In this document: positions 1 to 56,449 of the stretch, one piece after another
Numbering within the stretch: position 1 is the first letter of the stretch
Layout of the letters: each line of letters starts with the position of its first letter
IMG/VR virus record: IMGVR_UViG_3300020159_000747
Coordinates: 1 to 56,449 of that record
Strand: one strand, 5' to 3'
From: a virus
DNA length: 56,449 bases
Position numbers and translations under genes: made by a program
Notes under the pieces: generated by a model
Databases searched by the model: none
What the model saw: the letters and a program-made list of their open reading frames with translations, nothing else
Told to the model about the DNA's origin: nothing

Positions 1-1
1 C

Positions 2-39
2 TGTGGATAACTTCCCTGGAAACGTTATCAAAAATTTAC
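2..39 (+). promoter_or_regulatory. Repeated TGTGGATAAC/GTTAT element, copy 1
   Basis: TGTGGATAAC, exactly 12 unconserved bases, then GTTAT followed by an A-rich stretch ending near TTTAC. The same arrangement with identical spacing recurs at 773 and 2783. It begins 115 bases before the GTG start at 117. TGTGGATAA is the perfect complement of the DnaA box TTATCCACA, but the fixed two-part spacing ahead of genes also fits a phage promoter. I cannot tell these apart from sequence alone. Confidence 0.55.
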
Positions 40-116
40 CGTAGTGGGTTGCACGAGAGACTACTTACTATTAGATTAGGACATGTAGGAGATACCTACA
101 GAGAAGAGGGGATAAA

Positions 117-611
117 GTGATTATCCAAGACGGGGTCACTCTATATGGTGAGAGTGACGTTACCGAACTCAAAGTAGTTTGGGAAAAGCAGTGCGTTGAG
201 AATGTCACCGCACGAGTAGAGGGACAGATACAGGATAGCCTTATTACTGTATTCAAGCGCGAGATTGGTCATGGCAACATGTCCAAGGATTACGCCGTTG
301 AACTTTACAACAAAATAGCCGACGAAAATCGTTGGACACATGTAGAACAAATTGCAGTTACATACAATGTAACAGTAACCCTATTCGGCGACAGTATCTT
401 GTTCGTTGAAAATGTCGAGGCTGACTCTGAGGAAGACGCCTGCGATAAGGTTACCGAAGAACTTGACTTCTCAGATATCGAGGTCAACTTCACCGTTAGC
501 GCCCTTGGCGAGGACGCTTCTGCTACCGTCAGCGACGATTCATACTATGTGGATTTCGCTGGTATCCTGCGCGACAACATTGAGGTTAGCGCAGAAGAAA
601 ACGAGGATTAG
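117..611 (+). CDS. Hypothetical acidic protein (164 aa)
   Basis: GTG start preceded by a purine-rich GAAGAGGGG Shine-Dalgarno; the same GGGGATAAAGTGAT start context recurs at the gene at 6572. I do not recognise the family. The protein is acidic, especially in its second half, which is rich in Asp, Glu, Ser and Thr and ends in a run of acidic residues. No signal peptide, membrane segment or cysteine motif is visible. It is the first gene after regulatory copy 1 and is closed by a strong terminator at 628, so it looks like a single-gene transcription unit. Confidence 0.7.
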   Translation: MIIQDGVTLYGESDVTELKVVWEKQCVENVTARVEGQIQDSLITVFKREIGHGNMSKDYAVELYNKIADENRWTHVEQIAVTYNVTVTLFGDSILFVENVEADSEEDACDKVTEELDFSDIEVNFTVSALGEDASATVSDDSYYVDFAGILRDNIEVSAEENED

Positions 612-627
612 TAGCCCCTCTACTAAT

Positions 628-665
628 AAGCCCCCTGCCACGGACGTGTGGCAGGGGGCTTCTTT
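628..665 (+). terminator. Rho-independent terminator
   Basis: A perfect 14-bp stem (628-641 with 648-661) closes a 6-base loop GGACGT and runs into TCTTTCT. It sits 17 bases after the stop of the gene at 117-611 and ends that one-gene unit. Confidence 0.9.
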
Positions 666-681
666 CTGCCGTAAGACTATT

Positions 682-766
682 GTTTGTGTTGGGCTTGCTT
701 AGCTATTACTGCTTTATATGCTTTTATAGCGTAGCTATAAAAGCGCTAAGCAAGCCCAACACAAAC
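682..766. repeat. Nested inverted-repeat cassette A
   Basis: Perfect 22-bp outer arms (682-703 and 745-766) starting GTTTGTGTTG enclose a second perfect hairpin, GCTTTTATAGC / GCTATAAAAGC with loop GTA (720-744). The cassette lies directly after a terminator and 7 bases before regulatory copy 2. A second cassette at 2364-2479 shares the 10-bp outer arms but not the interior. It could extrude as a cruciform or be a small palindromic repeat element. The stretch 612-881 holds no gene. Confidence 0.85.
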
Positions 767-772
767 TCTGCC

Positions 773-811
773 TGTGGATAACCTACGAGAAATTGTTATA
801 CAAATGTAATC
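773..811 (+). promoter_or_regulatory. Repeated TGTGGATAAC/GTTAT element, copy 2
   Basis: TGTGGATAAC at 773-782, 12 bases, then GTTATACAAATGTAAT from 795. It is the same two-block layout as copies 1 and 3, 109 bases ahead of the start at 882. Promoter and DnaA-box readings are both open. Confidence 0.6.
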
Positions 812-881
812 GTGAGAGTGTTCCCTATATATAAGAGATAGGGTAGATTAGCAACCGCACCAAAGGGAAAAGGAGACATAT

Positions 882-1391
882 ATGTCTATGACGAGAGATG
901 AGCGAAAGTATCGCTTTTCAGAAATCATCAGCGCAATACATCTACAAGATAATGAAGCAGATAATCCTACGCTACCGCAAGGAACACTAGGGCTATCAGA
1001 CGGCAGACTAAAGAGCGCGATTATGTGCCAAGTATTCAAGGAGAAAGAGGAGTTTCAGATGAAACTCGTCAATGCGCTCGCCAATACTGCGTTAGAACCG
1101 CTAAGTGAGGAAAACGAACCTAGCGAGGACGACCTATCAGCACTATCTATCGCTATCCACACCGCTTGGGGTATGGGTGCTTTCCAACCACTACTAGGTC
1201 TATTGGGCGTGGCTGGTAAGATTAGCGCGGTCTATGATATTGACCTACCTGAGGACATAAGCCTAGTGCTTCGTCCTAATGCGTTTGCCAAGAAGTTCGG
1301 CAAGTTTGACCCATATATGATTATGGACGAGGAACAAGATGAGCAAGTCCGCTCATTACTAAAGGGAGAACAAGACAATGACGACGACTAA
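882..1391 (+). CDS. Hypothetical protein (169 aa)
   Basis: ATG start with a good AAAGGAGA Shine-Dalgarno. The family is not recognised. The N-terminal third is basic and polar, the centre is mixed helical with a Gly/Ala-rich hydrophobic stretch around residues 85-110, and the C-terminus is strongly acidic (GEQDNDDD). It is the first gene of a coupled run 882-2282, overlapping the next start by 14 bases. Nothing in the sequence assigns a function. Confidence 0.7.
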   Translation: MSMTRDERKYRFSEIISAIHLQDNEADNPTLPQGTLGLSDGRLKSAIMCQVFKEKEEFQMKLVNALANTALEPLSEENEPSEDDLSALSIAIHTAWGMGAFQPLLGLLGVAGKISAVYDIDLPEDISLVLRPNAFAKKFGKFDPYMIMDEEQDEQVRSLLKGEQDNDDD

Positions 1392-1605
1392 GGTTATCAA
1401 CGGCGTAAAAATGGTAGAGATACCATTCGCTATCAACTTCAATGTATGTATCGAGGAACACAAGTATCTCGAATATGCCACAAGTGGAGTGCCCAATGAG
1501 GCACTCGCTCAGGCTGGTATGGAATGTGTAGGCGATAGTCTTATCTCTGTTATGGAGAAGGCTAACGAAGGCTGGACAACTATGATGATAGAGGTGGCAA
1601 AGTGA
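1378..1605 (+). CDS. Hypothetical protein (75 aa)
   Basis: Starts inside the end of the preceding gene and ends at a TGA that overlaps the GTG start of the next (GTGA), which indicates translational coupling. I do not recognise it. Two scattered Cys residues (near positions 24 and 51) do not make a zinc motif. It is probably a soluble accessory protein. Confidence 0.6.
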   Translation: MTTTKVINGVKMVEIPFAINFNVCIEEHKYLEYATSGVPNEALAQAGMECVGDSLISVMEKANEGWTTMMIEVAK

Positions 1606-1751
1606 TAAAGGGATACGACTTTAGAACCTTGTTAGCAACTATCTGCCCTGATTACTCTATAGATACGGACAATGACGGACAGTTAGTTATTTATACCAAC
1701 CTACAAGACGACGGAGACGATAACTATATTCGTTTCCAATACCAAGACTAG
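1602..1751 (+). CDS. Hypothetical acidic small protein (49 aa)
   Basis: GTG start overlapping the previous stop in the form GTGA; ends TAG at 1749-1751. Begins MIKGYDFRTLLATICPDY and is rich in Asp and Tyr towards the C-terminus. Its coding nature is supported by gap-free packing between neighbours and coupled start/stop, not by homology. Confidence 0.55.
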   Translation: MIKGYDFRTLLATICPDYSIDTDNDGQLVIYTNLQDDGDDNYIRFQYQD

Positions 1752-1760
1752 GAGACGACT

Positions 1761-2282
1761 ATGGGTATGGATGTATATGGTATCGCTCCAACTAGCGAGC
1801 GCGGTGAGTATTTCCGTAATAATGTATGGTGGTGGCGACCACTATGGGATTACTGCTGTGAAGTAGATAGCACTCTAGAGGCTAGAGTGCCACAAGGTCA
1901 TTACAACGACGGCGACGGGCTAAAGACCGCAGAGGAAGCACAGGCGCTAAGCCTATTGTTGCTTCTAAAATTAGAAAGCGGTGAGGCGCTCGCCTATATC
2001 AAGGAACGAGATATGCAAATTGCCCAACTAGAATGGGATACCTGCCGTATCTGTGAAGGTTCAGGTATCAGAGAAGATAAGGTTGGCGTTGAAGGTGGTA
2101 TGCCTACTAAAGAACTGACCGAAGATATTGCTATCTTGGTAGGAAGAACGCATGGCACATGTAATGGATGTCGCGGTTTTGGTAAAACAGAACCCTTTGC
2201 AAGTCATTACCCACTAACAGAGGACAATATACGAGAGTTTGCAGAGTTTCTCCGCGATAGCGGTGGATTCCAAATCTGCTAA
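1761..2282 (+). CDS. Conserved phage protein with DnaJ-like CxxCxGxG pair (173 aa)
   Basis: Begins MGMDVYGIAPTSERGEYF, a signature I associate with a conserved uncharacterised phage/plasmid family, followed by an aromatic NNVWWWRPLWDYCC stretch. Around residues 95-135 it carries CRICEGSG and CNGCRGFG, two halves of a DnaJ-type CxxCxGxG zinc knuckle that would bind one zinc. This suggests protein or nucleic-acid binding; the exact role is unknown. It is the last gene of the 882-2282 run, with a terminator 36 bases downstream. Shine-Dalgarno GGAGACG precedes the ATG. Confidence 0.75.
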   Translation: MGMDVYGIAPTSERGEYFRNNVWWWRPLWDYCCEVDSTLEARVPQGHYNDGDGLKTAEEAQALSLLLLLKLESGEALAYIKERDMQIAQLEWDTCRICEGSGIREDKVGVEGGMPTKELTEDIAILVGRTHGTCNGCRGFGKTEPFASHYPLTEDNIREFAEFLRDSGGFQIC

Positions 2283-2317
2283 CAACCTTATCCCTTCCCC
2301 TTTGGCGATAAGAGAGG

Positions 2318-2352
2318 TAAGCCTACCGTTGCATGGGCGGTAGGCTTATTTC
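2318..2352 (+). terminator. Rho-independent terminator
   Basis: Perfect 11-bp stem TAAGCCTACCG / CGGTAGGCTTA (2318-2328, 2338-2348) with a 9-base loop, then TTTC. It closes the transcription unit 882-2282. Confidence 0.85.
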
Positions 2353-2363
2353 ATGCCCGAAAT

Positions 2364-2479
2364 GTTTGTGTTGAATCCCACCCACCCACCCTAGGGGAAT
2401 CCCCTTGAAACCCCTATTGCTATAAATACTTTGTATTTATAGCAATATTGGCTATAACGAAGTTATAGCCAACACAAAC
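2364..2479. repeat. Nested inverted-repeat cassette B
   Basis: Outer 10-bp arms GTTTGTGTTG (2364-2373) and CAACACAAAC (2470-2479) match the outer ends of cassette A. Inside are three separate hairpins: AGGGG-AAT-CCCCT (2393-2405); a perfect 14-bp stem ATTGCTATAAATAC with loop TTT (2416-2446); and a perfect 11-bp stem TTGGCTATAAC with loop GAA (2448-2472). As with cassette A, it follows a terminator directly. Confidence 0.85.
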
Positions 2480-2566
2480 CCTACGGCGTGTGGCGCTTAT
2501 CACATGAGAGATACGGCGTGTCGGCTTGAAAGGAGAGAGAGCAGAGAGTAAGTTAGGAAGTTTAGG

Positions 2567-2673
2567 CTACTGCCGAGAGAGCCGATAGGCTTATCGGGCG
2601 CAAAGCCAGACTTACGACAGGGTAGCCCTATCGGCTATATGATAAGAAGCAGAGAGAGCAGAGAGAGCAGTAG
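2567..2673 (+). other. Candidate structured non-coding region
   Basis: The 628-base gap 2283-2910 has no gene. Here nested complementary arms occur: CTACTGC (2567-2573) with GCAGTAG (2667-2673), enclosing GCCGATAGG (2581-2589) with CCTATCGGC (2627-2635). An alternative local hairpin CCGATA-GGCT-TATCGG (2582-2597) competes for the same strand. GAGA-rich spacers flank it. It could be a small RNA or a switchable leader, or a DNA-level structure. No transcript evidence is available. Confidence 0.35.
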
Positions 2674-2756
2674 TCCTATCCCTTACCTATATCTCTCTCT
2701 ATATAACAAGAGATAACCCTATTACCGCGCCGATTTTTCACAGAGAGGCATAAGAA

Positions 2757-2788
2757 GGTTGTTCATAGGTTGTTCAACAGGTTGTGGA
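2757..2788 (+). repeat. Three iteron-like GGTTGT repeats
   Basis: GGTTGTTCA at 2757 and 2768 and GGTTGTGGA at 2780 repeat with 11- and 12-base steps, about one helical turn. The third runs into the DnaA-box-like TGTGGATAA, and AT-rich DNA follows (2800-2832). The arrangement resembles a replication-origin or operator array. Confidence 0.5.
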
Positions 2789-2820
2789 TAACCCACCAAT
2801 AATCGTTATAAAAATGTAAT
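2783..2820 (+). promoter_or_regulatory. Repeated TGTGGATAAC/GTTAT element, copy 3
   Basis: TGTGGATAAC at 2783-2792, 12 bases, then GTTATAAAAATGTAAT from 2805. It lies 128 bases upstream of the AAA+ gene start at 2911 and overlaps the iteron-like repeats. Confidence 0.6.
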
Positions 2821-2910
2821 CAAATATATGCCCTGCTACCTTGCGTCAAATACGGAAATAGACTTAGATAGGAACTAAGCCAATAATGGCGACTAAGAAG
2901 GGTTACACAG

Positions 2911-4377
2911 ATGTCCTTAGCACTAATGGTCGTATCCGACGACCAACTCGAAGGACTACCTGCACAGGCACAGACACTTATCCTATCCGACGATACAGAG
3001 GTATTTATCTACCACCGCGTATCGAACGGCATGAAGGGCAGAGGTCAGGCATGGAAGCAGGTAGCCTTATCACAACTACCAAATACTCCTATCTCACACG
3101 AAGTATGCGCCGTCGTTATCAGCGACCGCGACCGCGACATGATGAAACTAGGGCAGATTACCAATATCGGTATCAAGGCGCTATACGCACTAGAAACCGC
3201 AGAAGCCGTCAATGATGAGGTTATCAGCAACCACAATGAGGTTGCAGGTAGTCTTATCGCTCGCCTAGAAATTGGCGACAATAGCCTCAATGATTACATT
3301 ACGGACAAACGCCGTAATCAGGGCGTATCTATTAAGCCTATCTTTAAGGGTGCAGATACGCCTATCGCGGAAGCAAAGACAGAGGTAGCAACCACCACTA
3401 ATAAGGTTATCGAGGTTCGACCAACCAACGAAACAAGCCTATCGCTCGTCAATGCTATGGTGAGCGTTCCCGACAAGAAGTGGGCGCAGACCTATATCAA
3501 CCGCAAGGTCGTTGATAACCTTACCGACTTCGAGGTATATGACCACGCACTAGCCAACTCCATGAATATCCTTATCGAGGGTCATGCAGGAAGCGGTAAG
3601 ACTATGAGCGCACAGGCTTACGCTAGTGCTCGTAATATGCGTTACTTCAATGTCGCTTGCCATATCGGGCTAGAGGCTTCGCACCTAGTCGGTCGTTGGA
3701 TACCAACTCCCGACGGACACTTCCGTTGGCAAGACGGCGCGGTTACGGAGATAGTCCGTAATGGTGGCGTTCTATTGTTCAACGAGATTAACTTCGCACC
3801 CGAGCGCTTTCTTACCTTTATCTTTTCTTTATTAGATTACCGCCGAGAGATACAACTAATGGAAAATGGTGGAGAAGTAATCAAGGCTCACCCCGACCTA
3901 CTAATCATGGGCGACATGAACCCCGACTATCGTGGCACACGCCCACTAAATCAGGCGCTCGCCGACCGCTTCGCAGTAAGACTATCGTTCCCATACGATA
4001 AGCCTATTGAACAGAAGTTATTAAAGAATAAATCGCTAGTGGAAATGGCAAACCAACTACGCGCCGAGTTCAACAAGGGCACACTCGCTACGCCAGTATC
4101 GACACGCTCGCTAGTAGCCTTCGTTACCAACGCCAAAGCGTTCGGCATGGAGTTCGCTACCTACAACTACATTAACTCGTTCGAGGGTGATGAGGAAAGG
4201 TCAGCAGTAAGGTTAGTAGTCAATACTCACCGCGACAATATCGCAGAGGAGTTAGGCTTAGCGGTTACTTCAATTAAAACAGAGGAAACCATTACCGAAA
4301 TGCTAGAGGATAAGATTAGCGACACTTCCGTTATGAATATCCCTATCACCAACTACCAAGCATACGCAGGTAACTAA
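2911..4377 (+). CDS. MoxR/CobS-like AAA+ ATPase (488 aa)
   Basis: The Walker A motif GHAGSGKT lies near residues 224-231 and Walker B LLFNEI near 287-292. A conserved MNPDYRGTRPLNQALADRF segment provides the sensor/arginine-finger region typical of the MoxR/CobS branch. The N-terminal ~200 residues are a phage-specific extension. Such ATPases remodel proteins together with a von Willebrand A partner, and that partner is encoded 2 bases downstream. In cobalamin synthesis CobS pairs with CobT and CobN, but no CobN is visible, so chelatase activity is not supported here. The start follows AAGAAGGG; the gene sits behind regulatory copy 3. Confidence 0.9.
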   Translation: MSLALMVVSDDQLEGLPAQAQTLILSDDTEVFIYHRVSNGMKGRGQAWKQVALSQLPNTPISHEVCAVVISDRDRDMMKLGQITNIGIKALYALETAEAVNDEVISNHNEVAGSLIARLEIGDNSLNDYITDKRRNQGVSIKPIFKGADTPIAEAKTEVATTTNKVIEVRPTNETSLSLVNAMVSVPDKKWAQTYINRKVVDNLTDFEVYDHALANSMNILIEGHAGSGKTMSAQAYASARNMRYFNVACHIGLEASHLVGRWIPTPDGHFRWQDGAVTEIVRNGGVLLFNEINFAPERFLTFIFSLLDYRREIQLMENGGEVIKAHPDLLIMGDMNPDYRGTRPLNQALADRFAVRLSFPYDKPIEQKLLKNKSLVEMANQLRAEFNKGTLATPVSTRSLVAFVTNAKAFGMEFATYNYINSFEGDEERSAVRLVVNTHRDNIAEELGLAVTSIKTEETITEMLEDKISDTSVMNIPITNYQAYAGN

Positions 4378-4379
4378 TC

Positions 4380-6284
4380 GTGTGGCGCAACGAGCAAGAT
4401 AGCCTAGATAGGCTTATGAACGAGATATATCAGAGTGCGACATGGAATAGCGATACCGCAACTATGGAATATGGCGTTGATATTGAAGCCAAGCAAGAAG
4501 CCTATCAGGAACACAAAGAGGCGCTATCAAGCGTTGGAGTTATCTACTCTCGCGCCGATAGTATTATCACAGGCGACAAGGTAGAGGTTAAGATAGACGA
4601 CGACCCCAACTTAGATACCACCGCTTACAACGACGGCAAGGCTATCGTGTTCAACGCCTCACTATTAGAGGATATTGACGATAACACTATCGTTAGCCTT
4701 CATGGGTTCAACTACCATGAGGTCGGACATATCCAATACACGCCACGCGCCAATAGCGAGTTAGGTCAATGGGTTATACAAAATAAGTATAAGCGTTGCC
4801 TAAATATCCTAGAGGATAGTCGTATCGAACGACTATTGGTAGCAAAGTATCCTGCAACGCAACCTTTCCTAGAGGCTTCGACCCTTGAATATATATTAAA
4901 GGGCGACAGTAGCGAGTGGGCTTCCCTATTTATCCTTATCACAGGTAGAAAATACCTTGATATAAATATCCGACAAGAAATTGCTACACGCTTCGCCACA
5001 AACTTCGGGCAAGCGACCGCGATAACCTTAGCGGATATTATCCATGAGTATCGGACATTATCTTTCCCCAAAGATTATGACCGCGCTAAAAGGCTTATCG
5101 CAGAGTTCTCTAAATACATGGGAACAGATGAGGATACGCCACCACCACTAATGCCAACTAACGGCAAAGGTGAGTGCGACGGACATATTGACCGAAGCAT
5201 GATGAAAAAGGGTCGCGTCGAAAGCGCTAAGGAACAAGACCGCTTACAGGAAAAAGCCGACCGCATGGAAGGTTCAACCAAGCGCGAAAACTTAGACGAT
5301 AAGCCTAGCGAGGAAGCACAACAAAGCGAAGGCGCAGGTGGCGGTGATAGTCCTATCACTACTAAAGAAGTTCAAGATAAGATGAACGACAACGATAAGG
5401 CTATTAAAGACCTTATCAACCAACAATTATCTAATCTCCAAAACAACGAAGTGGTGAAGCGCGATACCGCAGAAGTGCGTAGAGCGATTATGGATAATGA
5501 GGAAATGCGTAGCGGAGTTAAATCTGCTTCCTATTCTAATATGTCCGTAAGCATGACGGCTTCCGCAAGCGCTCGACGCTTCGCGGTGGAGTTAGAGCGA
5601 CTACGCATAGATAACGACCCTGCATGGCTACTAGAAGTAGAAAGCGGTCGCCTCAATGTCGGTCGAGCCATGAACGCCGATATAAATAACATAGATAAGT
5701 TATTTGATAGGTGGGAACAAGGTAACGATAGCAACGATATTGAAGCGGTAATCTTAGTAGATACTAGCGGTAGCATGGGCGGTCGTATCTATAAGACAAT
5801 GGAAACGGCATGGACACTAAAGCGCGGTATCGAGCGTATCAACGGCAGGGTTACTGTCTATAAGTTCAACCACGATAGTCGTATCGTATATAAAGCAGAC
5901 GATAAGGCTAAGAGTGATGAGTTTAGGTTCTGCCAAACTAGCGGTAGCACTAATCCCTTTAAGGGCTTAATCGAGGCAGAGCGTATCCTCAACGCAAGCC
6001 GTAAGGGGATAAAGATATGCTTCATTATCACCGACGGCGAGTGGGATAGCGACGACCTCAATAATCAGATTATCTCTCGCATGAATAACGCAGGTGTCTT
6101 AACACAGGTGGTATTTATCGGTAGCCTAGAGTGGTATAAAGAAAACCACCCCGACGACTACGAGAAAATGATTATCCGCTATCGTCATGGCGCTAAGTTC
6201 TTTAAGGTAGTAGATGAGGAGAAAGATATTATCGCTATCGCCAAAGACTTAGTGAAGTCGCAGATGAAGGTAGTCAGACGATAA
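4380..6284 (+). CDS. HExxH + von Willebrand A domain protein, CobT/DUF2201-like (634 aa)
   Basis: GTG start 2 bases after the AAA+ gene. Residues 113-117 read HEVGH, a zincin-type HExxH metal site. A low-complexity charged and Gly-rich linker occupies roughly residues 265-330. The C-terminal VWA domain has an intact MIDAS, DTSGS at about 461-465, and a later ITDGEWDSDD segment. MoxR-type ATPase plus VWA pairs are known as chaperone-like remodelling machines. The additional HExxH is reminiscent of the putative metallopeptidase domain of the DUF2201 families, but I cannot show proteolysis. Alternative: a CobT relative acting in cobalt insertion. Confidence 0.85.
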   Translation: MWRNEQDSLDRLMNEIYQSATWNSDTATMEYGVDIEAKQEAYQEHKEALSSVGVIYSRADSIITGDKVEVKIDDDPNLDTTAYNDGKAIVFNASLLEDIDDNTIVSLHGFNYHEVGHIQYTPRANSELGQWVIQNKYKRCLNILEDSRIERLLVAKYPATQPFLEASTLEYILKGDSSEWASLFILITGRKYLDINIRQEIATRFATNFGQATAITLADIIHEYRTLSFPKDYDRAKRLIAEFSKYMGTDEDTPPPLMPTNGKGECDGHIDRSMMKKGRVESAKEQDRLQEKADRMEGSTKRENLDDKPSEEAQQSEGAGGGDSPITTKEVQDKMNDNDKAIKDLINQQLSNLQNNEVVKRDTAEVRRAIMDNEEMRSGVKSASYSNMSVSMTASASARRFAVELERLRIDNDPAWLLEVESGRLNVGRAMNADINNIDKLFDRWEQGNDSNDIEAVILVDTSGSMGGRIYKTMETAWTLKRGIERINGRVTVYKFNHDSRIVYKADDKAKSDEFRFCQTSGSTNPFKGLIEAERILNASRKGIKICFIITDGEWDSDDLNNQIISRMNNAGVLTQVVFIGSLEWYKENHPDDYEKMIIRYRHGAKFFKVVDEEKDIIAIAKDLVKSQMKVVRR

Positions 6285-6298
6285 GATAAATATAGAGT

Positions 6299-6332
6299 TA
6301 GGGCGTGGGCTAACCCTTCCCCCCACGCCCTA
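6299..6332 (+). terminator. Terminator-like hairpin without T-tract
   Basis: Perfect 11-bp stem TAGGGCGTGGG / CCCACGCCCTA (6299-6309, 6322-6332), 15 bases after the VWA gene stop. It is followed by CACAAACTAGG rather than a T run, so termination may be weak or factor-assisted. Confidence 0.55.
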
Positions 6333-6371
6333 CACAAACTAGGGAAGTCAGGAATTAAACGGAGATGGAAC

Positions 6372-6563
6372 ATGGACATAGAAATCGAGCAAGGCACAGA
6401 CAATATAAATATAGATTACAAGGAAATGCTTAAAGTAACGCTTAACAAGATACTAGACATAGTGCAAGATACCAACCACCCGCAAGCGGAAAATCTAAAT
6501 AACCTAGCGCTTAGTGCTATTGACTATGCGTTCTACCTAGAGGACAATACTAAAATCAGATAG
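6372..6563 (+). CDS. Hypothetical small protein (63 aa)
   Basis: ATG start with CGGAGATGG upstream. An acidic, predicted helical protein with Ile/Asn-rich sequence (begins MDIEIEQGTDNINIDYKEM). No motif recognised. First gene of the small-gene run that extends to 9291. Confidence 0.55.
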   Translation: MDIEIEQGTDNINIDYKEMLKVTLNKILDIVQDTNHPQAENLNNLALSAIDYAFYLEDNTKIR

Positions 6564-6571
6564 GGGATAAA

Positions 6572-6826
6572 GTGATATACGACGAAGTATGCAAGAAATA
6601 CCTAGAGGGCGATAGTTCGGCTATTATCCTTATAGATACGGCGTTAGGTGCAAGCCTTGACCTAAACTACTTACGCGGTAGCAAGGATACCCGACTAGAT
6701 AACCTTGATTACTATGATGAACGACAAGATATTGACGAGTGGGTTGATAGCCTTACTAAGGTTATCGCAGACTTAAATCTGCAAGCGCCTATGATTACCC
6801 GATTAGATGAGATAGATGAGGAATAA
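6572..6826 (+). CDS. Hypothetical acidic protein (84 aa)
   Basis: GTG start in the context GGGGATAAAGTGAT, which is identical to that of the gene at 117 and supports this start. Acidic, Asp/Leu-rich, predicted helical. No recognised domain. Confidence 0.6.
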   Translation: MIYDEVCKKYLEGDSSAIILIDTALGASLDLNYLRGSKDTRLDNLDYYDERQDIDEWVDSLTKVIADLNLQAPMITRLDEIDEE

Positions 6827-6832
6827 AAATAA

Positions 6833-7000
6833 ATGGACTATACAAAGGAAAACCTATACTCTATGGTAAATGCGGTAGAGGAAGCGCGTAGCACAGTAAC
6901 CGACCCAAAGTTAAAAGGTAGGTTGGGAAATATATCAGACCTATTAGATAGTCTAATAGTAGAAGGATACCTAGAAAGGGAAGTAGAGGAATATGCCTAG
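6833..7000 (+). CDS. Hypothetical small protein (55 aa)
   Basis: ATG at 6833, TAG at 6998-7000. Begins MDYTKENLYSMVNAVEEARS and continues as an amphipathic helical sequence. Its stop overlaps the next start (ATGCCTAG). Function unknown; support is from packing and coupling. Confidence 0.5.
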   Translation: MDYTKENLYSMVNAVEEARSTVTDPKLKGRLGNISDLLDSLIVEGYLEREVEEYA

Positions 7001-7148
7001 ATACGAAGTGCAAGTAATCGTCAATATGGCGACAACATGGGAAGCGGAAAACGCAGACCAAGCGATAGCCCTAGCCGACGAGTGGGTCGGAGAAGAATAT
7101 GGCAACCTGAAGCACAAAGCAGACTATCGCGTCAGAGCGTTAGTTTAA
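6993..7148 (+). CDS. Hypothetical small protein (51 aa)
   Basis: ATG at 6993 inside the previous gene's last codons; TAA at 7146-7148. Begins MPRYEVQVIVNMATTWEAEN and contains an ADQAIALADEW helix. The beta-strand followed by helix resembles small phage proteins with an ERxxR-like repeat fold, but that is only an impression. Confidence 0.5.
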   Translation: MPRYEVQVIVNMATTWEAENADQAIALADEWVGEEYGNLKHKADYRVRALV

Positions 7149-7178
7149 TATATACAACAACTATTAGAGAGAAAACAA

Positions 7179-7598
7179 ATGACGGATTACGACGCTAATG
7201 GTAATGAGATTATCGACGCAGAAGTTATCGAGCATGACGACGACGCGGTAGAGGAGTTATCACCGCTACACACAGAGGTCGCGTATCACCTACAAAACAA
7301 GTTCGATAAGACTATCCCACTAAGTATGCTTGACCCATGCGTTAATGCTATTAACAAGGCTAACGAGGGGGAGTGGTATGCAGATATAGACCTTAATGGA
7401 AATAAATATAAGGGAGAGAGTGTCGCTAGTGTTGAAACTATTATCAACTCCCATGCCCTACAACAATGGGTTAAAGACCCCGATAACCTTATTACTATTA
7501 GCGACCCCGAAGGCAATATCGTGTGGAAAGGTTACGGAGAGAAACTAACCCTAGCCGACGGAAAGATACAGGAAGGAGAGGCGGTGATAGATAAATGA
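7179..7598 (+). CDS. Hypothetical acidic protein (139 aa)
   Basis: Acidic N-terminus, then NEGEWYADIDLNGNKYKGE and a helix-rich C-terminal part. The WYADIDL segment and following arrangement resemble NDWYATADL in the 108-aa protein at 14799-15125 on the other strand, so the two may be distant paralogues. ATG start after AGAGAAAACAA (weak Shine-Dalgarno). The stop overlaps the next start (ATGA). Confidence 0.6.
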   Translation: MTDYDANGNEIIDAEVIEHDDDAVEELSPLHTEVAYHLQNKFDKTIPLSMLDPCVNAINKANEGEWYADIDLNGNKYKGESVASVETIINSHALQQWVKDPDNLITISDPEGNIVWKGYGEKLTLADGKIQEGEAVIDK

Positions 7599-7765
7599 TA
7601 AGTGCAGATGTGCTAGAGGATATTAAAGACCAAGCCTCACAAATTATGTATTTCGAGGCTTCAATGCCTAATATAGACAATGCAACAAATATGCTAGTGG
7701 AGAGATTATCCGCTATTTATATGGCAGGATACGACGACGCTAACACCGACGCTGGTGATAAATAA
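7595..7765 (+). CDS. Hypothetical small protein (56 aa)
   Basis: ATG at 7595 overlapping the preceding TGA, ending TAA at 7763-7765, which in turn overlaps the next ATG (TAATG). Helical, Met- and Asp-rich (begins MISADVLEDIKDQASQIMYF). Preceded by GGAAGGAGAGG. Unknown function. Confidence 0.55.
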   Translation: MISADVLEDIKDQASQIMYFEASMPNIDNATNMLVERLSAIYMAGYDDANTDAGDK

Positions 7766-7887
7766 TGGAGAGAGTGTGTTGTTGGGAGTTACCCGAAAGT
7801 AACTCCCATGTCTATGATAGTTACTGCACCTGCTGTAGCGGAGAGTGCGATACCTGCTCTACCCCTATACCTTATGTAGTCCTTTAA
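7765..7887 (+). CDS. Cysteine-rich mini-protein (40 aa)
   Basis: ATG at 7765 (TAATG overlap), TAA at 7885-7887. Contains 7 Cys in 40 residues, including CCW, YCTCCSGECDTC. The spacing suggests metal binding or disulfides. An internal DNA hairpin GGGAGTTAC / GTAACTCCC with loop CCGAAA spans 7784-7807. Not recognised; coding status rests on tight coupling with the gene before it. Confidence 0.5.
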   Translation: MERVCCWELPESNSHVYDSYCTCCSGECDTCSTPIPYVVL

Positions 7888-7907
7888 TATAGAAAAGAGA
7901 TAATCAA

Positions 7908-8075
7908 ATGAGAGATAACGCTGGACAAGAAATACTTTACACCCAAGAAAATGCACCTACGCTGAGTGGCGGCGGTGGTGGCGGTTGTGGTTGCGGAAAC
8001 TGTGCGTGTGGAGAGAAAGATAAAGGATTAAATATAGAAAAGAAGTCTGTTACTGAAATGGACGGCGTATCGTGA
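7908..8075 (+). CDS. Gly/Cys-rich mini-protein (55 aa)
   Basis: ATG at 7908, TGA at 8073-8075. A polar N-terminal half leads to a core GGGGGGCGCGNCACGEK and a charged tail. Four Cys in eight positions (C-x-C-x2-C-x-C) could bind a metal. The leader-plus-core look is also reminiscent of modified-peptide precursors, but no modification enzyme is nearby. Its stop overlaps the next GTG (GTGA). Confidence 0.5.
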   Translation: MRDNAGQEILYTQENAPTLSGGGGGGCGCGNCACGEKDKGLNIEKKSVTEMDGVS

Positions 8076-8215
8076 GGTGCGCCAGATGTTTTTTAGAGTT
8101 CGATAAGGGAGAGATGTTATTTCCTGATGATGTATATAATGAAGAAGCAGGAGAGATTGGCTTAGCGTTCTGTGTATTATGCGCTATACCGCAAGGTAGC
8201 CCCGATAAAGTATAA
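8072..8215 (+). CDS. Zinc-ribbon mini-protein (47 aa)
   Basis: GTG at 8072 overlapping the previous TGA. CARC near the N-terminus and CVLC near residues 34-37 form a CxxC...CxxC ribbon. Such small ribbons are common in phage early regions as host-protein or nucleic-acid binders. No specific family recognised. Confidence 0.55.
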   Translation: MRCARCFLEFDKGEMLFPDDVYNEEAGEIGLAFCVLCAIPQGSPDKV

Positions 8216-8229
8216 AAAAGGAGAGAGAA

Positions 8230-8337
8230 ATGTCGCAGTGTAATTGGTGCGGAGATAATTACGAGAGTAGCCTATGGACTACTCACCTATGTATTGAACC
8301 AAAGGAGAGAGATGCAGACTTTCCTACCGCTATCTAA
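8230..8337 (+). CDS. Zinc-finger-like mini-protein (35 aa)
   Basis: ATG at 8230 after AAGGAGAGAG; TAA at 8335-8337. Contains CNWC and, 13 residues further, HLC, giving a C2HC-type finger. It overlaps the start of the downstream glycosylase-like gene by 26 bases. Confidence 0.5.
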   Translation: MSQCNWCGDNYESSLWTTHLCIEPKERDADFPTAI

Positions 8338-8725
8338 TTTTAGAGAGAGTGCTAGGGTGCTGGACATGCGCCGATTAGGTAAGCAAAGAGTTGAGGCTTA
8401 CCAAATTATGAGAGTTCTTAACGGAGAGAGTAAGGGTGGCGGTTGGCGTAACCACCCTGCCGTTCTCATGTGGAGAGATTACGAACCTGCCCTTTACGAG
8501 TATGGGCGCATAGTTTGTGTTGAGTGGCGAGAGAGAGGTTACAAGGACACCCTACTAGACAAGTTCCCTGTTGAGCCTGTAGTCTATCCTTCATGGCTAG
8601 GCGACCCCGACTTTCATAGGTCGCACCAAGCGAACCTAGTTAGGAAGTTTGCAGAGCATTATCGGCAATACTTCCCTGATGTAGATGAAACCTTGCCATA
8701 CCATTGGCCTATTACTAAGGAGTAA
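8312..8725 (+). CDS. MSMEG_6728-like / pyrimidine-dimer glycosylase-related protein (137 aa)
   Basis: I chose ATG 8312 because AAAGGAGAGAG lies just upstream and the protein then begins MQTFLPL, as family members do; a TTG 18 bases earlier is open too. Characteristic segments are RLGKQRVEAYQI, GWRNHPAVLMWRDYE and a HRSHQANLV motif near residues 105-115. Related proteins are grouped with the T4 endonuclease V (pyrimidine dimer DNA glycosylase) fold, so a DNA-repair role against UV damage is plausible. The reaction is not proven for this subfamily. Confidence 0.85.
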   Translation: MQTFLPLSNFRESARVLDMRRLGKQRVEAYQIMRVLNGESKGGGWRNHPAVLMWRDYEPALYEYGRIVCVEWRERGYKDTLLDKFPVEPVVYPSWLGDPDFHRSHQANLVRKFAEHYRQYFPDVDETLPYHWPITKE

Positions 8726-8728
8726 CAA

Positions 8729-9016
8729 GTGGGTAAAAAAGTAAATGTAGTATTTGACGCAACACTAAAGAAGAACCCTGAAAAAGGTGGCGCATGGTTA
8801 GCCCGCGTTACTACTTATGATGAGGGTATCGACGAAGGTAATGTAATTGTAACAACCGCATGGTCTAACGCGAGCGCAGGTAAGCGTTGGATTAAAGAGA
8901 TGGTTATCAAGATGACCACACGCAAGTCTGTAAAAATGGGCCCAGGAGCTACGCTTGACGCGAAGGGAAAACCGACAGAGTTTGCAGGCCAAGTTATATT
9001 TAAGAGAGAGATTTAA
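8729..9016 (+). CDS. Hypothetical basic protein (95 aa)
   Basis: GTG start 3 bases after the previous stop; AAGGAGT lies about 6 bases upstream. Beta-rich N-terminal half followed by a basic helix (SAGKRWIKEMVIKMTTRKSV). No motif I can name. Confidence 0.65.
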   Translation: MGKKVNVVFDATLKKNPEKGGAWLARVTTYDEGIDEGNVIVTTAWSNASAGKRWIKEMVIKMTTRKSVKMGPGATLDAKGKPTEFAGQVIFKREI

Positions 9017-9023
9017 TATTTAA

Positions 9024-9149
9024 ATGTCTACTTTTAACTATTCTTTTGACCCTATTGTCCCTAACGGCGATTGGAACATATCTTCACCAGTTGAAGAGAG
9101 TGAAGAAGAGTTTGAAGAGTTTGAGGTAGGTGACGACGATGAAGATTAA
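9024..9149 (+). CDS. Acidic mini-protein (41 aa)
   Basis: ATG at 9024, TAA at 9147-9149. The C-terminal half is nearly all Glu/Asp/Phe (EESEEEFEEFEVGDDDED). Strongly acidic tails of this kind occur in phage DNA mimics and protein baits, but the function is unknown. No clear Shine-Dalgarno, so coding is likely but not certain. Confidence 0.45.
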   Translation: MSTFNYSFDPIVPNGDWNISSPVEESEEEFEEFEVGDDDED

Positions 9150-9291
9150 TGTAAGTAACTACGAAGTTCTAATAGAGTTACATAAGAGACGCAGGAATAC
9201 AGAAATGGTGTCCTGCTATCACTGCGGTAGGTCTTTCTTAATTGTTAAAAACAATAAGAGAGTCTATAATTACTGCAATAGTTGTGGTTAG
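9139..9291 (+). CDS. Zinc-ribbon mini-protein (50 aa)
   Basis: ATG at 9139 inside the preceding gene, TAG at 9289-9291. A basic N-terminal helix (ELHKRRRN) is followed by CYHC and a terminal CNSC. This resembles a small nucleic-acid-binding zinc ribbon. It is the last + strand gene before the convergent terminator. Confidence 0.6.
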   Translation: MKINVSNYEVLIELHKRRRNTEMVSCYHCGRSFLIVKNNKRVYNYCNSCG

Positions 9292-9326
9292 GATTTAATA
9301 GCGCTGGGTGTTCCTCATCTCCGCCC

Positions 9327-9360
9327 TTAATTATGGCTTCCGTCCCTTCGCCATAATTAA
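9327..9360. repeat. Hairpin TTAATTATGGC / GCCATAATTAA
   Basis: Perfect 11-bp inverted repeat with a 12-base pyrimidine-rich loop, in the convergent gap between the + and - transcription units. It may assist termination or protect mRNA 3' ends. Confidence 0.7.
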
Positions 9361-9377
9361 CGCTATAGCATAAAGAA

Positions 9378-9415
9378 AGCCCCCCTAGTTCGGGTCTAGG
9401 GGGGCTCTCTACTTT
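9378..9415. terminator. Bidirectional terminator at convergent junction
   Basis: Perfect 11-bp stem AGCCCCCCTAG / CTAGGGGGGCT (9378-9388, 9396-9406), loop TTCGGGT. On the - strand it is followed by TTTCTTTAT; on the + strand by CTCTCTACTTTATAT. It ends both the left + arm and the long - strand set. Confidence 0.9.
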
Positions 9416-9421
9416 ATATAT

Positions 9422-11458
9422 TTAATTATCTTTTATAGGCACTTCGCAGAAGTCTGTTGAGCAATATTTTTCACCGATTGCATCCGCTGCCATTCCTGCA
9501 TAGACATCAGTAAAGTCAATAGGCAATAACTTCATAGTAGATTTGTCGTATTCTTCTTTAGTTATCTGCGTGTATGGCATTTGTGGGTAAGTCTCGTTCC
9601 CCATAGGTAGGAAGGAAACGGTTTTGAGTTGCCCATCAAACATATGTAGCACTGTTCCTACGGCGTCTTTTTCAGTATTTGCGTTAAAGGATACTGTAAC
9701 GCTAACGCTGTTGTCTGACCAATAACGCTGTGCCATCGCCGCGAGAGACATCTTCTCGTAGATAGAAACATCCTTTTCCGACCTTTTTGCAGAGGACTTA
9801 ATAGGGAAAAACACCACGCTAGTAGTCTTAGGAGATTCCGAAGCTTTTTCTACTTTATAACCTGACGCCTTAAAGAGAGGAAGCATAGGGTCATCGTTTC
9901 CAAAGCGGATTGCACGAAGGAAATACTCACCACCAGGAGTCCAATGCACCCCAGGAGATTCACCAGCAAGGATAGATACTGTTCCTGATGGTTTAACTGT
10001 CGTAGTCTTAATAGATTCGCGGATACCTAACCATTCGGAGTATGTGCGGTCGTAGTTTTGGATGACTGCGTATCCCTCGTCCATCCACACACGAAGAGTT
10101 GGTAGCCCTACGCGGTCTGCAAAGTTGGCTACACCAGACATAGAAGTTCCGATGCGACGATTGCGCTGCATGATTGCGTTAGTTTCTTCCCAGTGGGTAG
10201 GTAGCAATGTGACGGTCTTCGCGTAAAGGTAAGCAAACTTCAATGTGCGCTTGTAATCTTCTATAGAGTCGTGGCGGTTGAGGTAAGTTTCAACCAGAGT
10301 GCAACACTCAAATGATTCCAAAGACTGTTCAGCGCATGGATTGTAACCAGCGGCTCGATGGTCTTTATTATTGATTGGGTCAATAAGACGACCATACTGA
10401 CGAGTAACATCCATCCAGATAACACCAGGCTCACCGTTCAGGGCAATACCCTCAACAATGTGTTCTAAATTAGAACCGACTGATACCTCAACGGAGTTGT
10501 TAGACATCCAGGCCCAACCAGGAGCTGAGCTGTCGTATGAGTTGCGCTCTGGGAACTTGGCAGGGTTCTTTAAATTTAAAAAGGTTTGGTCATCTAATCT
10601 ACCCATGAGTAGCTCGGCTGAGCGGCGGACGTTGCCAGAGACAACACACACTCCGATTAAATTACCTAAATCGGCAATATCTACCCTTGTTAATTTAGAA
10701 TTGGCTCTTTTCTTGTTAAAGACAGAGCGGACGTGATTGTGCAGCTTCTCCAGCGGCTCGTGGCCCGCGGCCGTGCCTCCGAAAGTCTTGATGGGAACAC
10801 CTGCTGGACGGATTAGGGAATAATCAAATACATACACAGGCTGTTCTGGTTTTAAGTAGGAGTTTATGAGCATGCTGACTGACTCAACCCAGCCCTCACG
10901 GGTATCTGGAATCTGGATGGTTACTTCTGGCAACTTAGGCTCGTAGATTGTGAAGTCCTTGTCCGCACCCTTGTCGTCAAAGCCAACACCTACGCCCAAC
11001 ATTGATGCTTCCATTAGAAAAGCAAACGGCTTAGCGGGGTCTAATTTAGACATGCTAGAAGTAGAGACAAAAGCACAGTTCTGCAGTGCTGCTGAGTTCT
11101 TGAGCTCATTGACAAGCGGGGTGCCCATAACCCACAGACCTCGGCCTGGTGGAGTCCACTTTAAATTAAACAAACGGTCAAAGGCTTCCTTAGCCGAAGC
11201 CTGGGCCCTGGAGTCATTCCAGGGTAAACGCTGAGACTTGCAGTGGTCTTTCTGGATGGAATACATGCCCTCAATTACGCGTTGGCAAACATCGGTCCAA
11301 GTTTCCTTTTCCCCATTTTCTTTTAATCGGGAGTAGGTTCTTAAAAAGGTAATTTCGCCAACTGAGTTACCAGCGGCATCTTGGTATCCCCAAGGCACTT
11401 TCTTTTCGCGGTAGTCCTTTAAAAAATCTTCTGCTAGGCGAAAAGTTAATGCCATCAT
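9422..11458 (-). CDS. nrdJ: Adenosylcobalamin-dependent ribonucleotide reductase, class II (678 aa)
   Basis: Monomeric class II enzyme reducing ribonucleoside (tri)phosphates with B12. Visible hallmarks are LQNCAF with Cys128, NPCAE near residue 371 (radical-site region), KPSGTVSILAGESPGVHW, and a C-terminal redox pair CSTDFC (Cys666/Cys671), as in Lactobacillus RTPR. Length fits the family (about 700). The ATG follows GAGGAGACT, a strong Shine-Dalgarno. It is the last gene of the - strand cluster, with its own palindrome-containing leader (11459-11568). It supplies dNTPs under both aerobic and anaerobic conditions if the host provides cobalamin. Confidence 0.95.
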   Translation of the reverse strand: MMALTFRLAEDFLKDYREKKVPWGYQDAAGNSVGEITFLRTYSRLKENGEKETWTDVCQRVIEGMYSIQKDHCKSQRLPWNDSRAQASAKEAFDRLFNLKWTPPGRGLWVMGTPLVNELKNSAALQNCAFVSTSSMSKLDPAKPFAFLMEASMLGVGVGFDDKGADKDFTIYEPKLPEVTIQIPDTREGWVESVSMLINSYLKPEQPVYVFDYSLIRPAGVPIKTFGGTAAGHEPLEKLHNHVRSVFNKKRANSKLTRVDIADLGNLIGVCVVSGNVRRSAELLMGRLDDQTFLNLKNPAKFPERNSYDSSAPGWAWMSNNSVEVSVGSNLEHIVEGIALNGEPGVIWMDVTRQYGRLIDPINNKDHRAAGYNPCAEQSLESFECCTLVETYLNRHDSIEDYKRTLKFAYLYAKTVTLLPTHWEETNAIMQRNRRIGTSMSGVANFADRVGLPTLRVWMDEGYAVIQNYDRTYSEWLGIRESIKTTTVKPSGTVSILAGESPGVHWTPGGEYFLRAIRFGNDDPMLPLFKASGYKVEKASESPKTTSVVFFPIKSSAKRSEKDVSIYEKMSLAAMAQRYWSDNSVSVTVSFNANTEKDAVGTVLHMFDGQLKTVSFLPMGNETYPQMPYTQITKEEYDKSTMKLLPIDFTDVYAGMAADAIGEKYCSTDFCEVPIKDN

Positions 11459-11479
11459 AGTCTCCTCTTGTTTAATTGA

Positions 11480-11510
11480 ACGTATAGTTTATACGTGCGT
11501 TACATCTGTT
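11480..11510 (-). promoter_or_regulatory. Candidate nrdJ promoter with operator palindrome
   Basis: On the - strand TTCCAA and TATAAA are separated by 17 bases, and the -10 lies inside a perfect 17-base palindrome ACGTATA-GTT-TATACGT (11480-11496). The ATG is 22 bases further on. A palindrome over a -10 suggests repressor control of nrdJ. Confidence 0.45.
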
Positions 11511-11519
11511 TTGGAACTA

Positions 11520-11534
11520 ACCCTGTTCCAGGGT
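11520..11534. repeat. Short hairpin ACCCTG-TTC-CAGGGT
   Basis: A 6-bp perfect stem in the gap between the DpdA-like gene and nrdJ. No T-run follows on the - strand, so at best it is a weak terminator or processing hairpin. Confidence 0.45.
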
Positions 11535-11568
11535 GTTGCTAAGGTCTCTTATATGATAATAGGAAATC

Positions 11569-13035
11569 CTATTCTTCTATAGCGCCCTTGATTATTTCTG
11601 TGGTTTGGGCTTCGTTGAACCCGCCATTTGGTAACTCTTTTAGGGCTTGAGCCTTGTCTCCGAAGATAGAACTTAGCACACCAGCAGAGCCTTGTCGCTC
11701 TACAGTCATGCGAATAAACTCACGTGAGTCGTCCAACTCTTTGGTAGTTTTAATCAATTTAAATAGGCGGTCAATTTCCTGAGAAACGTTAGGGTCAGCG
11801 TATCCGCCGTTCATTTCTTCAGCAAAACGCATAAAAGCAACGCGTTGTCCCTGCATTTCTATAATTGCATTAATCAAACTCTTAAGTTGGTCTTTAGTCT
11901 TTACTTCTATTGGTAACTTAAAAGCACATACAGATTGAGGCTTGAAAGCGGGGCAGTTAGTGGCTACAAAACAAGTGTCGCATGCACGAAGTGAGGTCTG
12001 TTGGGAGTTGATTGAGGTGACATCTTTGATAGTCCCATCCTCATCAATTTCGGTCTTTGTATTAAATCCGAAGACTGGAAGATTGCCCATTTCAGCAGGG
12101 TTTCGCGGCTCAAGTTTCCGCATATCTACCCCCCTATTATCATATACGGCAGGAGCACTTTCCCCACTTTGCTCCACTTCACTCCCCTCACTGTTATCAT
12201 ATAACATTGGGTCTTCTGGATTACCGTTCATCTTGTTCATCCTTACTTCAAACTGTTCGTATGACCACACGGCTAACTTAGCAACTTCTTGTGGGTCGTC
12301 CTCAAGAATCTTATCTATATCCAAGCCAGCCTTTTCATAGGTCGCCTTGTATCTAGCACGTGCTTGGTCTTTCATTTTCTTTGGGTAGCGGACAAGCCTA
12401 GTGCCATCCCAAATAATAGTCTCACCATGCATCATTGGTGATAGCCACGATAAGGTGCTTGCGGAGTCAAATGGGACTTGACGCAGGTTATCTGGCTTGG
12501 CGCATCCTAACGCATGCCAGCGTGTCCCCTGACGCTTGCTATGGATACGAGTAGCGCTTGCCAACTGGGTCTCTGTCTCGATGGCGTCGCCTGGAATAGC
12601 AATATCTAGGTAATACTCAACTAGGTTCTTTAGGCCTTCGTAACCTGTCTGTGGCTGCCATACAGGCACGAACTTAGCAGGTGGGACCTCTGACCACACA
12701 TCCTTGCGTTGTTGGTCTATGAACTCAGGGTCAATGCCGTAGCCGTTAATCTCATAAAAGGTGGTAAGCCTGTCCATATTTACAGCCACGAAATGCTCGT
12801 AACCAGCTGCAAACTCTTCTAGCTCAGCTGGGCCCAGCTTCAGCGTCTTGGGCAGGCCAGGGGATACATAAATATAGAAATCTTTATTAAAGTAGTTTTC
12901 TAATAGATACTCTTTGGTCTTTGGCAGGCCACGTTGCACCAGGCGGTAGTAGCTCACTCCCACATGGTTGGCTGTGGTTTCCTCAAGTATTACTCTATTT
13001 GAAGGAACCTCAGCACCTAAGTAAATAATCTTCAT
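11569..13035 (-). CDS. tRNA-guanine transglycosylase / DpdA-like TIM-barrel protein (488 aa)
   Basis: The middle of the protein has the layout of the TGT superfamily: RWHALGCAK (residues 172-180) followed by VPFDSASTLSWL (187-198), comparable to the HGLG...FxSxDSxSW region of DpdA-like phage proteins. A VNMDRL segment near 85-90 could provide an upstream substrate-binding Asp. A second Cys-rich zone near residues 350-375 (CDTCF, NCPAF) may bind metal. DpdA enzymes exchange guanine for 7-deazaguanines in DNA. No preQ0 synthesis gene is in the window, so substrate and activity are open. The assignment is from pattern only. Confidence 0.5.
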   Translation of the reverse strand: MKIIYLGAEVPSNRVILEETTANHVGVSYYRLVQRGLPKTKEYLLENYFNKDFYIYVSPGLPKTLKLGPAELEEFAAGYEHFVAVNMDRLTTFYEINGYGIDPEFIDQQRKDVWSEVPPAKFVPVWQPQTGYEGLKNLVEYYLDIAIPGDAIETETQLASATRIHSKRQGTRWHALGCAKPDNLRQVPFDSASTLSWLSPMMHGETIIWDGTRLVRYPKKMKDQARARYKATYEKAGLDIDKILEDDPQEVAKLAVWSYEQFEVRMNKMNGNPEDPMLYDNSEGSEVEQSGESAPAVYDNRGVDMRKLEPRNPAEMGNLPVFGFNTKTEIDEDGTIKDVTSINSQQTSLRACDTCFVATNCPAFKPQSVCAFKLPIEVKTKDQLKSLINAIIEMQGQRVAFMRFAEEMNGGYADPNVSQEIDRLFKLIKTTKELDDSREFIRMTVERQGSAGVLSSIFGDKAQALKELPNGGFNEAQTTEIIKGAIEE

Positions 13036-13142
13036 TCACGGCCCCAGGTATGGCCACACTTGGAACATAACCAGGCTTTATCTCCAACATATTCCAGAGT
13101 TTTGGAATCGCATCCTTGTGGACACTTTGGTGTGTCTGTCAT
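13032..13142 (-). CDS. Zinc-ribbon mini-protein (36 aa)
   Basis: Starts at 13142 overlapping the previous stop, and its TGA overlaps the next ATG (ATGA at both ends). Begins MTDTPKCPQGCDSKTLEYVG and carries CSKCGHTW, forming a Cx3C...CxxC ribbon. Function unknown, probably a nucleic-acid or protein-binding ribbon. Confidence 0.65.
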   Translation of the reverse strand: MTDTPKCPQGCDSKTLEYVGDKAWLCSKCGHTWGRE

Positions 13143-13600
13143 ATCCGTGGGTCCTCCTTATACGCGGCGTTCTGTGAGTCTATCTCTTCTACAATCTTTT
13201 TCCAAGACTTGACACCCTTTCGGCTATCAGGCCTGAACTCTTCCCTAATGTAGGTAGGAGCCATAAATACTAGGGTAGTAATACCAACAGACAATAACTT
13301 AACAGTCAAGTCGGGGTCGGAAGTAATAACCAACTCCACTGGACCTTGGCTTTTAATCCACTCTACCAGTCTAAAGTCTGGGTCATCACCAAGTGCGGGG
13401 ACGTTGGATTTATCTACAACATCATCGATATTATTAATGCGTTGCTGACGAAGCCAGTGGTCTCCTTTTGTGACGTCATCACAAAGGATTAAAACACGGT
13501 TTTTTTCTTTAAGTGTTCTATATAAAGACATGCCGTCTTGAATAGGGCCACCAAGCCTAGTGTCTTTTAATACCCCGTCTAGAAAAACTAATATTGCCAC
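13139..13600 (-). CDS. HAD-like phage protein with degenerate motif I (153 aa)
   Basis: Begins MAILVFLDGVLKDT, which looks like a HAD motif I (DxDGV) whose nucleophilic first Asp is replaced by Phe. An ILCDD segment follows near residue 40, and a VITSDPDLTVKLLSVGI region near 92-107 resembles the HAD core. It is probably a non-catalytic or divergent HAD-fold protein. Coupled to the zinc-ribbon gene downstream. Confidence 0.5.
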   Translation of the reverse strand: MAILVFLDGVLKDTRLGGPIQDGMSLYRTLKEKNRVLILCDDVTKGDHWLRQQRINNIDDVVDKSNVPALGDDPDFRLVEWIKSQGPVELVITSDPDLTVKLLSVGITTLVFMAPTYIREEFRPDSRKGVKSWKKIVEEIDSQNAAYKEDPRI

Positions 13601-13612
13601 GTATATACCCTA

Positions 13613-14545
13613 TCAGTTGTAGTGTGTAGCTGCTCTCCGTATTAGAGTGCTAGTTGTTGGTAGTTCCATGCCGTATGTCTGTGCTTCAAATTCTTGTTTT
13701 GTTTTCTTAGAAATTTCTTTTAGTTCTTTTAGTGCTTGTACAACTCCGCTTGCTTTTCCTGACTGCCAGCGATAATTATATACATCACCGTAACCTTGTC
13801 CACTAGGGCTAAATGCGTGTTTTCTACCCTGGTGAATATCTTCAAACAACGCAGCTCCCTGGTCTACAGCTAACTTTAGTGCAGCTTCAGCATTGCGTCT
13901 AGCAACATCTGTAGAAGCAGAACCTATATTAGATAAAGCCTCTGAATACCTAGATAAAATATCTACAGCTAGGGACTTATCTTGAGCTACGCGTCGGTCC
14001 CAGATTTTATTGTTAGGCACAGCTCTAACTTCAGGCTGCACAGTCCAGTCATCAGTTGTCAGTGAGTAAGCTGCGTATGGCTTTATAGTACGGATATCGG
14101 ACTGAACATTAACATAGAATGTCAATTCAAATATATCCAGAAAGTTTCCAGTGTTAGGGTGCAATTCCTTATTAAAATCCTCATTAAACATCTGGGAAAT
14201 CTCGCGGTCGCTCAACCCTTTGTACTTTGGATTAGCTTGACGGAATGACAAGTAGTTGACGCCAATCAAACAATCAAGGTCTGCTGGCTTTCTTGCTGCT
14301 GACCATTGGTATGACACGGCTGAGCCAGCTAACCAAACATGGATATAGGATTCTGGGTTACTGTAGCGAGCGCGTAAATGCTCAAGAAGGATTCTATAAA
14401 TTAAAGAACGGATATGGGGAACAATCTTCCCATTTCTAAACAGACGAGGGTCCAACCCAGCACCTGGGGTGCTGAAGTAGGAAGTCTCGGAGGGCTCTAT
14501 GGTGACTGGCTTAGCCTGCTTCACCAGCTCGTCATAGAAGTTCAT
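13613..14545 (-). CDS. Nucleotidyltransferase-fold protein (310 aa)
   Basis: WLAGSAVSYQW (Gly74-Ser75) followed 14 residues later by DLDCLI (Asp89, Asp91) is the GS...DxD signature of the pol-beta/MNT nucleotidyltransferase superfamily, with a later acidic FELTFYVNV stretch as candidate third carboxylate. Substrate unknown: it could modify a tRNA, protein or small molecule. The C-terminal ~120 residues are helical. 12 bases separate it from the HAD-like gene downstream. Confidence 0.75.
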   Translation of the reverse strand: MNFYDELVKQAKPVTIEPSETSYFSTPGAGLDPRLFRNGKIVPHIRSLIYRILLEHLRARYSNPESYIHVWLAGSAVSYQWSAARKPADLDCLIGVNYLSFRQANPKYKGLSDREISQMFNEDFNKELHPNTGNFLDIFELTFYVNVQSDIRTIKPYAAYSLTTDDWTVQPEVRAVPNNKIWDRRVAQDKSLAVDILSRYSEALSNIGSASTDVARRNAEAALKLAVDQGAALFEDIHQGRKHAFSPSGQGYGDVYNYRWQSGKASGVVQALKELKEISKKTKQEFEAQTYGMELPTTSTLIRRAATHYN

Positions 14546-14552
14546 CTAGGTA

Positions 14553-14777
14553 TTATAGTTCTTTTTCTTTTTTCTCTTTGTGCATAACGTCGGTTTCGAA
14601 CTCAAATTTACGGTGCTTCTCTGGGGTATCGGTCTTAACTGGGTTCATATAGCCACACTGTTGATGCGCGGAAACAAACTGCTGGGCCCACATAATCACT
14701 AGGGACTCATTTGCAACTTCTTGCACATCTGCTTGGAACGACGCCATGCAATTGCATGACATTTCTATGAACGCCAT
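14553..14777 (-). CDS. Hypothetical small protein (74 aa)
   Basis: Contains an N-terminal CNC and a single later Cys, and ends in a highly charged HKEKKEKEL. AGGGGTG precedes the ATG by 6 bases. Not recognised; 7 bases upstream of the nucleotidyltransferase. Confidence 0.6.
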   Translation of the reverse strand: MAFIEMSCNCMASFQADVQEVANESLVIMWAQQFVSAHQQCGYMNPVKTDTPEKHRKFEFETDVMHKEKKEKEL

Positions 14778-14798
14778 AGGAACACCCCTTAACTGTAC

Positions 14799-15125
14799 TT
14801 ACAGTATATCGCGCTCCTGCAGTGCTTGTTTGATTGAACTAGCAACGGAATCATCACTATCTTCTACAATAGGCTTCAAAAGGGCCATAACTTGGTAAGC
14901 AATAGCGCTTTGCATCATGCTGTCCACAATGTCCTGACACCCATGCTTGATGTCGTCAACTGTAGCCTCACGTTCAACTGTAATAGTGGTTGATAAATCC
15001 GCTGTAGCGTACCAATCGTTATTACCTTGTTTAATAATAATAAATGCTGTTTGTGCGTCAGGTTCTGCAGGGGTATTTTCTGCGATAGTTTCAATAACCT
15101 GTGCATCTTCAATGTTTTCTGTCAT
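14799..15125 (-). CDS. Hypothetical acidic protein (108 aa)
   Basis: Acidic N-terminus, then NDWYATADLSTTITVE and a helical C-terminal half. Shares the WYAxxDL segment with the + strand protein at 7179-7598, so it is a possible distant paralogue. Start overlaps the preceding stop (ATGA). Confidence 0.6.
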   Translation of the reverse strand: MTENIEDAQVIETIAENTPAEPDAQTAFIIIKQGNNDWYATADLSTTITVEREATVDDIKHGCQDIVDSMMQSAIAYQVMALLKPIVEDSDDSVASSIKQALQERDIL

Positions 15126-15679
15126 TTGTATAGTCCTCTCGCTTGGTAAGCGCGTTTCTGGTTGTACATCTTAACAGGGCAGAAGTCACATAGGTGAATC
15201 TTTGCGTTTGATGCTTTTAACCCTGCTTCTAGACGGTCTTTTGCTGTATCTGGTTTTAGTTCTTTGCGGTCCGACTTATAGTCAGGACACTGGCCCTGTG
15301 GGCGATTATGGATAGCGTAACACTTCATCGCATCTGCTGAATACGTGTCTTTAACATTGTAGAAGTTAGTACCAAGGATGTCTAAGCCCCTAGAACCTCC
15401 GCCTAATATCTGTTCTTTAATCTGGTTAAGTATGCCCTCTTTAAGACTAGGGTTACCCATCCACGCAACCGTTAAACAGTCTGTAAGAACACCAAAGTGT
15501 CCTTGACGTTCGCAGTCGCCAATATACATTTGGATAAAGGGATTATCAGATTGGTCATAACGACCTTCACCTAAAGACTTACCAGTCTTGGTGTATGGAA
15601 TTTCTTGGATAGTTTTACACTGCTTACATACAAGCAGGTTCATTCTATCTGGCTCTAGCTCGTCAACGATGTTACCCAT
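15122..15679 (-). CDS. Cys-rich hypothetical protein (185 aa)
   Basis: An N-terminal CKQC, a central region with isolated Cys, and a C-terminal LCDFCPVK give CxxC pairs near both ends, likely a zinc or iron-sulfur site. It has Gly-rich GGGSRGLDILGTNF in the middle. I do not recognise the family. Stop overlaps the next start. Confidence 0.6.
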   Translation of the reverse strand: MGNIVDELEPDRMNLLVCKQCKTIQEIPYTKTGKSLGEGRYDQSDNPFIQMYIGDCERQGHFGVLTDCLTVAWMGNPSLKEGILNQIKEQILGGGSRGLDILGTNFYNVKDTYSADAMKCYAIHNRPQGQCPDYKSDRKELKPDTAKDRLEAGLKASNAKIHLCDFCPVKMYNQKRAYQARGLYK

Positions 15680-15696
15680 GACGGTAGCCTATCACA

Positions 15697-16224
15697 CTAC
15701 TTAGACTTTTTTAAAGCTGCCCTTGCTTTTGACATTTTTGCTTCTTTAGCGGCAAACTCAGCATCTGAAATCTTTTCGGTTTTCTTACCAGTTACAGTGT
15801 CAATTGTGGTCTTACGCTGGGTGCTTGGTCCAAGCTTTGCGGCTACTGCTTCAAGTGGTGAAGGTCCTGTTGATTTTTTTGTACCCCTTGGTGTTGGAGT
15901 AACTTTAGACCTGTCTTGCCCACCAGCCATGGCGTCTGTAATAAGCTTATGGCGTCTGTGGTCCGCTGCAGGGGAGTAATTATTTGGTTTACGAATTGCT
16001 GTGTTAGGGATAGAAAAATGACCACCAGCGTGGATTGCGGTTCCAGCAATATAGTTTGGGTGCTCTTTATCTGCTGATGCGGAAAGGATGGCGCGTTGAG
16101 CAGCGTTTTCTTTATCAAATTTAATAAACTTATGCTCTTTAGGGTTCATCGCCTCTTGAGCGCTTATCTTAATTTCGCCGTTTGCGTCCCTTGTTCCGCT
16201 AAGCTGGAACTCACTAGGGTTCAT
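15697..16224 (-). CDS. Hypothetical basic protein (175 aa)
   Basis: A basic, low-hydrophobicity protein with a disordered Pro/Thr/Lys-rich C-terminal third ending in alternating Lys/Ala (KMSKARAALKKSK). A GTAIHAGGHFSIP segment near residues 60-75 has two His. It may be nucleic-acid binding. Overlaps the next gene by 4 bases (ATGA type). Confidence 0.6.
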   Translation of the reverse strand: MNPSEFQLSGTRDANGEIKISAQEAMNPKEHKFIKFDKENAAQRAILSASADKEHPNYIAGTAIHAGGHFSIPNTAIRKPNNYSPAADHRRHKLITDAMAGGQDRSKVTPTPRGTKKSTGPSPLEAVAAKLGPSTQRKTTIDTVTGKKTEKISDAEFAAKEAKMSKARAALKKSK

Positions 16225-16403
16225 TTGTTACGCGCCTCAATAATATCGGCGCCTATTTTGCGCTCGTAATACTCAGAATCTTCCAACTTAGTTACATTAC
16301 TAGTTGGACCTGATGATTTATTGCCAAGCTTATCTAACGCAGAACCAAACTTTTGAAATTGGCGTACGCTATCAAACTCACGGCGACGTGGTGTCTTTGC
16401 CAT
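16221..16403 (-). CDS. Hypothetical small basic protein (60 aa)
   Basis: Begins MAKTPRRREFDSVRQFQKFG; basic N-terminus, mixed C-terminus. One of a run of tightly coupled small genes 15.1-17.9 kb. Function unknown. Confidence 0.55.
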   Translation of the reverse strand: MAKTPRRREFDSVRQFQKFGSALDKLGNKSSGPTSNVTKLEDSEYYERKIGADIIEARNK

Positions 16404-16404
16404 G

Positions 16405-16614
16405 TTAGTTACCCGCTGGGTTAACCTTGGCTTGTTCTTCTGAGTTAATAAAACCGTAGTTCATGTATGGATGTAGACCTGCGCGGTTCTTAACCACATC
16501 TTGGTCGCCCATTCCAGCAGCAACAGTTGTATTAGGACGGCGCTTACGATACTTGCCGTCTGTTGCACCGTCGGACATATCTCCGTTAAGTGAACGTGAT
16601 TGATTGACTGCCAT
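16405..16614 (-). CDS. Hypothetical small protein (69 aa)
   Basis: Polar, Asn/Gly-rich, probably disordered (begins MAVNQSRSLNGDMSDGATDG). Its start shares the last base of the previous gene. Similar low-complexity composition to its neighbours suggests a shared structural or scaffold-like role, but this is speculative. Confidence 0.5.
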   Translation of the reverse strand: MAVNQSRSLNGDMSDGATDGKYRKRRPNTTVAAGMGDQDVVKNRAGLHPYMNYGFINSEEQAKVNPAGN

Positions 16615-16826
16615 TATGACATGCGTCCTTTCACTAATCGATGGGCCTTACGACGGTTGCAGTTTGGGCAAACGTCTTGGTCCCTCAATGATTGTACTGG
16701 GTTCATGCTTGAACCACAGGCTTTACAGCTTTTAGTGCCGTTATAAATGGTCTCAAGACTGACATCTGTAGCCCCAGCCATGCCTTCGCCAGTGCTATCT
16801 GTAAATAATCCTGGGTCTTTGCTCAT
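16614..16826 (-). CDS. Zinc-ribbon small protein (70 aa)
   Basis: CKACGSS near residues 34-40 and CPNCNRRK near 53-60 form a CxxC...CxxC ribbon with a basic C-terminal tail (RRKAHRLVKGRMS), compatible with nucleic-acid binding. Confidence 0.65.
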   Translation of the reverse strand: MSKDPGLFTDSTGEGMAGATDVSLETIYNGTKSCKACGSSMNPVQSLRDQDVCPNCNRRKAHRLVKGRMS

Positions 16827-17002
16827 GAGCCTATTTTTCCTTCGCCTTCTACCTTATACCCTGTTGCTGCAGCTTGGGATTTTGCATGCTCAGGGCTTTT
16901 AGACATAAAAGTATGTGAGCCAGACCAACTGCCGTCTTTTGATGACATTTGAAAAGTAACAGGAACCTGACCTTTTTTAAAATCTTCGTTGTTACGTGGC
17001 AT
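16823..17002 (-). CDS. Hypothetical small protein (59 aa)
   Basis: ATG at 17002, TGA at 16823-16825, overlapping both neighbours. Contains VPVTFQMSSKDGSWSGSHTF and a helical SPEHAKSQAAATGY. The strand-then-helix layout resembles small beta-alpha phage proteins. No named family. Confidence 0.55.
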   Translation of the reverse strand: MPRNNEDFKKGQVPVTFQMSSKDGSWSGSHTFMSKSPEHAKSQAAATGYKVEGEGKIGS

Positions 17003-17391
17003 TATACAGAGCCTCCTAATGTGTTGCGGCTTGTTGATTGTGTAGTGTTAGGGGTATTGGAGTAGTCAGACTCTACACGCTGACCAACCTGGTTTTCGTT
17101 TCTACCAGGTAGTTCAATTATATCTTGAATACCAATTTCCTCAGTTACATATCCATATCTCTCTGGAAATAACTTTATCTGGGGTAGATTTGGTCTTACT
17201 AATTCTTGTAGTTCCGCACCACTCATGGTCCATGTTGCCAAGGATTGGTTAAGTAAGCGGTCTTGATTAGATTGAAAAGGTCCTAGGTATTCCTGTGGGG
17301 GAAACGCCGCTTCTTCTGGAGTATTGACTCCAGCGCGGTCTTTATCCCACGGCTTGTGACCATAGACACCATCTGCGTATTTACCTGGCAT
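17002..17391 (-). CDS. Hypothetical protein (129 aa)
   Basis: Polar, Pro/Gln/Asn-rich protein with a helical centre (LLNQSLATWTMSGAELQELV) and disordered Thr/Ser-rich C-terminus. Begins MPGKYADGVYGHKPWDKDRA. Tight spacing to neighbours. Unknown. Confidence 0.55.
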   Translation of the reverse strand: MPGKYADGVYGHKPWDKDRAGVNTPEEAAFPPQEYLGPFQSNQDRLLNQSLATWTMSGAELQELVRPNLPQIKLFPERYGYVTEEIGIQDIIELPGRNENQVGQRVESDYSNTPNTTQSTSRNTLGGSV

Positions 17392-17394
17392 ATT

Positions 17395-17940
17395 TTACTT
17401 CCATTGTGGTCGCATACGCGACATCTGCTCTTGGCGTACCTTGTTAATGTTAACAGGTGAATCGCTTTTAACAGTTGGACCCGCTTTACCGTCGTTAGGA
17501 AGGTGTGGAGCAGGTACCAAGTTGTAGGCTTCGACGTGACGCTTGACCTTGTATACGTTTCCCTCTTTAGCTGCTTGCATCTGTCGAGCGATGCCTCTTG
17601 TGTTTTCTAAACCTGCGGGATAGTAATAATCAGACTGGTCAATACGTTCACCACGGTGAACACCGCGTTGGTATGAACGTTGAGTGACACGAGTCTTTAG
17701 ACTGTCAAGTACATTTTCTGATGTTCCGTTTGGTTTGCCACGGCCACGGTCATCACGTCGTGTACGAATAGTTCCAAGATATCCGTCTGGATACTCGGCT
17801 TGCGGTACGCGGCCGACACCCATACGCACGAAATCCATCTCGCTACGTGCAACAGGAGTTCCACCTCCACCATAATTGGTGTAGGTGCCCTGCATACCTG
17901 CAGCGCCTAGATTTTGTGTGTTTTGGTGTGGGCCAGCCAT
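17395..17940 (-). CDS. Hypothetical basic protein (181 aa)
   Basis: Gly/Asn-rich N-terminus, Arg-rich middle (TRRDDRGRGKPNG; RVTQRSYQRGVHRGERID), disordered basic C-terminus. Could bind nucleic acid or be a minor virion protein. 3 bases upstream of the next gene. No family recognised. Confidence 0.55.
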   Translation of the reverse strand: MAGPHQNTQNLGAAGMQGTYTNYGGGGTPVARSEMDFVRMGVGRVPQAEYPDGYLGTIRTRRDDRGRGKPNGTSENVLDSLKTRVTQRSYQRGVHRGERIDQSDYYYPAGLENTRGIARQMQAAKEGNVYKVKRHVEAYNLVPAPHLPNDGKAGPTVKSDSPVNINKVRQEQMSRMRPQWK

Positions 17941-17963
17941 ACCTCAATCATACGCCTGTATGT

Positions 17964-18995
17964 TTAGACGGTCGCCTTAAACTCTTTACCCTCGTAAATA
18001 GCTTCGCCATCCATAATATGAATAGGTTGCAAGGTGAAATGGCCGTCATCTTCATGGACCCAGCCAATCATAATTCCCTGCTGCCAATCTTCCCAGTGTT
18101 TAACTGGTCGTCCCTGGTCATTTAAACCAGAACCATATGAAGGAACAGCACCATCTACACGGCATAGGCATCCTGGTGACGCTGATACTGAACGGATAGG
18201 ACCATCGCCATTAGCCACAGTTTTGTACTGCATCTCTTGACGGTGAGCGTGACCAAACACTGTTGATACGTGTGGGTTTTTGTTTACATACGCTGAAGCG
18301 GTTGAACCACCAGAACGGACGGTAGTTCCGTGTACAGCACGAAGGTGTGGAGTAATCCAATATTCTCCTGCTGGGTAGGCTCCTACGTAATCAACTTTAA
18401 TTTCATCTAAGCGAAGTAGGTAAGGAATGGACATAACAGGCCAGTCTTCTGGGGTTGCGCCTGCGCGTTTAATCCCCTTAGATGCCATGGCGTTCATTGT
18501 TACATACTTCTGCATACGGCAATCGTGGTTACCTTCAATTAAAGTAATCTTTGCAGTTGGGCATGTAGCACGTTGCTTAGCTAGTAGTGCGTGACCGTAG
18601 TCAAGTGCTGGTTGCACAGTGTGTGCAAACATTTCTTCTTGCGCATACTTACCCATTGTTGGTAGGTCTAGGTAATCGCCAAGGTGCACAATTTCATCTA
18701 CTCCGTAGCGTTTTTCCATATATGCAAGCAACTGAAAATGAACATCAATTGCTGCTTCATCATGAAATGGGTCTAGTGTTCCGTCTTCATATTTGCGGTA
18801 ACCAATCTGTGGGTCGGGTACAAATACAAATAATTTAAATCCGTTTTTTGTTGCTTGCTTTTCTTTATATTCTGCTGGCTTAATAACTGTTGGCTTTGCT
18901 TGTTGTATTGGTGGCCAAGCCCAGTTAGTAGGAGCGACTTCCGCATCTACCATAGCCATGTCTAAAATATCGTTCAGGCTTAATTTTGTTGTCAT
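17964..18995 (-). CDS. Calcineurin-like metallophosphoesterase (343 aa)
   Basis: All five blocks of the superfamily are visible in order: DPQ (Asp61), GDYLD (Asp107), GNHD (Asn156-His157-Asp158), VHG near residue 220, and GHAH near 247. It is therefore likely an active dinuclear-metal phosphatase or nuclease. Substrate unknown; phage relatives act on nucleotides, cyclic nucleotides or DNA ends. Start ATG overlaps the previous stop by one base. Confidence 0.9.
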   Translation of the reverse strand: MTTKLSLNDILDMAMVDAEVAPTNWAWPPIQQAKPTVIKPAEYKEKQATKNGFKLFVFVPDPQIGYRKYEDGTLDPFHDEAAIDVHFQLLAYMEKRYGVDEIVHLGDYLDLPTMGKYAQEEMFAHTVQPALDYGHALLAKQRATCPTAKITLIEGNHDCRMQKYVTMNAMASKGIKRAGATPEDWPVMSIPYLLRLDEIKVDYVGAYPAGEYWITPHLRAVHGTTVRSGGSTASAYVNKNPHVSTVFGHAHRQEMQYKTVANGDGPIRSVSASPGCLCRVDGAVPSYGSGLNDQGRPVKHWEDWQQGIMIGWVHEDDGHFTLQPIHIMDGEAIYEGKEFKATV

Positions 18996-19294
18996 TAGGC
19001 ATTATCTCCGTTGTTTCTATAGCATGAGCATTTTCTTCTAAAGTGCATATAGAACGTTGTCTTTTCTAATGGAATCTCTGGATACACTTCTTTAATTGCA
19101 TAAAAATAATTAGAAATATCTACAAGAATTTTTGTTCCACCAAAAGCCTTATACATACGCTCTACTGTATCTTTATCGATAGTTGTTAACCATCTACCAC
19201 AGATACATGCACCTGCGCTTTTGCTTCTCTTTGGATTTGCCTCTAATTCTGTAAGCAAATCGCCCAGACTCTTTTTATCTGGCTCCTTAGGCAT
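18995..19294 (-). CDS. Hypothetical protein with terminal Cys pairs (99 aa)
   Basis: A CICGRW segment near residues 30-35 and CSCYR near the C-terminus flank a helix-rich middle. AAAGGAC lies before the ATG. It could be a DNA-binding protein with a metal site, but no signature is firm. Upstream lies the structured gap 19295-19501. Confidence 0.55.
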   Translation of the reverse strand: MPKEPDKKSLGDLLTELEANPKRSKSAGACICGRWLTTIDKDTVERMYKAFGGTKILVDISNYFYAIKEVYPEIPLEKTTFYMHFRRKCSCYRNNGDNA

Positions 19295-19356
19295 TGGTTG
19301 TCCTTTCGCCCCGTCTCGTGTGTGATAGTAAGCGTATCATAAAGAATCAGTGGCGG

Positions 19357-19401
19357 TAAGTAAAGTAAACCCCCTGCTAAATATTTTATTTAGCAGGGGG
19401 T
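19357..19401 (-). terminator. Rho-independent terminator after hsp20
   Basis: Perfect 15-bp stem ACCCCCTGCTAAATA / TATTTAGCAGGGGGT (19369-19401), loop TTT; on the - strand it is followed by TTACTTTACTT. It ends the hsp20 transcript. Confidence 0.85.
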
Positions 19402-19425
19402 CACGGTACAAGAAGGGGGAGTCGT

Positions 19426-19455
19426 ACTATAACAGGGTTACAGTACGTCTTGCAA
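19426..19455 (-). promoter_or_regulatory. Sigma70-like promoter candidate
   Basis: On the - strand TTGCAA (19455-19450), 18 bases, then TATAGT (19431-19426). Transcription would start near 19420 and meet the terminator hairpin within about 20 bases, so it would make a very short RNA or an attenuated leader to the gene at 18995-19294. Confidence 0.4.
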
Positions 19456-19481
19456 TCATATAATAACACTGGTGAACGTCA

Positions 19482-19493
19482 GTGGACGTCCAC
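19482..19493. promoter_or_regulatory. 12-bp palindrome GTGGACGTCCAC
   Basis: Perfect palindrome between hsp20 and the promoter candidate, with a near-copy GTGAACGTC 10 bases to the left. Possible operator half-sites in direct and inverted order. Evidence is sequence symmetry only. Confidence 0.4.
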
Positions 19494-19501
19494 GGACAGC
19501 T

Positions 19502-20041
19502 TTATTTAATCTTGATTGTTTTTTCTTTTTTGCCTTCGGGAATGAGGCGCTCTAGCTCAATGATTAAGAAACCATCAGATAGTTTTGCGTCTCCTACAAT
19601 TACGTCGTCTGCAACTGCAAATTTCTGTACAAAATTACGTGTTGCAATACCCTTATATGAGTACTCCGCATCGTCTTCGCCGCGGTTGCCTTCGACTGTG
19701 ATGATGTTATCTTTGTAGGTAATCTTAACATCATCTTTCTTGAAACCCGCAATAGCAAGCTCAATTTCTGCCTTATTATCGGGCAGTGTCTTGATATTGT
19801 ACGGGGGGTAGTTGGACTTAATACGAACGTCTTCTAGGTTCTGGAAGAACTCTAAGTGGCGCTCAAACCCAAATGTCCATGGGTCTAGCATGTTGTGTAG
19901 CAGTTTAAATGGGTCTACGGAACGTTCTGCAGCTAGTTGGTAGCCATTAATAAGCTGTTGAGTTCCTGCTGGTATTTGCTTTGGTTGATGGGGCCACTGA
20001 TTTCTTTCATGTGGTGAGCCCATTGGGTAGCCTGAAGCCAT
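19502..20041 (-). CDS. hsp20: Small heat-shock protein, Hsp20/alpha-crystallin (179 aa)
   Basis: A ~70-residue N-terminal arm (Pro/Gln-rich, then SVDPFKLLHNMLDPWTFGF) precedes the alpha-crystallin domain: IELAIAGFKKDDVKI, a YSYKGIATRNFVQKF loop and DGFLIIELERLIPE, ending in the KTIKIK tail. It resembles Hsp20 proteins of T4-like cyanophages and of bacterial IbpA type. It is an ATP-independent holdase that may protect virion proteins or host enzymes during infection. Monocistronic, between two terminators; TAAGGAGAT precedes the ATG. A TATACT -10-like hexamer lies about 65 bases upstream without a clear -35. Confidence 0.95.
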   Translation of the reverse strand: MASGYPMGSPHERNQWPHQPKQIPAGTQQLINGYQLAAERSVDPFKLLHNMLDPWTFGFERHLEFFQNLEDVRIKSNYPPYNIKTLPDNKAEIELAIAGFKKDDVKITYKDNIITVEGNRGEDDAEYSYKGIATRNFVQKFAVADDVIVGDAKLSDGFLIIELERLIPEGKKEKTIKIK

Positions 20042-20135
20042 AATATATCTCCTTAGACGATATAAGTTAAGTGACCCTCGGTTGAGCGGTCATCTATAGT
20101 ATACAACAATCTAATATAAAATATATTCCTGAAAT

Positions 20136-20161
20136 GCAAAAAGCCCCGCATATAGCGGGGC
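20136..20161 (-). terminator. Rho-independent terminator
   Basis: On the - strand GCCCCGC-TATAT-GCGGGGC followed by TTTTTGC. It lies 17 bases after the stop of the gene at 20178-20519 and insulates hsp20. Confidence 0.9.
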
Positions 20162-20177
20162 CTCTAGCTATTAAGTT

Positions 20178-20519
20178 TTAGTTGTTGCTGCCGTCTTTGA
20201 AGTTAGGGCGCTGACGATTAATGGCTGAGCTAAACATGCGGCCGTTACTCTGAGTAGCACCTGCTTCTGGAGCAACACTCTTCTGGAACTTAACACGAAT
20301 GCCGTAGCGAGCGCCACCGCGAGCGAGCTGTCCAAGAATGTTCTTACGTGCTGGCTTTGCCTGTGTATATGGGTCTGTTCCACCCTTAGCGTTACCAGTC
20401 TTCTTCACAAGTGTTCCCTTTACAGGCTTAGCAACTTGTGGCTTTGAACCTGCAGCGTTTGATGGTTCCGCAGATGTCGGAGCAATCGGTGCTGAGTTCT
20501 TAGTTGAGTCTTTTTTCAT
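20178..20519 (-). CDS. Hypothetical basic protein (113 aa)
   Basis: Lys/Ala/Pro-rich, low-complexity N-terminal half, Arg/Gly-rich middle (ARGGARYGIRVKF), disordered C-terminus. Probably nucleic-acid binding or a minor structural protein. AAAGGAAACC lies before the ATG. Not recognised. Confidence 0.6.
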   Translation of the reverse strand: MKKDSTKNSAPIAPTSAEPSNAAGSKPQVAKPVKGTLVKKTGNAKGGTDPYTQAKPARKNILGQLARGGARYGIRVKFQKSVAPEAGATQSNGRMFSSAINRQRPNFKDGSNN

Positions 20520-20580
20520 ATGGTTTCCTTTGGCCTTAGGAGTACTAACAGAGTATCTCTATTGGGGTAGAAATGCAGGG

Positions 20581-20859
20581 TTAACTTGCTTTAACGTCAA
20601 AAACAATTGCTGAAATCTGACCATCGTGGCTATCAATGCTTGAGAAGCCAGGGATGCAGAGTAGGTCTAGACCTCGTGGGGCTGTGTATCCACGGGCAAT
20701 AGCAATAGCCTTGACTGCTTGGTTTACTGCGCCAGCTCCAACCGCACGAATTTTGCAAGTGCGTGTCTCATAAATGCTGTGTGCAATAGCTGATGCTACA
20801 GCTTGTGGGTTGCTTCCTGCGCCTACGCGTAGGATTTGTTCATCTTTTGGTTCGGACAT
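20581..20859 (-). CDS. spoVS: SpoVS homologue (92 aa)
   Basis: Clear match to stage V sporulation protein S across its length: ILRVGAGSNPQAVASAIAHS, IRAVGAGAVNQAVKAIAIAR, GLDLLCIPGFSSID. In Bacillus, SpoVS affects septation and spore coat assembly; the fold is Alba-like with suspected nucleic-acid binding. A phage copy may influence host division or nucleoid/RNA state. Length is close to the family norm (about 86). It stands alone between two small gaps. Confidence 0.92.
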   Translation of the reverse strand: MSEPKDEQILRVGAGSNPQAVASAIAHSIYETRTCKIRAVGAGAVNQAVKAIAIARGYTAPRGLDLLCIPGFSSIDSHDGQISAIVFDVKAS

Positions 20860-20911
20860 GTGTACCTCGGTTTACGAATAGTGTGGAACCCCGTAGATAC
20901 AATTATGCAGT

Positions 20912-21172
20912 CTAAATTAAAGTTGGTCTGTCTAAAGGCGTGGGAGCCTTGGCATAGCTGCCGCAGACGGAACACTCCATATCCAGCAAATACTGGGCTA
21001 ACTCGTAATCTTGAAAACTAGCCTTTATGTTCCACAGACTGGACTCACAGTTAGGGCATTCATGGCAAATCTGGTCTGCATACTCCATAGTGCCTGTGTA
21101 ATCAGGCTTTAGTTCTCTAATTCCCTTTACCATGGCGACATCCGCTAAAATCTGCAATAACTCTGTAGGCAA
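20912..21172 (-). CDS. Zinc-ribbon small protein (up to 86 aa)
   Basis: CPNCES near residues 39-44 and CSVCGS near 67-72 make a CxxC...CxxC ribbon in a helical protein. The longest form uses TTG at 21172 and overlaps the upstream gene by 56 bases. An ATG at 21133 (48 fewer bases of overlap) is open and would remove 13 residues; neither has a clear Shine-Dalgarno. Function unknown. Confidence 0.55.
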   Translation of the reverse strand: MPTELLQILADVAMVKGIRELKPDYTGTMEYADQICHECPNCESSLWNIKASFQDYELAQYLLDMECSVCGSYAKAPTPLDRPTLI

Positions 21173-21350
21173 CTTCCATATAAACTGAGGATGTTGTAGC
21201 TAGGTCTTCTGGATGATGTAATGCACCCTTGGCATGCCCCCAATTAGAGTTTAAATACTCCCTAAGTCCGAGGGTGAGACGGTCTACAAACTCATCAGAG
21301 GTCATCCAGCCATCTTCTAATAGGTCCGTATGCTTATGCCTCTTTGCCAT
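21117..21350 (-). CDS. Hypothetical protein (77 aa)
   Basis: Begins MAKRHKHTDLLEDGWMTSDEF; basic N-terminus and helical body. Resembles small phage proteins of unknown role. Starts inside the end of the upstream gene (coupled). Confidence 0.5.
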   Translation of the reverse strand: MAKRHKHTDLLEDGWMTSDEFVDRLTLGLREYLNSNWGHAKGALHHPEDLATTSSVYMEVAYRVIADFSGCRHGKGN

Positions 21351-21579
21351 CTAGGCCCCACTCCTTTTTTATATTATGGATTAGGGTTAGGTTATCTTCA
21401 ATCTCTTTATCAATAAGGGCAATTTCTTCTTCTGACATCTTGTCTTTGTTGTCATTATAAAACTGTAAACCAGCGTTAAAGTTAGACTCAAAAACTGCTA
21501 GTTGAGCTGTACGGCGTTTCTTAATAAACTCTTTTTGTTCAGCCATACGTGCCGCTCTCTTGTCTTGCGTCTTACTCAT
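21334..21579 (-). CDS. Hypothetical coiled-coil protein (81 aa)
   Basis: Almost entirely charged helix (Lys/Glu/Asp-rich, heptad-like spacing in residues 10-75). Begins MSKTQDKRAARMAEQKEFIK. Unknown function; overlaps both neighbours. Confidence 0.6.
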   Translation of the reverse strand: MSKTQDKRAARMAEQKEFIKKRRTAQLAVFESNFNAGLQFYNDNKDKMSEEEIALIDKEIEDNLTLIHNIKKEWGLDGKEA

Positions 21580-21715
21580 TTACGTTCTCCTTAGCCCAAT
21601 CAACCCATTCAAGGGATAACTCAGCAATATCAATAGTTTCACTGTAACCCTGTTCGTGAAGGTGCTCGATAAAATCATCGTCTGCAACTAATACTGGTAA
21701 ACCTTTGTAGTTCAT
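21572..21715 (-). CDS. Hypothetical acidic small protein (47 aa)
   Basis: ATG 21715, TAA 21572-21574. Acidic helical protein beginning MNYKGLPVLVADDDFIEHLH. The CCAAGG before the ATG is a weak Shine-Dalgarno, but coupling to the FmdB-like gene upstream (4-base overlap) supports translation. Confidence 0.55.
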   Translation of the reverse strand: MNYKGLPVLVADDDFIEHLHEQGYSETIDIAELSLEWVDWAKENVNE

Positions 21716-21882
21716 CCTTGGCCTCCCCAGCCTCCGCCTTTAAACTGCACTGATGGTGGTGTGTAAGACTTAATCATAAATTCTCCGCAACTTTCGCAGG
21801 TAGGGCGTTGTGTGGCATCAAATGCAAAGTGCATTTCTACTGTACGGTCACAGTTCATACATGTAAAATCATACTTTGGCAT
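21712..21882 (-). CDS. FmdB-like zinc-ribbon protein (56 aa)
   Basis: Begins MPKYDFTCMNCDRTVE with a second pair CESCG and the closing SVQFKGGGWGG, which matches the FmdB regulatory-protein family pattern (ribbon followed by FKGxGW). Family members are presumed transcription or translation regulators. ATGA overlap with the HslV-like gene suggests co-expression. Confidence 0.8.
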   Translation of the reverse strand: MPKYDFTCMNCDRTVEMHFAFDATQRPTCESCGEFMIKSYTPPSVQFKGGGWGGQG

Positions 21883-22433
21883 CAGCCTACCTTTTCTTGT
21901 TCTATTACGTGAAATGGCCCTGAGGTATAAGCGTCTAGTTTTTCTGCAATTTCTAATGCCTCTTCGGCTTTAGCACCAGCATGAAGCGCTCCTAAAGCAT
22001 ATGCTGAGCCATTACCTACGGCATATAACCCGTCTTGAGAACGAGTTACCGAAAGGTCATCACTAATATCAAAAATCTCACCGCCAACGGCAATGAGAAA
22101 ATGGAAACGCTGCTCGTTTGTGTTTTTATCGCGCTCTTCTTCAAAGTTATAGCCGTTATCTTTTAAACATTTACGTAAAGACGGAACAACTTTAGTAATG
22201 GCAAAATGATAGACGTCTTTTCTATGTGCTGCTGTTAGCTTAGGTGGGTTCCAAATGTGCTGTGCAATATCGCAAGGATTAACCTCACCAGAGCCAGCTA
22301 TAAGAAGGTCTCCACGTTGAGAAATTTTTACCATCTGGGAATGCCTTTGAATACGCCCATCAGGGTCGGTCACCTGACTGTCTGCACCTAATACGCATTT
22401 ATCTTCGTATTGAACACCAACAATTGTTGTCAT
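21882..22433 (-). CDS. HslV/proteasome-beta-like Ntn-hydrolase (183 aa)
   Basis: Begins MTTIVGV, so Met removal exposes a catalytic Thr as in HslV. GADSQVT gives the Asp at mature position 17, and VKI near residue 36 supplies the candidate Lys33. LIAGSGEV and YAVGNGSAYALGALHAG are the core strands and helix of the fold, ending SGPFHVIE. Length is that of HslV (about 175). It would form a barrel peptidase, but no HslU/ClpX-type unfoldase gene is near. It overlaps the RuvC gene by one base. Confidence 0.85.
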   Translation of the reverse strand: MTTIVGVQYEDKCVLGADSQVTDPDGRIQRHSQMVKISQRGDLLIAGSGEVNPCDIAQHIWNPPKLTAAHRKDVYHFAITKVVPSLRKCLKDNGYNFEEERDKNTNEQRFHFLIAVGGEIFDISDDLSVTRSQDGLYAVGNGSAYALGALHAGAKAEEALEIAEKLDAYTSGPFHVIEQEKVG

Positions 22434-22996
22434 TATCGTTCCCTATGTTTGACGTCTTGTAGTTTATCGTACACATCTTTTTCATACGTTAATTCATGCT
22501 TGCCAGAAACCACCCTAGCTAGGGAGTAGGAATCTGCGGCGTTGTCGTCCGTGAATTCTACACCCCACTTCTTATAAATGTGAAGTAACATCTGGTTCTT
22601 TTGTATACCTGTTCCCTTGCCTGTCACATACTTCTTTAGGCTGGTAGGCGGTACTAGTAAGGGGTAATGCCCAGCCTCATGACATTCAAGCTTAACCATA
22701 CCTCCTAACTCACCTAAATGGAACACTCTTCCTGAGCCTGCGTAAGCGTAATCTTCCATAGCTACATCTAATATCTTGATGGGCATATCAAATAGGACAT
22801 TACTAAGAAATAGCCTAATTTCTACTAAACGGTCTATACCTCGTAAATCAGATTTAAACACTTTAGTAAAAAAAGTGTTGTCATCTCCTAACAGGGTTAT
22901 AGCAAATCCACTATATGACTGGTCTATGCCTACATACACTGGAACAGGGCTACTGCCTGCGAGGTCGAGACCTCCATCAAAATTTTTAATGGTCAT
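22433..22996 (-). CDS. ruvC: RuvC-like Holliday-junction resolvase (187 aa)
   Basis: RNase H-like fold with the expected acidic tetrad: GIDQS (Asp25), AMEDYAYAG (Glu81), and TDDNAADSYSLA (Asp150/Asp151/Asp155). Length fits RuvC. It would cut branched DNA before packaging or during recombination, together with the adjacent RecA and nucleases. Start chosen at ATG 22996, overlapping the upstream stop. Confidence 0.9.
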   Translation of the reverse strand: MTIKNFDGGLDLAGSSPVPVYVGIDQSYSGFAITLLGDDNTFFTKVFKSDLRGIDRLVEIRLFLSNVLFDMPIKILDVAMEDYAYAGSGRVFHLGELGGMVKLECHEAGHYPLLVPPTSLKKYVTGKGTGIQKNQMLLHIYKKWGVEFTDDNAADSYSLARVVSGKHELTYEKDVYDKLQDVKHRER

Positions 22997-23484
22997 GGTA
23001 CAAATCTATTTCCCATCATCCGACTGCTAGATGTACGTCGGGTTAGCTCACGACTTGTCAACGAGTAGTAACGTTCTAGGTTTTCTAACGCAGTCTCCAA
23101 CAGCTTTCTATATGCGTGGGCATAGTTCTTTGCTTTGTCTAAAACCATGATGTAATCATCGGTAGCAACAGCTGCCTTTAACATGACGGCTTTTTCTGTG
23201 CTCTTACCAGTGGTTTTCATTAGCAACCCTTTAGCAACCTCAAGGTCATAGGAGTTCGTGGCCTCTAACTCCGCAAGGTTAGCGCAGGCTACCTGGGTAC
23301 GTAAGAAGTTTAAGTTCTCCATATATTTACCAGCCATAACCATTAGTTCTTGGTCATCAACCAGAGTAATATCCGCTGGAAACTCGGGTGGTTGGATGTT
23401 CATTGAGCGTTTTAATGGCAGCCCTTGGGACTCCAACTGTTGTAGGACAATCTCGCTGATGCCTGTTGCTACTATCTCACTCAT
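22993..23484 (-). CDS. Hypothetical helical protein (163 aa)
   Basis: Leu/Ala/Glu-rich helices in the middle 80 residues and a basic C-terminus (RELTRRTSSSRMMGNR). Sits between resolvase and Cas4-like nuclease with 4- and 8-base overlaps, so it is likely part of the recombination set. Family not recognised. Confidence 0.6.
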   Translation of the reverse strand: MSEIVATGISEIVLQQLESQGLPLKRSMNIQPPEFPADITLVDDQELMVMAGKYMENLNFLRTQVACANLAELEATNSYDLEVAKGLLMKTTGKSTEKAVMLKAAVATDDYIMVLDKAKNYAHAYRKLLETALENLERYYSLTSRELTRRTSSSRMMGNRFVP

Positions 23485-24334
23485 TATAACCTCCGCACTT
23501 AGAACATCCGCCCCACTTGTCTAAATTACAAACAGGAGGGGTGTTGGTATTAATGGCTTCCATAATCATTGCTGCTGCCTCAAACATAGGGGCAATAGCA
23601 AAATCAGACTTAGGTACTACAAATTCCTTTACATCCTGTGATGCTTTGTTTTCGTATATAAGCACTGCTTCTCTTGGATAATCTGGCAACTCTAACAACT
23701 CAGCAAGCTTCATATAAATCTGTACTTGAGTAATGTGCTTAGCAAAAGGCTCTTTAATATCTGCCCAAATCTTTTCCATATTACCGCTGTGTTGTGCTAC
23801 TAACTCTGGGTTTTCCCAGCGGATAGTTCCAATACCTATGGATTTAACCTCTAGCATTAGTGGGTCACCTAGGTTTACTAACCATCCATCAGCATGACCT
23901 GAGATGCGTAGTGGCTCGTAGAACAATGGGACTTCACAATACTCAAGTGGGCCTTCGTGGCAATCAGAACCGCCAAAGAAGTACTCATCACAATCCTTGC
24001 AGTACCACTTGCCATACAGACAGTTCATTTCTTGGAACCACTTCTGCCATTTAGCGTGGATACCGTGTCCTTCAGCAAAAACAGACTGCAATCTAAGACT
24101 GTTAGTGCGATTACTTTCTAAGGGATGGTGGCCCTTTAACTGGAAGTAAGAAGCTCTGTAGCACCACTCACCGCTTGCCATCTCTGATGGATGCAGTACG
24201 TCAGTGCGACGACTCATGTCTTTTGGTTTAGAAAGTACATGTCTTTCTACTGAAGTTAATACTCTGCTTGGTTTTTTACCAGCATTTACAAAGTTCTTTA
24301 ATGCCCCCGAAGGCTTGTACTTAGGTTGTGTCAT
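23477..24334 (-). CDS. Cas4/RecB-like PD-(D/E)XK exonuclease with Cys cluster (285 aa)
   Basis: Nuclease core: SGHADGW (Asp149) and LEVKSIG (Glu162, Lys164), preceded by HPSEMASGEWCYR. Cys58 with Cys269, Cys277 and Cys280 at the C-terminus is the Cas4/AddB-type arrangement for a 4Fe-4S cluster. A second Cys group (CKDC and two further Cys near residues 112-133) is an insertion that may bind zinc. It probably processes DNA ends for recombination. No CRISPR array or cas1/2 is present. Confidence 0.85.
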   Translation of the reverse strand: MTQPKYKPSGALKNFVNAGKKPSRVLTSVERHVLSKPKDMSRRTDVLHPSEMASGEWCYRASYFQLKGHHPLESNRTNSLRLQSVFAEGHGIHAKWQKWFQEMNCLYGKWYCKDCDEYFFGGSDCHEGPLEYCEVPLFYEPLRISGHADGWLVNLGDPLMLEVKSIGIGTIRWENPELVAQHSGNMEKIWADIKEPFAKHITQVQIYMKLAELLELPDYPREAVLIYENKASQDVKEFVVPKSDFAIAPMFEAAAMIMEAINTNTPPVCNLDKWGGCSKCGGYNE

Positions 24335-24346
24335 ATTCAGACCCTA

Positions 24347-24664
24347 TCACACATCAAGGTCAAGCACCCATTCCTCAAGTGTTTTTCCTTGTTTCTTAGC
24401 TTTACGTTTTAACGCGTTACGTTCACGGTGAGACATACCGCCCCATATACCGTGCTGTTCATCCATTGACTCTGCGTATAACAAACACTCTTTACGTACA
24501 GGACACTCTGGCAAACCGTCCTTACCAAAGCAGACTGCTTTAGATACGGTTGCTACTTTTTTATACTTTGCTTTATCTCTTGGTGGATACCACAACTCAG
24601 TATCCATACCGCGACACTTGGCTTTATGTCTCCAGCCTTCTACGTGTCCGATGTCTTCGTGCAC
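24347..24664 (-). CDS. whiB: WhiB-family iron-sulfur regulator (105 aa)
   Basis: Four Cys (17, 45, 54, 60), the CPVRKEC and GIWGGMSHRER signatures and a basic C-terminal helix identify the actinobacterial Wbl family. It would bind a 4Fe-4S cluster and partner with the host principal sigma factor. Unlike usual members, which have C-x2-C between the second and third ligands, the spacing is C-x8-C because FGKDGLPE separates them. In mycobacteriophage TM4 a WhiB acts as a repressor of host whiB2. Overlaps the nuclease gene upstream by 25 bases. Confidence 0.93.
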   Translation of the reverse strand: MHEDIGHVEGWRHKAKCRGMDTELWYPPRDKAKYKKVATVSKAVCFGKDGLPECPVRKECLLYAESMDEQHGIWGGMSHRERNALKRKAKKQGKTLEEWVLDLDV

Positions 24665-24984
24665 TCAATAAACTCCTGAAGTCTCTGGCGTAGTTCCAGA
24701 AAGTCATCTTCAGTTAGCATCACGTAATTTTCATTATTGAGACTGAAACCGAGGACAGGCATCCGACTGTCAAGAATTGCTTCTGTAACAATCTTTTCTA
24801 GAACCGTAGCTTTAATTGTTACGGTGGCTTTGCCAGTCCACTTGTGTTCTATTAACAAGTCTTTAGACCGAACATCACCTTTACGACTCCAAAATGCACC
24901 GCTGGCAGCTGTACGCTGACCACCAATAGCTTTTGCTAGTCGGTCCTCATGCTTCTTCGACTCCTTTTGTCCTTTACTCTTCAT
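24640..24984 (-). CDS. PD-(D/E)XK (Hjc-like) endonuclease candidate (114 aa)
   Basis: GDV (Asp37), then DLLIEHKWT (Glu46, Lys48) is the minimal PD-(D/E)XK site; upstream AASGAFWSRKGD resembles the SGA...GD run of Hjc-like nucleases. A small resolvase or repair nuclease beside RecA is likely. 11-base overlap with recA. Confidence 0.7.
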   Translation of the reverse strand: MKSKGQKESKKHEDRLAKAIGGQRTAASGAFWSRKGDVRSKDLLIEHKWTGKATVTIKATVLEKIVTEAILDSRMPVLGFSLNNENYVMLTEDDFLELRQRLQEFIECTKTSDT

Positions 24985-26026
24985 TCTCGGCTACCAGTTT
25001 GGAGCCTGCTTTGATGGAGTCAAGTACATCGCGTTCTAAAGTCTCTTTTAAATCAATTTCTTCCCGTATAGCGTCAAGCATAGCATCAGAACCCTGCCAC
25101 TGTCTATCCGCGTAACGATAGTAGGCACCAGCCCTGCTAATCACCTTGTTTAGTATGCCAATAGCAAGGATTTCTTTAGCAAAATCAATGTCGCCAGCAT
25201 GTAAACCATTGCCCTTTGAGAAGTAAAAGTCAAAGGTAGCCACCTGTGATGGTGGGGCTGACTTGTTCTTAATAACTCTGGCTTTAATACTCTGCCCTAC
25301 ACGACGTTTATCCTGACCAGTGCCTACTTCAATCCAGTCATCGCGACGGACTTCAATACGGGTAAAGAACGCATAATCTTTACCCAACCCACCTGGGGTA
25401 GTACGTGGGTCACCATACATGACACCAATCTTGGAACGCCACTGGTTAATAACAATACCAATAAACGGGCGCTCTTCTTCTGTAAGACTTCTTTTAGATG
25501 CTTTGCCTACCTTACGGAAAAACTTATTAGTTAGAAGGGCGCTACGACCTACAGTAGATTCCTCCATCTCCTTATCGTTTTCTGTTGTAGGGACCAAGGC
25601 AGGTAAAGAATCAAGAACAATACAATCGACCGCTTTACTTTCTGTAAGTTGGATGACAGATTCATATGCTTGCTCCATAACGTTAGTTGAAACTACGTAT
25701 ACACGAGTGGAATCTACGCCACACATTTCTGCGTATGTAGGAACCCACTGTTCTGCTGCTACCCACACTGTTGTAAACTCGGGGTCGCGCTTTTGATTAG
25801 CAGCAATAGTTTTTAATGCAATAGCAGTCTTACCATTACTAGCTTCACCAATGATTTCATGCCACTGGTTTACTGGCCACCCACCGCCTAATGCAACGTC
25901 CAGTGATACTGAGCCAGTTGTGTAACGCTGAGCAACATCAGTCTTAATGTCAGACCCGAGAATGATGGTGTCATCCCCGTACTTCTTGTTAATATTCTTT
26001 AAGACTTTTATTAGCTCTGCATTCAT
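24974..26026 (-). CDS. recA: RecA-family recombinase (350 aa)
   Basis: Walker A GEASNGKT (residues 60-67), Walker B CIVLDSLPAL near 135-144, and an L2/GGLGKDYAFFTRIEVRR region consistent with RecA. Length matches bacterial RecA. It pairs homologous strands in phage recombination and repair. ATG at 26026 shares one base with the preceding stop. Confidence 0.92.
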   Translation of the reverse strand: MNAELIKVLKNINKKYGDDTIILGSDIKTDVAQRYTTGSVSLDVALGGGWPVNQWHEIIGEASNGKTAIALKTIAANQKRDPEFTTVWVAAEQWVPTYAEMCGVDSTRVYVVSTNVMEQAYESVIQLTESKAVDCIVLDSLPALVPTTENDKEMEESTVGRSALLTNKFFRKVGKASKRSLTEEERPFIGIVINQWRSKIGVMYGDPRTTPGGLGKDYAFFTRIEVRRDDWIEVGTGQDKRRVGQSIKARVIKNKSAPPSQVATFDFYFSKGNGLHAGDIDFAKEILAIGILNKVISRAGAYYRYADRQWQGSDAMLDAIREEIDLKETLERDVLDSIKAGSKLVAENEE

Positions 26027-26376
26027 TAAATGTGTCCTATGATTGTGTTTGGATTAAAACCGCCTGCTTGTACTTGTTTTGCTGCTTGAGTAGGACCATC
26101 TGCTCTTGGACTATTTACTCCAGCAACACCAGTTCCAGATTGAACAATTGGATAACCGCAATCATAGCAGCGTTTGCGAGACTCGGGGGTTGCCCCACCG
26201 TAGTTGTTACTTCCACATCCAGGACAACGTTCTGATAAAGGAACTGTTTGCTGAACTGTTGGGTATGAAGGAGGCTGTTGATAAACTGGTTGCTGTGGTT
26301 GAGCCTGTGGTGTTACAGGTTGAGGTCGCGGAGCGGGTGTGCCCCCTAATTTATTAGCCCACCAATTACTGCTCAT
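26026..26376 (-). CDS. Pro/Gln-rich zinc-ribbon protein (116 aa)
   Basis: Residues 10-45 are Pro/Gln-rich and disordered. CPGCGS and CYDCG form a ribbon near residues 50-75, and the tail is Gly/Ala-rich. Could bind DNA or replication proteins. Overlaps the following gene by 11 bases. Confidence 0.65.
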   Translation of the reverse strand: MSSNWWANKLGGTPAPRPQPVTPQAQPQQPVYQQPPSYPTVQQTVPLSERCPGCGSNNYGGATPESRKRCYDCGYPIVQSGTGVAGVNSPRADGPTQAAKQVQAGGFNPNTIIGHI

Positions 26377-26884
26377 CGTCCTCTACCTTTCTGTAAGCCA
26401 GGTCAGTTGCGTGAACTTCCCCAGGCACTATTAAACCAATTTTCATGGCGCTTGACAAGCCCCCTAACAAAGATGAAAAACCAATCATCCTATACATCAT
26501 ATGCATCATTTCGGTTTCTCTTTCAATTTCTTTTTCTAAGAAACCGTCTGGCTCTCGTTTTTTAATCTCATCTACTTGCATAGCAACAATGACATCAGCA
26601 CCTAACTCTGCAATCGTAGATATAAAAGGTATTAGATATTCAATCTTATCTAAGCGTGAGTCGCTTTCACCCTCCTCATGCTCATGCCCCTCATCACTTA
26701 CTGGGTTCATACCTAGTAGTAATGCTAACTCGTTAGGGTGCTCAGCTAAATCTGTATCGTATAGATACCAACGCATTAGTGTACCTAGCGGTATTTCTTC
26801 TTTAAAATGCTCAAAAGATACATTAATTGGGTCACCATTTTTTTTAAAGAAACGACTAAACCAACTCACTTTGCTTCTCCCCAT
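26366..26884 (-). CDS. Hypothetical protein (172 aa)
   Basis: Mixed helical, Met- and Glu-rich, with an acidic HEHEEGESDSR stretch near residue 72 and a C-terminal Gly/Ser-rich hydrophobic segment (GFSSLLGGLSSAMKIGLIVPG). Starts inside the end of polA (19-base overlap), so it is co-translated. Not recognised. Confidence 0.6.
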   Translation of the reverse strand: MGRSKVSWFSRFFKKNGDPINVSFEHFKEEIPLGTLMRWYLYDTDLAEHPNELALLLGMNPVSDEGHEHEEGESDSRLDKIEYLIPFISTIAELGADVIVAMQVDEIKKREPDGFLEKEIERETEMMHMMYRMIGFSSLLGGLSSAMKIGLIVPGEVHATDLAYRKVEDDEQ

Positions 26885-28866
26885 CGCTGGACTACCCTTA
26901 CGTCTGCAATAAGAGGTACCTCTAGTAGGTTGATGCCTTCCATGGCTTCTCTAATAGCTTCTTTAGTTTCATCAACAAGACTATCTGGAGTCAAAGTAAC
27001 AAGTTCATCGTGCACCGTTAACAAGATACTAGCCCCCTTAGGAATCATCTGATGAGCCCTAATCATAGCAAGCTTCATGATGTCAGCAGCAGACCCTTGA
27101 ATGCGTGTGTTGAACGCCTGACGCTCAGCTCCACCACGCTTTAGAAAATCTCTGGAGTTAATTTCAGGTAGGTAACGCTTACGTCCCATCAATGTGGAGA
27201 CGTACTGTTTACTTCTAGTAGCCCCAATAACCTTAATGCGATAGATATTTACGGACTTAAACTTATCCGCAAAGTCTCCTAGTAAAGTACGCGCTTCGGT
27301 AACAGTGCAACCAATAGAACGAGCAATCTTATCTGGACCTACTCCGTACGCCATAGATAAAACAAGAACCTTTCCAGCCTGACGGTTTACCTTCATGACG
27401 TCCCCAACAGTTGTATAGATGTCCCCACCCTCTACATAGTTTTTAACCATAGTTGGGTCCTTAGACATAGACGCAATGATGCGAGGTTCAATCTGTGAGT
27501 AGTCAGCGACCACTAGTTTGTATCCTGGCGGTGCATAAAACAAGTTACGGATAGCCTTACCGTGTGCGGTAGCGGGGTTAGGAACGTTCTGTAAGTTTGG
27601 GTTACGGCTAGAGAAGCGACCAGTCTCAGCTCCGTGTTGGATAAAGTCAGCGTGGATGCGCCCATCAACTAATAGGCTTTCTTTGTACTCTACTTTAGAT
27701 TTACCACCAACTGTACGAACAACGTCACCGCCCAGGTATGGGATTACGTATGTGCTCTGTAACTTATTTAAGTCTGCGTAGGTAAGCAAGGCGTGTACTA
27801 ACAAGTTCTTCTCACGGTAAGGCTCTAGGGCCTCGGCTGACACGGAGTAATCCATGTAGTCAAGGTCCATGCCTTTCATCTCTTTGTCTTGACCCTTTGC
27901 GGTAAGAATCTTTGGGCTTAGTCCCTGACCCCCATCAGACTTCTTGCTATATAAAAGATATTGTTTTTCCTGATTAGAGTTAATGTTAAACACGCGTCCA
28001 GCAATCTTATAAATCTCTGACCTAGCTTTTTCTATATCTATCTCTAGCTGAGTATTAAGTATGGCTAACTGCTCAGTATCAATAGGTGCGCCGTGCAGCT
28101 TCATATGACATAAGACCTCTAACACACCCATCTCTAGGTTCATGATGTTATCTAGGTCAGCTTCTGTAAGCTTTTTAGCCACTTCTTTCCATAGTAGGAA
28201 CGTGTACTTAGCATCTAAGTATGCGTATTTAGCCACAATGCTAAACGGGTGGACCTCGACCTGAGCACCAACACCCTTCTCCATTTCATAACCCAACTCA
28301 CGCTTTAAGCAATCGTCAAGGCCACACTTGTTTTTATTACGGTTGTCATATACAAATGAACCAACCATGGTGTCAAAATAAGGTCCTGTAGGTATTTTTT
28401 TATCTAGATACTTAGAGACGGAGCACAAGTCAAAGACTAAGTTGTGCCCTACTTTTAACTTGTCACTAAAAAATAAAGGTTTTAATGCTTCAAAGACTTC
28501 GGCTGGGAAGAGTTGTTCAGGAGCAGGGCCGAAAGTTTTAGTAGCTTTTTTGCGGTCACGAGAGTAATCACTCTCTCTAGCCTGTAAGCCCGCGAGAACG
28601 CGCTTCTCCCCTTGCCCCGTGAGTGGGAAGCTCTCTGATATAAATTCACCATTTGGGTGGCCCAACGGAATAACATCCCCGCGACCATGTGTCGCAAGGC
28701 TAATCCATAATACTTGGTTGACAACTGGGACTCCTCGTCTTGCTCCAACAGTTTCTACGTCAAAAGCAAAAGCATCTTGCTTAAGATAGTAAGCAACCAT
28801 CTCATCTAGTTGTTCTCTTGTTGTAATGATGTTCAATTGATACCCCTTAAGAGTCTGGGGAGCCAT
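26866..28866 (-). CDS. polA: DNA polymerase I, family A (666 aa)
   Basis: An N-terminal 3'-5' exonuclease domain (FDVET with Asp36/Glu38; VGHNLVFDL) precedes the polymerase: motif A DYSQIEPR near residue 453, motif B region around KVLVLSMAYGVG, RQAFNTRIQGSAAD, and motif C TVHDELV near 616. No 5'-3' flap nuclease domain, as usual for phage enzymes. It is the replicative polymerase of this phage. No clear Shine-Dalgarno precedes the ATG, which instead lies in one arm of a 12-bp inverted repeat. Confidence 0.96.
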   Translation of the reverse strand: MAPQTLKGYQLNIITTREQLDEMVAYYLKQDAFAFDVETVGARRGVPVVNQVLWISLATHGRGDVIPLGHPNGEFISESFPLTGQGEKRVLAGLQARESDYSRDRKKATKTFGPAPEQLFPAEVFEALKPLFFSDKLKVGHNLVFDLCSVSKYLDKKIPTGPYFDTMVGSFVYDNRNKNKCGLDDCLKRELGYEMEKGVGAQVEVHPFSIVAKYAYLDAKYTFLLWKEVAKKLTEADLDNIMNLEMGVLEVLCHMKLHGAPIDTEQLAILNTQLEIDIEKARSEIYKIAGRVFNINSNQEKQYLLYSKKSDGGQGLSPKILTAKGQDKEMKGMDLDYMDYSVSAEALEPYREKNLLVHALLTYADLNKLQSTYVIPYLGGDVVRTVGGKSKVEYKESLLVDGRIHADFIQHGAETGRFSSRNPNLQNVPNPATAHGKAIRNLFYAPPGYKLVVADYSQIEPRIIASMSKDPTMVKNYVEGGDIYTTVGDVMKVNRQAGKVLVLSMAYGVGPDKIARSIGCTVTEARTLLGDFADKFKSVNIYRIKVIGATRSKQYVSTLMGRKRYLPEINSRDFLKRGGAERQAFNTRIQGSAADIMKLAMIRAHQMIPKGASILLTVHDELVTLTPDSLVDETKEAIREAMEGINLLEVPLIADVRVVQRWGEAK

Positions 28867-28899
28867 ATTAGAAAGGGGATTAAGAACATGGCTCCCCAG
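28855..28899 (-). promoter_or_regulatory. 12-bp inverted repeat over the polA start codon
   Basis: CTGGGGAGCCAT (28855-28866) and ATGGCTCCCCAG (28888-28899) pair perfectly with a 21-base loop. In the mRNA the 3' arm contains the polA AUG and its next three codons, so folding would hide the start. Confidence 0.75.
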
Positions 28900-28910
28900 A
28901 ACGCTAGTTG

Positions 28911-29576
28911 TTAGAGAAGTGAGTTGGCGATTTCTTCAAGTTCCGCCCATGTGTGTTCCTTGATAACGGAACGTTCGAACGGCTTGACTTCGGCAACACC
29001 CTTTTCTGCCATGTCTGAATCGATTCCCCAGTCTTCCATGAGGTCGCGAGACTTAACTGCGTTGAGGTGATACACAGTTTGCTGCATCTTTCCAGTGCGG
29101 CTGATAGCCCAGTAGTTCTTGGTCAAAGGACCTTGTGGTGAGAACTCTGCTGCGTACAATGTTTTGTACAAGCGTGGGCTTGCGATAAGCATCTGACGTA
29201 CAACACCTGCTGGAGTAACCACTGCAATAGTGAATGCTCGCTTGTCCTCAGGCTTGCTGCCTAGCTTTACGCATAGTGGGTCGTTAGCCCCAAGTGATAC
29301 ATACGAGCGCTTGCCCACAGTTTTCTGCTGTAGGAAGTGTTGCTTGTAGATAGCAAAGGGACCATTCTGGTCAATGAACTTAACAATTGTGAACTCACCA
29401 TCAACAAACTTAAACTCTGTTGGGTAGTCACCTGCGGATACGGTGAGCTTTTCGGCTGCATCCCATCCTGATAGTACTGCGTTACTGCTTGATTGAGTCG
29501 GACGCTCATCAATTTGTGAGTCCACTGAGAACTCGTCTACTTTTGGAAGAAAATCTTCCGTGCGATTTATTGACAT
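28911..29576 (-). CDS. Probable single-stranded-DNA-binding protein (221 aa)
   Basis: I place the start at ATG 29576 (MSINRTEDFLPK), preceded by AAAGGA at a good distance; a longer form to 29645 is open but would cover 69 bases of the upstream gene. The beta-rich centre (KFVDGEFTIVKFIDQNGPFAIY; YVSLG; DPLCVKLG) is reminiscent of phage gp32-like or OB-fold proteins encoded next to polymerase in actinophages. Acidic C-terminal helix. The function is inferred from context and pattern, not from a firm motif. Confidence 0.55.
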   Translation of the reverse strand: MSINRTEDFLPKVDEFSVDSQIDERPTQSSSNAVLSGWDAAEKLTVSAGDYPTEFKFVDGEFTIVKFIDQNGPFAIYKQHFLQQKTVGKRSYVSLGANDPLCVKLGSKPEDKRAFTIAVVTPAGVVRQMLIASPRLYKTLYAAEFSPQGPLTKNYWAISRTGKMQQTVYHLNAVKSRDLMEDWGIDSDMAEKGVAEVKPFERSVIKEHTWAELEEIANSLL

Positions 29577-29577
29577 A

Positions 29578-30051
29578 TCATTCCTTTGTTTCGTTTGTTT
29601 TAGCATCTTCGACTTGGATACGTTTCCAAGTATCAGCAATAGCATTTGTTAATTGCTGATTTGGCCAGTCTATACGTTTCACGTGCAAAACTCCAGACTT
29701 ACCAAACAGTTCAACAACTGCTTCTATCTGGGCCCGAGAGTACAGTCTCCGACCTTTATGGTCATCCCCGTTACGGTTCTTCTTTGTGGGAAGTCGGTAA
29801 GGTGATGGCGGTAGGTATCCCTCTTTAATCCATGTACGGACTGTTATTACAGGTCTTCCTAACGCTTGTGCGAGAGCGCCAATGGTATAGAACTCTATGT
29901 CCTTACCATTAGGTAGAGTCTTTTTATAGGATTTTGTATCCCATGTATCTGGAACATCTACCTCGGGTTTTTTTGATTCCCGACGCTTTCGTTTACTGTT
30001 TGGATAATAAGTATCCAAATCAGAAAACATCTTATCTATCTCGTCTGACAT
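29578..30051 (-). CDS. MerR-like helix-turn-helix protein (157 aa)
   Basis: FYTIGALAQALGRPVITVRT followed by WIKEGYLPPSPYR is a MerR/excisionase-type winged HTH near residues 55-87, closed by GRRLYSRAQIEAVV. The N-terminal 50 residues are basic and disordered. It probably regulates phage transcription or participates in DNA transactions. The ssb-like gene starts 1 base after its stop. Confidence 0.8.
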   Translation of the reverse strand: MSDEIDKMFSDLDTYYPNSKRKRRESKKPEVDVPDTWDTKSYKKTLPNGKDIEFYTIGALAQALGRPVITVRTWIKEGYLPPSPYRLPTKKNRNGDDHKGRRLYSRAQIEAVVELFGKSGVLHVKRIDWPNQQLTNAIADTWKRIQVEDAKTNETKE

Positions 30052-30060
30052 TTAAGCCTA

Positions 30061-30471
30061 TTACTTTCCTACGATAAATGCATAAGTAACTTTAGATGGG
30101 AACATTGTGTCAATGTCATCCTCTGTTAAATACCCCTCATAGAAAGCAGCCATGATTGCTGCTTCATCAATTTGTGGAACCATCTTAATACACTTATCGC
30201 GGATACCTTTTTTAGTAAGGATATCTTCTGCTACATCCATGTCTAGGTTTTTTGCAACACGACGTTGCTTCATAATAGTTACATCTTGTTCCTCTGACAT
30301 CTCTGCAGGGACTGTAAGAACGATGTGACCGCGTTCATCGGCGGCGCCAAACTCATCAATAGACTGAGTTAGTCGACCTTTAATTTCTGTTTGTCTTTTA
30401 CTTAAAAAATCTACTTCATCTTTAAGTTTTTGATATTGATTAATAAACGAGCGGATAGCTGTTGTATCCAT
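30061..30471 (-). CDS. Hypothetical coiled-coil protein (136 aa)
   Basis: Residues 10-40 form a charged coiled coil (YQKLKDEVDFLSKRQTEIKG). A beta segment (HIVLTVPAE) and a helical C-terminal domain follow. First gene after promoter 30502-30531, so it leads the polA-recA operon. Function unknown. Confidence 0.65.
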   Translation of the reverse strand: MDTTAIRSFINQYQKLKDEVDFLSKRQTEIKGRLTQSIDEFGAADERGHIVLTVPAEMSEEQDVTIMKQRRVAKNLDMDVAEDILTKKGIRDKCIKMVPQIDEAAIMAAFYEGYLTEDDIDTMFPSKVTYAFIVGK

Positions 30472-30491
30472 GAAAATCCCCTATCTGTTGA

Positions 30492-30531
30492 ACTTGGTTA
30501 TAACCTAATACCAAGTCCTAGGGTCTGTCAA
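30492..30531 (-). promoter_or_regulatory. Promoter with overlapping operator (polA-recA operon)
   Basis: Consensus -35 TTGACA (30531-30526), 18 bases, then -10 TAGGTT (30507-30502). A 7-bp inverted repeat ACTTGGT-N11-ACCAAGT (30492-30516) lies across the -10. The best promoter I can see on the - strand; it would drive the replication/recombination operon. Confidence 0.65.
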
Positions 30532-30535
30532 CTTA

Positions 30536-30679
30536 CTATTTGGCGTTGTTAGCCTTGATGCCTCTGTAGCCAGTTTTCTTCTTGTTCATGCTACCAGGCT
30601 TCTTATAACCAGAGCCATTGGGAGTTGACGCTTGACGCTGAGCCAGGGCCTTGGCAATCTTATCGTGGTGCTTGCCCAT
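30536..30679 (-). CDS. Hypothetical basic small protein (47 aa)
   Basis: ATG 30679, TAG 30536-30538. Lys/Gly-rich, begins MGKHHDKIAKALAQRQASTP and ends with KKTGYRGIKANNAK. The stop is 5 bases before the TTGACA of the next promoter. Strongly basic; may bind nucleic acid. Confidence 0.6.
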   Translation of the reverse strand: MGKHHDKIAKALAQRQASTPNGSGYKKPGSMNKKKTGYRGIKANNAK

Positions 30680-30680
30680 G

Positions 30681-30824
30681 TTACTTGTTAAGGTAATCTT
30701 CTAGCGCCTTAATAATTACGCTGGTAACTGTAATCTTTTCTGCCTTAGCCTTCTTCTGGACAGCAGTCCAAAGGCTATCAGAGACGCGGATAGTACGCGT
30801 TGGTGTCTTAGGTGCGTTAGGCAT
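30681..30824 (-). CDS. Ribbon-helix-helix (CopG/Arc-type) regulator (47 aa)
   Basis: I start at ATG 30824 (MPNAPKTPTRTIRVSDSLW); an open frame running further upstream lies in the tRNA cluster and is not a gene. TRTIRVSD is the DNA-binding strand, followed by two helices (LWTAVQKKAKAEK; TSVIIKALEDYLNK). A TATACT box sits only 6 bases before the ATG, with a palindrome at 30841 beside it, suggesting a leaderless autoregulated transcript. Confidence 0.85.
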   Translation of the reverse strand: MPNAPKTPTRTIRVSDSLWTAVQKKAKAEKITVTSVIIKALEDYLNK

Positions 30825-30840
30825 CCTACAAGTATACCTG

Positions 30841-30859
30841 CCCAACGATAATCGTTGGG
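30841..30859. promoter_or_regulatory. Palindrome CCCAACGATAATCGTTGGG
   Basis: Perfect 19-base palindrome upstream of the -10-like TATACT of the ribbon-helix-helix gene and just after the tRNA-Gln 3' end. Likely the regulator's own operator. Confidence 0.55.
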
Positions 30860-30866
30860 TGTAAAG

Positions 30867-30937
30867 CTCCCACCCATGGATTCGAACCACGATAGACGCC
30901 TCCAGAGGGCGCCGTCCTGCCGTTAGACGAGGTGGGA
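30867..30937 (-). tRNA. tRNA-Gln (CTG)
   Basis: Acceptor TCCCACC/GGTGGGA is perfect, anticodon loop CTCTGGA reads CTG, and the T arm is CGTGG-TTCGAAT-CCATG. CCA is not encoded. Separated by 1 base from tRNA-Gly. Confidence 0.9.
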
Positions 30938-30938
30938 C

Positions 30939-31014
30939 TGGAGCGGTTGACGAGGCTCGAACTCGCGACCTGCACCTTGGCAAGGTGCCGCTCTACCAAC
31001 TGAGCTACAACCGC
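30939..31014 (-). tRNA. tRNA-Gly (GCC)
   Basis: Acceptor GCGGTTG/CAACCGC, D arm GCTC-AGTTGGTA-GAGC, anticodon loop TTGCCAA (GCC), T arm GCGAG-TTCGAGC-CTCGT, discriminator T followed by encoded CCA. Confidence 0.95.
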
Positions 31015-31018
31015 ATTG

Positions 31019-31091
31019 CTGCCCCACCTGGGCTCGAACCAGGGACCTAGCGATTAACAGTCGCTCGCTCTGCCAGCTGAGCTATAGGGCA
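31019..31091 (-). tRNA. tRNA-Asn (GTT)
   Basis: Acceptor TGCCCTA/TGGGGCA with one G-T pair, anticodon stem-loop AGCGA-CTGTTAA-TCGCT (GTT), T arm CCTGG-TTCGAGC-CCAGG. No CCA encoded. It begins directly after the helicase stop codon. Confidence 0.95.
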
Positions 31092-32681
31092 TTAAACATT
31101 TGCTGCAAGTAAAAATTGTCTTAAACTACCAACACTCAATGGTACCCCACCATCTTCTGTCATACCAGTGCCGTCAATGATAGCGCTAGCAACAGAGTTT
31201 TTCTGTTGCAGCGCCTCATGTTGACGTTCTTCAATTGAGCCAGCGATAAGAATATCTTGGATTACGATTGTGGGCCACGTGGAGGACGCTCTTTGAATAC
31301 GACCATTCCTTTGCGTAGCGTTTCCTGAACTCCAAGGTAAATCATAGTTGATAAGAAGGTTAGCAGCAGGGAGGTCCACACCGTAGCCCCCAGCATCAGA
31401 GCTAACAAGAACACGAATAGTGGGGTCAGTGTTGAAGGCAATTTTATTTTCTTCTTTAGTTTTAGCATCTAGTTTTCCCGAGTACTTTCTACACATGTCA
31501 ACGCCCAGTGCGTCAACGACTTTATCTAACATATCAACATAGGTAGCAAATATAACTACCTTGTTGTCTTCGCTCTGTTCTAGGTGGTCTTTTACATATT
31601 GAACTAGGTAATCTAATTTAGGAGAGTTAGTTAATCCATCTAACTTACCAGTGTCTACAAGCTCGGCAATATAAGCTGAGCCTTCTCCACCCATTTGTTT
31701 AAACTTTTTAGCGCTAGTTGTTAACAACTCTGGGTGAGAACACAGCATTTTTAATGCGCCAATCTTAGACATAATCTTGCCACGCATCTCGTCTTCTGGA
31801 CCACCCCTACGAGACTCAACACCGTAGTGAGCTAAAAGATTAAAGTTGTGCCCAAATAAATCTTGAGCTTCGTCTAAGTCACTGATTAAATCAGCAGTTA
31901 TTTGGCTGTATAGCTTAGAAGCTTTGCGGTCAAAGACAATCTTTATAGGGTCTTTGTGGATAGTGTCTGGAAGATAGGGAGCAACATCGGGGTCTTTCTG
32001 AGCTTTACGTACAGAAGCCTCTTTCATCTTCTCGTGCAAAGTCTTTAAGTTACGGTAGTACTGTGGCGCACCCCAAGAATTTCTTACAATAAAAGCGGCA
32101 TCAAAGATGTCAAACCTACCAAGTACGTTGGCGTCAACGAACTGCATAATGCTGTACAGCTCTTCAGGCTTACCGTTTTCAATTGGAGTACCAGTGAGTG
32201 CAAATCTAAATGGCGCATTTACTAACTTCTTTACTGCTCGGGAGCGTTTGGATTTAAAAGACTTGATGGCTGTGGCTTCGTCAAGGACGACAAATCCTCG
32301 TGGTAATTCCTTGATGGTATCCCAGTCGTTAACAACTTGCTCATAGTTAAGGACAATGTAATCAACCCCTGTATTCCGCCAGTCCATTGCTTCGGCGTAT
32401 TGTTCTGCACGTTTCTTCGGCGTTCCATCAATGACCAGAGCTTTAGAAGTTCCATTGGTAAATTTCTCAATCTGATTAGCCCATTGGTATTTGAGGCTAG
32501 ACAGACAAATTATAAGCCCTGGTTCAGTAATTCGGCTAGCATCCATCAAACGTTCTATAGCCGCAATAGTCAAGACAGTCTTACCCAAACCAAGGTCATA
32601 GGCAACCAACATCTTCTGACGCTCGCACATGCGGTCGACAGCCTCAGGCTGGTAAGGCAGAAGGGTTCCTGTAAATGTCAC
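31092..32681 (-). CDS. SNF2/DEAD-type helicase (529 aa)
   Basis: Superfamily 2 motor: LGLGKTVL (motif I, near residues 29-36), VLDEATAIKS (motif II), ALTGTPIENG (motif III), and in the C-terminal lobe VSSDAGGYGVDL and NGRIQRASS (motifs V and VI). Short form without accessory domains, as is usual for phage SNF2 proteins; it probably remodels DNA-protein complexes or acts in replication/recombination. Its stop abuts the tRNA cluster. Confidence 0.92.
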   Translation of the reverse strand: MTFTGTLLPYQPEAVDRMCERQKMLVAYDLGLGKTVLTIAAIERLMDASRITEPGLIICLSSLKYQWANQIEKFTNGTSKALVIDGTPKKRAEQYAEAMDWRNTGVDYIVLNYEQVVNDWDTIKELPRGFVVLDEATAIKSFKSKRSRAVKKLVNAPFRFALTGTPIENGKPEELYSIMQFVDANVLGRFDIFDAAFIVRNSWGAPQYYRNLKTLHEKMKEASVRKAQKDPDVAPYLPDTIHKDPIKIVFDRKASKLYSQITADLISDLDEAQDLFGHNFNLLAHYGVESRRGGPEDEMRGKIMSKIGALKMLCSHPELLTTSAKKFKQMGGEGSAYIAELVDTGKLDGLTNSPKLDYLVQYVKDHLEQSEDNKVVIFATYVDMLDKVVDALGVDMCRKYSGKLDAKTKEENKIAFNTDPTIRVLVSSDAGGYGVDLPAANLLINYDLPWSSGNATQRNGRIQRASSTWPTIVIQDILIAGSIEERQHEALQQKNSVASAIIDGTGMTEDGGVPLSVGSLRQFLLAANV

Positions 32682-32917
32682 AGAGGTATCTCGTTAACTC
32701 TATCTTTAGACCAATGGATATAAGACCTAATATAGACAAGAGCGTAGGCAAGAGCAGAGAAGATAAAACCGTACTGGTCAGTAGTTAGCGCGTAACCAAT
32801 CCACAAGACTTCGTTAAAAAGAAGCACTAGCCAGCCCCAAATAGTTTTACGTCCAACAAAGTAAATCCCGCCAACGCCTATAACAGCAAGGACCCAGGAC
32901 CCATACTCCATAATCAT
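32678..32917 (-). CDS. Small membrane protein (79 aa)
   Basis: Three hydrophobic segments (about residues 5-22, 28-44, 49-66) and a charged C-terminal tail. Inserted between dNMP kinase and helicase with 4-base overlaps on both sides. Could be a holin-like or host-membrane effector; no lysis partner nearby. Confidence 0.65.
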   Translation of the reverse strand: MIMEYGSWVLAVIGVGGIYFVGRKTIWGWLVLLFNEVLWIGYALTTDQYGFIFSALAYALVYIRSYIHWSKDRVNEIPL

Positions 32918-33456
32918 GAGTACCCTCTCATTCTAGTTTGTATAAGAATCTTAAGGTCATCAAGGGTGCCGTTGTTAAGAAATATCTGGTTAACCTTTTC
33001 ACCATCCATAGCAGTCTCTGACGCGTGAGCGTTTACTGGGATGACTCCACTGCGCTTTATGCGCCAAATCTGTGAGTTGTCGTAGTCTCTAATAGCCTTA
33101 GCTTCGTTTGGGTACCTAACATCCGTAATAACATAGTTAACTTCTCCAAACAACTGAAGTTCATTTAATGCTTGCTTTACCCAAAACATATCACCAAAAG
33201 TTTTACGAGCGCCTACACCTAAACTTTGTAACATAGTGCGAATTTCTGGGAAAGCAGTCTTGGCAACATCCCAACCATAACTGTCAACGACGGGCTGAAC
33301 CCTATACCCGCCATCTTTAACTATAGGGTTCATCTCATAAAGAAGTTTGCGAATAGGGTCTGCAAAAGCGATACGTGTATAGCCATAGTGTTTAACAAGG
33401 ATGTCAGCAACAGAGTCTTTGCCAGACTGAGCATAACCTGTAAGTCCAATAATCAT
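32914..33456 (-). CDS. Deoxynucleoside monophosphate kinase (180 aa)
   Basis: P-loop GYAQSGKDS at residues 7-15, FADPIRKLLYEMNP lid region, and VITDVRYPNEAKAI near 110-123 as in T4 gp1-type dNMP kinases. Phosphorylates dNMPs for phage DNA synthesis, complementing the class II RNR. ATGA overlap with the primase gene. Confidence 0.9.
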   Translation of the reverse strand: MIIGLTGYAQSGKDSVADILVKHYGYTRIAFADPIRKLLYEMNPIVKDGGYRVQPVVDSYGWDVAKTAFPEIRTMLQSLGVGARKTFGDMFWVKQALNELQLFGEVNYVITDVRYPNEAKAIRDYDNSQIWRIKRSGVIPVNAHASETAMDGEKVNQIFLNNGTLDDLKILIQTRMRGYS

Positions 33457-34382
33457 CGAAGCGCCTTCTTTCCATGAACCATGTGACGAGCCTTCTCTAA
33501 GCCGTACTGTATCTCGGCTTTGCTCATTCCGCCAACATCTTTCATTTCAGTCTGCTCATAATTAAAGAACCAAGCTTCCTTGCCGTACTCTTGACAAAGA
33601 ATTAACAGGTTTACGGACGACTCACGCCCAGACGTGTCATTGTCCATAGCAAAAATAACCCTATCGGCTCCTCTAATAACATTAAACTGTTGCATAGATA
33701 CTATTGAACCGTAAGTACTAACCCCACCTTTAATCCCTACAGATGCTAAACGAACAACATCTAACGGCGACTCAACAACAATCATGTCTCCGCCTGTGTA
33801 TTGTTTAAAACCAAATAAGGAATTACTTTTCTGTACGCCAGTAGGTTGGTTTCTAAAAAACCTAGACTTGTGACCCTTCTCCTGCCATCCCAAAAGCTTG
33901 TGGGTATATGGGTCGCGTATAACAGTAATCCAATTGCTGTGTCGGTTGTCCCACAGAACTTCGTAGTCTGCTGCCGCAGACGCTGCTAAACCTCTAGCCT
34001 TTAATGCTTCCTCTGGTGGCGTACCAAACGCAGATAACATTGACTCAGTTATATAAGTCAGCTCTTCAAATACTTTTTTAGGCTTTACTGCTTTTTGTAA
34101 TGCAGCACTAAGATTTGTTGTTCCATCTTCAAGCCACTCTTTAGATTTGTCGAAGTCCCATTTTTGAATATAAGAGACCAGGGACAACAACCCACCTTTG
34201 AAGTGGCATGAAAAACAGATATGAGCACCTGTGTCTGAGTTAATCCACCACGACGGGTTACGGTCTTCGTGACCTGTACGCTCAACGTGTGCTGGGCAAT
34301 AGCCTTGGATTTCGGAACCTCTAGTAGAGACAACTTCAATACCTAACCTTTCGAGTGTGTCTTCCATTTCCTCTATGGTCAT
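33453..34382 (-). CDS. dnaG: DnaG-type primase (309 aa)
   Basis: N-terminal CHC2 zinc domain (Cys29, His32, Cys56, Cys59) followed by a TOPRIM core: MIVVESPLDVVRL and FAMDNDTSGRE. Shorter than bacterial DnaG, with no C-terminal helicase-binding domain. Acts with DnaB encoded immediately upstream (4-base overlap). Confidence 0.93.
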   Translation of the reverse strand: MTIEEMEDTLERLGIEVVSTRGSEIQGYCPAHVERTGHEDRNPSWWINSDTGAHICFSCHFKGGLLSLVSYIQKWDFDKSKEWLEDGTTNLSAALQKAVKPKKVFEELTYITESMLSAFGTPPEEALKARGLAASAAADYEVLWDNRHSNWITVIRDPYTHKLLGWQEKGHKSRFFRNQPTGVQKSNSLFGFKQYTGGDMIVVESPLDVVRLASVGIKGGVSTYGSIVSMQQFNVIRGADRVIFAMDNDTSGRESSVNLLILCQEYGKEAWFFNYEQTEMKDVGGMSKAEIQYGLEKARHMVHGKKALR

Positions 34383-35602
34383 AGGTCACTTCCATCAATC
34401 TCACGGAACTGGCCATTATTCCAATCCCACATAAGTGATACTTCTGCGCGACCAGAGTTACGACTGTCAAGAATCTTTAATAGACGTGTGTCGTCTACCG
34501 CTTCATCTTCACGCTGTAAACCAAACAAAACGTCTGCGTCTTGATGGAAAGATGATGAGTAACCAATAGAGTCAGCAGTTACTTGACCCTTGCTCATCTT
34601 CCATTTCAATGCCTGAGTTGATACAACAATAGGCACTTTAAACTTTTGAGCCATGCGCTTTAAAGAACGGGTGATGTTAGTGATAGCAAGGGGCTCGTTT
34701 GACTTACCAGTCTGCTCATCAATCATTAAGTAAGTACCATCAATAAAAACAATGTCTGGATGCAGTACCTGAATCTTGCTGGCGATACCAGTTACGGTCA
34801 TGCCTGATGCGGCATCAACTAACCAAAACTTCTCACGCATCTTTGTAATGTTCTCAAGCTTTTGCTTATACCGTGCTTCTTCTTCTGGTGTTAGCAAGCC
34901 ATTGATTAATCGACTGTGGGAAATGCGAGCTCGCATAGAGTCATAACGGGTAATTTGTTCGCTGTTGCTCATCTCAAACGACTGGAACATAACTTTCTTG
35001 TCTTGCATGTGCACGTTCTGTGCAATCTGTAATGCAAGTGTTGACTTACCAGTCTTAGGTGGAGCCACAATAACAATTAACTGACCGTCTTGTAGACCAC
35101 CAGTTGCTAGGTCCATAGTTGGGAACCCTGTTGGAACTCCAAGAAGCCCTGGGTTGTTCTTTCGGTACTCATACTCATCCCAACGAGATAGAGGCTCGTT
35201 AGTTACATCTAGGTCGCTGCTCTTACTTAGGCCGTCTTCTTCAAGACTAGAGATACCACTCTGTAATGTAAGCAACGCTGTCTCATGGTCTTGAGCATCA
35301 ATAAATTTAATAGCCCCATCAATCATCCTGATGGTGGCTGCAACGCGGCGCTCTTTAACTACAACATCAATTAGATACTCTAAAGAATCATGTACATCTA
35401 CTAACTTATAGTTAGGGAAGTTTTGTCTGATTACATCAAGGCTTGGAACTTCAGCATAAGTGGTGAAGTGTTCACGGGTTAGTTTCCATACCTGTTTATT
35501 ATCTGGGTCAACAAACCAGGAGTCATGGACACCGCGTTCAAATAGAAGAGCTAGGTCGCGGTCAGCAAGTACTTTGCTTAATAATTTAGTTTCATTGTTC
35601 AT
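34379..35602 (-). CDS. dnaB: Replicative DnaB-like helicase (407 aa)
   Basis: N-terminal helical domain, linker, then a RecA-like motor: GVPTGFPTMDLATGGLQDGQ, Walker A APPKTGKST, Walker B VFIDGTYL, and SIGYSSSFHQDADVLFGLQR near the C-terminus. Overlaps neighbouring genes by 4 bases. Loaded by the DnaC-like ATPase encoded at 36322. Confidence 0.93.
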   Translation of the reverse strand: MNNETKLLSKVLADRDLALLFERGVHDSWFVDPDNKQVWKLTREHFTTYAEVPSLDVIRQNFPNYKLVDVHDSLEYLIDVVVKERRVAATIRMIDGAIKFIDAQDHETALLTLQSGISSLEEDGLSKSSDLDVTNEPLSRWDEYEYRKNNPGLLGVPTGFPTMDLATGGLQDGQLIVIVAPPKTGKSTLALQIAQNVHMQDKKVMFQSFEMSNSEQITRYDSMRARISHSRLINGLLTPEEEARYKQKLENITKMREKFWLVDAASGMTVTGIASKIQVLHPDIVFIDGTYLMIDEQTGKSNEPLAITNITRSLKRMAQKFKVPIVVSTQALKWKMSKGQVTADSIGYSSSFHQDADVLFGLQREDEAVDDTRLLKILDSRNSGRAEVSLMWDWNNGQFREIDGSDL

Positions 35603-36006
35603 AAGCCTTTAAAGTCTCGCCCCCAGTGCCCGTATCGTAGAAGTCTTGATTGTATATCAACAACACCTACAACTTCGGGTCTGAGAGGTAACTCAGATAC
35701 CAAATGGTTGACCGTGTCGTATGCCGTGAAGTATCTAAACGGGTTAGTACCTGCCTTGTCAAGCTGGTCAACCAATGTAGATAAATCTTGTTCCGTTAAA
35801 TCATATGAGACAAGCTCTAATGTAAAGCCTGTTTTGTTTGTATACAGATACAACCAGCTAAGGATGGCTCTGTCAATCTTTTTGTCTATCTTAACAGTTG
35901 GAATTATTTTAAACTTTTTGCCTTTTTTAATTTCAAGTGTTAAAAAAATGTCGGTGGTAACAAGTAGCCTTTTTGGTAACTCGTTACTTATATCCCCATG
36001 CTTCAT
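35599..36006 (-). CDS. Hypothetical replication-module protein (135 aa)
   Basis: Begins MKHGDISNELPKRLLVTTDI. Alpha/beta pattern with a conserved-looking C-terminal RYGHWGRDF. ATGA overlap with dnaB. I do not recognise it. Confidence 0.6.
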   Translation of the reverse strand: MKHGDISNELPKRLLVTTDIFLTLEIKKGKKFKIIPTVKIDKKIDRAILSWLYLYTNKTGFTLELVSYDLTEQDLSTLVDQLDKAGTNPFRYFTAYDTVNHLVSELPLRPEVVGVVDIQSRLLRYGHWGRDFKGL

Positions 36007-36010
36007 GGGG

Positions 36011-36325
36011 TTAGAATACCTCTATCTTTCCAAACTTGATAACAAATTCTCGAAAGTCTGTATTAGATTGGCGAGCCTTGTCCGCATCGTCTTTGGATGC
36101 ACGGCTAGAAATTTCTAAAGGATAGTTGCCGTTATTATTTTCAATGCGCGTCTTTACAAACTTAACATGCTTGCAAGTGGCACGACCTTTAAAGCCAGGG
36201 CATGTACAAAATAATTTCTCAGTTCCTTCTTGAACCGATACTTCGTAGATTCCTGGACCTGGGGTCTGAGTCTGGCTTAGGAAAACCTGCACCAGTCTGT
36301 ACTCTTCATTCACAGCATTCCTCAT
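36011..36325 (-). CDS. SWIM zinc-finger protein (104 aa)
   Basis: CxC...CxH motif: Cys40, Cys42, Cys51, His53 in FCTCPGFKGRATCKHVKF, the SWIM signature. SWIM proteins bind DNA or proteins, often in recombination factors. Here it sits between the DnaC-like loader and DnaB. Confidence 0.85.
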   Translation of the reverse strand: MRNAVNEEYRLVQVFLSQTQTPGPGIYEVSVQEGTEKLFCTCPGFKGRATCKHVKFVKTRIENNNGNYPLEISSRASKDDADKARQSNTDFREFVIKFGKIEVF

Positions 36326-37011
36326 TTACGTAGGTCTCCTCTTTGTGACACGACTGGTAGATAGGCAAACGCACCTCTTGCGAAACTCTCTGTTGCGTCT
36401 CCATAGAGGCCTGCCCAATCATTTAATTCTACGTTTGTTGTAATGATAGTTGGTAATCCGTTGTTATATCTAGTGCGCAAAAGATGGTGGAGCATGTTCT
36501 TTTGCCACCCAGAGAGACCCGCATGTTCCTTGCCAATATCGTCTAAAACTAATACACGAATATTGTAGGCATCCGCTAAAGACTCACCTAGAACACCATG
36601 ATAGAGGGTGTCCTGGTCATCTGTCGGCTCATTCATCATAGAACCTTTGAGGTTTAAGAAATCATTAAAGGTCATAAAGTAACAAGGCCTAATCAATGAC
36701 TCGCTAGCCTTTACGTCAAAAGCCTCAATTGGCAGGGTTAACATCATTTCTTGGATAGTCGACAAAGCTAAAGTAGTTTTTCCACGCCCTGGGTTGCCGT
36801 ATAATAGAAGACCTTTTCCACATGATGGATTACCAGCGGCCCGTACTACTTTGCCATCAGCCACAGCCTGAACCCAAGCACGTATTTTTTTAATATCTTC
36901 TTGGTCTGATTGTTGGCAGTCATCTAAAGTCCAACCCTGAAGTAGGTAGGGAATACCAGCAGACTGTATCCAAGAACGACGTCTAACTTTTTGTTCTTCT
37001 AACTTATACAT
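36322..37011 (-). CDS. DnaC/IstB-like helicase-loader ATPase (229 aa)
   Basis: I start at ATG 37011 (MYKLEEQKVRRRSW), with GGGAGGG 8 bases upstream; a longer frame to 37059 lacks a Shine-Dalgarno. Walker A LYGNPGRGKTTL, Walker B RVLVLDDIGKE, sensor IITTNVEL and a C-terminal SFARGAFAYLPVVSQRGD identify the AAA+ loader family. Probably loads DnaB. Confidence 0.88.
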   Translation of the reverse strand: MYKLEEQKVRRRSWIQSAGIPYLLQGWTLDDCQQSDQEDIKKIRAWVQAVADGKVVRAAGNPSCGKGLLLYGNPGRGKTTLALSTIQEMMLTLPIEAFDVKASESLIRPCYFMTFNDFLNLKGSMMNEPTDDQDTLYHGVLGESLADAYNIRVLVLDDIGKEHAGLSGWQKNMLHHLLRTRYNNGLPTIITTNVELNDWAGLYGDATESFARGAFAYLPVVSQRGDLRK

Positions 37012-37924
37012 TAAAACCCTCCCATGATTTAGATGCGTCATCCTTAAGTGCTGCAACATCGACGTCAGTGTTATTACTTCTGCGGATGTCTGGAAGCATA
37101 TCTGGCGCCCTCTTTATAAACATACGCCACACCCTATCTGGGTTGTCAAGTCTCTTGTCGTGCTTGATAGTTGATAAAAACTTATCAATTAAAGTTCTTT
37201 CTTCTTCGCCGTTGGTTCCGTGTTTTTCGCGGAGCAACTCGATAGCGCCATTTAATCCAGAGCGGTTGGTTGTCCACTCAGCGATGTGCCAGATTTGTTT
37301 CATCTGGTCCGCAAAGTATGTAGAGACCTGGCTAGGTGTCCAGTCCTTAGTCTCACGGCTAGCAAGTTCAATAACTTTATCCGAGTGACGACTTTGACGA
37401 GCCTCTGTTTTTTCGCGGCGCTTTCGCTCGCGGTCCTTTGCCTTTAGTTCCGCCAAATCATCAGGGTCAATTGGGTCCCCGCCTAACATCTGTTCTCCAA
37501 TCTTTAGGTCCATAGTTTCAAAAGTTTCATTGTGGTCCGACTCCGTCGGACCCTCTTTTAATAAAGAATTTGTATATAGACTATTAGGATAATTAGCTAT
37601 ATTGCTATTCTGTGAAATGGAGTTGCCTTTTTTGGCATGCGGTCCGCGTTCCTTTTTGGCACTCCGTCCGTCTGCCTTTTCGGCATACCGTGATAGATAC
37701 TCTAGTCCCTCTTCAGTGATTAGCAACTGACTCCAGTAGTGACCGCCCTGACCCCTACCCTTCTCTAGGGCCACGTAGCCCCTAGAACGGAGCTCAGTCA
37801 GCCCTGAGCGGATTACCTTCACACCCGTCTGGAAGGCCTCAGAAAGGCCCTCAGCGCCTCGTAGAGCCCCGAATGAGCGAATATGTAGGAGTATACCTAG
37901 GGCTTTAGGGCTTATCGGTTCCAT
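37004..37924 (-). CDS. Winged-helix replication protein (306 aa)
   Basis: I start at ATG 37924 (MEPISPKALGILLHIRSFGA). The N-terminal 80 residues have a winged-helix pattern (SEAFQTGVKVIRSGLTELRSRGYVALEKGRG). A basic, disordered linker follows and then a C-terminal helical domain that resembles the partner domain of phage replication initiators (O/DnaD-like). Translationally coupled to the loader. Confidence 0.7.
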   Translation of the reverse strand: MEPISPKALGILLHIRSFGALRGAEGLSEAFQTGVKVIRSGLTELRSRGYVALEKGRGQGGHYWSQLLITEEGLEYLSRYAEKADGRSAKKERGPHAKKGNSISQNSNIANYPNSLYTNSLLKEGPTESDHNETFETMDLKIGEQMLGGDPIDPDDLAELKAKDRERKRREKTEARQSRHSDKVIELASRETKDWTPSQVSTYFADQMKQIWHIAEWTTNRSGLNGAIELLREKHGTNGEEERTLIDKFLSTIKHDKRLDNPDRVWRMFIKRAPDMLPDIRRSNNTDVDVAALKDDASKSWEGFNV

Positions 37925-38573
37925 CACCCTTAGCCTTCTCCAATTCTTCAATAAATACTTTAGCAAAGATACGGGCTATGGCTTCTATTCCTTGATGGAG
38001 ATTCTCCATATCCTCGACCTCGTCTTCTTCTTCGTCGTCTTCCCAATCTTCTTCTTCTTCGTAATCTTCTTCCTCCTCCTGAACAATAGGAGCCTCTTTC
38101 TTTTCTATAACCTCTTCCTTTGGAAACTCTGGCTCTTTGATTGCCTTGATATCTGGAGCAGCAGAGATAGGTGAGAGTCCATCACTTAAATCAAAACAAG
38201 GAACATCGTTCTCTTTACAGACTGCCAAGATGTGCTGGGAGTCCTGGTCTTCATCATCCCACAAGATAAATGCTGAGGTCTTAGAGCTCTTTAATTTTGA
38301 TGCAGCTTCCTCGAACGGCTTTATAGTTACGTTCATACTGGCCGCGGGGATGCCTTCGTGTGTTGCATCCTCTGGGGCAAAGATTAAAATATCTTTGTGT
38401 TTATCTTTTGCGTACTGGGCAGCAAAGACCTGACCCTGTGACGGCTTTAATTTATACGGGAGTACTAAGAATCCCTCATTACCATTTGCATAGTAATAAT
38501 CTTCCATAAGGGCTTCAATGTTTGCCCGACTTGTTTCCCCGTTACCACCTACGATAACAAAGTACTTTTCCAT
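37905..38573 (-). CDS. Hypothetical protein with acidic tract (222 aa)
   Basis: N-terminal alpha/beta region beginning MEKYFVIVGGNGETSR, resembling a Rossmann-like or SLOG-like start, then a long Glu/Asp run (about residues 165-190) and a helical end. It heads the replication genes. A 5-bp hairpin CTCCT-AACA-AGGAG covers its Shine-Dalgarno (38579-38592). Function unknown. Confidence 0.65.
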   Translation of the reverse strand: MEKYFVIVGGNGETSRANIEALMEDYYYANGNEGFLVLPYKLKPSQGQVFAAQYAKDKHKDILIFAPEDATHEGIPAASMNVTIKPFEEAASKLKSSKTSAFILWDDEDQDSQHILAVCKENDVPCFDLSDGLSPISAAPDIKAIKEPEFPKEEVIEKKEAPIVQEEEEDYEEEEDWEDDEEEDEVEDMENLHQGIEAIARIFAKVFIEELEKAKGDGTDKP

Positions 38574-38611
38574 AAGACCTCCTTGTTAGGAGACCCATAC
38601 TACACAATTTC

Positions 38612-38893
38612 TTATTCTGGTCTAGTCGGGTTAACAATGGCTGGTTTGTATACAGCTACTCGTTCTACAATAGCTAACAGAGCTGAGCCAAGAAACGCAC
38701 CAGATACGGCATATAGTACGACTCCCTTGGTAGTTGAAACTTCAACTAACCAGCATGCGATGCTTGAAAAACTAATTGAGGAAATAGCATTGGTAACCCT
38801 ATTACTAATAAAAATACTTAGAATAGAAACTAGCGGCTCTATGACTGCAAGCAAAAATGCTGTAAAGCATCCGATGAGTATTAGGTCTAGCAT
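38612..38893 (-). CDS. Small membrane protein, holin-like candidate (93 aa)
   Basis: Three hydrophobic stretches (about residues 3-29, 42-56, 56-76) and a short polar C-terminus. AGGATAG precedes the ATG. It lies between tail and replication modules, where a holin could be, but no endolysin is adjacent, so this is only a candidate. An overlapping + strand frame is less likely because all neighbours are on the - strand. Confidence 0.55.
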   Translation of the reverse strand: MLDLILIGCFTAFLLAVIEPLVSILSIFISNRVTNAISSISFSSIACWLVEVSTTKGVVLYAVSGAFLGSALLAIVERVAVYKPAIVNPTRPE

Positions 38894-38905
38894 AGGGCTA
38901 TCCTA

Positions 38906-41695
38906 CTACGTCTTTGGTTGAGCAAGATACACGGCATAGGAAGCACCTAGGCCAACGTACTCGTCAAGGGCTCCTGCGTTCATACGGCTTTCAATAGCCA
39001 CGCGGTTCTTGTAGTAGTGGCTACGCCCAGCATTAGGAGCAGCGCCTTCCCAGAAGAGCTCAGCTGTAGAGCTAAAACCTACGCTGCCGTCAAAGTACTC
39101 TAATACAAAGAAGCTATTTTCAAATAGAGAAGCGTCTGTATAAAGGATGTCTGATGCCGCTAGTGGGGTCCAGGCTAGCTGCACGTGTGCGTAAGCTGCG
39201 TTATCTGGAGCTACAGCTGTGACTGAAGCTCGTACCCATCCAGTAGCGTTAACAGGGAATGCACTTCCCGACGCCGTACTAATAACTGTCTTGCTTGAGT
39301 TGTACCAAACAATAGATGGTGTTACAGGGTTAGAGGTCTGCCCAGCTTTTACGTACACGCTAAATGAGTACGCAGTCTCAGGGTAGTAGATTCCCATAAG
39401 GTCAGCAGATGTTGTAGTTGACTTAACCAATACTTGGGTAGTTCCTGAAGATGTAACTCTAAACGCGTTTCCAGATTTGTACACTTCTCCAACAGTAACC
39501 GCTGTAGGAACGACAGTTGAACCAGATGCATTAAAGGTTAACTCATTATCACCAGCTGAGAGTAACGTTTTTACTCCATCAAATGGGGCACCCATATTTG
39601 TAACAACTACAACATCGCCAGATTTGTAAGTATGAACTATATCTGTAATAAGTTTTGCTACTCCAGCTGTTAGCTGCTTACTTGTTACTTTGTAAAAATC
39701 AATGTTAGGTTCTGCGGAACCACTAACTACAGAAGAAGTTGCGTTGGTCACTGACCATGGGGTGGTAGGGGATTCAAACCTAGGGTTCTTAAGTTCATTA
39801 ATTCTGTTTGCTTTAAAAGTTAAATGTACAGTTCTAGCATCATCATAAGAGGTTACCGTTGCTGATTTTTCAAACTGAGCGGCGTCAATAAAATGATACT
39901 CATTTAAAGAGCTAGCGCCAACGCTTGAGATAATAATTTGTGGTACAGCGTAGTAACACTCTTGAGCTTTCTGTACAGATAATAGAAGACCAGAACCTGT
40001 TCCACCAAGTAATGAGTTGTTGATAGTAAACACTGTAGTTGTATCAGCACCAGCTCCACCATTAGGGATAGATGCAGATAGTACTACACCGCCGCTAATA
40101 AATACGTTTGCTAAAGGAGTAATGGTTGGTTGTTTTCCAGATACATAAGTTAGGGGAACGTTGGTAAATGAGCCATTACCATACCCAGTTCCACCACTAG
40201 TAATAGCATTTAAAAATAGTTTTGTAGGGGCAACGTCTGTTACGTATGGGCGAGCGCCCAGTGACCCAACAGTATTATTTACAGAAGTACCAGTAGAAGT
40301 TTGGATTAAAACGCCAAAGCGGTCGTACCATTTAACAGCTGCCTGCATAGAACGAGAGTTTAAATTAGAACCGCTGTAGAAACTAAAGGTATAAGTTTGA
40401 CCACTGTCAACAGGTACGCCATCAGTAACAGGGTTGTTATCTCCACAAGATACAGTTACTTCAGCAGTTTCATTTAAAGCATTTTTTATGGCTAACAAGC
40501 CTTTTCTTTTATTAGGAAACAAAGCTGGAGTTGTTGCTTCAACCCATGGCTCTGGTTGCGGAACAATGTAGGGCGCCTCATCAATTGTGTAATTGTAGGC
40601 ATTACGTAAAGATATATCAGGTGAAGTTAAAGAGTAAGAAATAGAATTGTTGTCTACCGCTGTGATAGCTACAGACGTAACTGTTTTATTAAAGATAGGG
40701 TAAGGAACATTAAAAATAAAAATCTTCATTCCAACTTTATATCCGTGGGAACCCACGTATAAACGGCCAGTGTTACTTACTACCGAAACTTGAGTGATTT
40801 CTTTTCTAGCAACTTGGGATAAGGTACCGCTAGAGTTTGGAGACACCCAGTGTCCAACGCCTTCTTCAAAAGAAGCATCGTTGTAATCAAGCAAAATATT
40901 GTGGCTTATTTGAATGCCTTCAGTTGGCTTGTTTGCTACTGTAGCGTCTTTGTTCTCAATAACACCCCATCCAGTAAACCCACGAACATAGTTGCGAAGT
41001 CCGTCACGGCTTCCCTTTGATTTCTCTACAATAAGCGCATCTCTTAGTAGTACACGAGAGCGCTCAAACCCAATCTCAGGTTCATAGTTAATACCAAACT
41101 GAGTTAACAATGGTGCTAGAAGTACTCCAGGAGTTTTTTCTGGGTTGTACTTCTCTCTAGATATCTGAGCTAATGATTTAATATAGTCAAACTGAAACCC
41201 AAAAAGACCTAAGAAGTTTCGTAAATCTGCGTTATCTGTTCCAGAGTTTGCTGTGTATGGCTGGGTTAACTTCATAGCTTCTGGTATGTACTCATATAGC
41301 TTTGTTTGCATTTTGTAATTAAATACAGACAAGCCAGATACTCGTCCAGCAATTACCCACTGCAGCTGTGTTGTTTCTAATACAAATAGAGAGTAATAAA
41401 AGATTCTTGGCTCTGTAGCTGGAAGTGTGTCGTCAAAGAACTGAGGGTCTAAGCCACGTGTAGTATCAAAGACAGTCAAGCCATCCGTAATATTCACAGG
41501 GTAGCCGTACTTGTTTCTTACAATCTTGAGTTTTGCCCAGGCTCCAACAGGAGTAATCCATGACAAAGTAATCTTTCCATAGGAAGTAGAAAGAGCCTGA
41601 AAGTCTTCGGCTACAAATGAAAGCGGAGAATCGGGACCATAGTAGCTTAGAGGAAAATCTAAACTGCTATAGTAATCAAGACCGTAACGTGCCAT
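38906..41695 (-). CDS. Tail protein gpI-like with receptor-type domains (929 aa)
   Basis: Residues 30-130 have a fibronectin III-like pattern (ITLSWITPVGAWAKLKIVRNK). A gpI-type region follows (KLYEYIPEAMKL; NFLGLFGFQFDYIKS; GSRDGLRNYVRGFTGW). The C-terminal ~550 residues are Thr/Ser/Gly-rich beta modules with repeated FSFYSGSN/FSVYVKAG carbohydrate-binding-like units near residues 440 and 785. Last gene of the tail module; gpI joins fibres to the baseplate wedge. Confidence 0.8.
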   Translation of the reverse strand: MARYGLDYYSSLDFPLSYYGPDSPLSFVAEDFQALSTSYGKITLSWITPVGAWAKLKIVRNKYGYPVNITDGLTVFDTTRGLDPQFFDDTLPATEPRIFYYSLFVLETTQLQWVIAGRVSGLSVFNYKMQTKLYEYIPEAMKLTQPYTANSGTDNADLRNFLGLFGFQFDYIKSLAQISREKYNPEKTPGVLLAPLLTQFGINYEPEIGFERSRVLLRDALIVEKSKGSRDGLRNYVRGFTGWGVIENKDATVANKPTEGIQISHNILLDYNDASFEEGVGHWVSPNSSGTLSQVARKEITQVSVVSNTGRLYVGSHGYKVGMKIFIFNVPYPIFNKTVTSVAITAVDNNSISYSLTSPDISLRNAYNYTIDEAPYIVPQPEPWVEATTPALFPNKRKGLLAIKNALNETAEVTVSCGDNNPVTDGVPVDSGQTYTFSFYSGSNLNSRSMQAAVKWYDRFGVLIQTSTGTSVNNTVGSLGARPYVTDVAPTKLFLNAITSGGTGYGNGSFTNVPLTYVSGKQPTITPLANVFISGGVVLSASIPNGGAGADTTTVFTINNSLLGGTGSGLLLSVQKAQECYYAVPQIIISSVGASSLNEYHFIDAAQFEKSATVTSYDDARTVHLTFKANRINELKNPRFESPTTPWSVTNATSSVVSGSAEPNIDFYKVTSKQLTAGVAKLITDIVHTYKSGDVVVVTNMGAPFDGVKTLLSAGDNELTFNASGSTVVPTAVTVGEVYKSGNAFRVTSSGTTQVLVKSTTTSADLMGIYYPETAYSFSVYVKAGQTSNPVTPSIVWYNSSKTVISTASGSAFPVNATGWVRASVTAVAPDNAAYAHVQLAWTPLAASDILYTDASLFENSFFVLEYFDGSVGFSSTAELFWEGAAPNAGRSHYYKNRVAIESRMNAGALDEYVGLGASYAVYLAQPKT

Positions 41696-43407
41696 TAGAG
41701 AGTAATACCTCCAGAAGCACTAACAGTTAGACTTGAAAGTGTTGGGAGCTCACTCTTAGCACACTCAATATCATTAACTTCATATACGGTAATAGAGCCA
41801 GTAGCCGCAGCAGTGCTTACGTTGTTAAAAAGGGCTTCATATGAAATAGTATTGGCACCCTTAGCTGTCACTCTTGCAACACCATTAAAGGTACTGTCTA
41901 CACCAGTCACAGATATAAACTGACCAACAGTTACGTTGTGGTTTATTGAAGTTGTAAGTGTTGCAACTCCACTGCTAAGCACTTTATTAGTTACAGTAAA
42001 TGTCTGGTCGCTAGCTGTTCTTACAAGCTTCTGTAAGTTAGCACGGCTAACGCCTTCAACTCCATCCATAGCTTTTAGTACATCAGAGTAACTAATGTAA
42101 TCATTAAACACTACGTTATTAAAGTCGAATAGATTTTGAACTGCAGCCTTAACATTTTCCAACACCTTATCCTGTCGATAGGTAGGCAGAACAATAATGC
42201 CTCCAGCAACAGTTACTTGAACGTAAGTAGGTGGTTGAAGTGTTACCGTAGTTCCAGCTGGAATCTTATCAACTAGGTATTCGTCAATCTCAGTCTTCAA
42301 GTTGTTAAAGACTACGGATGTTGTAATACCATCGCTTTGTAGGCCGCTGTCTCCATAAGGAGCAAAGTAAACAGTTACGCTGCTATACACATCTGCAACA
42401 GATATAGCTTTAGCCACACCTGATACTTGAATTACAAGAGACGCGTAGTCACTTAGAGACACAGCTCTGTTCAAGGCTCTAATACTCTTAGGAGCATTAA
42501 TACGGATAGAGTCTGTTGACTCTTCATCCGCACCGCCAGAAGCAGCGCCAGAGATTAAACCTGAGTTTTGGTTATTTACAGACAGTCCGTTTGAGGCATT
42601 GGTCTTAATAAACTTAATTGTGTTAGCAGGAATATTTCCAGATGTGCCACCACCTACGCGGTAGGTAGCTTCAAGGCTCACACCATTTAATGGAATTCTT
42701 CCGCTGATGCTGTCACCAAATTGAACAAAGGTTGTTCCATCAGAGTTTGTATAAGTAGAGAACACTGGGTCGTATCCGCTGTAATCAACTAGGTAAGGAA
42801 CCTCTGTATAGATAACACCGTTGACGTCAATCAAGATGCTTCCTTTAATAACTGAAAGCTCTCCAAGTTCAAAGACTTGGTTAGCACTACCATCAGATGT
42901 TCCAATAGTCTCTGCTTCAATAGTTTCACCCTGTGTAGCGATTACAGTATTAGAGCCATTAGTAGCACCAGACTTAGCTGGTACTGTAATTGCACTATTT
43001 GTTTCAAATAGAATCTGTGAGGTAACGCCGTTGTTAGTTATGTTAGCCGCAACTTTTGTACGTTTTGGTACAGTAATAATGTTGGCAGAAGAGTTCTGGA
43101 AAGTAAGAAGTACTTCTGACGGAGTTGTTCTTGTTGGGGTATAACCAAGTAGGCGGGCAATCTGAAGGACAGACTCTCGCTGGCTAGCAGTCTCAATGAA
43201 GGATTCGTTTGCTGTGCGGTCAATGTAGTAATGCAAACCATCGCCAATATAAGCAAACAACTCCAATATGGTCATGCCAAAATCCGCTGGGTCGCGGTTG
43301 GTCCACTGAGGAGCGTAGTAGGGGATTAACTCAATTAGGTCTTCTCGAATAGACGAGTAGTCTCTAGACGTATAATCAACTTGGGGTATGTAGTTATCGT
43401 CAGCCAT
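41695..43407 (-). CDS. Baseplate wedge protein J-like (570 aa)
   Basis: Begins MADDNYIPQVDYTSRDYSSI and continues with ADFGMTILELFAYIGDGLHYY, typical of baseplate J/gp6 proteins, followed by the J core with GGTSGNIPANTI and RALNRAVSLSDYASL. C-terminal ~100 residues are an extra beta domain. Shares TAATG with the gp25-like gene upstream. Confidence 0.92.
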   Translation of the reverse strand: MADDNYIPQVDYTSRDYSSIREDLIELIPYYAPQWTNRDPADFGMTILELFAYIGDGLHYYIDRTANESFIETASQRESVLQIARLLGYTPTRTTPSEVLLTFQNSSANIITVPKRTKVAANITNNGVTSQILFETNSAITVPAKSGATNGSNTVIATQGETIEAETIGTSDGSANQVFELGELSVIKGSILIDVNGVIYTEVPYLVDYSGYDPVFSTYTNSDGTTFVQFGDSISGRIPLNGVSLEATYRVGGGTSGNIPANTIKFIKTNASNGLSVNNQNSGLISGAASGGADEESTDSIRINAPKSIRALNRAVSLSDYASLVIQVSGVAKAISVADVYSSVTVYFAPYGDSGLQSDGITTSVVFNNLKTEIDEYLVDKIPAGTTVTLQPPTYVQVTVAGGIIVLPTYRQDKVLENVKAAVQNLFDFNNVVFNDYISYSDVLKAMDGVEGVSRANLQKLVRTASDQTFTVTNKVLSSGVATLTTSINHNVTVGQFISVTGVDSTFNGVARVTAKGANTISYEALFNNVSTAAATGSITVYEVNDIECAKSELPTLSSLTVSASGGITL

Positions 43408-43817
43408 TATCTAGGCACCTCCAGTAGTGTCTCTCCTGCTCTGCTTAGGATAGCAGTCTTTATCGTTACACTCTCGCTTATCGTGTCTCCCGCATATGTG
43501 TAAAAGACATCGAAGTAGTGCTGCTCGCTACTATCTAAGTTATAAGTAACCTTGGTTAAACTTAATGGCTTTAGCCACATACCAAAGGCAGTTGTTACAG
43601 CCTGATTGATTAAACTTTTAGCAAGTTCTTCTGGTTCAAATACAGCGCTTTTAGCTCCGCTTCCAAAGTTTGGTCGCATAACTCTTTCACCGTAGGCAGT
43701 CATAATTGCAATAACAACTCGGTCCTGCCATATTTTTTTAGGGTCGTTTGTTACAGTAATCGACCCATTTGAGTTAAAAGAAAACGGCAAGCTTATAGCC
43801 GTTGATACATCACTCAT
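43407..43817 (-). CDS. gp25/GPW-like baseplate protein (136 aa)
   Basis: I start at ATG 43817, which overlaps the preceding TGA (ATGA) and has GGGAG upstream; six more residues are open. ERVMRPNFGSGAKSAVFEP is the signature of the gp25-like family. It is a central wedge component that nucleates sheath assembly. Confidence 0.92.
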   Translation of the reverse strand: MSDVSTAISLPFSFNSNGSITVTNDPKKIWQDRVVIAIMTAYGERVMRPNFGSGAKSAVFEPEELAKSLINQAVTTAFGMWLKPLSLTKVTYNLDSSEQHYFDVFYTYAGDTISESVTIKTAILSRAGETLLEVPR

Positions 43818-44368
43818 AGTTCTACTCCCATCCATACTGGAAAGTTAGGGTCTCCAGCAATAAACATAACCCAAACTTTTTGTCCTACCGCTGGCACCAA
43901 CCTGTGTGGCGTGTGCTCAGGGAATTCTGTAGTTATTTCTAAATCATCATTCCATTTGTTCTCTGTATCAGCGTCAGTCTCATGAGCATGGTCTAAGTTC
44001 CACGTACTGTCAGGACTTTTACCTGTGTGGTTATTAGTGTGAGCATCATGAGCCAGGCTGATGGCTACGGTGTGGGTGTGAGAACCAAAGGTACTAACAG
44101 TTGCACCGCTTGTTGTAATGGTTTCTGAGTGAGTAGCGTGAGTGGCATGAGCCTGTAAAAGGGCAGCAACTTCAGAGGCTAGATGTTTCTTATGGTCAGG
44201 GTGATTAGAGTTAGAGGTTACAGGAAGGCATGGTCTTGCCCACTCTGTCATCTCCTGTCCCATGACTTGAGGAACTTGAAGCTTAATTTTGTTTTCGCCT
44301 TCAGGGTCATCGTTATCAGCACAGAGGCCTTCATAAAGTCCGTAGAACTTTGCGTCGTAGTCTTTCAT
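43814..44368 (-). CDS. Spike/OB-fold baseplate protein (gpV/gp5-like), His-rich (184 aa)
   Basis: FYGLYEGLCADNDDPEGENK opens the OB fold and PAVGQKVWVMFIAGDPNFPV closes it, as in gpV/gp5 N-domains. Between them about 100 residues carry 15 His, including HTHTV and DHAHE, like metal-binding HxH tips of spikes. Its small size suggests a compact membrane-piercing tip. Confidence 0.85.
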   Translation of the reverse strand: MKDYDAKFYGLYEGLCADNDDPEGENKIKLQVPQVMGQEMTEWARPCLPVTSNSNHPDHKKHLASEVAALLQAHATHATHSETITTSGATVSTFGSHTHTVAISLAHDAHTNNHTGKSPDSTWNLDHAHETDADTENKWNDDLEITTEFPEHTPHRLVPAVGQKVWVMFIAGDPNFPVWMGVEL

Positions 44369-45705
44369 CGTGTTCTTGCCACCGCCTTAGCAACACGTGC
44401 GGCAGTAGCAGCCGTACGCTTAGGTTCTGTAGAAGCAGTTCGTTTTCCAATCGCTTTATTAGCAGTCTTCCAAACAGCTGCGCTGTTATTAACAGTGGTT
44501 ATCTTACTTCTATTTTTAATCTTTCCAAAACTGTCTTTTGTTGTTGGCGTATATTTAATACCTGTACGAACAAGTTTAGTCTTTGCTTTAATTTTTGTGT
44601 TTTTTTTATTAGGTATTATTACACGGTTTCCACCTACAGGATTTTGAATATCCTGCCCGTCTTCCCAACGATTAGCTTGACCTAAACCATCAGTACCTAA
44701 ACTAACAACAGTTGTATAAACGTAGCTCTTTAAATTTTCTTCTTTAATTTTATGCTCTGTACTTAGTACAGTCCAAAATCCAGAGTAGTTAGGCCCCAGT
44801 CCATTTAAATAAACAGGCATACCTGGTCTTAGTGAAGGATTACCTAAAAGCTCAGCCTCTGCTCTATATGGGAACGCGTTTCTAAGTTCGGCAGCTTCTG
44901 CTTCATACTCAGCTATTTCTGCGTTTGTAGTTACGGCGTCAGTGTTGTACCTATCAAAGAATTCTTCTTGAGTCTTAGCTCGTGTTTTTTTGTTACGCTT
45001 TTGTTTAGTAGCAGCGTAAGCAGACTTACTGTTTTTATCTACGCCGCCTACCGCAACAGCAGCTTTCATATCTCCATCAAAACTTAAAGACTCACTAATA
45101 ATTGGTTTAAAGCTATAGATGCTGCCGAGACCCATACCAACCTGTATTTGAGTAAAGGTTGGAGCTTCAGCCCTAAGCTCTTTGTAATCTTCTAGCAAAG
45201 GCTTTAGATAAACTTCAGTATTTTCGGTTCTTAAACCCCACCCAATTTGTTTAGCTAACTTAACAAGCATCTGCCAGTCCGTTAATCCAGGGTGAGATAT
45301 TTGTTCAAACACTCTGGGGTGTGGGTTAGTTATAGCTACAAGTCCATGCTTACTAGATATCTCATCTACAACCATATCGGCTGTGTAACCTTTATAGAGT
45401 CCTTGAGACGCTTGTTTCAATGGAAAAGAGCCACCAATACAAGTAACAGTAATAAAGTTTTTGCCAGCCGTTTGGTCGGTCTCTACATGATGAATATAAC
45501 CATAGAAATCTCGGCTATCAACCATAGATGAAAAAGTAGCTTCTACAGGAGTGCCTGGTCTAACGTTGTCGTAATCGTATCCCCAGTCTTTAAATGTAAA
45601 CTCTACTACTTCATGTTCATAAAATTTTTGTTTTAAAGTTGCCGAATAAACGTATGTTGGGTCATCAGCGGCATTTGGAAATGAGACAGTTACTCGATTA
45701 GACAT
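44365..45705 (-). CDS. Baseplate hub protein, gpD/gp27-like (446 aa)
   Basis: The N-terminal half fits hub/late-control D proteins (VVEFTFKDWGYDYDNVRPGT; DFYGYIHHVET; LTDWQMLVKLAKQIGWGL). The C-terminal 110 residues are basic and repetitive Lys/Thr/Arg. It would carry the spike encoded next. ATGA overlap. Confidence 0.85.
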   Translation of the reverse strand: MSNRVTVSFPNAADDPTYVYSATLKQKFYEHEVVEFTFKDWGYDYDNVRPGTPVEATFSSMVDSRDFYGYIHHVETDQTAGKNFITVTCIGGSFPLKQASQGLYKGYTADMVVDEISSKHGLVAITNPHPRVFEQISHPGLTDWQMLVKLAKQIGWGLRTENTEVYLKPLLEDYKELRAEAPTFTQIQVGMGLGSIYSFKPIISESLSFDGDMKAAVAVGGVDKNSKSAYAATKQKRNKKTRAKTQEEFFDRYNTDAVTTNAEIAEYEAEAAELRNAFPYRAEAELLGNPSLRPGMPVYLNGLGPNYSGFWTVLSTEHKIKEENLKSYVYTTVVSLGTDGLGQANRWEDGQDIQNPVGGNRVIIPNKKNTKIKAKTKLVRTGIKYTPTTKDSFGKIKNRSKITTVNNSAAVWKTANKAIGKRTASTEPKRTAATAARVAKAVARTR

Positions 45706-45976
45706 TAGGAATCCTTAAGATGGTGCCATTAGGAATGTTCTCAAAGTCATCTACTTCAGGGTTAAATTCAGCAATTAACCACCATAAGCTTGGTCGTCTA
45801 TAGTATTTTTCAGCAATAGAGTCTAGTCTTTCACCAGTTATATATTTATGAGTGTCGTAAGTAACATAGCCAAGCTCACTAAAATCATAAAATACAACTG
45901 GGTTTTTACTAGCACCAGCTTCTACAGCGTAGAAATCAACTAGAGAAAACTCATATCTAGAGCCTGCTTTTATCAT
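45698..45976 (-). CDS. LysM-like baseplate/tail protein (92 aa)
   Basis: YITGERLDSIAEKYYRRPSLWWLIAEFN with DFENIPNGTILRIP is the LysM/gpX-like pattern found between hub and tape-measure genes in contractile systems. Small, no signal peptide; likely an inner baseplate part that contacts the tube. Confidence 0.85.
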   Translation of the reverse strand: MIKAGSRYEFSLVDFYAVEAGASKNPVVFYDFSELGYVTYDTHKYITGERLDSIAEKYYRRPSLWWLIAEFNPEVDDFENIPNGTILRIPNV

Positions 45977-45985
45977 CAGTATCTC

Positions 45986-47374
45986 CTATACAATCATTGA
46001 GCCAGCAAAACAGTCAACTGACATGTTTAGTACTGTTCTTAAAGGAACCATGTTTTCGGCAAAAGATGTGTGGTTGATAGATAAAGAACTTAACCACCCA
46101 ACGTATGACAAGCTGTTCATTGAGCTAATGCTACTGACGTCTCCGCCTAATTCAAAAGCTAAAAGCGTAGGTTGTAGGTATCCTAAGTCCGCTGTTTTTT
46201 TACCTAACAAGTTTTTCCAACCGTCTGCAGAAGCATCTCCAAACTTTCCATCACCATTGATAGCTTTAAATAGATACTCCAAATCAGCCATTGTTCCAAG
46301 CTCGGCAAGTTTTTTAATTTGTAGTGCATAATCTTCAGTTTTTGCTAATGGATGCTTTCCACCGTTTGTGTAATACTGATTAAAGTCTACATAGTTGCCA
46401 TCATTACCAATATTAGCAAGTTGATAAAAATTTCTAATACAAGCAAAATCATTAGTTCTATCTAATGTGATAGATAAGCTAACGCTTTCTTGACCTGGAA
46501 ACGCACCAGATACCGAAGTATACACATCGGCAGATGACGGAGTAATCTCCATGTTTCTATTAACACTGACAGAAATAGACTCAGGATTCCACAAAAATTG
46601 GAATCCGTATTTATAAGAGTCGTCGCCAATAATTGTTCGTCCATCAGGTTTGTAAGTTTTATTTCCAATTTCTTTTTGACGTTTGTCACCCATGGTAGAA
46701 ACTTCGCCAGTTGTTCTATCAATAGAGGTTGCATTAGCTGCGTTGTCGTAATACCAAATTCTACCTCGTCGTGAGCCGTGAAACGCGTACCCAAATCCAC
46801 CTACATCACCTGGGATAACCTCTTGAGGTCTTATTGGAAGGCTCCAATTGTGTGGGGGTAAATTAAAACTATAATTGTAAGGACTAGGAATTGGAGGAGT
46901 CTTTGAGGCTTTTTTACCGCCACCACCTTTGTTTCCACCCTTGCCGCCAGACCCACCAGACCCACCAGTGCCTCCAGGACCAGAGCCCGTTTTGTTTTTA
47001 TTAGCTAGCATCTTACTTAGAGCTAGTGCACCGATAGCTGCAACACCAGTACCAACTGGTCCAGCACTACCGCGGGCAGCAGTAGCGATTCCCGCTCTTG
47101 TAAAACCGTAAATCTTTGAAGCTAAGCTTGGAGCAGCAACTACTGCAGCTCCCTTAAGCGTAGTACCTGCCGTACTCTTAGTTGTTTTAACAACAGAAGT
47201 TTTTACTCCTGGATTTTTGCTCAACTTTAAAACAGTAGTTTTATTACTTTTTATCCCTGTCTTAGTAACGTTGACTGCAACTTTAGCGACGCTTACCGCA
47301 CGTGAGCGAGTAAGGACTGCGGCACCAACACGGATTGCACCTAATGCTAGCGGTACGGCTAATGGAAATGGCAT
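45986..47374 (-). CDS. Virion baseplate/tail protein with Gly-rich linker (462 aa)
   Basis: Begins with a hydrophobic stretch (FPLAVPLALGAIRVGAAVL), then Ala/Thr-rich helices, a Gly/Lys linker around residues 130-155, and a beta-rich C-terminal domain (YKYGFQFLWNPESISVSVNR). The beta domain resembles proteins encoded between LysM protein and tape measure in related phages. Exact location in the tail is unknown. Confidence 0.65.
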   Translation of the reverse strand: MPFPLAVPLALGAIRVGAAVLTRSRAVSVAKVAVNVTKTGIKSNKTTVLKLSKNPGVKTSVVKTTKSTAGTTLKGAAVVAAPSLASKIYGFTRAGIATAARGSAGPVGTGVAAIGALALSKMLANKNKTGSGPGGTGGSGGSGGKGGNKGGGGKKASKTPPIPSPYNYSFNLPPHNWSLPIRPQEVIPGDVGGFGYAFHGSRRGRIWYYDNAANATSIDRTTGEVSTMGDKRQKEIGNKTYKPDGRTIIGDDSYKYGFQFLWNPESISVSVNRNMEITPSSADVYTSVSGAFPGQESVSLSITLDRTNDFACIRNFYQLANIGNDGNYVDFNQYYTNGGKHPLAKTEDYALQIKKLAELGTMADLEYLFKAINGDGKFGDASADGWKNLLGKKTADLGYLQPTLLAFELGGDVSSISSMNSLSYVGWLSSLSINHTSFAENMVPLRTVLNMSVDCFAGSMIV

Positions 47375-49632
47375 TATTGTCCTCCTAGTTGCTTGTTAAA
47401 GTTTTGACTAGATAAAAGTTGCTTAAGCGCTTCTGCAGTTGCAGCTGGGTTTCCGCCACCTTCAATTTTAATAGTTACTCCACCCATGTTGTATGTACTA
47501 GCAGAAGGTGTTGGTTGAGCAAATGCTTCTGGCTTTTCTTTTTTATCAAACCCCGCCCATCGGTCTGATTTTGATAAAAACTCTTTCCAAGATACGCCAC
47601 TAGCACCGTCACTACTATTACCAGGAAGCATCCCAGACCAACCAGAGTTAGTTGTTGGGGTCGTCTTGCCGTCAAAGTTATATGGACTTCCACCAACTTT
47701 ACCTGTAACCCAAGCAGAACTATTAATAGCAGCAAGAATATCTTCTTTACTCTTACCAGCTTTTAACGCTTCAATAATGTCTGTGTATCCACGCTTGTCT
47801 GCGCTCTTACCAGTAAGGGTATCGATAGTTGCATTAAGTCCATCTTCCCAGCTCTTATAAACCTTTACGCCTACGTGGTTCATAGACTCTGAGCCGTACT
47901 TGCCACCTAAAGTTGTATTAAGTGGGTTGTACTTAGCAGAGTTTTTAAAGTGACCACCCTCATGGTTCTGCCATATCTTTAAAGCATCAATAGAATCTTG
48001 GCTTTGAGGAGCACCAATCTTTTTTAAGAAAGCTTTAGCAAAGTCTTCGTTTGAAGATTTCTCATCTAATCCTGTGCCTTTTCCAAACACCCAACCACCG
48101 TCACCACGGAATGGGTAGTTCTTTAAATCGTGGTTAGGAACAATGTATCCATCTTCTTTAGGTACAAAGAGTTCTGGTCCGCGCTCGCCAACAATGTAAG
48201 GTGACTTTTTGTCTACGTCTCCGCCCTCAGCTTTAAATATTCCTGTAAGGGCTCTTGATACTGGGTTACCAACTAAGAAACCAGTGAGAGCACTTATGGC
48301 GTTATTACCGCCGCTACCTAGTGTTTCAAAGAAACCTTTAGTTGCACCTAGAGCAGATATAAGACCAGTAAACTTATCCATCTCGGTAAAGAAACCACTT
48401 ACATAAGACATAAGCTGGTCTGCTCTACCCTTAGCGTCAGCAATAGCTGGAGCTGTTGTAGAGATAAATTCTGATGCTTGAGCAGTTCTTTGCCCCTGCA
48501 TGTTTGCAGCAAAAGTAGAAAGACCTGCGTCTTGAGATAGCTTCTTCATTCTGTCGCCACTCATACCAGCAAACTGTGCTCCGCCTGTAGACGCCTTAAG
48601 TAGAAGTCCGTCTTCAATCATCTTTCTTAGGTACGGGTCATTACCAAAAAGATTATCAAGCATGGTGGCAATTGCGTTACCAGGCAATAAAGAAGTTTTA
48701 ATATCTTGAAGAGTAGAACCAGAACCACCAGTGCGTCTCTTTTGACTCTCAAGTTTATTCCACAAGTCATCAATGATAGCTCTTGGGTCGCGAGGCATTC
48801 CGTTTTCATCACGAACCCTAATACCAACCGCTCTTAACATGTTTACGCTTCTACCGCGGTTAAGTGCGCCCACTGCTTGAGCAGCGCCTTCTCCACCCAT
48901 ACCAGGAGTCATGTTAGATAAAACTGCAGAGCCCATAGCAACCTGCTGCATGTTTTGCTGGGAACCGCCATAGATACCACCTTGTGCAAAGGTAGCCATC
49001 ATTCGCATATTATCTAGCGGGTCTTTCATAAGACCAGCTTTTGCTATTTTGTTTAAGAAATCTCGTGTCTGGTCATAAGCGCCGTTCTTTCCGCTCATGT
49101 CAGATAATCCACCAAGCACTCCTGGCATACCCGCTTGAACGCGGCCTCCGCCACCTAAAGATATAGCAGCACGTGATGTATATAGCTGTGCTTTAAATGC
49201 ATCGTCTGTGCCTGGCATTGCCATGGCAGCAGCAGTAACACCAGCTGCAGCTATTTGAGCAGGTGATGGTTGTCTAAAGACGTTTGTATTTCCGCCACCT
49301 TGAGGTGCGCCTGCAGCAGCAGGACCTGTACCACCTGGACCAGCAGGACCAGCGGGGCCGCCTGGGCCGCCTGCTTGTGGAGTAGAAAAAGTAGGGCCAG
49401 CCATAACAGTATTGGCGCCACCTGGGCCACCAATACCGCTAAAGGCGTTTTTAAATTTAGCACCCATGCGGGTGATTTTTTGTTCGGCTGCATTAAGTGA
49501 GCTGTTAATTCTGTACTCAATGGTGCTAGCCATTTGTAAAAGGGTAGAGTGAGCCCCACGGCTTGATTGTTCAAACCGCTGCATGTTGTTCGCAGCATTT
49601 CCACTACTGGAGTTGCTAGGCATATTTAACAT
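47374..49632 (-). CDS. Tape-measure-type protein with muralytic-like domain (752 aa)
   Basis: Helical N-terminus, a collagen-like GPxGPx tract near residues 75-115, long helical middle, and a C-terminal domain with WQNHEGGHFKNSAKYNPLNT and VYKSWEDGLNATIDTLTG, which looks like tail-associated lysozyme/transglycosylase domains (Glu in NHEGG as candidate catalyst). Its ATG overlaps the frameshift product's stop (TAATG), the position typical for a tape measure. Confidence 0.75.
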   Translation of the reverse strand: MLNMPSNSSSGNAANNMQRFEQSSRGAHSTLLQMASTIEYRINSSLNAAEQKITRMGAKFKNAFSGIGGPGGANTVMAGPTFSTPQAGGPGGPAGPAGPGGTGPAAAGAPQGGGNTNVFRQPSPAQIAAAGVTAAAMAMPGTDDAFKAQLYTSRAAISLGGGGRVQAGMPGVLGGLSDMSGKNGAYDQTRDFLNKIAKAGLMKDPLDNMRMMATFAQGGIYGGSQQNMQQVAMGSAVLSNMTPGMGGEGAAQAVGALNRGRSVNMLRAVGIRVRDENGMPRDPRAIIDDLWNKLESQKRRTGGSGSTLQDIKTSLLPGNAIATMLDNLFGNDPYLRKMIEDGLLLKASTGGAQFAGMSGDRMKKLSQDAGLSTFAANMQGQRTAQASEFISTTAPAIADAKGRADQLMSYVSGFFTEMDKFTGLISALGATKGFFETLGSGGNNAISALTGFLVGNPVSRALTGIFKAEGGDVDKKSPYIVGERGPELFVPKEDGYIVPNHDLKNYPFRGDGGWVFGKGTGLDEKSSNEDFAKAFLKKIGAPQSQDSIDALKIWQNHEGGHFKNSAKYNPLNTTLGGKYGSESMNHVGVKVYKSWEDGLNATIDTLTGKSADKRGYTDIIEALKAGKSKEDILAAINSSAWVTGKVGGSPYNFDGKTTPTTNSGWSGMLPGNSSDGASGVSWKEFLSKSDRWAGFDKKEKPEAFAQPTPSASTYNMGGVTIKIEGGGNPAATAEALKQLLSSQNFNKQLGGQ

Positions 49633-49778
49633 TATCTAGTCCTTCTAGAACGTTCTAACCAATTAAGACGCTCTCTGGGTGAGAGGCTTCTTATATCTGA
49701 TAGTGACCAACCAACGAAAGTTCTTGTAAGAATCTCGTACTGGTCTAACAGGCTTTCGTAATCTGTTTCACTAAATGC
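49632..49778 (-). CDS. Frameshift-only C-terminal part of tail assembly chaperone (48 aa)
   Basis: An open frame of 48 codons with no ATG, GTG or TTG start, offset +1 from the end of the gene at 49771-50565. It reads AFSETDYESLLDQYEILTRT then FVGWSLSDIRSLSPRERLNW, a plausible conserved chaperone tail. A slip-prone TTT_C (Phe codon at 49780-49782, shifting onto TTC) lies four codons before the upstream stop. This is the gpG/gpT arrangement common before tape measures, here predicted +1 (or -2). Confidence 0.7.
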   Translation of the reverse strand, partial: AFSETDYESLLDQYEILTRTFVGWSLSDIRSLSPRERLNWLERSRRTR

Positions 49779-50565
49779 GAAACAAGTCGAGCAAGGACAG
49801 CGGAAGAGCCATTAACTCACCACATGCCTTACAAGCCCTGGTCACCTCCCCAAGGCGTGGACCTGGGTTACGCTTGATGATTTCATCAACAAGCTTGGTT
49901 CTATCTGCCATACCCAAAGATAAAGCAGTCATAGCACCTTCAGATGGTTCTCCGTTTAGTGACACTAAGCATCCAGCTAGTAAAATTGTATTTACTTCTG
50001 CAGGTGTTCGTTCAAAGTTCTCCATGAGTTTTCTTTGAGTAACACCGTTTGGTAGAGCCACTATGGCTGTACCTGTTTTTGTTTCAACTTCAAAAGTTCT
50101 ATCTTCTTTAGCATCTTTTAATTCCACTACTGGAACGTCTGATGATAAAAGGATAGAGACATCTTGCGTATCACCACAGTCACGACAACGTGCGGTGATA
50201 TTAATGTCATCCCCGAAAGTCACCTTTCTAATTGCTAGAAGGATGGTGTCTCGGTCGCCAGCTAGGATAGAATCTAGGTCTGCCTTCTCAGCGTTCCTAG
50301 AGCCAATCTTTACAAGGCCTCGTTGCAAAAGGACATTGAGAGCTTTGCCTGAGGTACCTGCTTTTGCTACAGCTTCCTCGTCAGCCCCGTTAAGTTCTCG
50401 TACTTCAACTGTGTTGATTACTTCACCATTTGGCTCAATGAAGCCGCCTGGCAACTTAACAGAAGACTCTGAAGGGGCCCGCGTCTTAATGACTTGTGCG
50501 GGCTCCTCCATCGCCTTTGCTGCAAATTTCTGTATTAGTTCTGCGTCTGTGATAATTTCAGTCAC
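49771..50565 (-). CDS. Tail assembly chaperone, zinc-ribbon type (264 aa)
   Basis: Two Cys pairs, CRDC near residue 127 and CKAC near 245, with helical DRDTILLAIRKVTFGD and AVNTILLAG-like segments, resemble T4 gp26-type baseplate/chaperone proteins encoded between tube and tape measure. It ends SLLDLFRI; slippage at LF extends it by 48 residues. Shine-Dalgarno GGAGC. Confidence 0.75.
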   Translation of the reverse strand: MTEIITDAELIQKFAAKAMEEPAQVIKTRAPSESSVKLPGGFIEPNGEVINTVEVRELNGADEEAVAKAGTSGKALNVLLQRGLVKIGSRNAEKADLDSILAGDRDTILLAIRKVTFGDDINITARCRDCGDTQDVSILLSSDVPVVELKDAKEDRTFEVETKTGTAIVALPNGVTQRKLMENFERTPAEVNTILLAGCLVSLNGEPSEGAMTALSLGMADRTKLVDEIIKRNPGPRLGEVTRACKACGELMALPLSLLDLFRI

Positions 50566-50590
50566 GATTTATGCTCCTAAGGTTTGTTAA

Positions 50591-51199
50591 TTAAGAAATT
50601 TTTCCTGCTGCGTCTTCTTCTTTGCCGTCCTTAGTAAAGAAGACTGACAAGCCTTCATGTACTAATGTCATTGACTCAAACAAGATTGCGCCATCTGCTG
50701 CGTTAAGGTCTGTATAGTTTAGCGCAGTAATCCATGCATTGTGAATCTTGAAACCCATCTTGTACTTCTGAACCTCTGTTGGTCCAGAGTTTGGATGGTC
50801 AGCTACAAACACCTTGATGTTAACGCGGAAGCTTTCAGCAGCTCCTGTTGTGCCGCCGTTTACAGCAATACCTTCTCCAGATGCTGCTGCAAATAGACCA
50901 CGCATCCATGTGATTGCCTGGTCATTACCAGCCAATACTCCACGCTGCATAGTGATTGGTGTAAAGGTAGTCATACCAGGTACCTGATGTACTGTGGTGT
51001 TGTAGCCACCTTCACGATATTGAATGGCCTGAGTGTTGATGCTCAACCCACTGATACTGCTAAATCCGCCAGACCAGGTGATAAGTTTCTGGTCAAAGAC
51101 CTTACCGTCCTTTGCTACCTCAAACTTAGCGAAGAACCGAAACGAGCGTAACGGGTCTGTTGCTAGTGTTGAGTGGCGATTGATTATGCTACTTGTCAT
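50591..51199 (-). CDS. Tail tube protein (202 aa)
   Basis: Matches the gp19/tail-tube pattern: DPLRSFRFFAKFEVAKDG, FSSISGLSINTQAIQYREGG, TFTPITMQRG, WMRGLF and KIHNAWITALNYTDLNA. The conserved ISGL...E/YREGG segment is diagnostic. Follows the sheath gene, as usual for contractile tails. Confidence 0.95.
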   Translation of the reverse strand: MTSSIINRHSTLATDPLRSFRFFAKFEVAKDGKVFDQKLITWSGGFSSISGLSINTQAIQYREGGYNTTVHQVPGMTTFTPITMQRGVLAGNDQAITWMRGLFAAASGEGIAVNGGTTGAAESFRVNIKVFVADHPNSGPTEVQKYKMGFKIHNAWITALNYTDLNAADGAILFESMTLVHEGLSVFFTKDGKEEDAAGKIS

Positions 51200-51214
51200 T
51201 GGTGGTTATCTCCT

Positions 51215-52732
51215 TTACGCCACAGTAACGGTGGTGCCACCGTCAAACTGTCCAATTTTAATAATGATAAATTCAGCTGGACGCTGTAGAGCAACGCCAA
51301 CTTCAATGTTTACGTACCCATTGTCAATCGAGCTTTGTGGGTTGTTTTCTGCATCAACCTTTACAAAGAACGCTGCTTGTGGGGTAGCGCCTCGTAGCCC
51401 ACCCTTGCTCCAGAAATCAGTAAGGAAAGTACTGATTGAAGAGTTAATGCGGTTCCACAAGAACTCGTCGTTTGGCTCAAAGATTGCAAACTGTGTAAGG
51501 TCTGTAAGAGACTTACGTAGATAGATAAGTGTGCGACGTACAGGTACGTACTTGTCTACATATCCACCCTTTAGAGTGCGTGAACCCATGATTACAATGC
51601 CTGAACCAGGTACAAACTTGATTGCGTTTACTGGATAAGCCGCAGAGTTAAGAGTATCAAGTTCACTATTTGTTAATGTTGCCACTGAAACAACGCCTGA
51701 TACGCGAGCAAGAAGACCAGCGGGGGCCTTGAATACTCCACGTGATGCATCAGTTGTTGCGATAACGCCCATAACCGCTGCGCCAGAACCAACTGCTCTT
51801 ACACGCCCTGTGCCAGAACCAGGAGCAAGTGTTGGGTCAGAAATAAGAAGATTTGGATAATAAACAGCGGCAAGTGAGCTTGCTGTGTACTGTGCAGCCA
51901 AAGCCAACTGTACAGAGGACTCATCATAGACGCCGTCAATAACTACAAACACATCTTGACGAGAGTTTGCATAACCAATAGCTGCGTTAATAACTGGAAC
52001 GGTTGAGTTACCAGGTATATTCAAAATTAAAGATTGTTTAATGGTGTCAAAGTTTAAAAGACCATTTGAATAATCTGTATTACCTATAGCGGTTCCATTG
52101 ATTCCAGTAGCTAAAGTTTGGTTTGTTACAACAGCTGGGTTACGAGTAGAACCTGTGTTTGCTGAGTTAAGGTCAGTTAGTCGTACGTAGCCAGAAGCTG
52201 CGTTAACGATAGCTGTTGCATAACGAGCATTTGTTGCTGTCATTGAAAGGTCAACGTGACGCTCAACTAGGTTTGCATCTGTATTGCCACCGTAGTAAAC
52301 AAACAAATCAAATAGACCTGTTGTTGCTGAGTTACCAATACTGATATTAATGTTGTTACCCCAAGCTCCAGCGTTATTAGCTTGAATTTGAAGTGTTGCT
52401 GATGGGCTTGCTGCTCGGTCGGAAAGTGAACGAGTTGCTGATGTTGCGCCTGGTGCAATGCGGTTAACGTAGCACTGGCTTCCACCGTTTGTAAAGAACA
52501 TGTACACAGCAAGTGGTAAATCATTACTAGCTGCTCCTGTTCCAGTACTTGTGTTCCAAGTACCGTACAGTGTTGAGTACTGGCTCCATGATGTAATTAA
52601 TTGAGGTATTCCAACTGGACCACGGTCGTTTGCGCCAATAAATGCGCCGACAGAATCTGAGTTTGGACCAACCACAGGTGCGACAGGATTTAACGTTTCT
52701 TCAACGTAAACTCCTGGACGTAGAACTGCCAT
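51215..52732 (-). CDS. Tail sheath protein (505 aa)
   Basis: Begins MAVLRPGVYVEETLNPVAPV and has GAFIGANDRGPVGIPQLITS, then a C-terminal region with RRTLIYLRKSLTDLTQFAIF, NINSSIS-like WNRINSSISTFLTDFW, and FFVKVDAENNPQSSIDNGYV, all typical of phage sheaths. It proves a contractile tail. The ~150 residues between 120 and 330 are the variable surface domain. Confidence 0.97.
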   Translation of the reverse strand: MAVLRPGVYVEETLNPVAPVVGPNSDSVGAFIGANDRGPVGIPQLITSWSQYSTLYGTWNTSTGTGAASNDLPLAVYMFFTNGGSQCYVNRIAPGATSATRSLSDRAASPSATLQIQANNAGAWGNNINISIGNSATTGLFDLFVYYGGNTDANLVERHVDLSMTATNARYATAIVNAASGYVRLTDLNSANTGSTRNPAVVTNQTLATGINGTAIGNTDYSNGLLNFDTIKQSLILNIPGNSTVPVINAAIGYANSRQDVFVVIDGVYDESSVQLALAAQYTASSLAAVYYPNLLISDPTLAPGSGTGRVRAVGSGAAVMGVIATTDASRGVFKAPAGLLARVSGVVSVATLTNSELDTLNSAAYPVNAIKFVPGSGIVIMGSRTLKGGYVDKYVPVRRTLIYLRKSLTDLTQFAIFEPNDEFLWNRINSSISTFLTDFWSKGGLRGATPQAAFFVKVDAENNPQSSIDNGYVNIEVGVALQRPAEFIIIKIGQFDGGTTVTVA

Positions 52733-52770
52733 TAGATTTTCTCCTTTGTTTTAAACAAGTTTGACATTTT

Positions 52771-53412
52771 TTATACTTTTGTTAATCCAGTAGGGATGTT
52801 CGATGTTTGGTCCGTTAACTCAGGAAGGTTAACAAGTACTTCTTCAACTCGTGAAGCCCTACGGCCTGCATCAAGTGGAGTAAGTTCACTGATTACTCTT
52901 ACTGTGTAAATGTTGCGTAGCAATCTGCGGTTTCCAGTTTCTCCGTCTACCGCATCTCGTTTTGCAAACCCATCAAGAAACATATGGCGGCGTGAGGTCT
53001 CTGTGCCTAGTTCGTTTGGAACTAGTAGACCGCCATACTTTGATGGAAATTTGTGCGTCAATTGAAACATCATTGCCCTGTCGTGACGCGGGTGACGGGC
53101 ATAGGTTGTAATTTGATATATCAAATCAAAAGCTACTGGTACTTCATAGCGGTAAGTCTTGCCAGATAGTGGGGCAACTGTTCCGCGATAGTCATTGTCT
53201 ACCAGTTGACCAGATGTCTGACGGTCATTAGCTGGAATCATGTCTATCAAATCAATAGTCACAAATGGAAACTCCTGTGCTCTAATCTCAACATCAGGGT
53301 ATCCAAACCACACCTTAACTGGGCGTGAGGCTGTCTTCTCATCTCCCACAGTCATACCTTGGAGCAAAGTCTTAAGAGCAGTGTCCTCAGCAATTAGAAA
53401 CGGATTTCCCAT
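52771..53412 (-). CDS. Tail terminator/completion-like protein (213 aa)
   Basis: An alpha/beta protein with EFPFVTIDLIDMIPANDRQT and YEVPVAFDLIYQITTYARHP, a layout like neck/tail-completion proteins (Pvc16/gp15-type). Directly upstream of sheath in transcription order. No signature residue is diagnostic. Confidence 0.6.
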   Translation of the reverse strand: MGNPFLIAEDTALKTLLQGMTVGDEKTASRPVKVWFGYPDVEIRAQEFPFVTIDLIDMIPANDRQTSGQLVDNDYRGTVAPLSGKTYRYEVPVAFDLIYQITTYARHPRHDRAMMFQLTHKFPSKYGGLLVPNELGTETSRRHMFLDGFAKRDAVDGETGNRRLLRNIYTVRVISELTPLDAGRRASRVEEVLVNLPELTDQTSNIPTGLTKV

Positions 53413-53413
53413 T

Positions 53414-53737
53414 TTATAGGTTCACCTCTTCCAACATATCTTCAGGGTGGGTCTCGTAAATCTTTGTTGCAAAATCTTCCATCTGATACTGAAAAGAGCG
53501 AATAGCTGAAGCTGGGGCCTGCGCACCAGAGCCATACTCTAAGTCTTCAATTTTTTGTTTAAACTCTGCTGGGTAGTCAACAGCAAACACACCTTGCTTT
53601 ACCACAACAGAAAGGGCCTGAGAAACGTCATCGGGCCAGCCGCGAGTAGCTGCTTCCTTCCTTAGGCTAGCCGTAAGGGCAGGTGCAGCGGACTCTAAAT
53701 TAGAATCAAGATTTCTTTTTAGATTTTTTATTGACAC
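53414..53737 (-). CDS. Neck-region hypothetical protein (107 aa)
   Basis: Begins MSIKNLKRNLDSNLESAAPA; helical, with RGWPDDVSQALSVVVKQGVF. Small helical proteins at this position are often head-tail connectors, but no motif is firm. Overlaps the gene upstream by 32 bases. Confidence 0.55.
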   Translation of the reverse strand: MSIKNLKRNLDSNLESAAPALTASLRKEAATRGWPDDVSQALSVVVKQGVFAVDYPAEFKQKIEDLEYGSGAQAPASAIRSFQYQMEDFATKIYETHPEDMLEEVNL

Positions 53738-53873
53738 CAGTAATTACCCCACGAGCTGCCGCTCCTAGTAGCAATGCTTTCCACACTCCTGCGCCCGTGC
53801 CTTTATTACTCTCGGCCAAAGCTTCAATGAACTCAACGTCCGAAGCCTTGTCAACGTGATTATCTTTAGGCAT
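53706..53873 (-). CDS. Hypothetical small protein (55 aa)
   Basis: I start at ATG 53873, with GGAGATGAC upstream; 11 more residues are open. Acidic N-terminus, a Gly/Ala hydrophobic segment (VWKALLLGAAARGVITGV) and a Lys tail. The segment could cross a membrane. Unknown role. Confidence 0.5.
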   Translation of the reverse strand: MPKDNHVDKASDVEFIEALAESNKGTGAGVWKALLLGAAARGVITGVNKKSKKKS

Positions 53874-53922
53874 GTCATCTCCATAGGAGTAGTAAGCAAA
53901 GTACATCGCAGGGGGTGGTGCT

Positions 53923-53943
53923 GTGAGCCCCGCATGGGCTCAC
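53923..53943. repeat. Hairpin GTGAGCCC-CGCAT-GGGCTCAC
   Basis: Perfect 8-bp stem with 5-base loop, just after the terminator at 53953-53980 on the - strand. Possibly a second terminator stem or processing site. Confidence 0.6.
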
Positions 53944-53952
53944 TACTAGGAT

Positions 53953-53980
53953 AAAGCAAAGAGGGGCCTTTCGGCCCCTC
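53953..53980 (-). terminator. Rho-independent terminator
   Basis: GAGGGGCC-GAAA-GGCCCCTC on the - strand with a stable tetraloop, followed by TTTGCTTT. It ends the Lys-rich gene group and splits head- or neck-side from tail genes. Confidence 0.9.
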
Positions 53981-53986
53981 AACTAC

Positions 53987-54208
53987 TTACTTCTTTTTAT
54001 CGGACTTCTTAATCTTCTTAATAATCTTGGCGTCAATCTTCTTATCCTCGGCCATGGTCTTAGGCTTCTTCTTAGCTCCGTGAGCCTTGTCAGCCTTCTC
54101 AAACTTAGCCTTTTCGTCCTTGTCAAAGCCAGCCTTCTTAAGCATCTTAGAGTCCTTCTTCTTATCCTTAGACTCTGTGTACTTGCCCTTCATAAAACCT
54201 GCAGCCAT
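53987..54208 (-). CDS. Lys-rich small protein (73 aa)
   Basis: About 40% Lys, otherwise Asp/Ala/Glu, entirely helical or disordered; begins MAAGFMKGKYTESKDKKKDS. Highly basic proteins near virion genes often bind packaged DNA. No family assigned. Confidence 0.6.
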   Translation of the reverse strand: MAAGFMKGKYTESKDKKKDSKMLKKAGFDKDEKAKFEKADKAHGAKKKPKTMAEDKKIDAKIIKKIKKSDKKK

Positions 54209-54351
54209 TACATGCCCTTCTTTCTGTTCATTACAGCTTTCTTAGCTGGGGCCTTAGTAGCAGCTTTCTTAGCAAACTTCTTGTTGGCGTCCTTTAGGGA
54301 CTTCATGCCGTGCTTATCCTTTGGCTTACCGCATCCACATGTTGCACACAT
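54208..54351 (-). CDS. Small Cys/Lys-rich protein (47 aa)
   Basis: I start at ATG 54351 (MCATCGCGKPKDKHGMKSLK) because the CATCGCG metal-knuckle look fits the N-terminus of similar phage proteins; a longer frame to 54432 is open but overlaps the upstream gene. The C-terminal half is Lys/Ala repeats. Confidence 0.6.
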   Translation of the reverse strand: MCATCGCGKPKDKHGMKSLKDANKKFAKKAATKAPAKKAVMNRKKGM

Positions 54352-54352
54352 A

Positions 54353-54493
54353 TTATTTACTCGCTTTCTTTGGTTTAGAGACTTTCTTTTTTCCAGAACC
54401 TGCAGGGACGCAGTTCGGAACCTTCTTGCCACCCTTAGTCTTCATGCCTACTTGAACGTAGCCATCCCAACAAGGGTTAGTATCTTTAGCCAT
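54353..54493 (-). CDS. Conserved small phage protein NPCWDGY type (46 aa)
   Basis: Begins [20 protein letters not shown] and continues GGKKVPNCVPAG, a pattern I associate with short proteins in T4-like marine and freshwater phages, often at the virion/protease region. Lys-rich tail. TAATATG spacing to the next gene. Confidence 0.65.
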   Translation of the reverse strand: MAKDTNPCWDGYVQVGMKTKGGKKVPNCVPAGSGKKKVSKPKKASK

Positions 54494-55518
54494 TATGCTG
54501 GTCCAATTGTTGTAATCGTTCCTGAAGAACCTCTGTACTTCAAGGCTCCAGCTTCTACATAAAGGATTCCGCCGCCTGTTAAGTTAGCGGTGGGGGCTGT
54601 TCCATTTTGCATAAGAAGCTTATCTGCGTTTATATTCTGGAAATAATCAATAGAGTTAGTAGTTCCACCAGTGCCTGATAGTGCCACTAGGGTTGACCCT
54701 GGCTTATCAAATACGCAGTTGAAGATTGAGTAAAAGCCGTTTAGTACAACTGGGGCAACACTGTTTAATGCTGAGGTTAGTAGTTGAGAGTTTGCTAGAG
54801 TAACAACGGTTCCAGCAGCAGAGGTAACAGCATTAGTTGCTGCGGCAACTACCACTGTCTGTACTAGGCTTAAACTTCCAGCAGTTAAAACTGGGGAGAC
54901 AGTGCTTCCGTTTTTAACAAGAACATTCGCGCTTGCGTTATTGACAGTTATAAAGTTTGTATTACCACCATAAATATCAACTATTCCGCTTCCAGTAATG
55001 CTTGCAGCACCAAAGTCTGTTAAACGAATAAGCGTGTATGGGGCAGTGCTGCTCTTTGTAAGAGTTCCAGAAATATCGCAGTTAAGTATGTTTACATTTC
55101 CCGCACCAGTTGGTGTAGTAACAGTTAAGTTTGTCATCTTTAATCCTGCAATAGTGCAACCAGTATTTGTGCTTACAGTTCCAGAAATTAAAGTGTTTCC
55201 TCCAACAAGACCAGGGGCAGTTAATACTGTGTATTGGTATGTAATTGATGGGTTTTCTGTATAGGTGCCTGGGTGAATAATAACTGTTCGTCTGTCACCT
55301 GCTACTAAGGTAAGCGCTTTAGTGATAGTAGCTACTGGTTTTAATAGGTCACCATTACCAGTAGTGTCGTTTCCATCTACTTGGCTAACGTGGATTTCTT
55401 GGTCATAGCCAGTAAATGTGGCTTGCTTTCCAGAGACTTCAGCGTCTAGAACGTCGAGAGCGGTGTTAAGAGTAACACCCCAACCGATAGCACCAATTGT
55501 AGGTTTAATAACTGCCAT
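54493..55518 (-). CDS. Right-handed beta-helix virion protein (341 aa)
   Basis: I start at ATG 55518 with GGAGC upstream (two more residues open from TTG). Thr/Asn/Gly-rich strands with periodic short repeats, [15 protein letters not shown] opening like a pectate-lyase fold and [20 protein letters not shown] in the body. Probably a fibre or decoration protein that binds the host surface. No catalytic residues evident. Confidence 0.7.
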
Positions 55519-55520
55519 AA

Positions 55521-56096
55521 TCAAGCTCCTCCGTAATATTCATTGCCGTAATAACCTTCACCGTAACCAACGTTAACAGAGGCATAGGTTAAAAATTGCG
55601 GGTCGTTGACCATTTCTTCAGGCATTAACTGAATACAGTCTACGCTTAGGATAGTGAACCTGTCTGCCACAATGCCGCGCTCTTGGATAGCAAATGGGCG
55701 ATATACCTGTCCACGCCAAACTACACGGTCGCGGTTATTGATATCTGGACGGATAATAATGTTAGGAGCAAACTTCTGTACATCTTCAATGTTGAAAGTT
55801 AGATGTAAAGTATCTGAGTTGTAGTAACCAACCGATGAAGTCTTGGCCTCACCCTGCTTGATAACAGCTCTGACTACAGGAACTGAGAACGGTCCAGTCC
55901 AGACTTTGCCACCCATAGAAGAGGAGATGTCTTGTCCGACATCATACAAAGGGTCTACATCAGAGTTAAAGGAATCAAATATATACCAAAGGGCTTTTGT
56001 TCCTACTGAGTGTTTTAAATCAGAATCGATACCTTTAAGAAGGTCAGTGGTCTCGTAGTCAGCGTCAAACCGACCCCCAGGTGTGTGAGCTCTCAC
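55521..56096 (-). CDS. Neck/head-region hypothetical protein (191 aa)
   Basis: Beta-rich with an aromatic C-terminus ([15 protein letters not shown]). Contains [20 protein letters not shown] and [19 protein letters not shown], reminiscent of head-completion proteins. Coupled with the neighbouring genes (4-base overlaps). Not recognised with certainty. Confidence 0.55.
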
Positions 56097-56449
56097 TTAA
56101 CTCCCTCTCTGTAGAACTCTAGATTACTATTTAAACGCTCATCTGTAGGGTTAAGCTCTACCGCCTTCTTCCCATATTCCAAAGCTTGAGTGCGCTCGCC
56201 AAGCCAGTAAGCACAAACAGCAGCCAAGTCATACGGAACTGAGCCCCAAGCAAAGGCTTCATTAAGATAATCCATCTGCCTATCTTTTACATTTAAAGCT
56301 TTTTTGCAAAGTGTAAGACACTCGCTCCATCTGCCGTTGTCGTAATGGTATTGAGCTAGCTCAACATATGCTTCTCTTTTATTAGGCTCTTCTTGCATTG
56401 CCAACTTCCACCATTTAAGTTTCTCTTCTTCTTCAGTAGAACACTTAGC
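56093..56449 (-). CDS. TPR-containing protein, partial (at least 119 codons)
   Basis: Truncated by the right edge: the frame stays open to 56449, so the real start is outside. Two TPR-like units are visible (AYVELAQYHYDNGRWSECLT; AVCAYWLGERTQALEYGKKA). The LKWWKLAMQEEPNKREAY lead-in is typical of the C-terminal TPR tail of phage glycosyltransferase-like proteins. Only the tail is seen, so the enzyme is a guess. Confidence 0.75.
   Translation of the reverse strand, partial: AKCSTEEEEKLKWWKLAMQEEPNKREAYVELAQYHYDNGRWSECLTLCKKALNVKDRQMDYLNEAFAWGSVPYDLAAVCAYWLGERTQALEYGKKAVELNPTDERLNSNLEFYREGVK

Follow-up and report, generated by a model that had tools for sequence, protein, structure and literature searches.

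We observed that GATC and CCGG are both absent from the window, the whole 56,449-base stretch of viral DNA analysed here, and that its left segment has lost a further set of palindromic sites. The reading we favour on balance is that an actinophage avoids restriction sites at two levels, genome-wide and in an early-exposed segment that would carry a counter-restriction function. Whole-genome site loss is already known.

The window probably represents part of the genome of a phage with a contractile tail and a WhiB gene, a distant relative of Streptomyces phage BRock. It encodes homologous DNA polymerase I (PolA) and tail sheath proteins and a WhiB gene, and its nearest named relatives are BRock (Borockvirus) and its kin (PolA 39-40%, sheath 37-39% identity). 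Unlike the window, BRock keeps both sites (observed/expected GATC 473/458, CCGG 400/395; 100 of 112.5 kb). G107, G108 and G114 belong to the wider family of the window (56-62 of 115 G002 proteins matched), and only G109, G111, G117 and G118 are unrelated to it (9-12 of 115). The genes referred to below are:

882..1391, plus strand: gene without assigned function, cluster c98 (open reading frame; cluster in relatives; no Pfam or PHROG match)
1761..2282, plus strand: gene without assigned function, cluster c112 (open reading frame; cluster in relatives; no Pfam or PHROG match)
2911..4377, plus strand: AAA_5 (MoxR-like) ATPase, within the desert (Pfam AAA_5, 1.9e-22)
4380..6284, plus strand: von Willebrand A domain protein, within the desert (Pfam VWA, 3.1e-06)
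8294..8725, plus strand: pyrimidine dimer DNA glycosylase, right side of the desert (Pfam Pyr_excise, 1.8e-23)
9422..11458, minus strand: B12-dependent ribonucleoside-triphosphate reductase, first large gene past the plus-strand block (TIGR02505, 1.6e-104)
11569..13035, minus strand: PHROG 887 protein, named 'queuine tRNA-ribosyltransferase' (PHROG 887, 2.2e-55)
24347..24664, minus strand: WhiB-type transcription factor, an actinophage marker (Pfam WhiB, 3.2e-17)
26866..28866, minus strand: DNA polymerase I, basis of the tree of relatives (Pfam DNA_pol_A, 2.9e-89)
31092..32681, minus strand: SNF2-type helicase (Pfam SNF2-rel_dom, 2.8e-33)
51215..52732, minus strand: tail sheath protein (Pfam Phage_sheath_1C, 7.8e-11; tblastn to the BRock sheath)

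GATC and CCGG in the window and its relatives

An earlier note on this DNA had reported the absence of GATC and read it as the selective removal of one tetramer. A string count on both strands returned 0 GATC in 56,449 bases, and a count of all 256 tetramers gave 0 against 164 expected by a maximal-order Markov model (z -16), with 161.6 expected by order-2 simulation and 145 by order 1. CCGG was likewise absent from both strands (79-102 expected, 79 by maximal-order Markov). These were the only two of the 256 tetramers lost from the whole window, and both are palindromes of the Type II kind. The removal of GATC was thus confirmed, and the single-tetramer description proved incomplete, since CCGG is also gone and more sites are lost in the left segment.

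Codon-preserving shuffles of the 65 window genes predicted 157 GATC and 67 CCGG; neither occurred. GATC was missing from every reading frame of the window genes and from the sequence outside genes. GATA, GATT and GATG, by contrast, were present in all three frames. The two absences are independent of codon content and reading frame. Specific palindromic sites in the window lie far under composition- and codon-matched expectation, and we read this as restriction-site avoidance.

The absence extended to related phages. The longest relatives that avoid both sites (G001, G002, G003 and G064; 95.5-98 kb) contained 0 GATC and 0 CCGG throughout. Across 32 records, only palindromes fell below 20% of expectation (all 256 tetramers, expectation over 12). 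The set of missing sites varied between relatives: along the PolA tree its label changed 11 times, compared to a shuffled mean of 22. G004 and G062 carried an excess of GATC (350/237 and 524/247). Because the lost words are palindromes of the Type II kind and the lost set varies among relatives, these data are consistent with sequence-specific restriction pressure.

The earlier note had also proposed long-term pressure from a GATC-cutting or a methyl-dependent system. The first fits the Type II pattern; a methyl-dependent enzyme fits less well, because the DNA methylase families PF01555, PF00145 and PF02086 each matched 0 of 20 records. RE_HpaII (PF09561) matched 0 of 30 records, so that none of these four families revealed a phage-encoded methylase or restriction gene, and there were no restriction-enzyme families among the matches listed for the relatives.

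Host-genome composition, or mismatch repair and Dam use, could account for a missing GATC instead of restriction, and the absence of GATC from phiX174 has been linked in one report to mismatch-repair escape (PMC5014478). We regard this as extremely improbable here: it leaves CCGG, GTAC, AGCT, TCGA and the segment limits unexplained, and it is contradicted by the codon-preserving and Markov controls and by the GATC excess in G004 and G062. The PHROG 887 protein at 11569-13035 raises the further idea that sites escaping a DpdA-type 7-deazaguanine modification were removed. Its gene cluster occurs alike in avoiders, in the non-avoider G004 and in BRock, and we consider base modification a highly unlikely cause.

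The left-segment desert

We observed four long site-free runs in the left segment of the window:

1..13737: GTAC-free; the first of the 169 GTAC sites in the window starts at 13,738 (next longest run in the window 1,569)
645..10628: ACGT-free (next longest run in the window 1,315)
734..8946: AGCT-free (next longest run in the window 1,702)
1..8705: GGCC-free (next longest run in the window 4,351)

GCNGC, GANTC and GGNCC were also scarce there. Observed counts in the left segment, with codon-shuffle means in brackets, were 0 (18.9) for GTAC, 0 (13.9) for ACGT, 1 (26.5) for AGCT, 3 (15.3) for GGCC, 2 (20.5) for GANTC and 1 (13.0) for GCNGC. The sites depleted in this segment were near normal further right (GGCC 0.63), and right of 13,740 only GATC, CCGG and CCSGG stood at or below 30% of codon-shuffle expectation. 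These restriction sites are therefore excluded from one segment of the window only. Genes in the left segment lie on the strand opposite to most other window genes.

The segment desert was found at the same operon in most, though not all, of the relatives tested. In a comparison of 13 genomes with regions picked by eye, segment-limited loss of at least one site was seen in 12, the exception being G061. Of 20 genomes compared, 5 (G001, G004, G061, G064 and G118) had their lowest 8-kb interval away from the marker gene. The desert was most extreme in G107 and G108, where ten tetramers stood at or below 15% in the segment, and only GATC and TCGA were far below expectation elsewhere. At the level of single genes, AGCT was absent from the AAA gene (0/77, 12 orthologues) and the VWA gene (0/106, 13 orthologues), the window included in both, in contrast to PolA (263/326, 29 orthologues).

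A recently imported module, from a phage living under other restriction enzymes, would carry such a desert as inherited history and not as a sign of entry order. The mosaic nature of phages, the strand of the segment genes and the variation in lost-site sets between relatives would all suit an import. The segment itself, however, is completely without GATC and CCGG, the AAA and VWA orthologues of diverged relatives are AGCT-free, and the runs end at different places depending on the site (8,705, 8,946, 10,628 and 13,737). The desert of the distant relatives G107 and G108 also sits at the region corresponding to that of the window. We therefore think a recent import unlikely.

DUF932 and ArdC at the operon head

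Where the operon head was covered, it held a DUF932 gene (TIGR03299), or ArdC in a non-avoiding subclade. This one slot, which falls outside the window, was occupied by DUF932 in 10 contigs and by ArdC in 3. We give the swap little weight because it may be a single event. TIGR03299/DUF932 is our best candidate for an early counter-restriction function.

DUF932 had matches in 545 phage and 116 plasmid records, and lay 1.2-2.7 kb from the record start in Streptomyces phages (60 records listed). Jay2Jay carries DUF932 in its repeated ends, and this terminal repeat showed no desert. In the four unrelated genomes G109, G111, G117 and G118, the lowest 8-kb interval showed only a weak tendency to lie close to DUF932 (combined p 0.038). 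An AlphaFold model of DUF932 (pLDDT 76) had no PDB match at E ≤0.001. The stretches shown around DUF932 in three plasmids held no anti-restriction gene by name. An N-6 DNA methylase lies near DUF932 in plasmid pPNAP01.

As a strict marker of avoidance, DUF932 was ruled out, because the close relative L458 bears the gene and yet has GATC at 26/30. The remaining DUF932 carriers were without GATC only, or without CCGG only plus other sites.

Enzyme searches and the proposed order of events

We scanned 88 of the 160 called genes of G002 against Pfam, PHROGs and PADLOC (best 25 of 41 Pfam and best 25 of 57 PHROG families), and 36 of 41 G004-specific proteins against Pfam. PADLOC returned three families for the 88 G002 proteins (best mad1, 9.3e-08), none a restriction enzyme by name. 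The G002 proteins include matches to HNH_3 (6.8e-06) and to a PHROG 'nuclease' (9.1e-23), which may fit the alternative that phage-encoded nucleases cutting GATC and CCGG destroyed host DNA and so forced the phage to lose its own sites. Absolute zeros genome-wide and switching sets would fit this too. Against it, only three gene clusters occur in all four 95-98 kb relatives that avoid both sites but in neither G004 nor G061; these are DUF932 and two also present in the non-avoider G062. Together with the PADLOC and RE_HpaII results, this makes such nucleases quite improbable.

Among the matches listed, PolA reached at most 36% identity to genome contigs, none titled actinobacterium, and WhiB gave 0 matches in 20 of the 80 genomes with PolA matches. 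The m5C modification is poorly visible to SMRT sequencing. For seven actinobacterial bins (17-77% complete), a SMRT study of Lake Biwa reports no methylated motif and no MTase (PMC6329791).

In the two-tier reading, host Type II enzymes for GATC and CCGG would meet all phage DNA un-neutralised, and both sites would be purged genome-wide. Further Type II sites would be lost from just one segment of 8-14 kb, which we infer to enter, or be exposed, first. This segment would express an early counter-restriction function, with DUF932 at its head in relatives, and ArdC in one subclade, as the candidate. Other specificities would hit only the first-exposed DNA, ahead of counter-restriction; once this was active, the remaining genome would be free to keep the second-tier sites. 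The segment was perhaps scrubbed because it has to last inside the cell until the protection of the virus is switched on. Weighing against this reading are the Lake Biwa bins, the GATC-bearing L458, the 5 of 20 genomes with a misplaced lowest interval, G061 with its lack of segment-limited loss, the Jay2Jay repeat and the mild effect in T5. A more specific version, which we put forward only tentatively, is that the self-scrubbed early segment, which in the most extreme members is without about ten palindromic tetramers, is the first to enter and encodes DUF932 as a new anti-restriction protein with broad action on Type II enzymes, and that only the resistant GATC and CCGG enzymes shape the rest.

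In roughly one viral genome in ten, site elimination is described as complete or almost complete (Rusinov and others, PMC6286503). As in the dsDNA phages treated there, palindromic Type II sites are eliminated in the window. Unlike the whole-genome treatment in that account, the second tier here is confined to one segment, and the family differs in that two sites are at exact zero across long genomes and the sets switch along the tree.

As proposed, the window segment would resemble the first-step-transfer DNA of T5, which is terminal, enters first and carries pre-early genes (AY543070 annotation). The first 10.2 kb of T5 had no EcoRI, EcoRV, HindIII or BamHI sites (2.4, 3.9, 4.5 and 1.5 expected), but its 10-50 kb region was also poor in them (3/16, 1/12, 6/20 and 1/7). 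In T5, which served as a positive control, four-base palindromes were only mildly low in the first-step-transfer DNA (0.83 vs 0.97 in 10-50 kb), a difference from the window segment. Entry order is known for T5; for the window phage we infer it.

Leading regions of conjugative plasmids are described as rich in anti-defence genes (PMC11541004), and so resemble the proposed segment as first-entering DNA with counter-defence genes. The main text of that article makes no mention of DUF932, ArdC or 'restriction site'. Unlike those leading regions as described there, the window segment is itself scrubbed of sites.

If the more specific version, with DUF932 as a broad anti-restriction protein, is true, maps of regional versus genome-wide site loss would reveal entry order and the enzymes that an anti-restriction protein stops. 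A sharp, site-specific desert in one segment would record the phage DNA that is exposed before counter-defence. Such deserts would give a means of locating anti-restriction genes and of working out the entry order and host enzymes of uncultured phages, and they nominate DUF932, common in phages and plasmids, as a counter-restriction candidate.

Loss of GATC and CCGG in the window and its relatives

The window record, classed as linear in IMG/VR (56,449 bases), is most likely a fragment of a ~95-98 kb genome, judging by the length of its longest relatives. It encodes PolA, RecA, DnaB, primase, a B12-dependent ribonucleotide reductase, baseplate J, tail sheath and WhiB. The named phages are distant: in tblastn, BRock (a Streptomyces phage) and its kin matched PolA at 39-40% and the sheath at 37-39% identity, and megablast with window bases 1-25,000 matched no phage record. 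Because of WhiB and this kinship, the sequence points to an actinobacterial host.

A string count found no GATC in the window, as the earlier note had claimed. Expectations were 164 (maximal-order Markov, the check that the note proposed), 162 (order-2 simulation) and 145 (order-1), or 157 in coding sequence (codon-preserving shuffles). The claim that one tetramer had been removed held for GATC but not for GATC alone, as CCGG was also zero (expected 79, maximal-order Markov; 102, order-1; 67 coding, shuffles). GATC and CCGG had the lowest scores of all 256 tetramers and were the only two of the 16 palindromic tetramers at zero over the whole window.

The GATC loss recurred in related phages, another proposed check: GATC and CCGG were exactly zero in four genomes of 95.5-98 kb (G001, G002, G003, G064), and contig G027 had a single CCGG over 44 kb. 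Among 37 loci found by sheath, both sites were zero in 29, GATC alone was lacking in 1 and both were present in 7. A PolA search gave 195 relatives; among the best 80, 65 lacked both sites (≤12% of expected), 5 lacked GATC only, 5 CCGG only and 5 neither. TCGA was also lacking in 4 of the 65, and GTAC in 1. We observed at least 11 changes of missing-site label along a PolA tree of these 80 with the window, BRock, G004 and G023 (24 loci labelled from the whole contig); one depends on locus L046, whose sole CCGG, at base 7 of its contig, may be an error.

PolA of the non-avoider G004 as query retrieved further avoiders and a subclade in which GATC was at or above the expected level; ACGT was low in one of its branches. 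The subclade member G062 (L300; 81,009 bases) carries roughly double the expected GATC (524/247) and one quarter of the expected ACGT (54/220), a pattern that a change in the host's set of restriction enzymes might leave. GATC counts were intermediate in G020 (12/46) and L307 (7/27). The 12 sites in G020 (17,269 bases; CCGG 0/27) are scattered along the contig, and it is possibly an intermediate in gaining or losing avoidance. No non-palindromic tetramer fell under 20% in 32 records (expectation over 12), and some reached 23-35%, such as TGTG in G030.

A segment-limited desert

Windowed counts showed further palindromes missing at one place only, the left part of the window. Features in and beyond it are:

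2911-6284, plus strand: adjacent AAA_5 (MoxR-like) and VWA genes, within the site-free segment
11569-13035: PHROG 887 protein, named queuine tRNA-ribosyltransferase
19502-20041: protein with an HSP20 match in its set from genome G002
20581-20859: SpoVS protein
30866-31091: three tRNA genes (Gln, Gly, Asn), adjoining an SNF2 helicase gene

The AAA_5 and VWA pair may form a two-gene machine. The PHROG 887 gene cluster is present in avoiders, G004 and BRock, and its protein in the window could possibly modify DNA or RNA. The HSP20-linked protein and SpoVS are unusual cargo for a phage.

GTAC was absent through 13,737 and then occurred 169 times; AGCT was absent from 734-8,946, ACGT from 645-10,628 and GGCC up to 8,705. 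In 17 genes between 700 and 9,300, counts against the means of codon-preserving shuffles (sites with mean ≥8) were GTAC 0 vs 18.9, ACGT 0 vs 13.9, TGWCA 0 vs 16.0, AGCT 1 vs 26.5, GCNGC 1 vs 13.0, GANTC 2 vs 20.5, GGNCC 2 vs 8.1 and GGCC 3 vs 15.3; some other degenerate sites were also low. Right of 13,740, only GATC, CCGG and CCSGG (which contains CCGG) were at ≤30% of the shuffle mean. In the list of ORFs, the plus strand carries the main genes of the segment, AAA and VWA included, and the minus strand most other window genes; we infer that these segment genes make up an early operon.

The desert also occurred in relatives. AGCT was 0/77 in the AAA gene (12 orthologues) and 0/106 in the VWA gene (13), vs 263/326 in PolA genes (29); these sets exclude 12 non-avoiding records and include the window and some partial avoiders.

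Tetramers lost in one region only (≤25% in the region, ≥45% elsewhere; regions picked by eye after windowed counts)
Window: ACGT, AGCT, GGCC, GTAC
G005: ACGT, AGCT, GGCC
G063: ACGT, AGCT, GGCC, TGCA
G027: AGCT, GGCC, GTAC
G002: AGCT, TGCA
G001, G003, G006, G008: AGCT
G064, G069: GGCC
G004: TGCA (0/40)
G061: none

Ten tetramers were lost in the segment of each of G107 and G108, family members with 56 and 57 of 115 G002 proteins matched. In the coding sequence of the G107 segment (last 13.5 kb; observed/shuffle mean), AGCT (0/48), GATC (0/37), TCGA (0/34), GTAC (0/31), GGCC (0/24) and TGCA (0/22) were at zero and ACGT (1/26), GCGC (1/15), CCGG (1/14) and CGCG (1/12) at one; CATG (26/24) and CTAG (58/58) were not reduced. 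Over bases 10,000-70,000, tetramers were at 0.73-1.2 of the mean, barring GATC (21/141) and TCGA (59/103). Import of the segment as a mosaic module is a weakened explanation, because the site-free runs end at different points and the desert recurs in diverged relatives.

Candidate counter-restriction genes and a proposed mechanism

The slot at the segment's head, where covered, was occupied by a DUF932 gene (TIGR03299, 9.2e-55) in 10 contigs, each of them a both-avoider, and by ArdC in the three non-avoiders G004, G061 and G067. ArdC has been found to aid a plasmid in getting past restriction (PMC7213743). The window, with no DUF932 match, seems to start just short of the slot. Family searches in relatives, many of them fragments, found DUF932 in 8/20 and 7/35 records and ArdC in 1/42, 2/14 and 0/35. 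The near relative L458 carries DUF932 yet has GATC at 26/30 (CCGG 7/22); DUF932 therefore does not define avoidance.

The lowest 8-kb window lay nearer the DUF932 or ArdC gene than chance in 20 genomes (combined P = 3e-5, too good because most are related), with five misfits (G001, G004, G061, G064, G118). Four unrelated phages alone gave P = 0.038 for DUF932. Among the 60 matches listed of 545, all Streptomyces phages, DUF932 lay at 1.2-2.7 kb. Other DUF932-bearing viral loci wholly lacked CCGG and CGCG (L485), CCGG and TCGA (L495), CCGG, AGCT and CGCG (L513), or CATG, CCGG, CGCG, GCGC and GGCC (L524).

The genome-wide zero suggests that all the DNA is exposed to GATC and CCGG enzymes, which would meet every part of it. 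The segment-limited loss suggests that other enzymes harm that part only. Early entry of the segment, followed by action of a counter-restriction product, would be the simplest account. First-step DNA of phage T5 lacks EcoRI sites; our count was 0 vs 2.4 expected. Site avoidance in phages is well known (PMC6286503). Full-text searches of a collection with few subscription papers gave no description of a desert confined to an early segment.

In the Streptomyces phage Jay2Jay (L574-L576), the 130 kb covered contained no GATC, against an expectation of 609, and DUF932 lies near the genome ends, inside a block present at both. Isolated and culturable, Jay2Jay offers a laboratory model of complete GATC loss.

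Follow-up and report, generated by a model that had tools for sequence, protein, structure and literature searches.

In this study, a 56,449-base viral contig from IMG/VR, classed as linear and referred to here as the window, was analyzed around the open reading frame at 11569..13035 on the minus strand. The frame opens with ATG and encodes a protein of 488 aa, just as the initial annotation had it, and the two sequence blocks reported there were both located in the translation: HALG at residues 174-177 (12505-12516, minus) and FDSASTLSW at residues 189-197 (12445-12471, minus). From the reading frame itself, a match to PHROG 887 and identity to gp36 of Streptomyces phage BRock, the product is described as a DpdA-like protein of two domains. 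IMG/VR yielded more than 300 homologous stretches, and in comparisons with relatives the gene had an overall dN/dS of 0.04-0.12 (barrel, 0.03-0.11); this is therefore a real gene and not a chance ORF. The same values point to strong purifying selection, suggesting a maintained pseudoenzyme and no decaying gene.

The window carries genes for tail, baseplate and replication functions from a phage with a contractile tail; no match to the terminase large subunit (TerL) was found within its 56,449 bases. Relatives of the window reach 80-97 kb, so it is probably a fragment of a larger genome. In a linear 56 kb contig with no terminase match, missing genes prove little by themselves, and gene absences were therefore also checked in 12 relatives of 80-97 kb and in the complete Streptomyces phages BRock and GiJojo. 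Two conserved genes lie upstream on the same strand, at 13139-13600 and 13613-14545, and the synteny of both is kept from freshwater relatives to BRock. The product of 13613-14545 matched no Pfam or PHROG family; it carries a nucleotidyltransferase-like signature, GS...W..R-P-x-D-L-D, that is invariant throughout an alignment of 27 sequences, BRock gp39 among them. The N-terminus of the 13139-13600 product resembles the HAD-type LDGVL motif, without a catalytic Asp conserved across relatives. Elsewhere in the window, three tRNA genes (Gln-CTG, Gly-GCC and Asn-GTT; 30866-31091) lie next to a helicase gene, and a homolog of the HslV-family peptidase (21882-22433; PHROG 1040, E 8e-31) is encoded in the replication/recombination region.

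The 488-aa protein matches PHROG 887 (queuine tRNA-ribosyltransferase) at E 2.2e-55. A Pfam search of the protein returned nothing significant, a sequence search of the PDB gave no match, and at E 0.1 the TGT profile PF01702 matched neither the window nor its relatives, while it did match control genomes. Full-length homologs occur in six Streptomyces phage records at 32-34% identity; among them, BRock gp36 and GiJojo gp181, annotated as queuine tRNA-ribosyltransferase, share the same two domains and the conserved neighbors. The link to experimentally studied DpdA runs through intermediate proteins. Bacteroides phage BS162P1 gp87 matches PHROG 887 and in turn matches phage DpdAs, for example those of R7M, RHEph04 and Vibrio phages, and a human-gut phage DpdA used as query matches both CAjan, whose DpdA role was proven by deletion (PMC6884629), and Streptomyces phage LuckySocke of the fused family. 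In hhalign, the family profile aligned to eight phage DpdAs at E 4e-10 over residues 74-272.

AlphaFold2 predicts an N-terminal TGT/DpdA-like barrel at residues 1-270 (12226..13035, minus), with alternating strands and helices and a pLDDT of about 73-93 per ten-residue block; beyond residue 270 the protein is poorly predicted. Structural matches in BFVD include queuine tRNA-ribosyltransferases from the phages Megan (Microbacterium), Sonali and Mufasa8 (Arthrobacter), and Bella96 (Mycobacterium). Against the PDB, Foldseek gave generic barrels only, none below E 1e-3, and the TGT assignment therefore rests on sequence profiles together with BFVD. Judged from these profiles and models, the TGT/DpdA ancestry is sound: the identity proposed in the initial annotation is upheld by PHROG 887, hhalign and the BFVD matches, and the structure prediction that it called for gave a barrel resembling the phage enzymes.

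The nucleophile of TGT is Asp280, while Asp102 takes a proton from the incoming base (PMC6165067). By motif, their equivalents in phage DpdA lie in CDSSSW and DSG, respectively. A family alignment of 80 rows (77 distinct records, three contigs occurring twice) was compared with nine phage DpdAs. In FDSASTLSW (12445..12471, minus), the alignment places the nucleophile position at S193, four residues before the Trp (W-4). This column holds Asp in all nine DpdAs; in the family it is Ser in 71 rows, Ala in 4, His in 3 and Thr in 2, and never Asp. D190 was considered as the catalytic Asp and ruled out; it stands at W-7, three residues upstream of the W-4 position used by DpdA. Since the human-gut phage DpdA motif FDSVDSTTW has Asp at both W-7 and W-4, the register is fixed without gaps, and D190 is thus not catalytic. 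Position 190 also varies within the family (E/A/T/D/S/V/H/N).

The first catalytic Asp is missing as well. All nine phage DpdAs have DSG, versus SPG in the window protein (S58-P59-G60; 12856..12864, minus). The DSG Asp column is H, Y or S in the window's clade, and D or E in sister lineages. On a tree of the barrel, this Asp was lost once, in a monophyletic clade of 47 tips that includes the window (support 0.988). On this tree, the nucleophile went first, in the ancestor shared by all fused members, and the DSG Asp later, in the window's clade. At a third conserved DpdA Asp position, Asp in 9/9 DpdAs and in 47/80 family rows, the window protein has N97 (12745..12747, minus). Other parts of the pocket are retained: H174 of HALG aligns with H196 of phage 9g DpdA and is His in 79 of the 80 family rows and in 9/9 DpdAs, and W197 is kept too. 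The phage DpdAs of 9g, CAjan, R7M and RHEph04 (PMC6884629) thus share with the window protein the barrel and its motifs, including this His and the conserved Trp; they have Asp in both DSG and CDSSSW and lack the Cys4 domain, whereas in the window protein the reverse holds.

The protein is very probably not a transglycosylase, and the 7-deazaguanine type of DNA modification that the initial annotation ascribed to it finds no support: the catalytic Asp pair, whose lack had been named there as evidence against the idea, is replaced by Ser193 and Ser58. The retained H174 and W197 may leave room for ligand binding or for a different chemistry. BRock and GiJojo resemble the window group in having neither preQ0 genes nor the nucleophile; their proteins keep the DSG Asp, which the window's clade has also lost. 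Because both lack the nucleophile, the transglycosylase annotation of BRock gp36 and GiJojo gp181 is, by sequence comparison, probably wrong in function.

The preQ0 supply genes were sought by family searches. FolE, QueD, radical-SAM (QueE) and TGT families were found in none of the window, the 12 relatives of 80-97 kb, BRock and GiJojo, and the result for QueC in this set was the same. BS162P1, by contrast, was positive for FolE, QueD and a radical-SAM gene in the same searches, and for QueC by hmmscan. The reported absence of folE, queC, queD and queE from the window is thereby confirmed, and looking for queuosine genes beyond it, in the long relatives and two complete phages, yielded none. 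preQ0-pathway genes lie near dpdA in 9g, RHEph04 and R7M. Such genes are carried by many, not all, DpdA phages; 76 phages have dpdA without them (PMC6884629).

The window contains neither GATC nor CCGG, where dinucleotide shuffles predict 143 and 102 occurrences, respectively. This absence had been observed correctly; its connection to base modification does not hold, since relatives with the same gene can be rich in both sites. For example, GATC and CCGG are abundant in locus L013, whose gene is 75% identical. Among about 100 related loci that bear the gene, some are wholly without GATC, CCGG, AGCT, CGCG, GGCC or TCGA, whereas in others these sites are as frequent as expected. Thus, avoidance tracks lineage or host and not the gene, and a tie between the two is ruled out. 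G-modified DNA needs no site removal, so avoidance is no pointer to base modification; the removal of sites, read from the sequence, suggests DNA that is not chemically shielded. In these freshwater phages (the window and loci L004-L187), all-or-none absence of 4-bp palindromes switches between close lineages, and many loci of 17-21 kb have none of a 4-bp palindrome where 40-80 are expected.

The second half of the protein is a C-terminal Cys4 and helical domain (residues 346-488; 11572..12000, minus), recognized from split homologs and from hhalign against annotated terminase small subunits (TerS). Its CX2CX5CX8C motif (C352, C355, C361 and C370; 11926..11982, minus) is a probable Zn or Fe-S site, and all 41 aligned sequences, the split Bacteroides-type homologs among them, have the four Cys. 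The model of this domain has a pLDDT of 56, too poor for fold assignment, and Pfam gave only non-significant matches to it. A stand-alone gene for the Cys4 domain immediately follows an intact dpdA in four loci, those of BS162P1, two IMG/VR contigs and a human-gut phage scaffold. queC lies upstream in all four split loci and a queE-like gene downstream in three of them, the order being queC - dpdA - Cys4 gene - queE-like. The two halves of the window protein are thus adjacent genes in BS162P1, gp87 and gp88, gp88 being the Cys4-domain homolog; unlike the window protein, gp87 has retained its catalytic Asp residues, and the phage also carries FolE, QueD, QueC and a radical-SAM gene. Since the complete pathway, a dpdA with its catalytic residues in place and an adjacent Cys4 gene occur together in BS162P1, the comparison indicates that these neighbors were fused and the chemistry lost. 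The dpdA at L091:3884-6082 (MT835482) has an intein-like insert right after the catalytic Asp motif (FFSSDS / TTWLGG), and the insert bears homing-endonuclease-like motifs.

The Cys4 domain resembles the C-terminal part of the annotated TerS of Tsukamurella and Gordonia phages (hhalign E 5e-6), a name that in these phages is the annotation of a gene directly upstream of TerL. The TerS of TIN2 (Tsukamurella) and of GMA7 and Monty (Gordonia) have the same CX2CX5CX8C spacing and following helices; they differ in that genomic position and in an N-terminal half that is not detectably DpdA-like, so that profile comparison does not support a DpdA barrel there. PHROG 6902, of small terminase type, matches the window protein at E 0.023 and that of BRock at 0.0064, and one BFVD match of the model was to the TerS of Gordonia phage Jumbo. 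The protein could then simply be a small terminase subunit encoded apart from TerL, a reading we regard as unlikely. The shared domain speaks for it, as does the TerS profile, which matches only this gene in 6/10 relatives and nothing in the other four; moreover, no annotated TerS lies near TerL in BRock or GiJojo. However, both in the relatives and in BRock, TerL lies tens of kb from the gene, so synteny lends no support to a packaging role, the Cys4 gene of BS162P1 adjoins dpdA far from the terminase match, and the TerS match is weak and confined to the C-terminal part.

The reading we favor, with moderate confidence, is that of a non-catalytic DNA-recognition protein, a pseudoenzyme derived from DpdA. 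It builds on the descent, the losses of catalytic residues and pathway, the fusion and the purifying selection that the sequence comparisons show. The N-terminal barrel originates from that of a phage DNA guanine transglycosylase, and the Cys4-helical domain joined to it is encoded in other phages by a separate gene next to a dpdA that looks active. The nucleophilic Asp was lost before the fused family diversified, the second catalytic Asp followed in the window's clade, and the preQ0 supply genes have gone from the phage group. The barrel may still hold DNA without chemistry, and the C-terminal domain may dock it to a partner. The packaging machinery is the leading candidate for this partner, because the domain is common to annotated TerS encoded beside TerL and the relatives have no other TerS-family match; it is also the weakest step of the proposed mechanism. 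That the DNA recognition would serve packaging is a possibility we hold only tentatively. It is likewise doubtful, if conceivable, that a DNA guanine transglycosylase was fused to the partner protein encoded beside it, lost its chemistry and was exapted as a small terminase, the DNA-recognizing subunit of packaging, by a widespread group of freshwater and Streptomyces phages.

The recognition protein has to be weighed against further readings. An enzyme with a new chemistry on DNA, tRNA or nucleotides is rather improbable. H174, E205, R216, Y217 and the RYPKKMKDQAR loop, through which it would act, are invariant or nearly so, and the strong purifying selection and the conserved neighbor with the nucleotidyltransferase-like signature are in its favor. 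Yet the window's clade retains no conserved Asp or Glu where transglycosylases have theirs, and invariant basic residues are equally consistent with nucleic-acid binding. There is a small chance that the protein is a non-catalytic subunit steering a host or other TGT/DpdA, as eukaryotic QTRT2 does for QTRT1. QTRT2 is a TGT paralog kept as a pseudoenzyme, inactive and with its catalytic Asp residues replaced (PMC6165067), and Bacteroides-type phages encode the Cys4 domain next to a dpdA that looks active. QTRT2 pairs with an active QTRT1, whereas the window's phage group encodes no active partner; the long relatives and complete Streptomyces phages have no second TGT-family gene, and the partner would therefore have to be a host protein. 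The passages of PMC6165067 used here also describe no Cys4-helical fusion for QTRT2. An active DpdA inserting host-derived preQ0 or a relative of it, as proposed for dpdA-only phages (group 3, Hutinet et al. 2019), is very improbable despite the DpdA homology in PHROG 887 and hhalign and the existence of singleton dpdA phages such as Salmonella phage 7-11 with trace dADG (PMC6884629), in view of the missing nucleophile in 80/80 family rows, the missing DSG Asp in the window's clade, the window's GATC/CCGG avoidance, which speaks against protected DNA, and the singleton DpdA of 7-11 itself, which unlike this family keeps both Asp residues (VLDNGAF, ADSS).

Hutinet et al. 2019 (PMC6884629) found the modification status of the 76 dpdA-only phages hard to predict and suggested that singleton DpdAs may have diverged functionally; phage Orion, of the dpdA-only group, had no detectable modification. 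The word Streptomyces is absent from the main text of that paper, and no description of a DpdA-Cys4 fusion or of Asp loss in this group was found in the literature searched. The fused family thus gives a sequence basis to the suggested divergence, in a group outside that main text.

In sum, phage genes named queuine tRNA-ribosyltransferase or DpdA are taken as a mark of modified DNA, and for this large, well-conserved family that reading is probably wrong. Inspection of two residues, the Asp at W-4 of the SSW motif and that of DSG, separates likely active from likely inactive members. In Bacteroides-type phages, where it adjoins an intact dpdA, the Cys4 partner domain may have a role in targeting DpdA. 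Considering that the apparently dead barrel is under strong selection, DNA recognition by DpdA could be tested apart from its chemistry in culturable Streptomyces phages.
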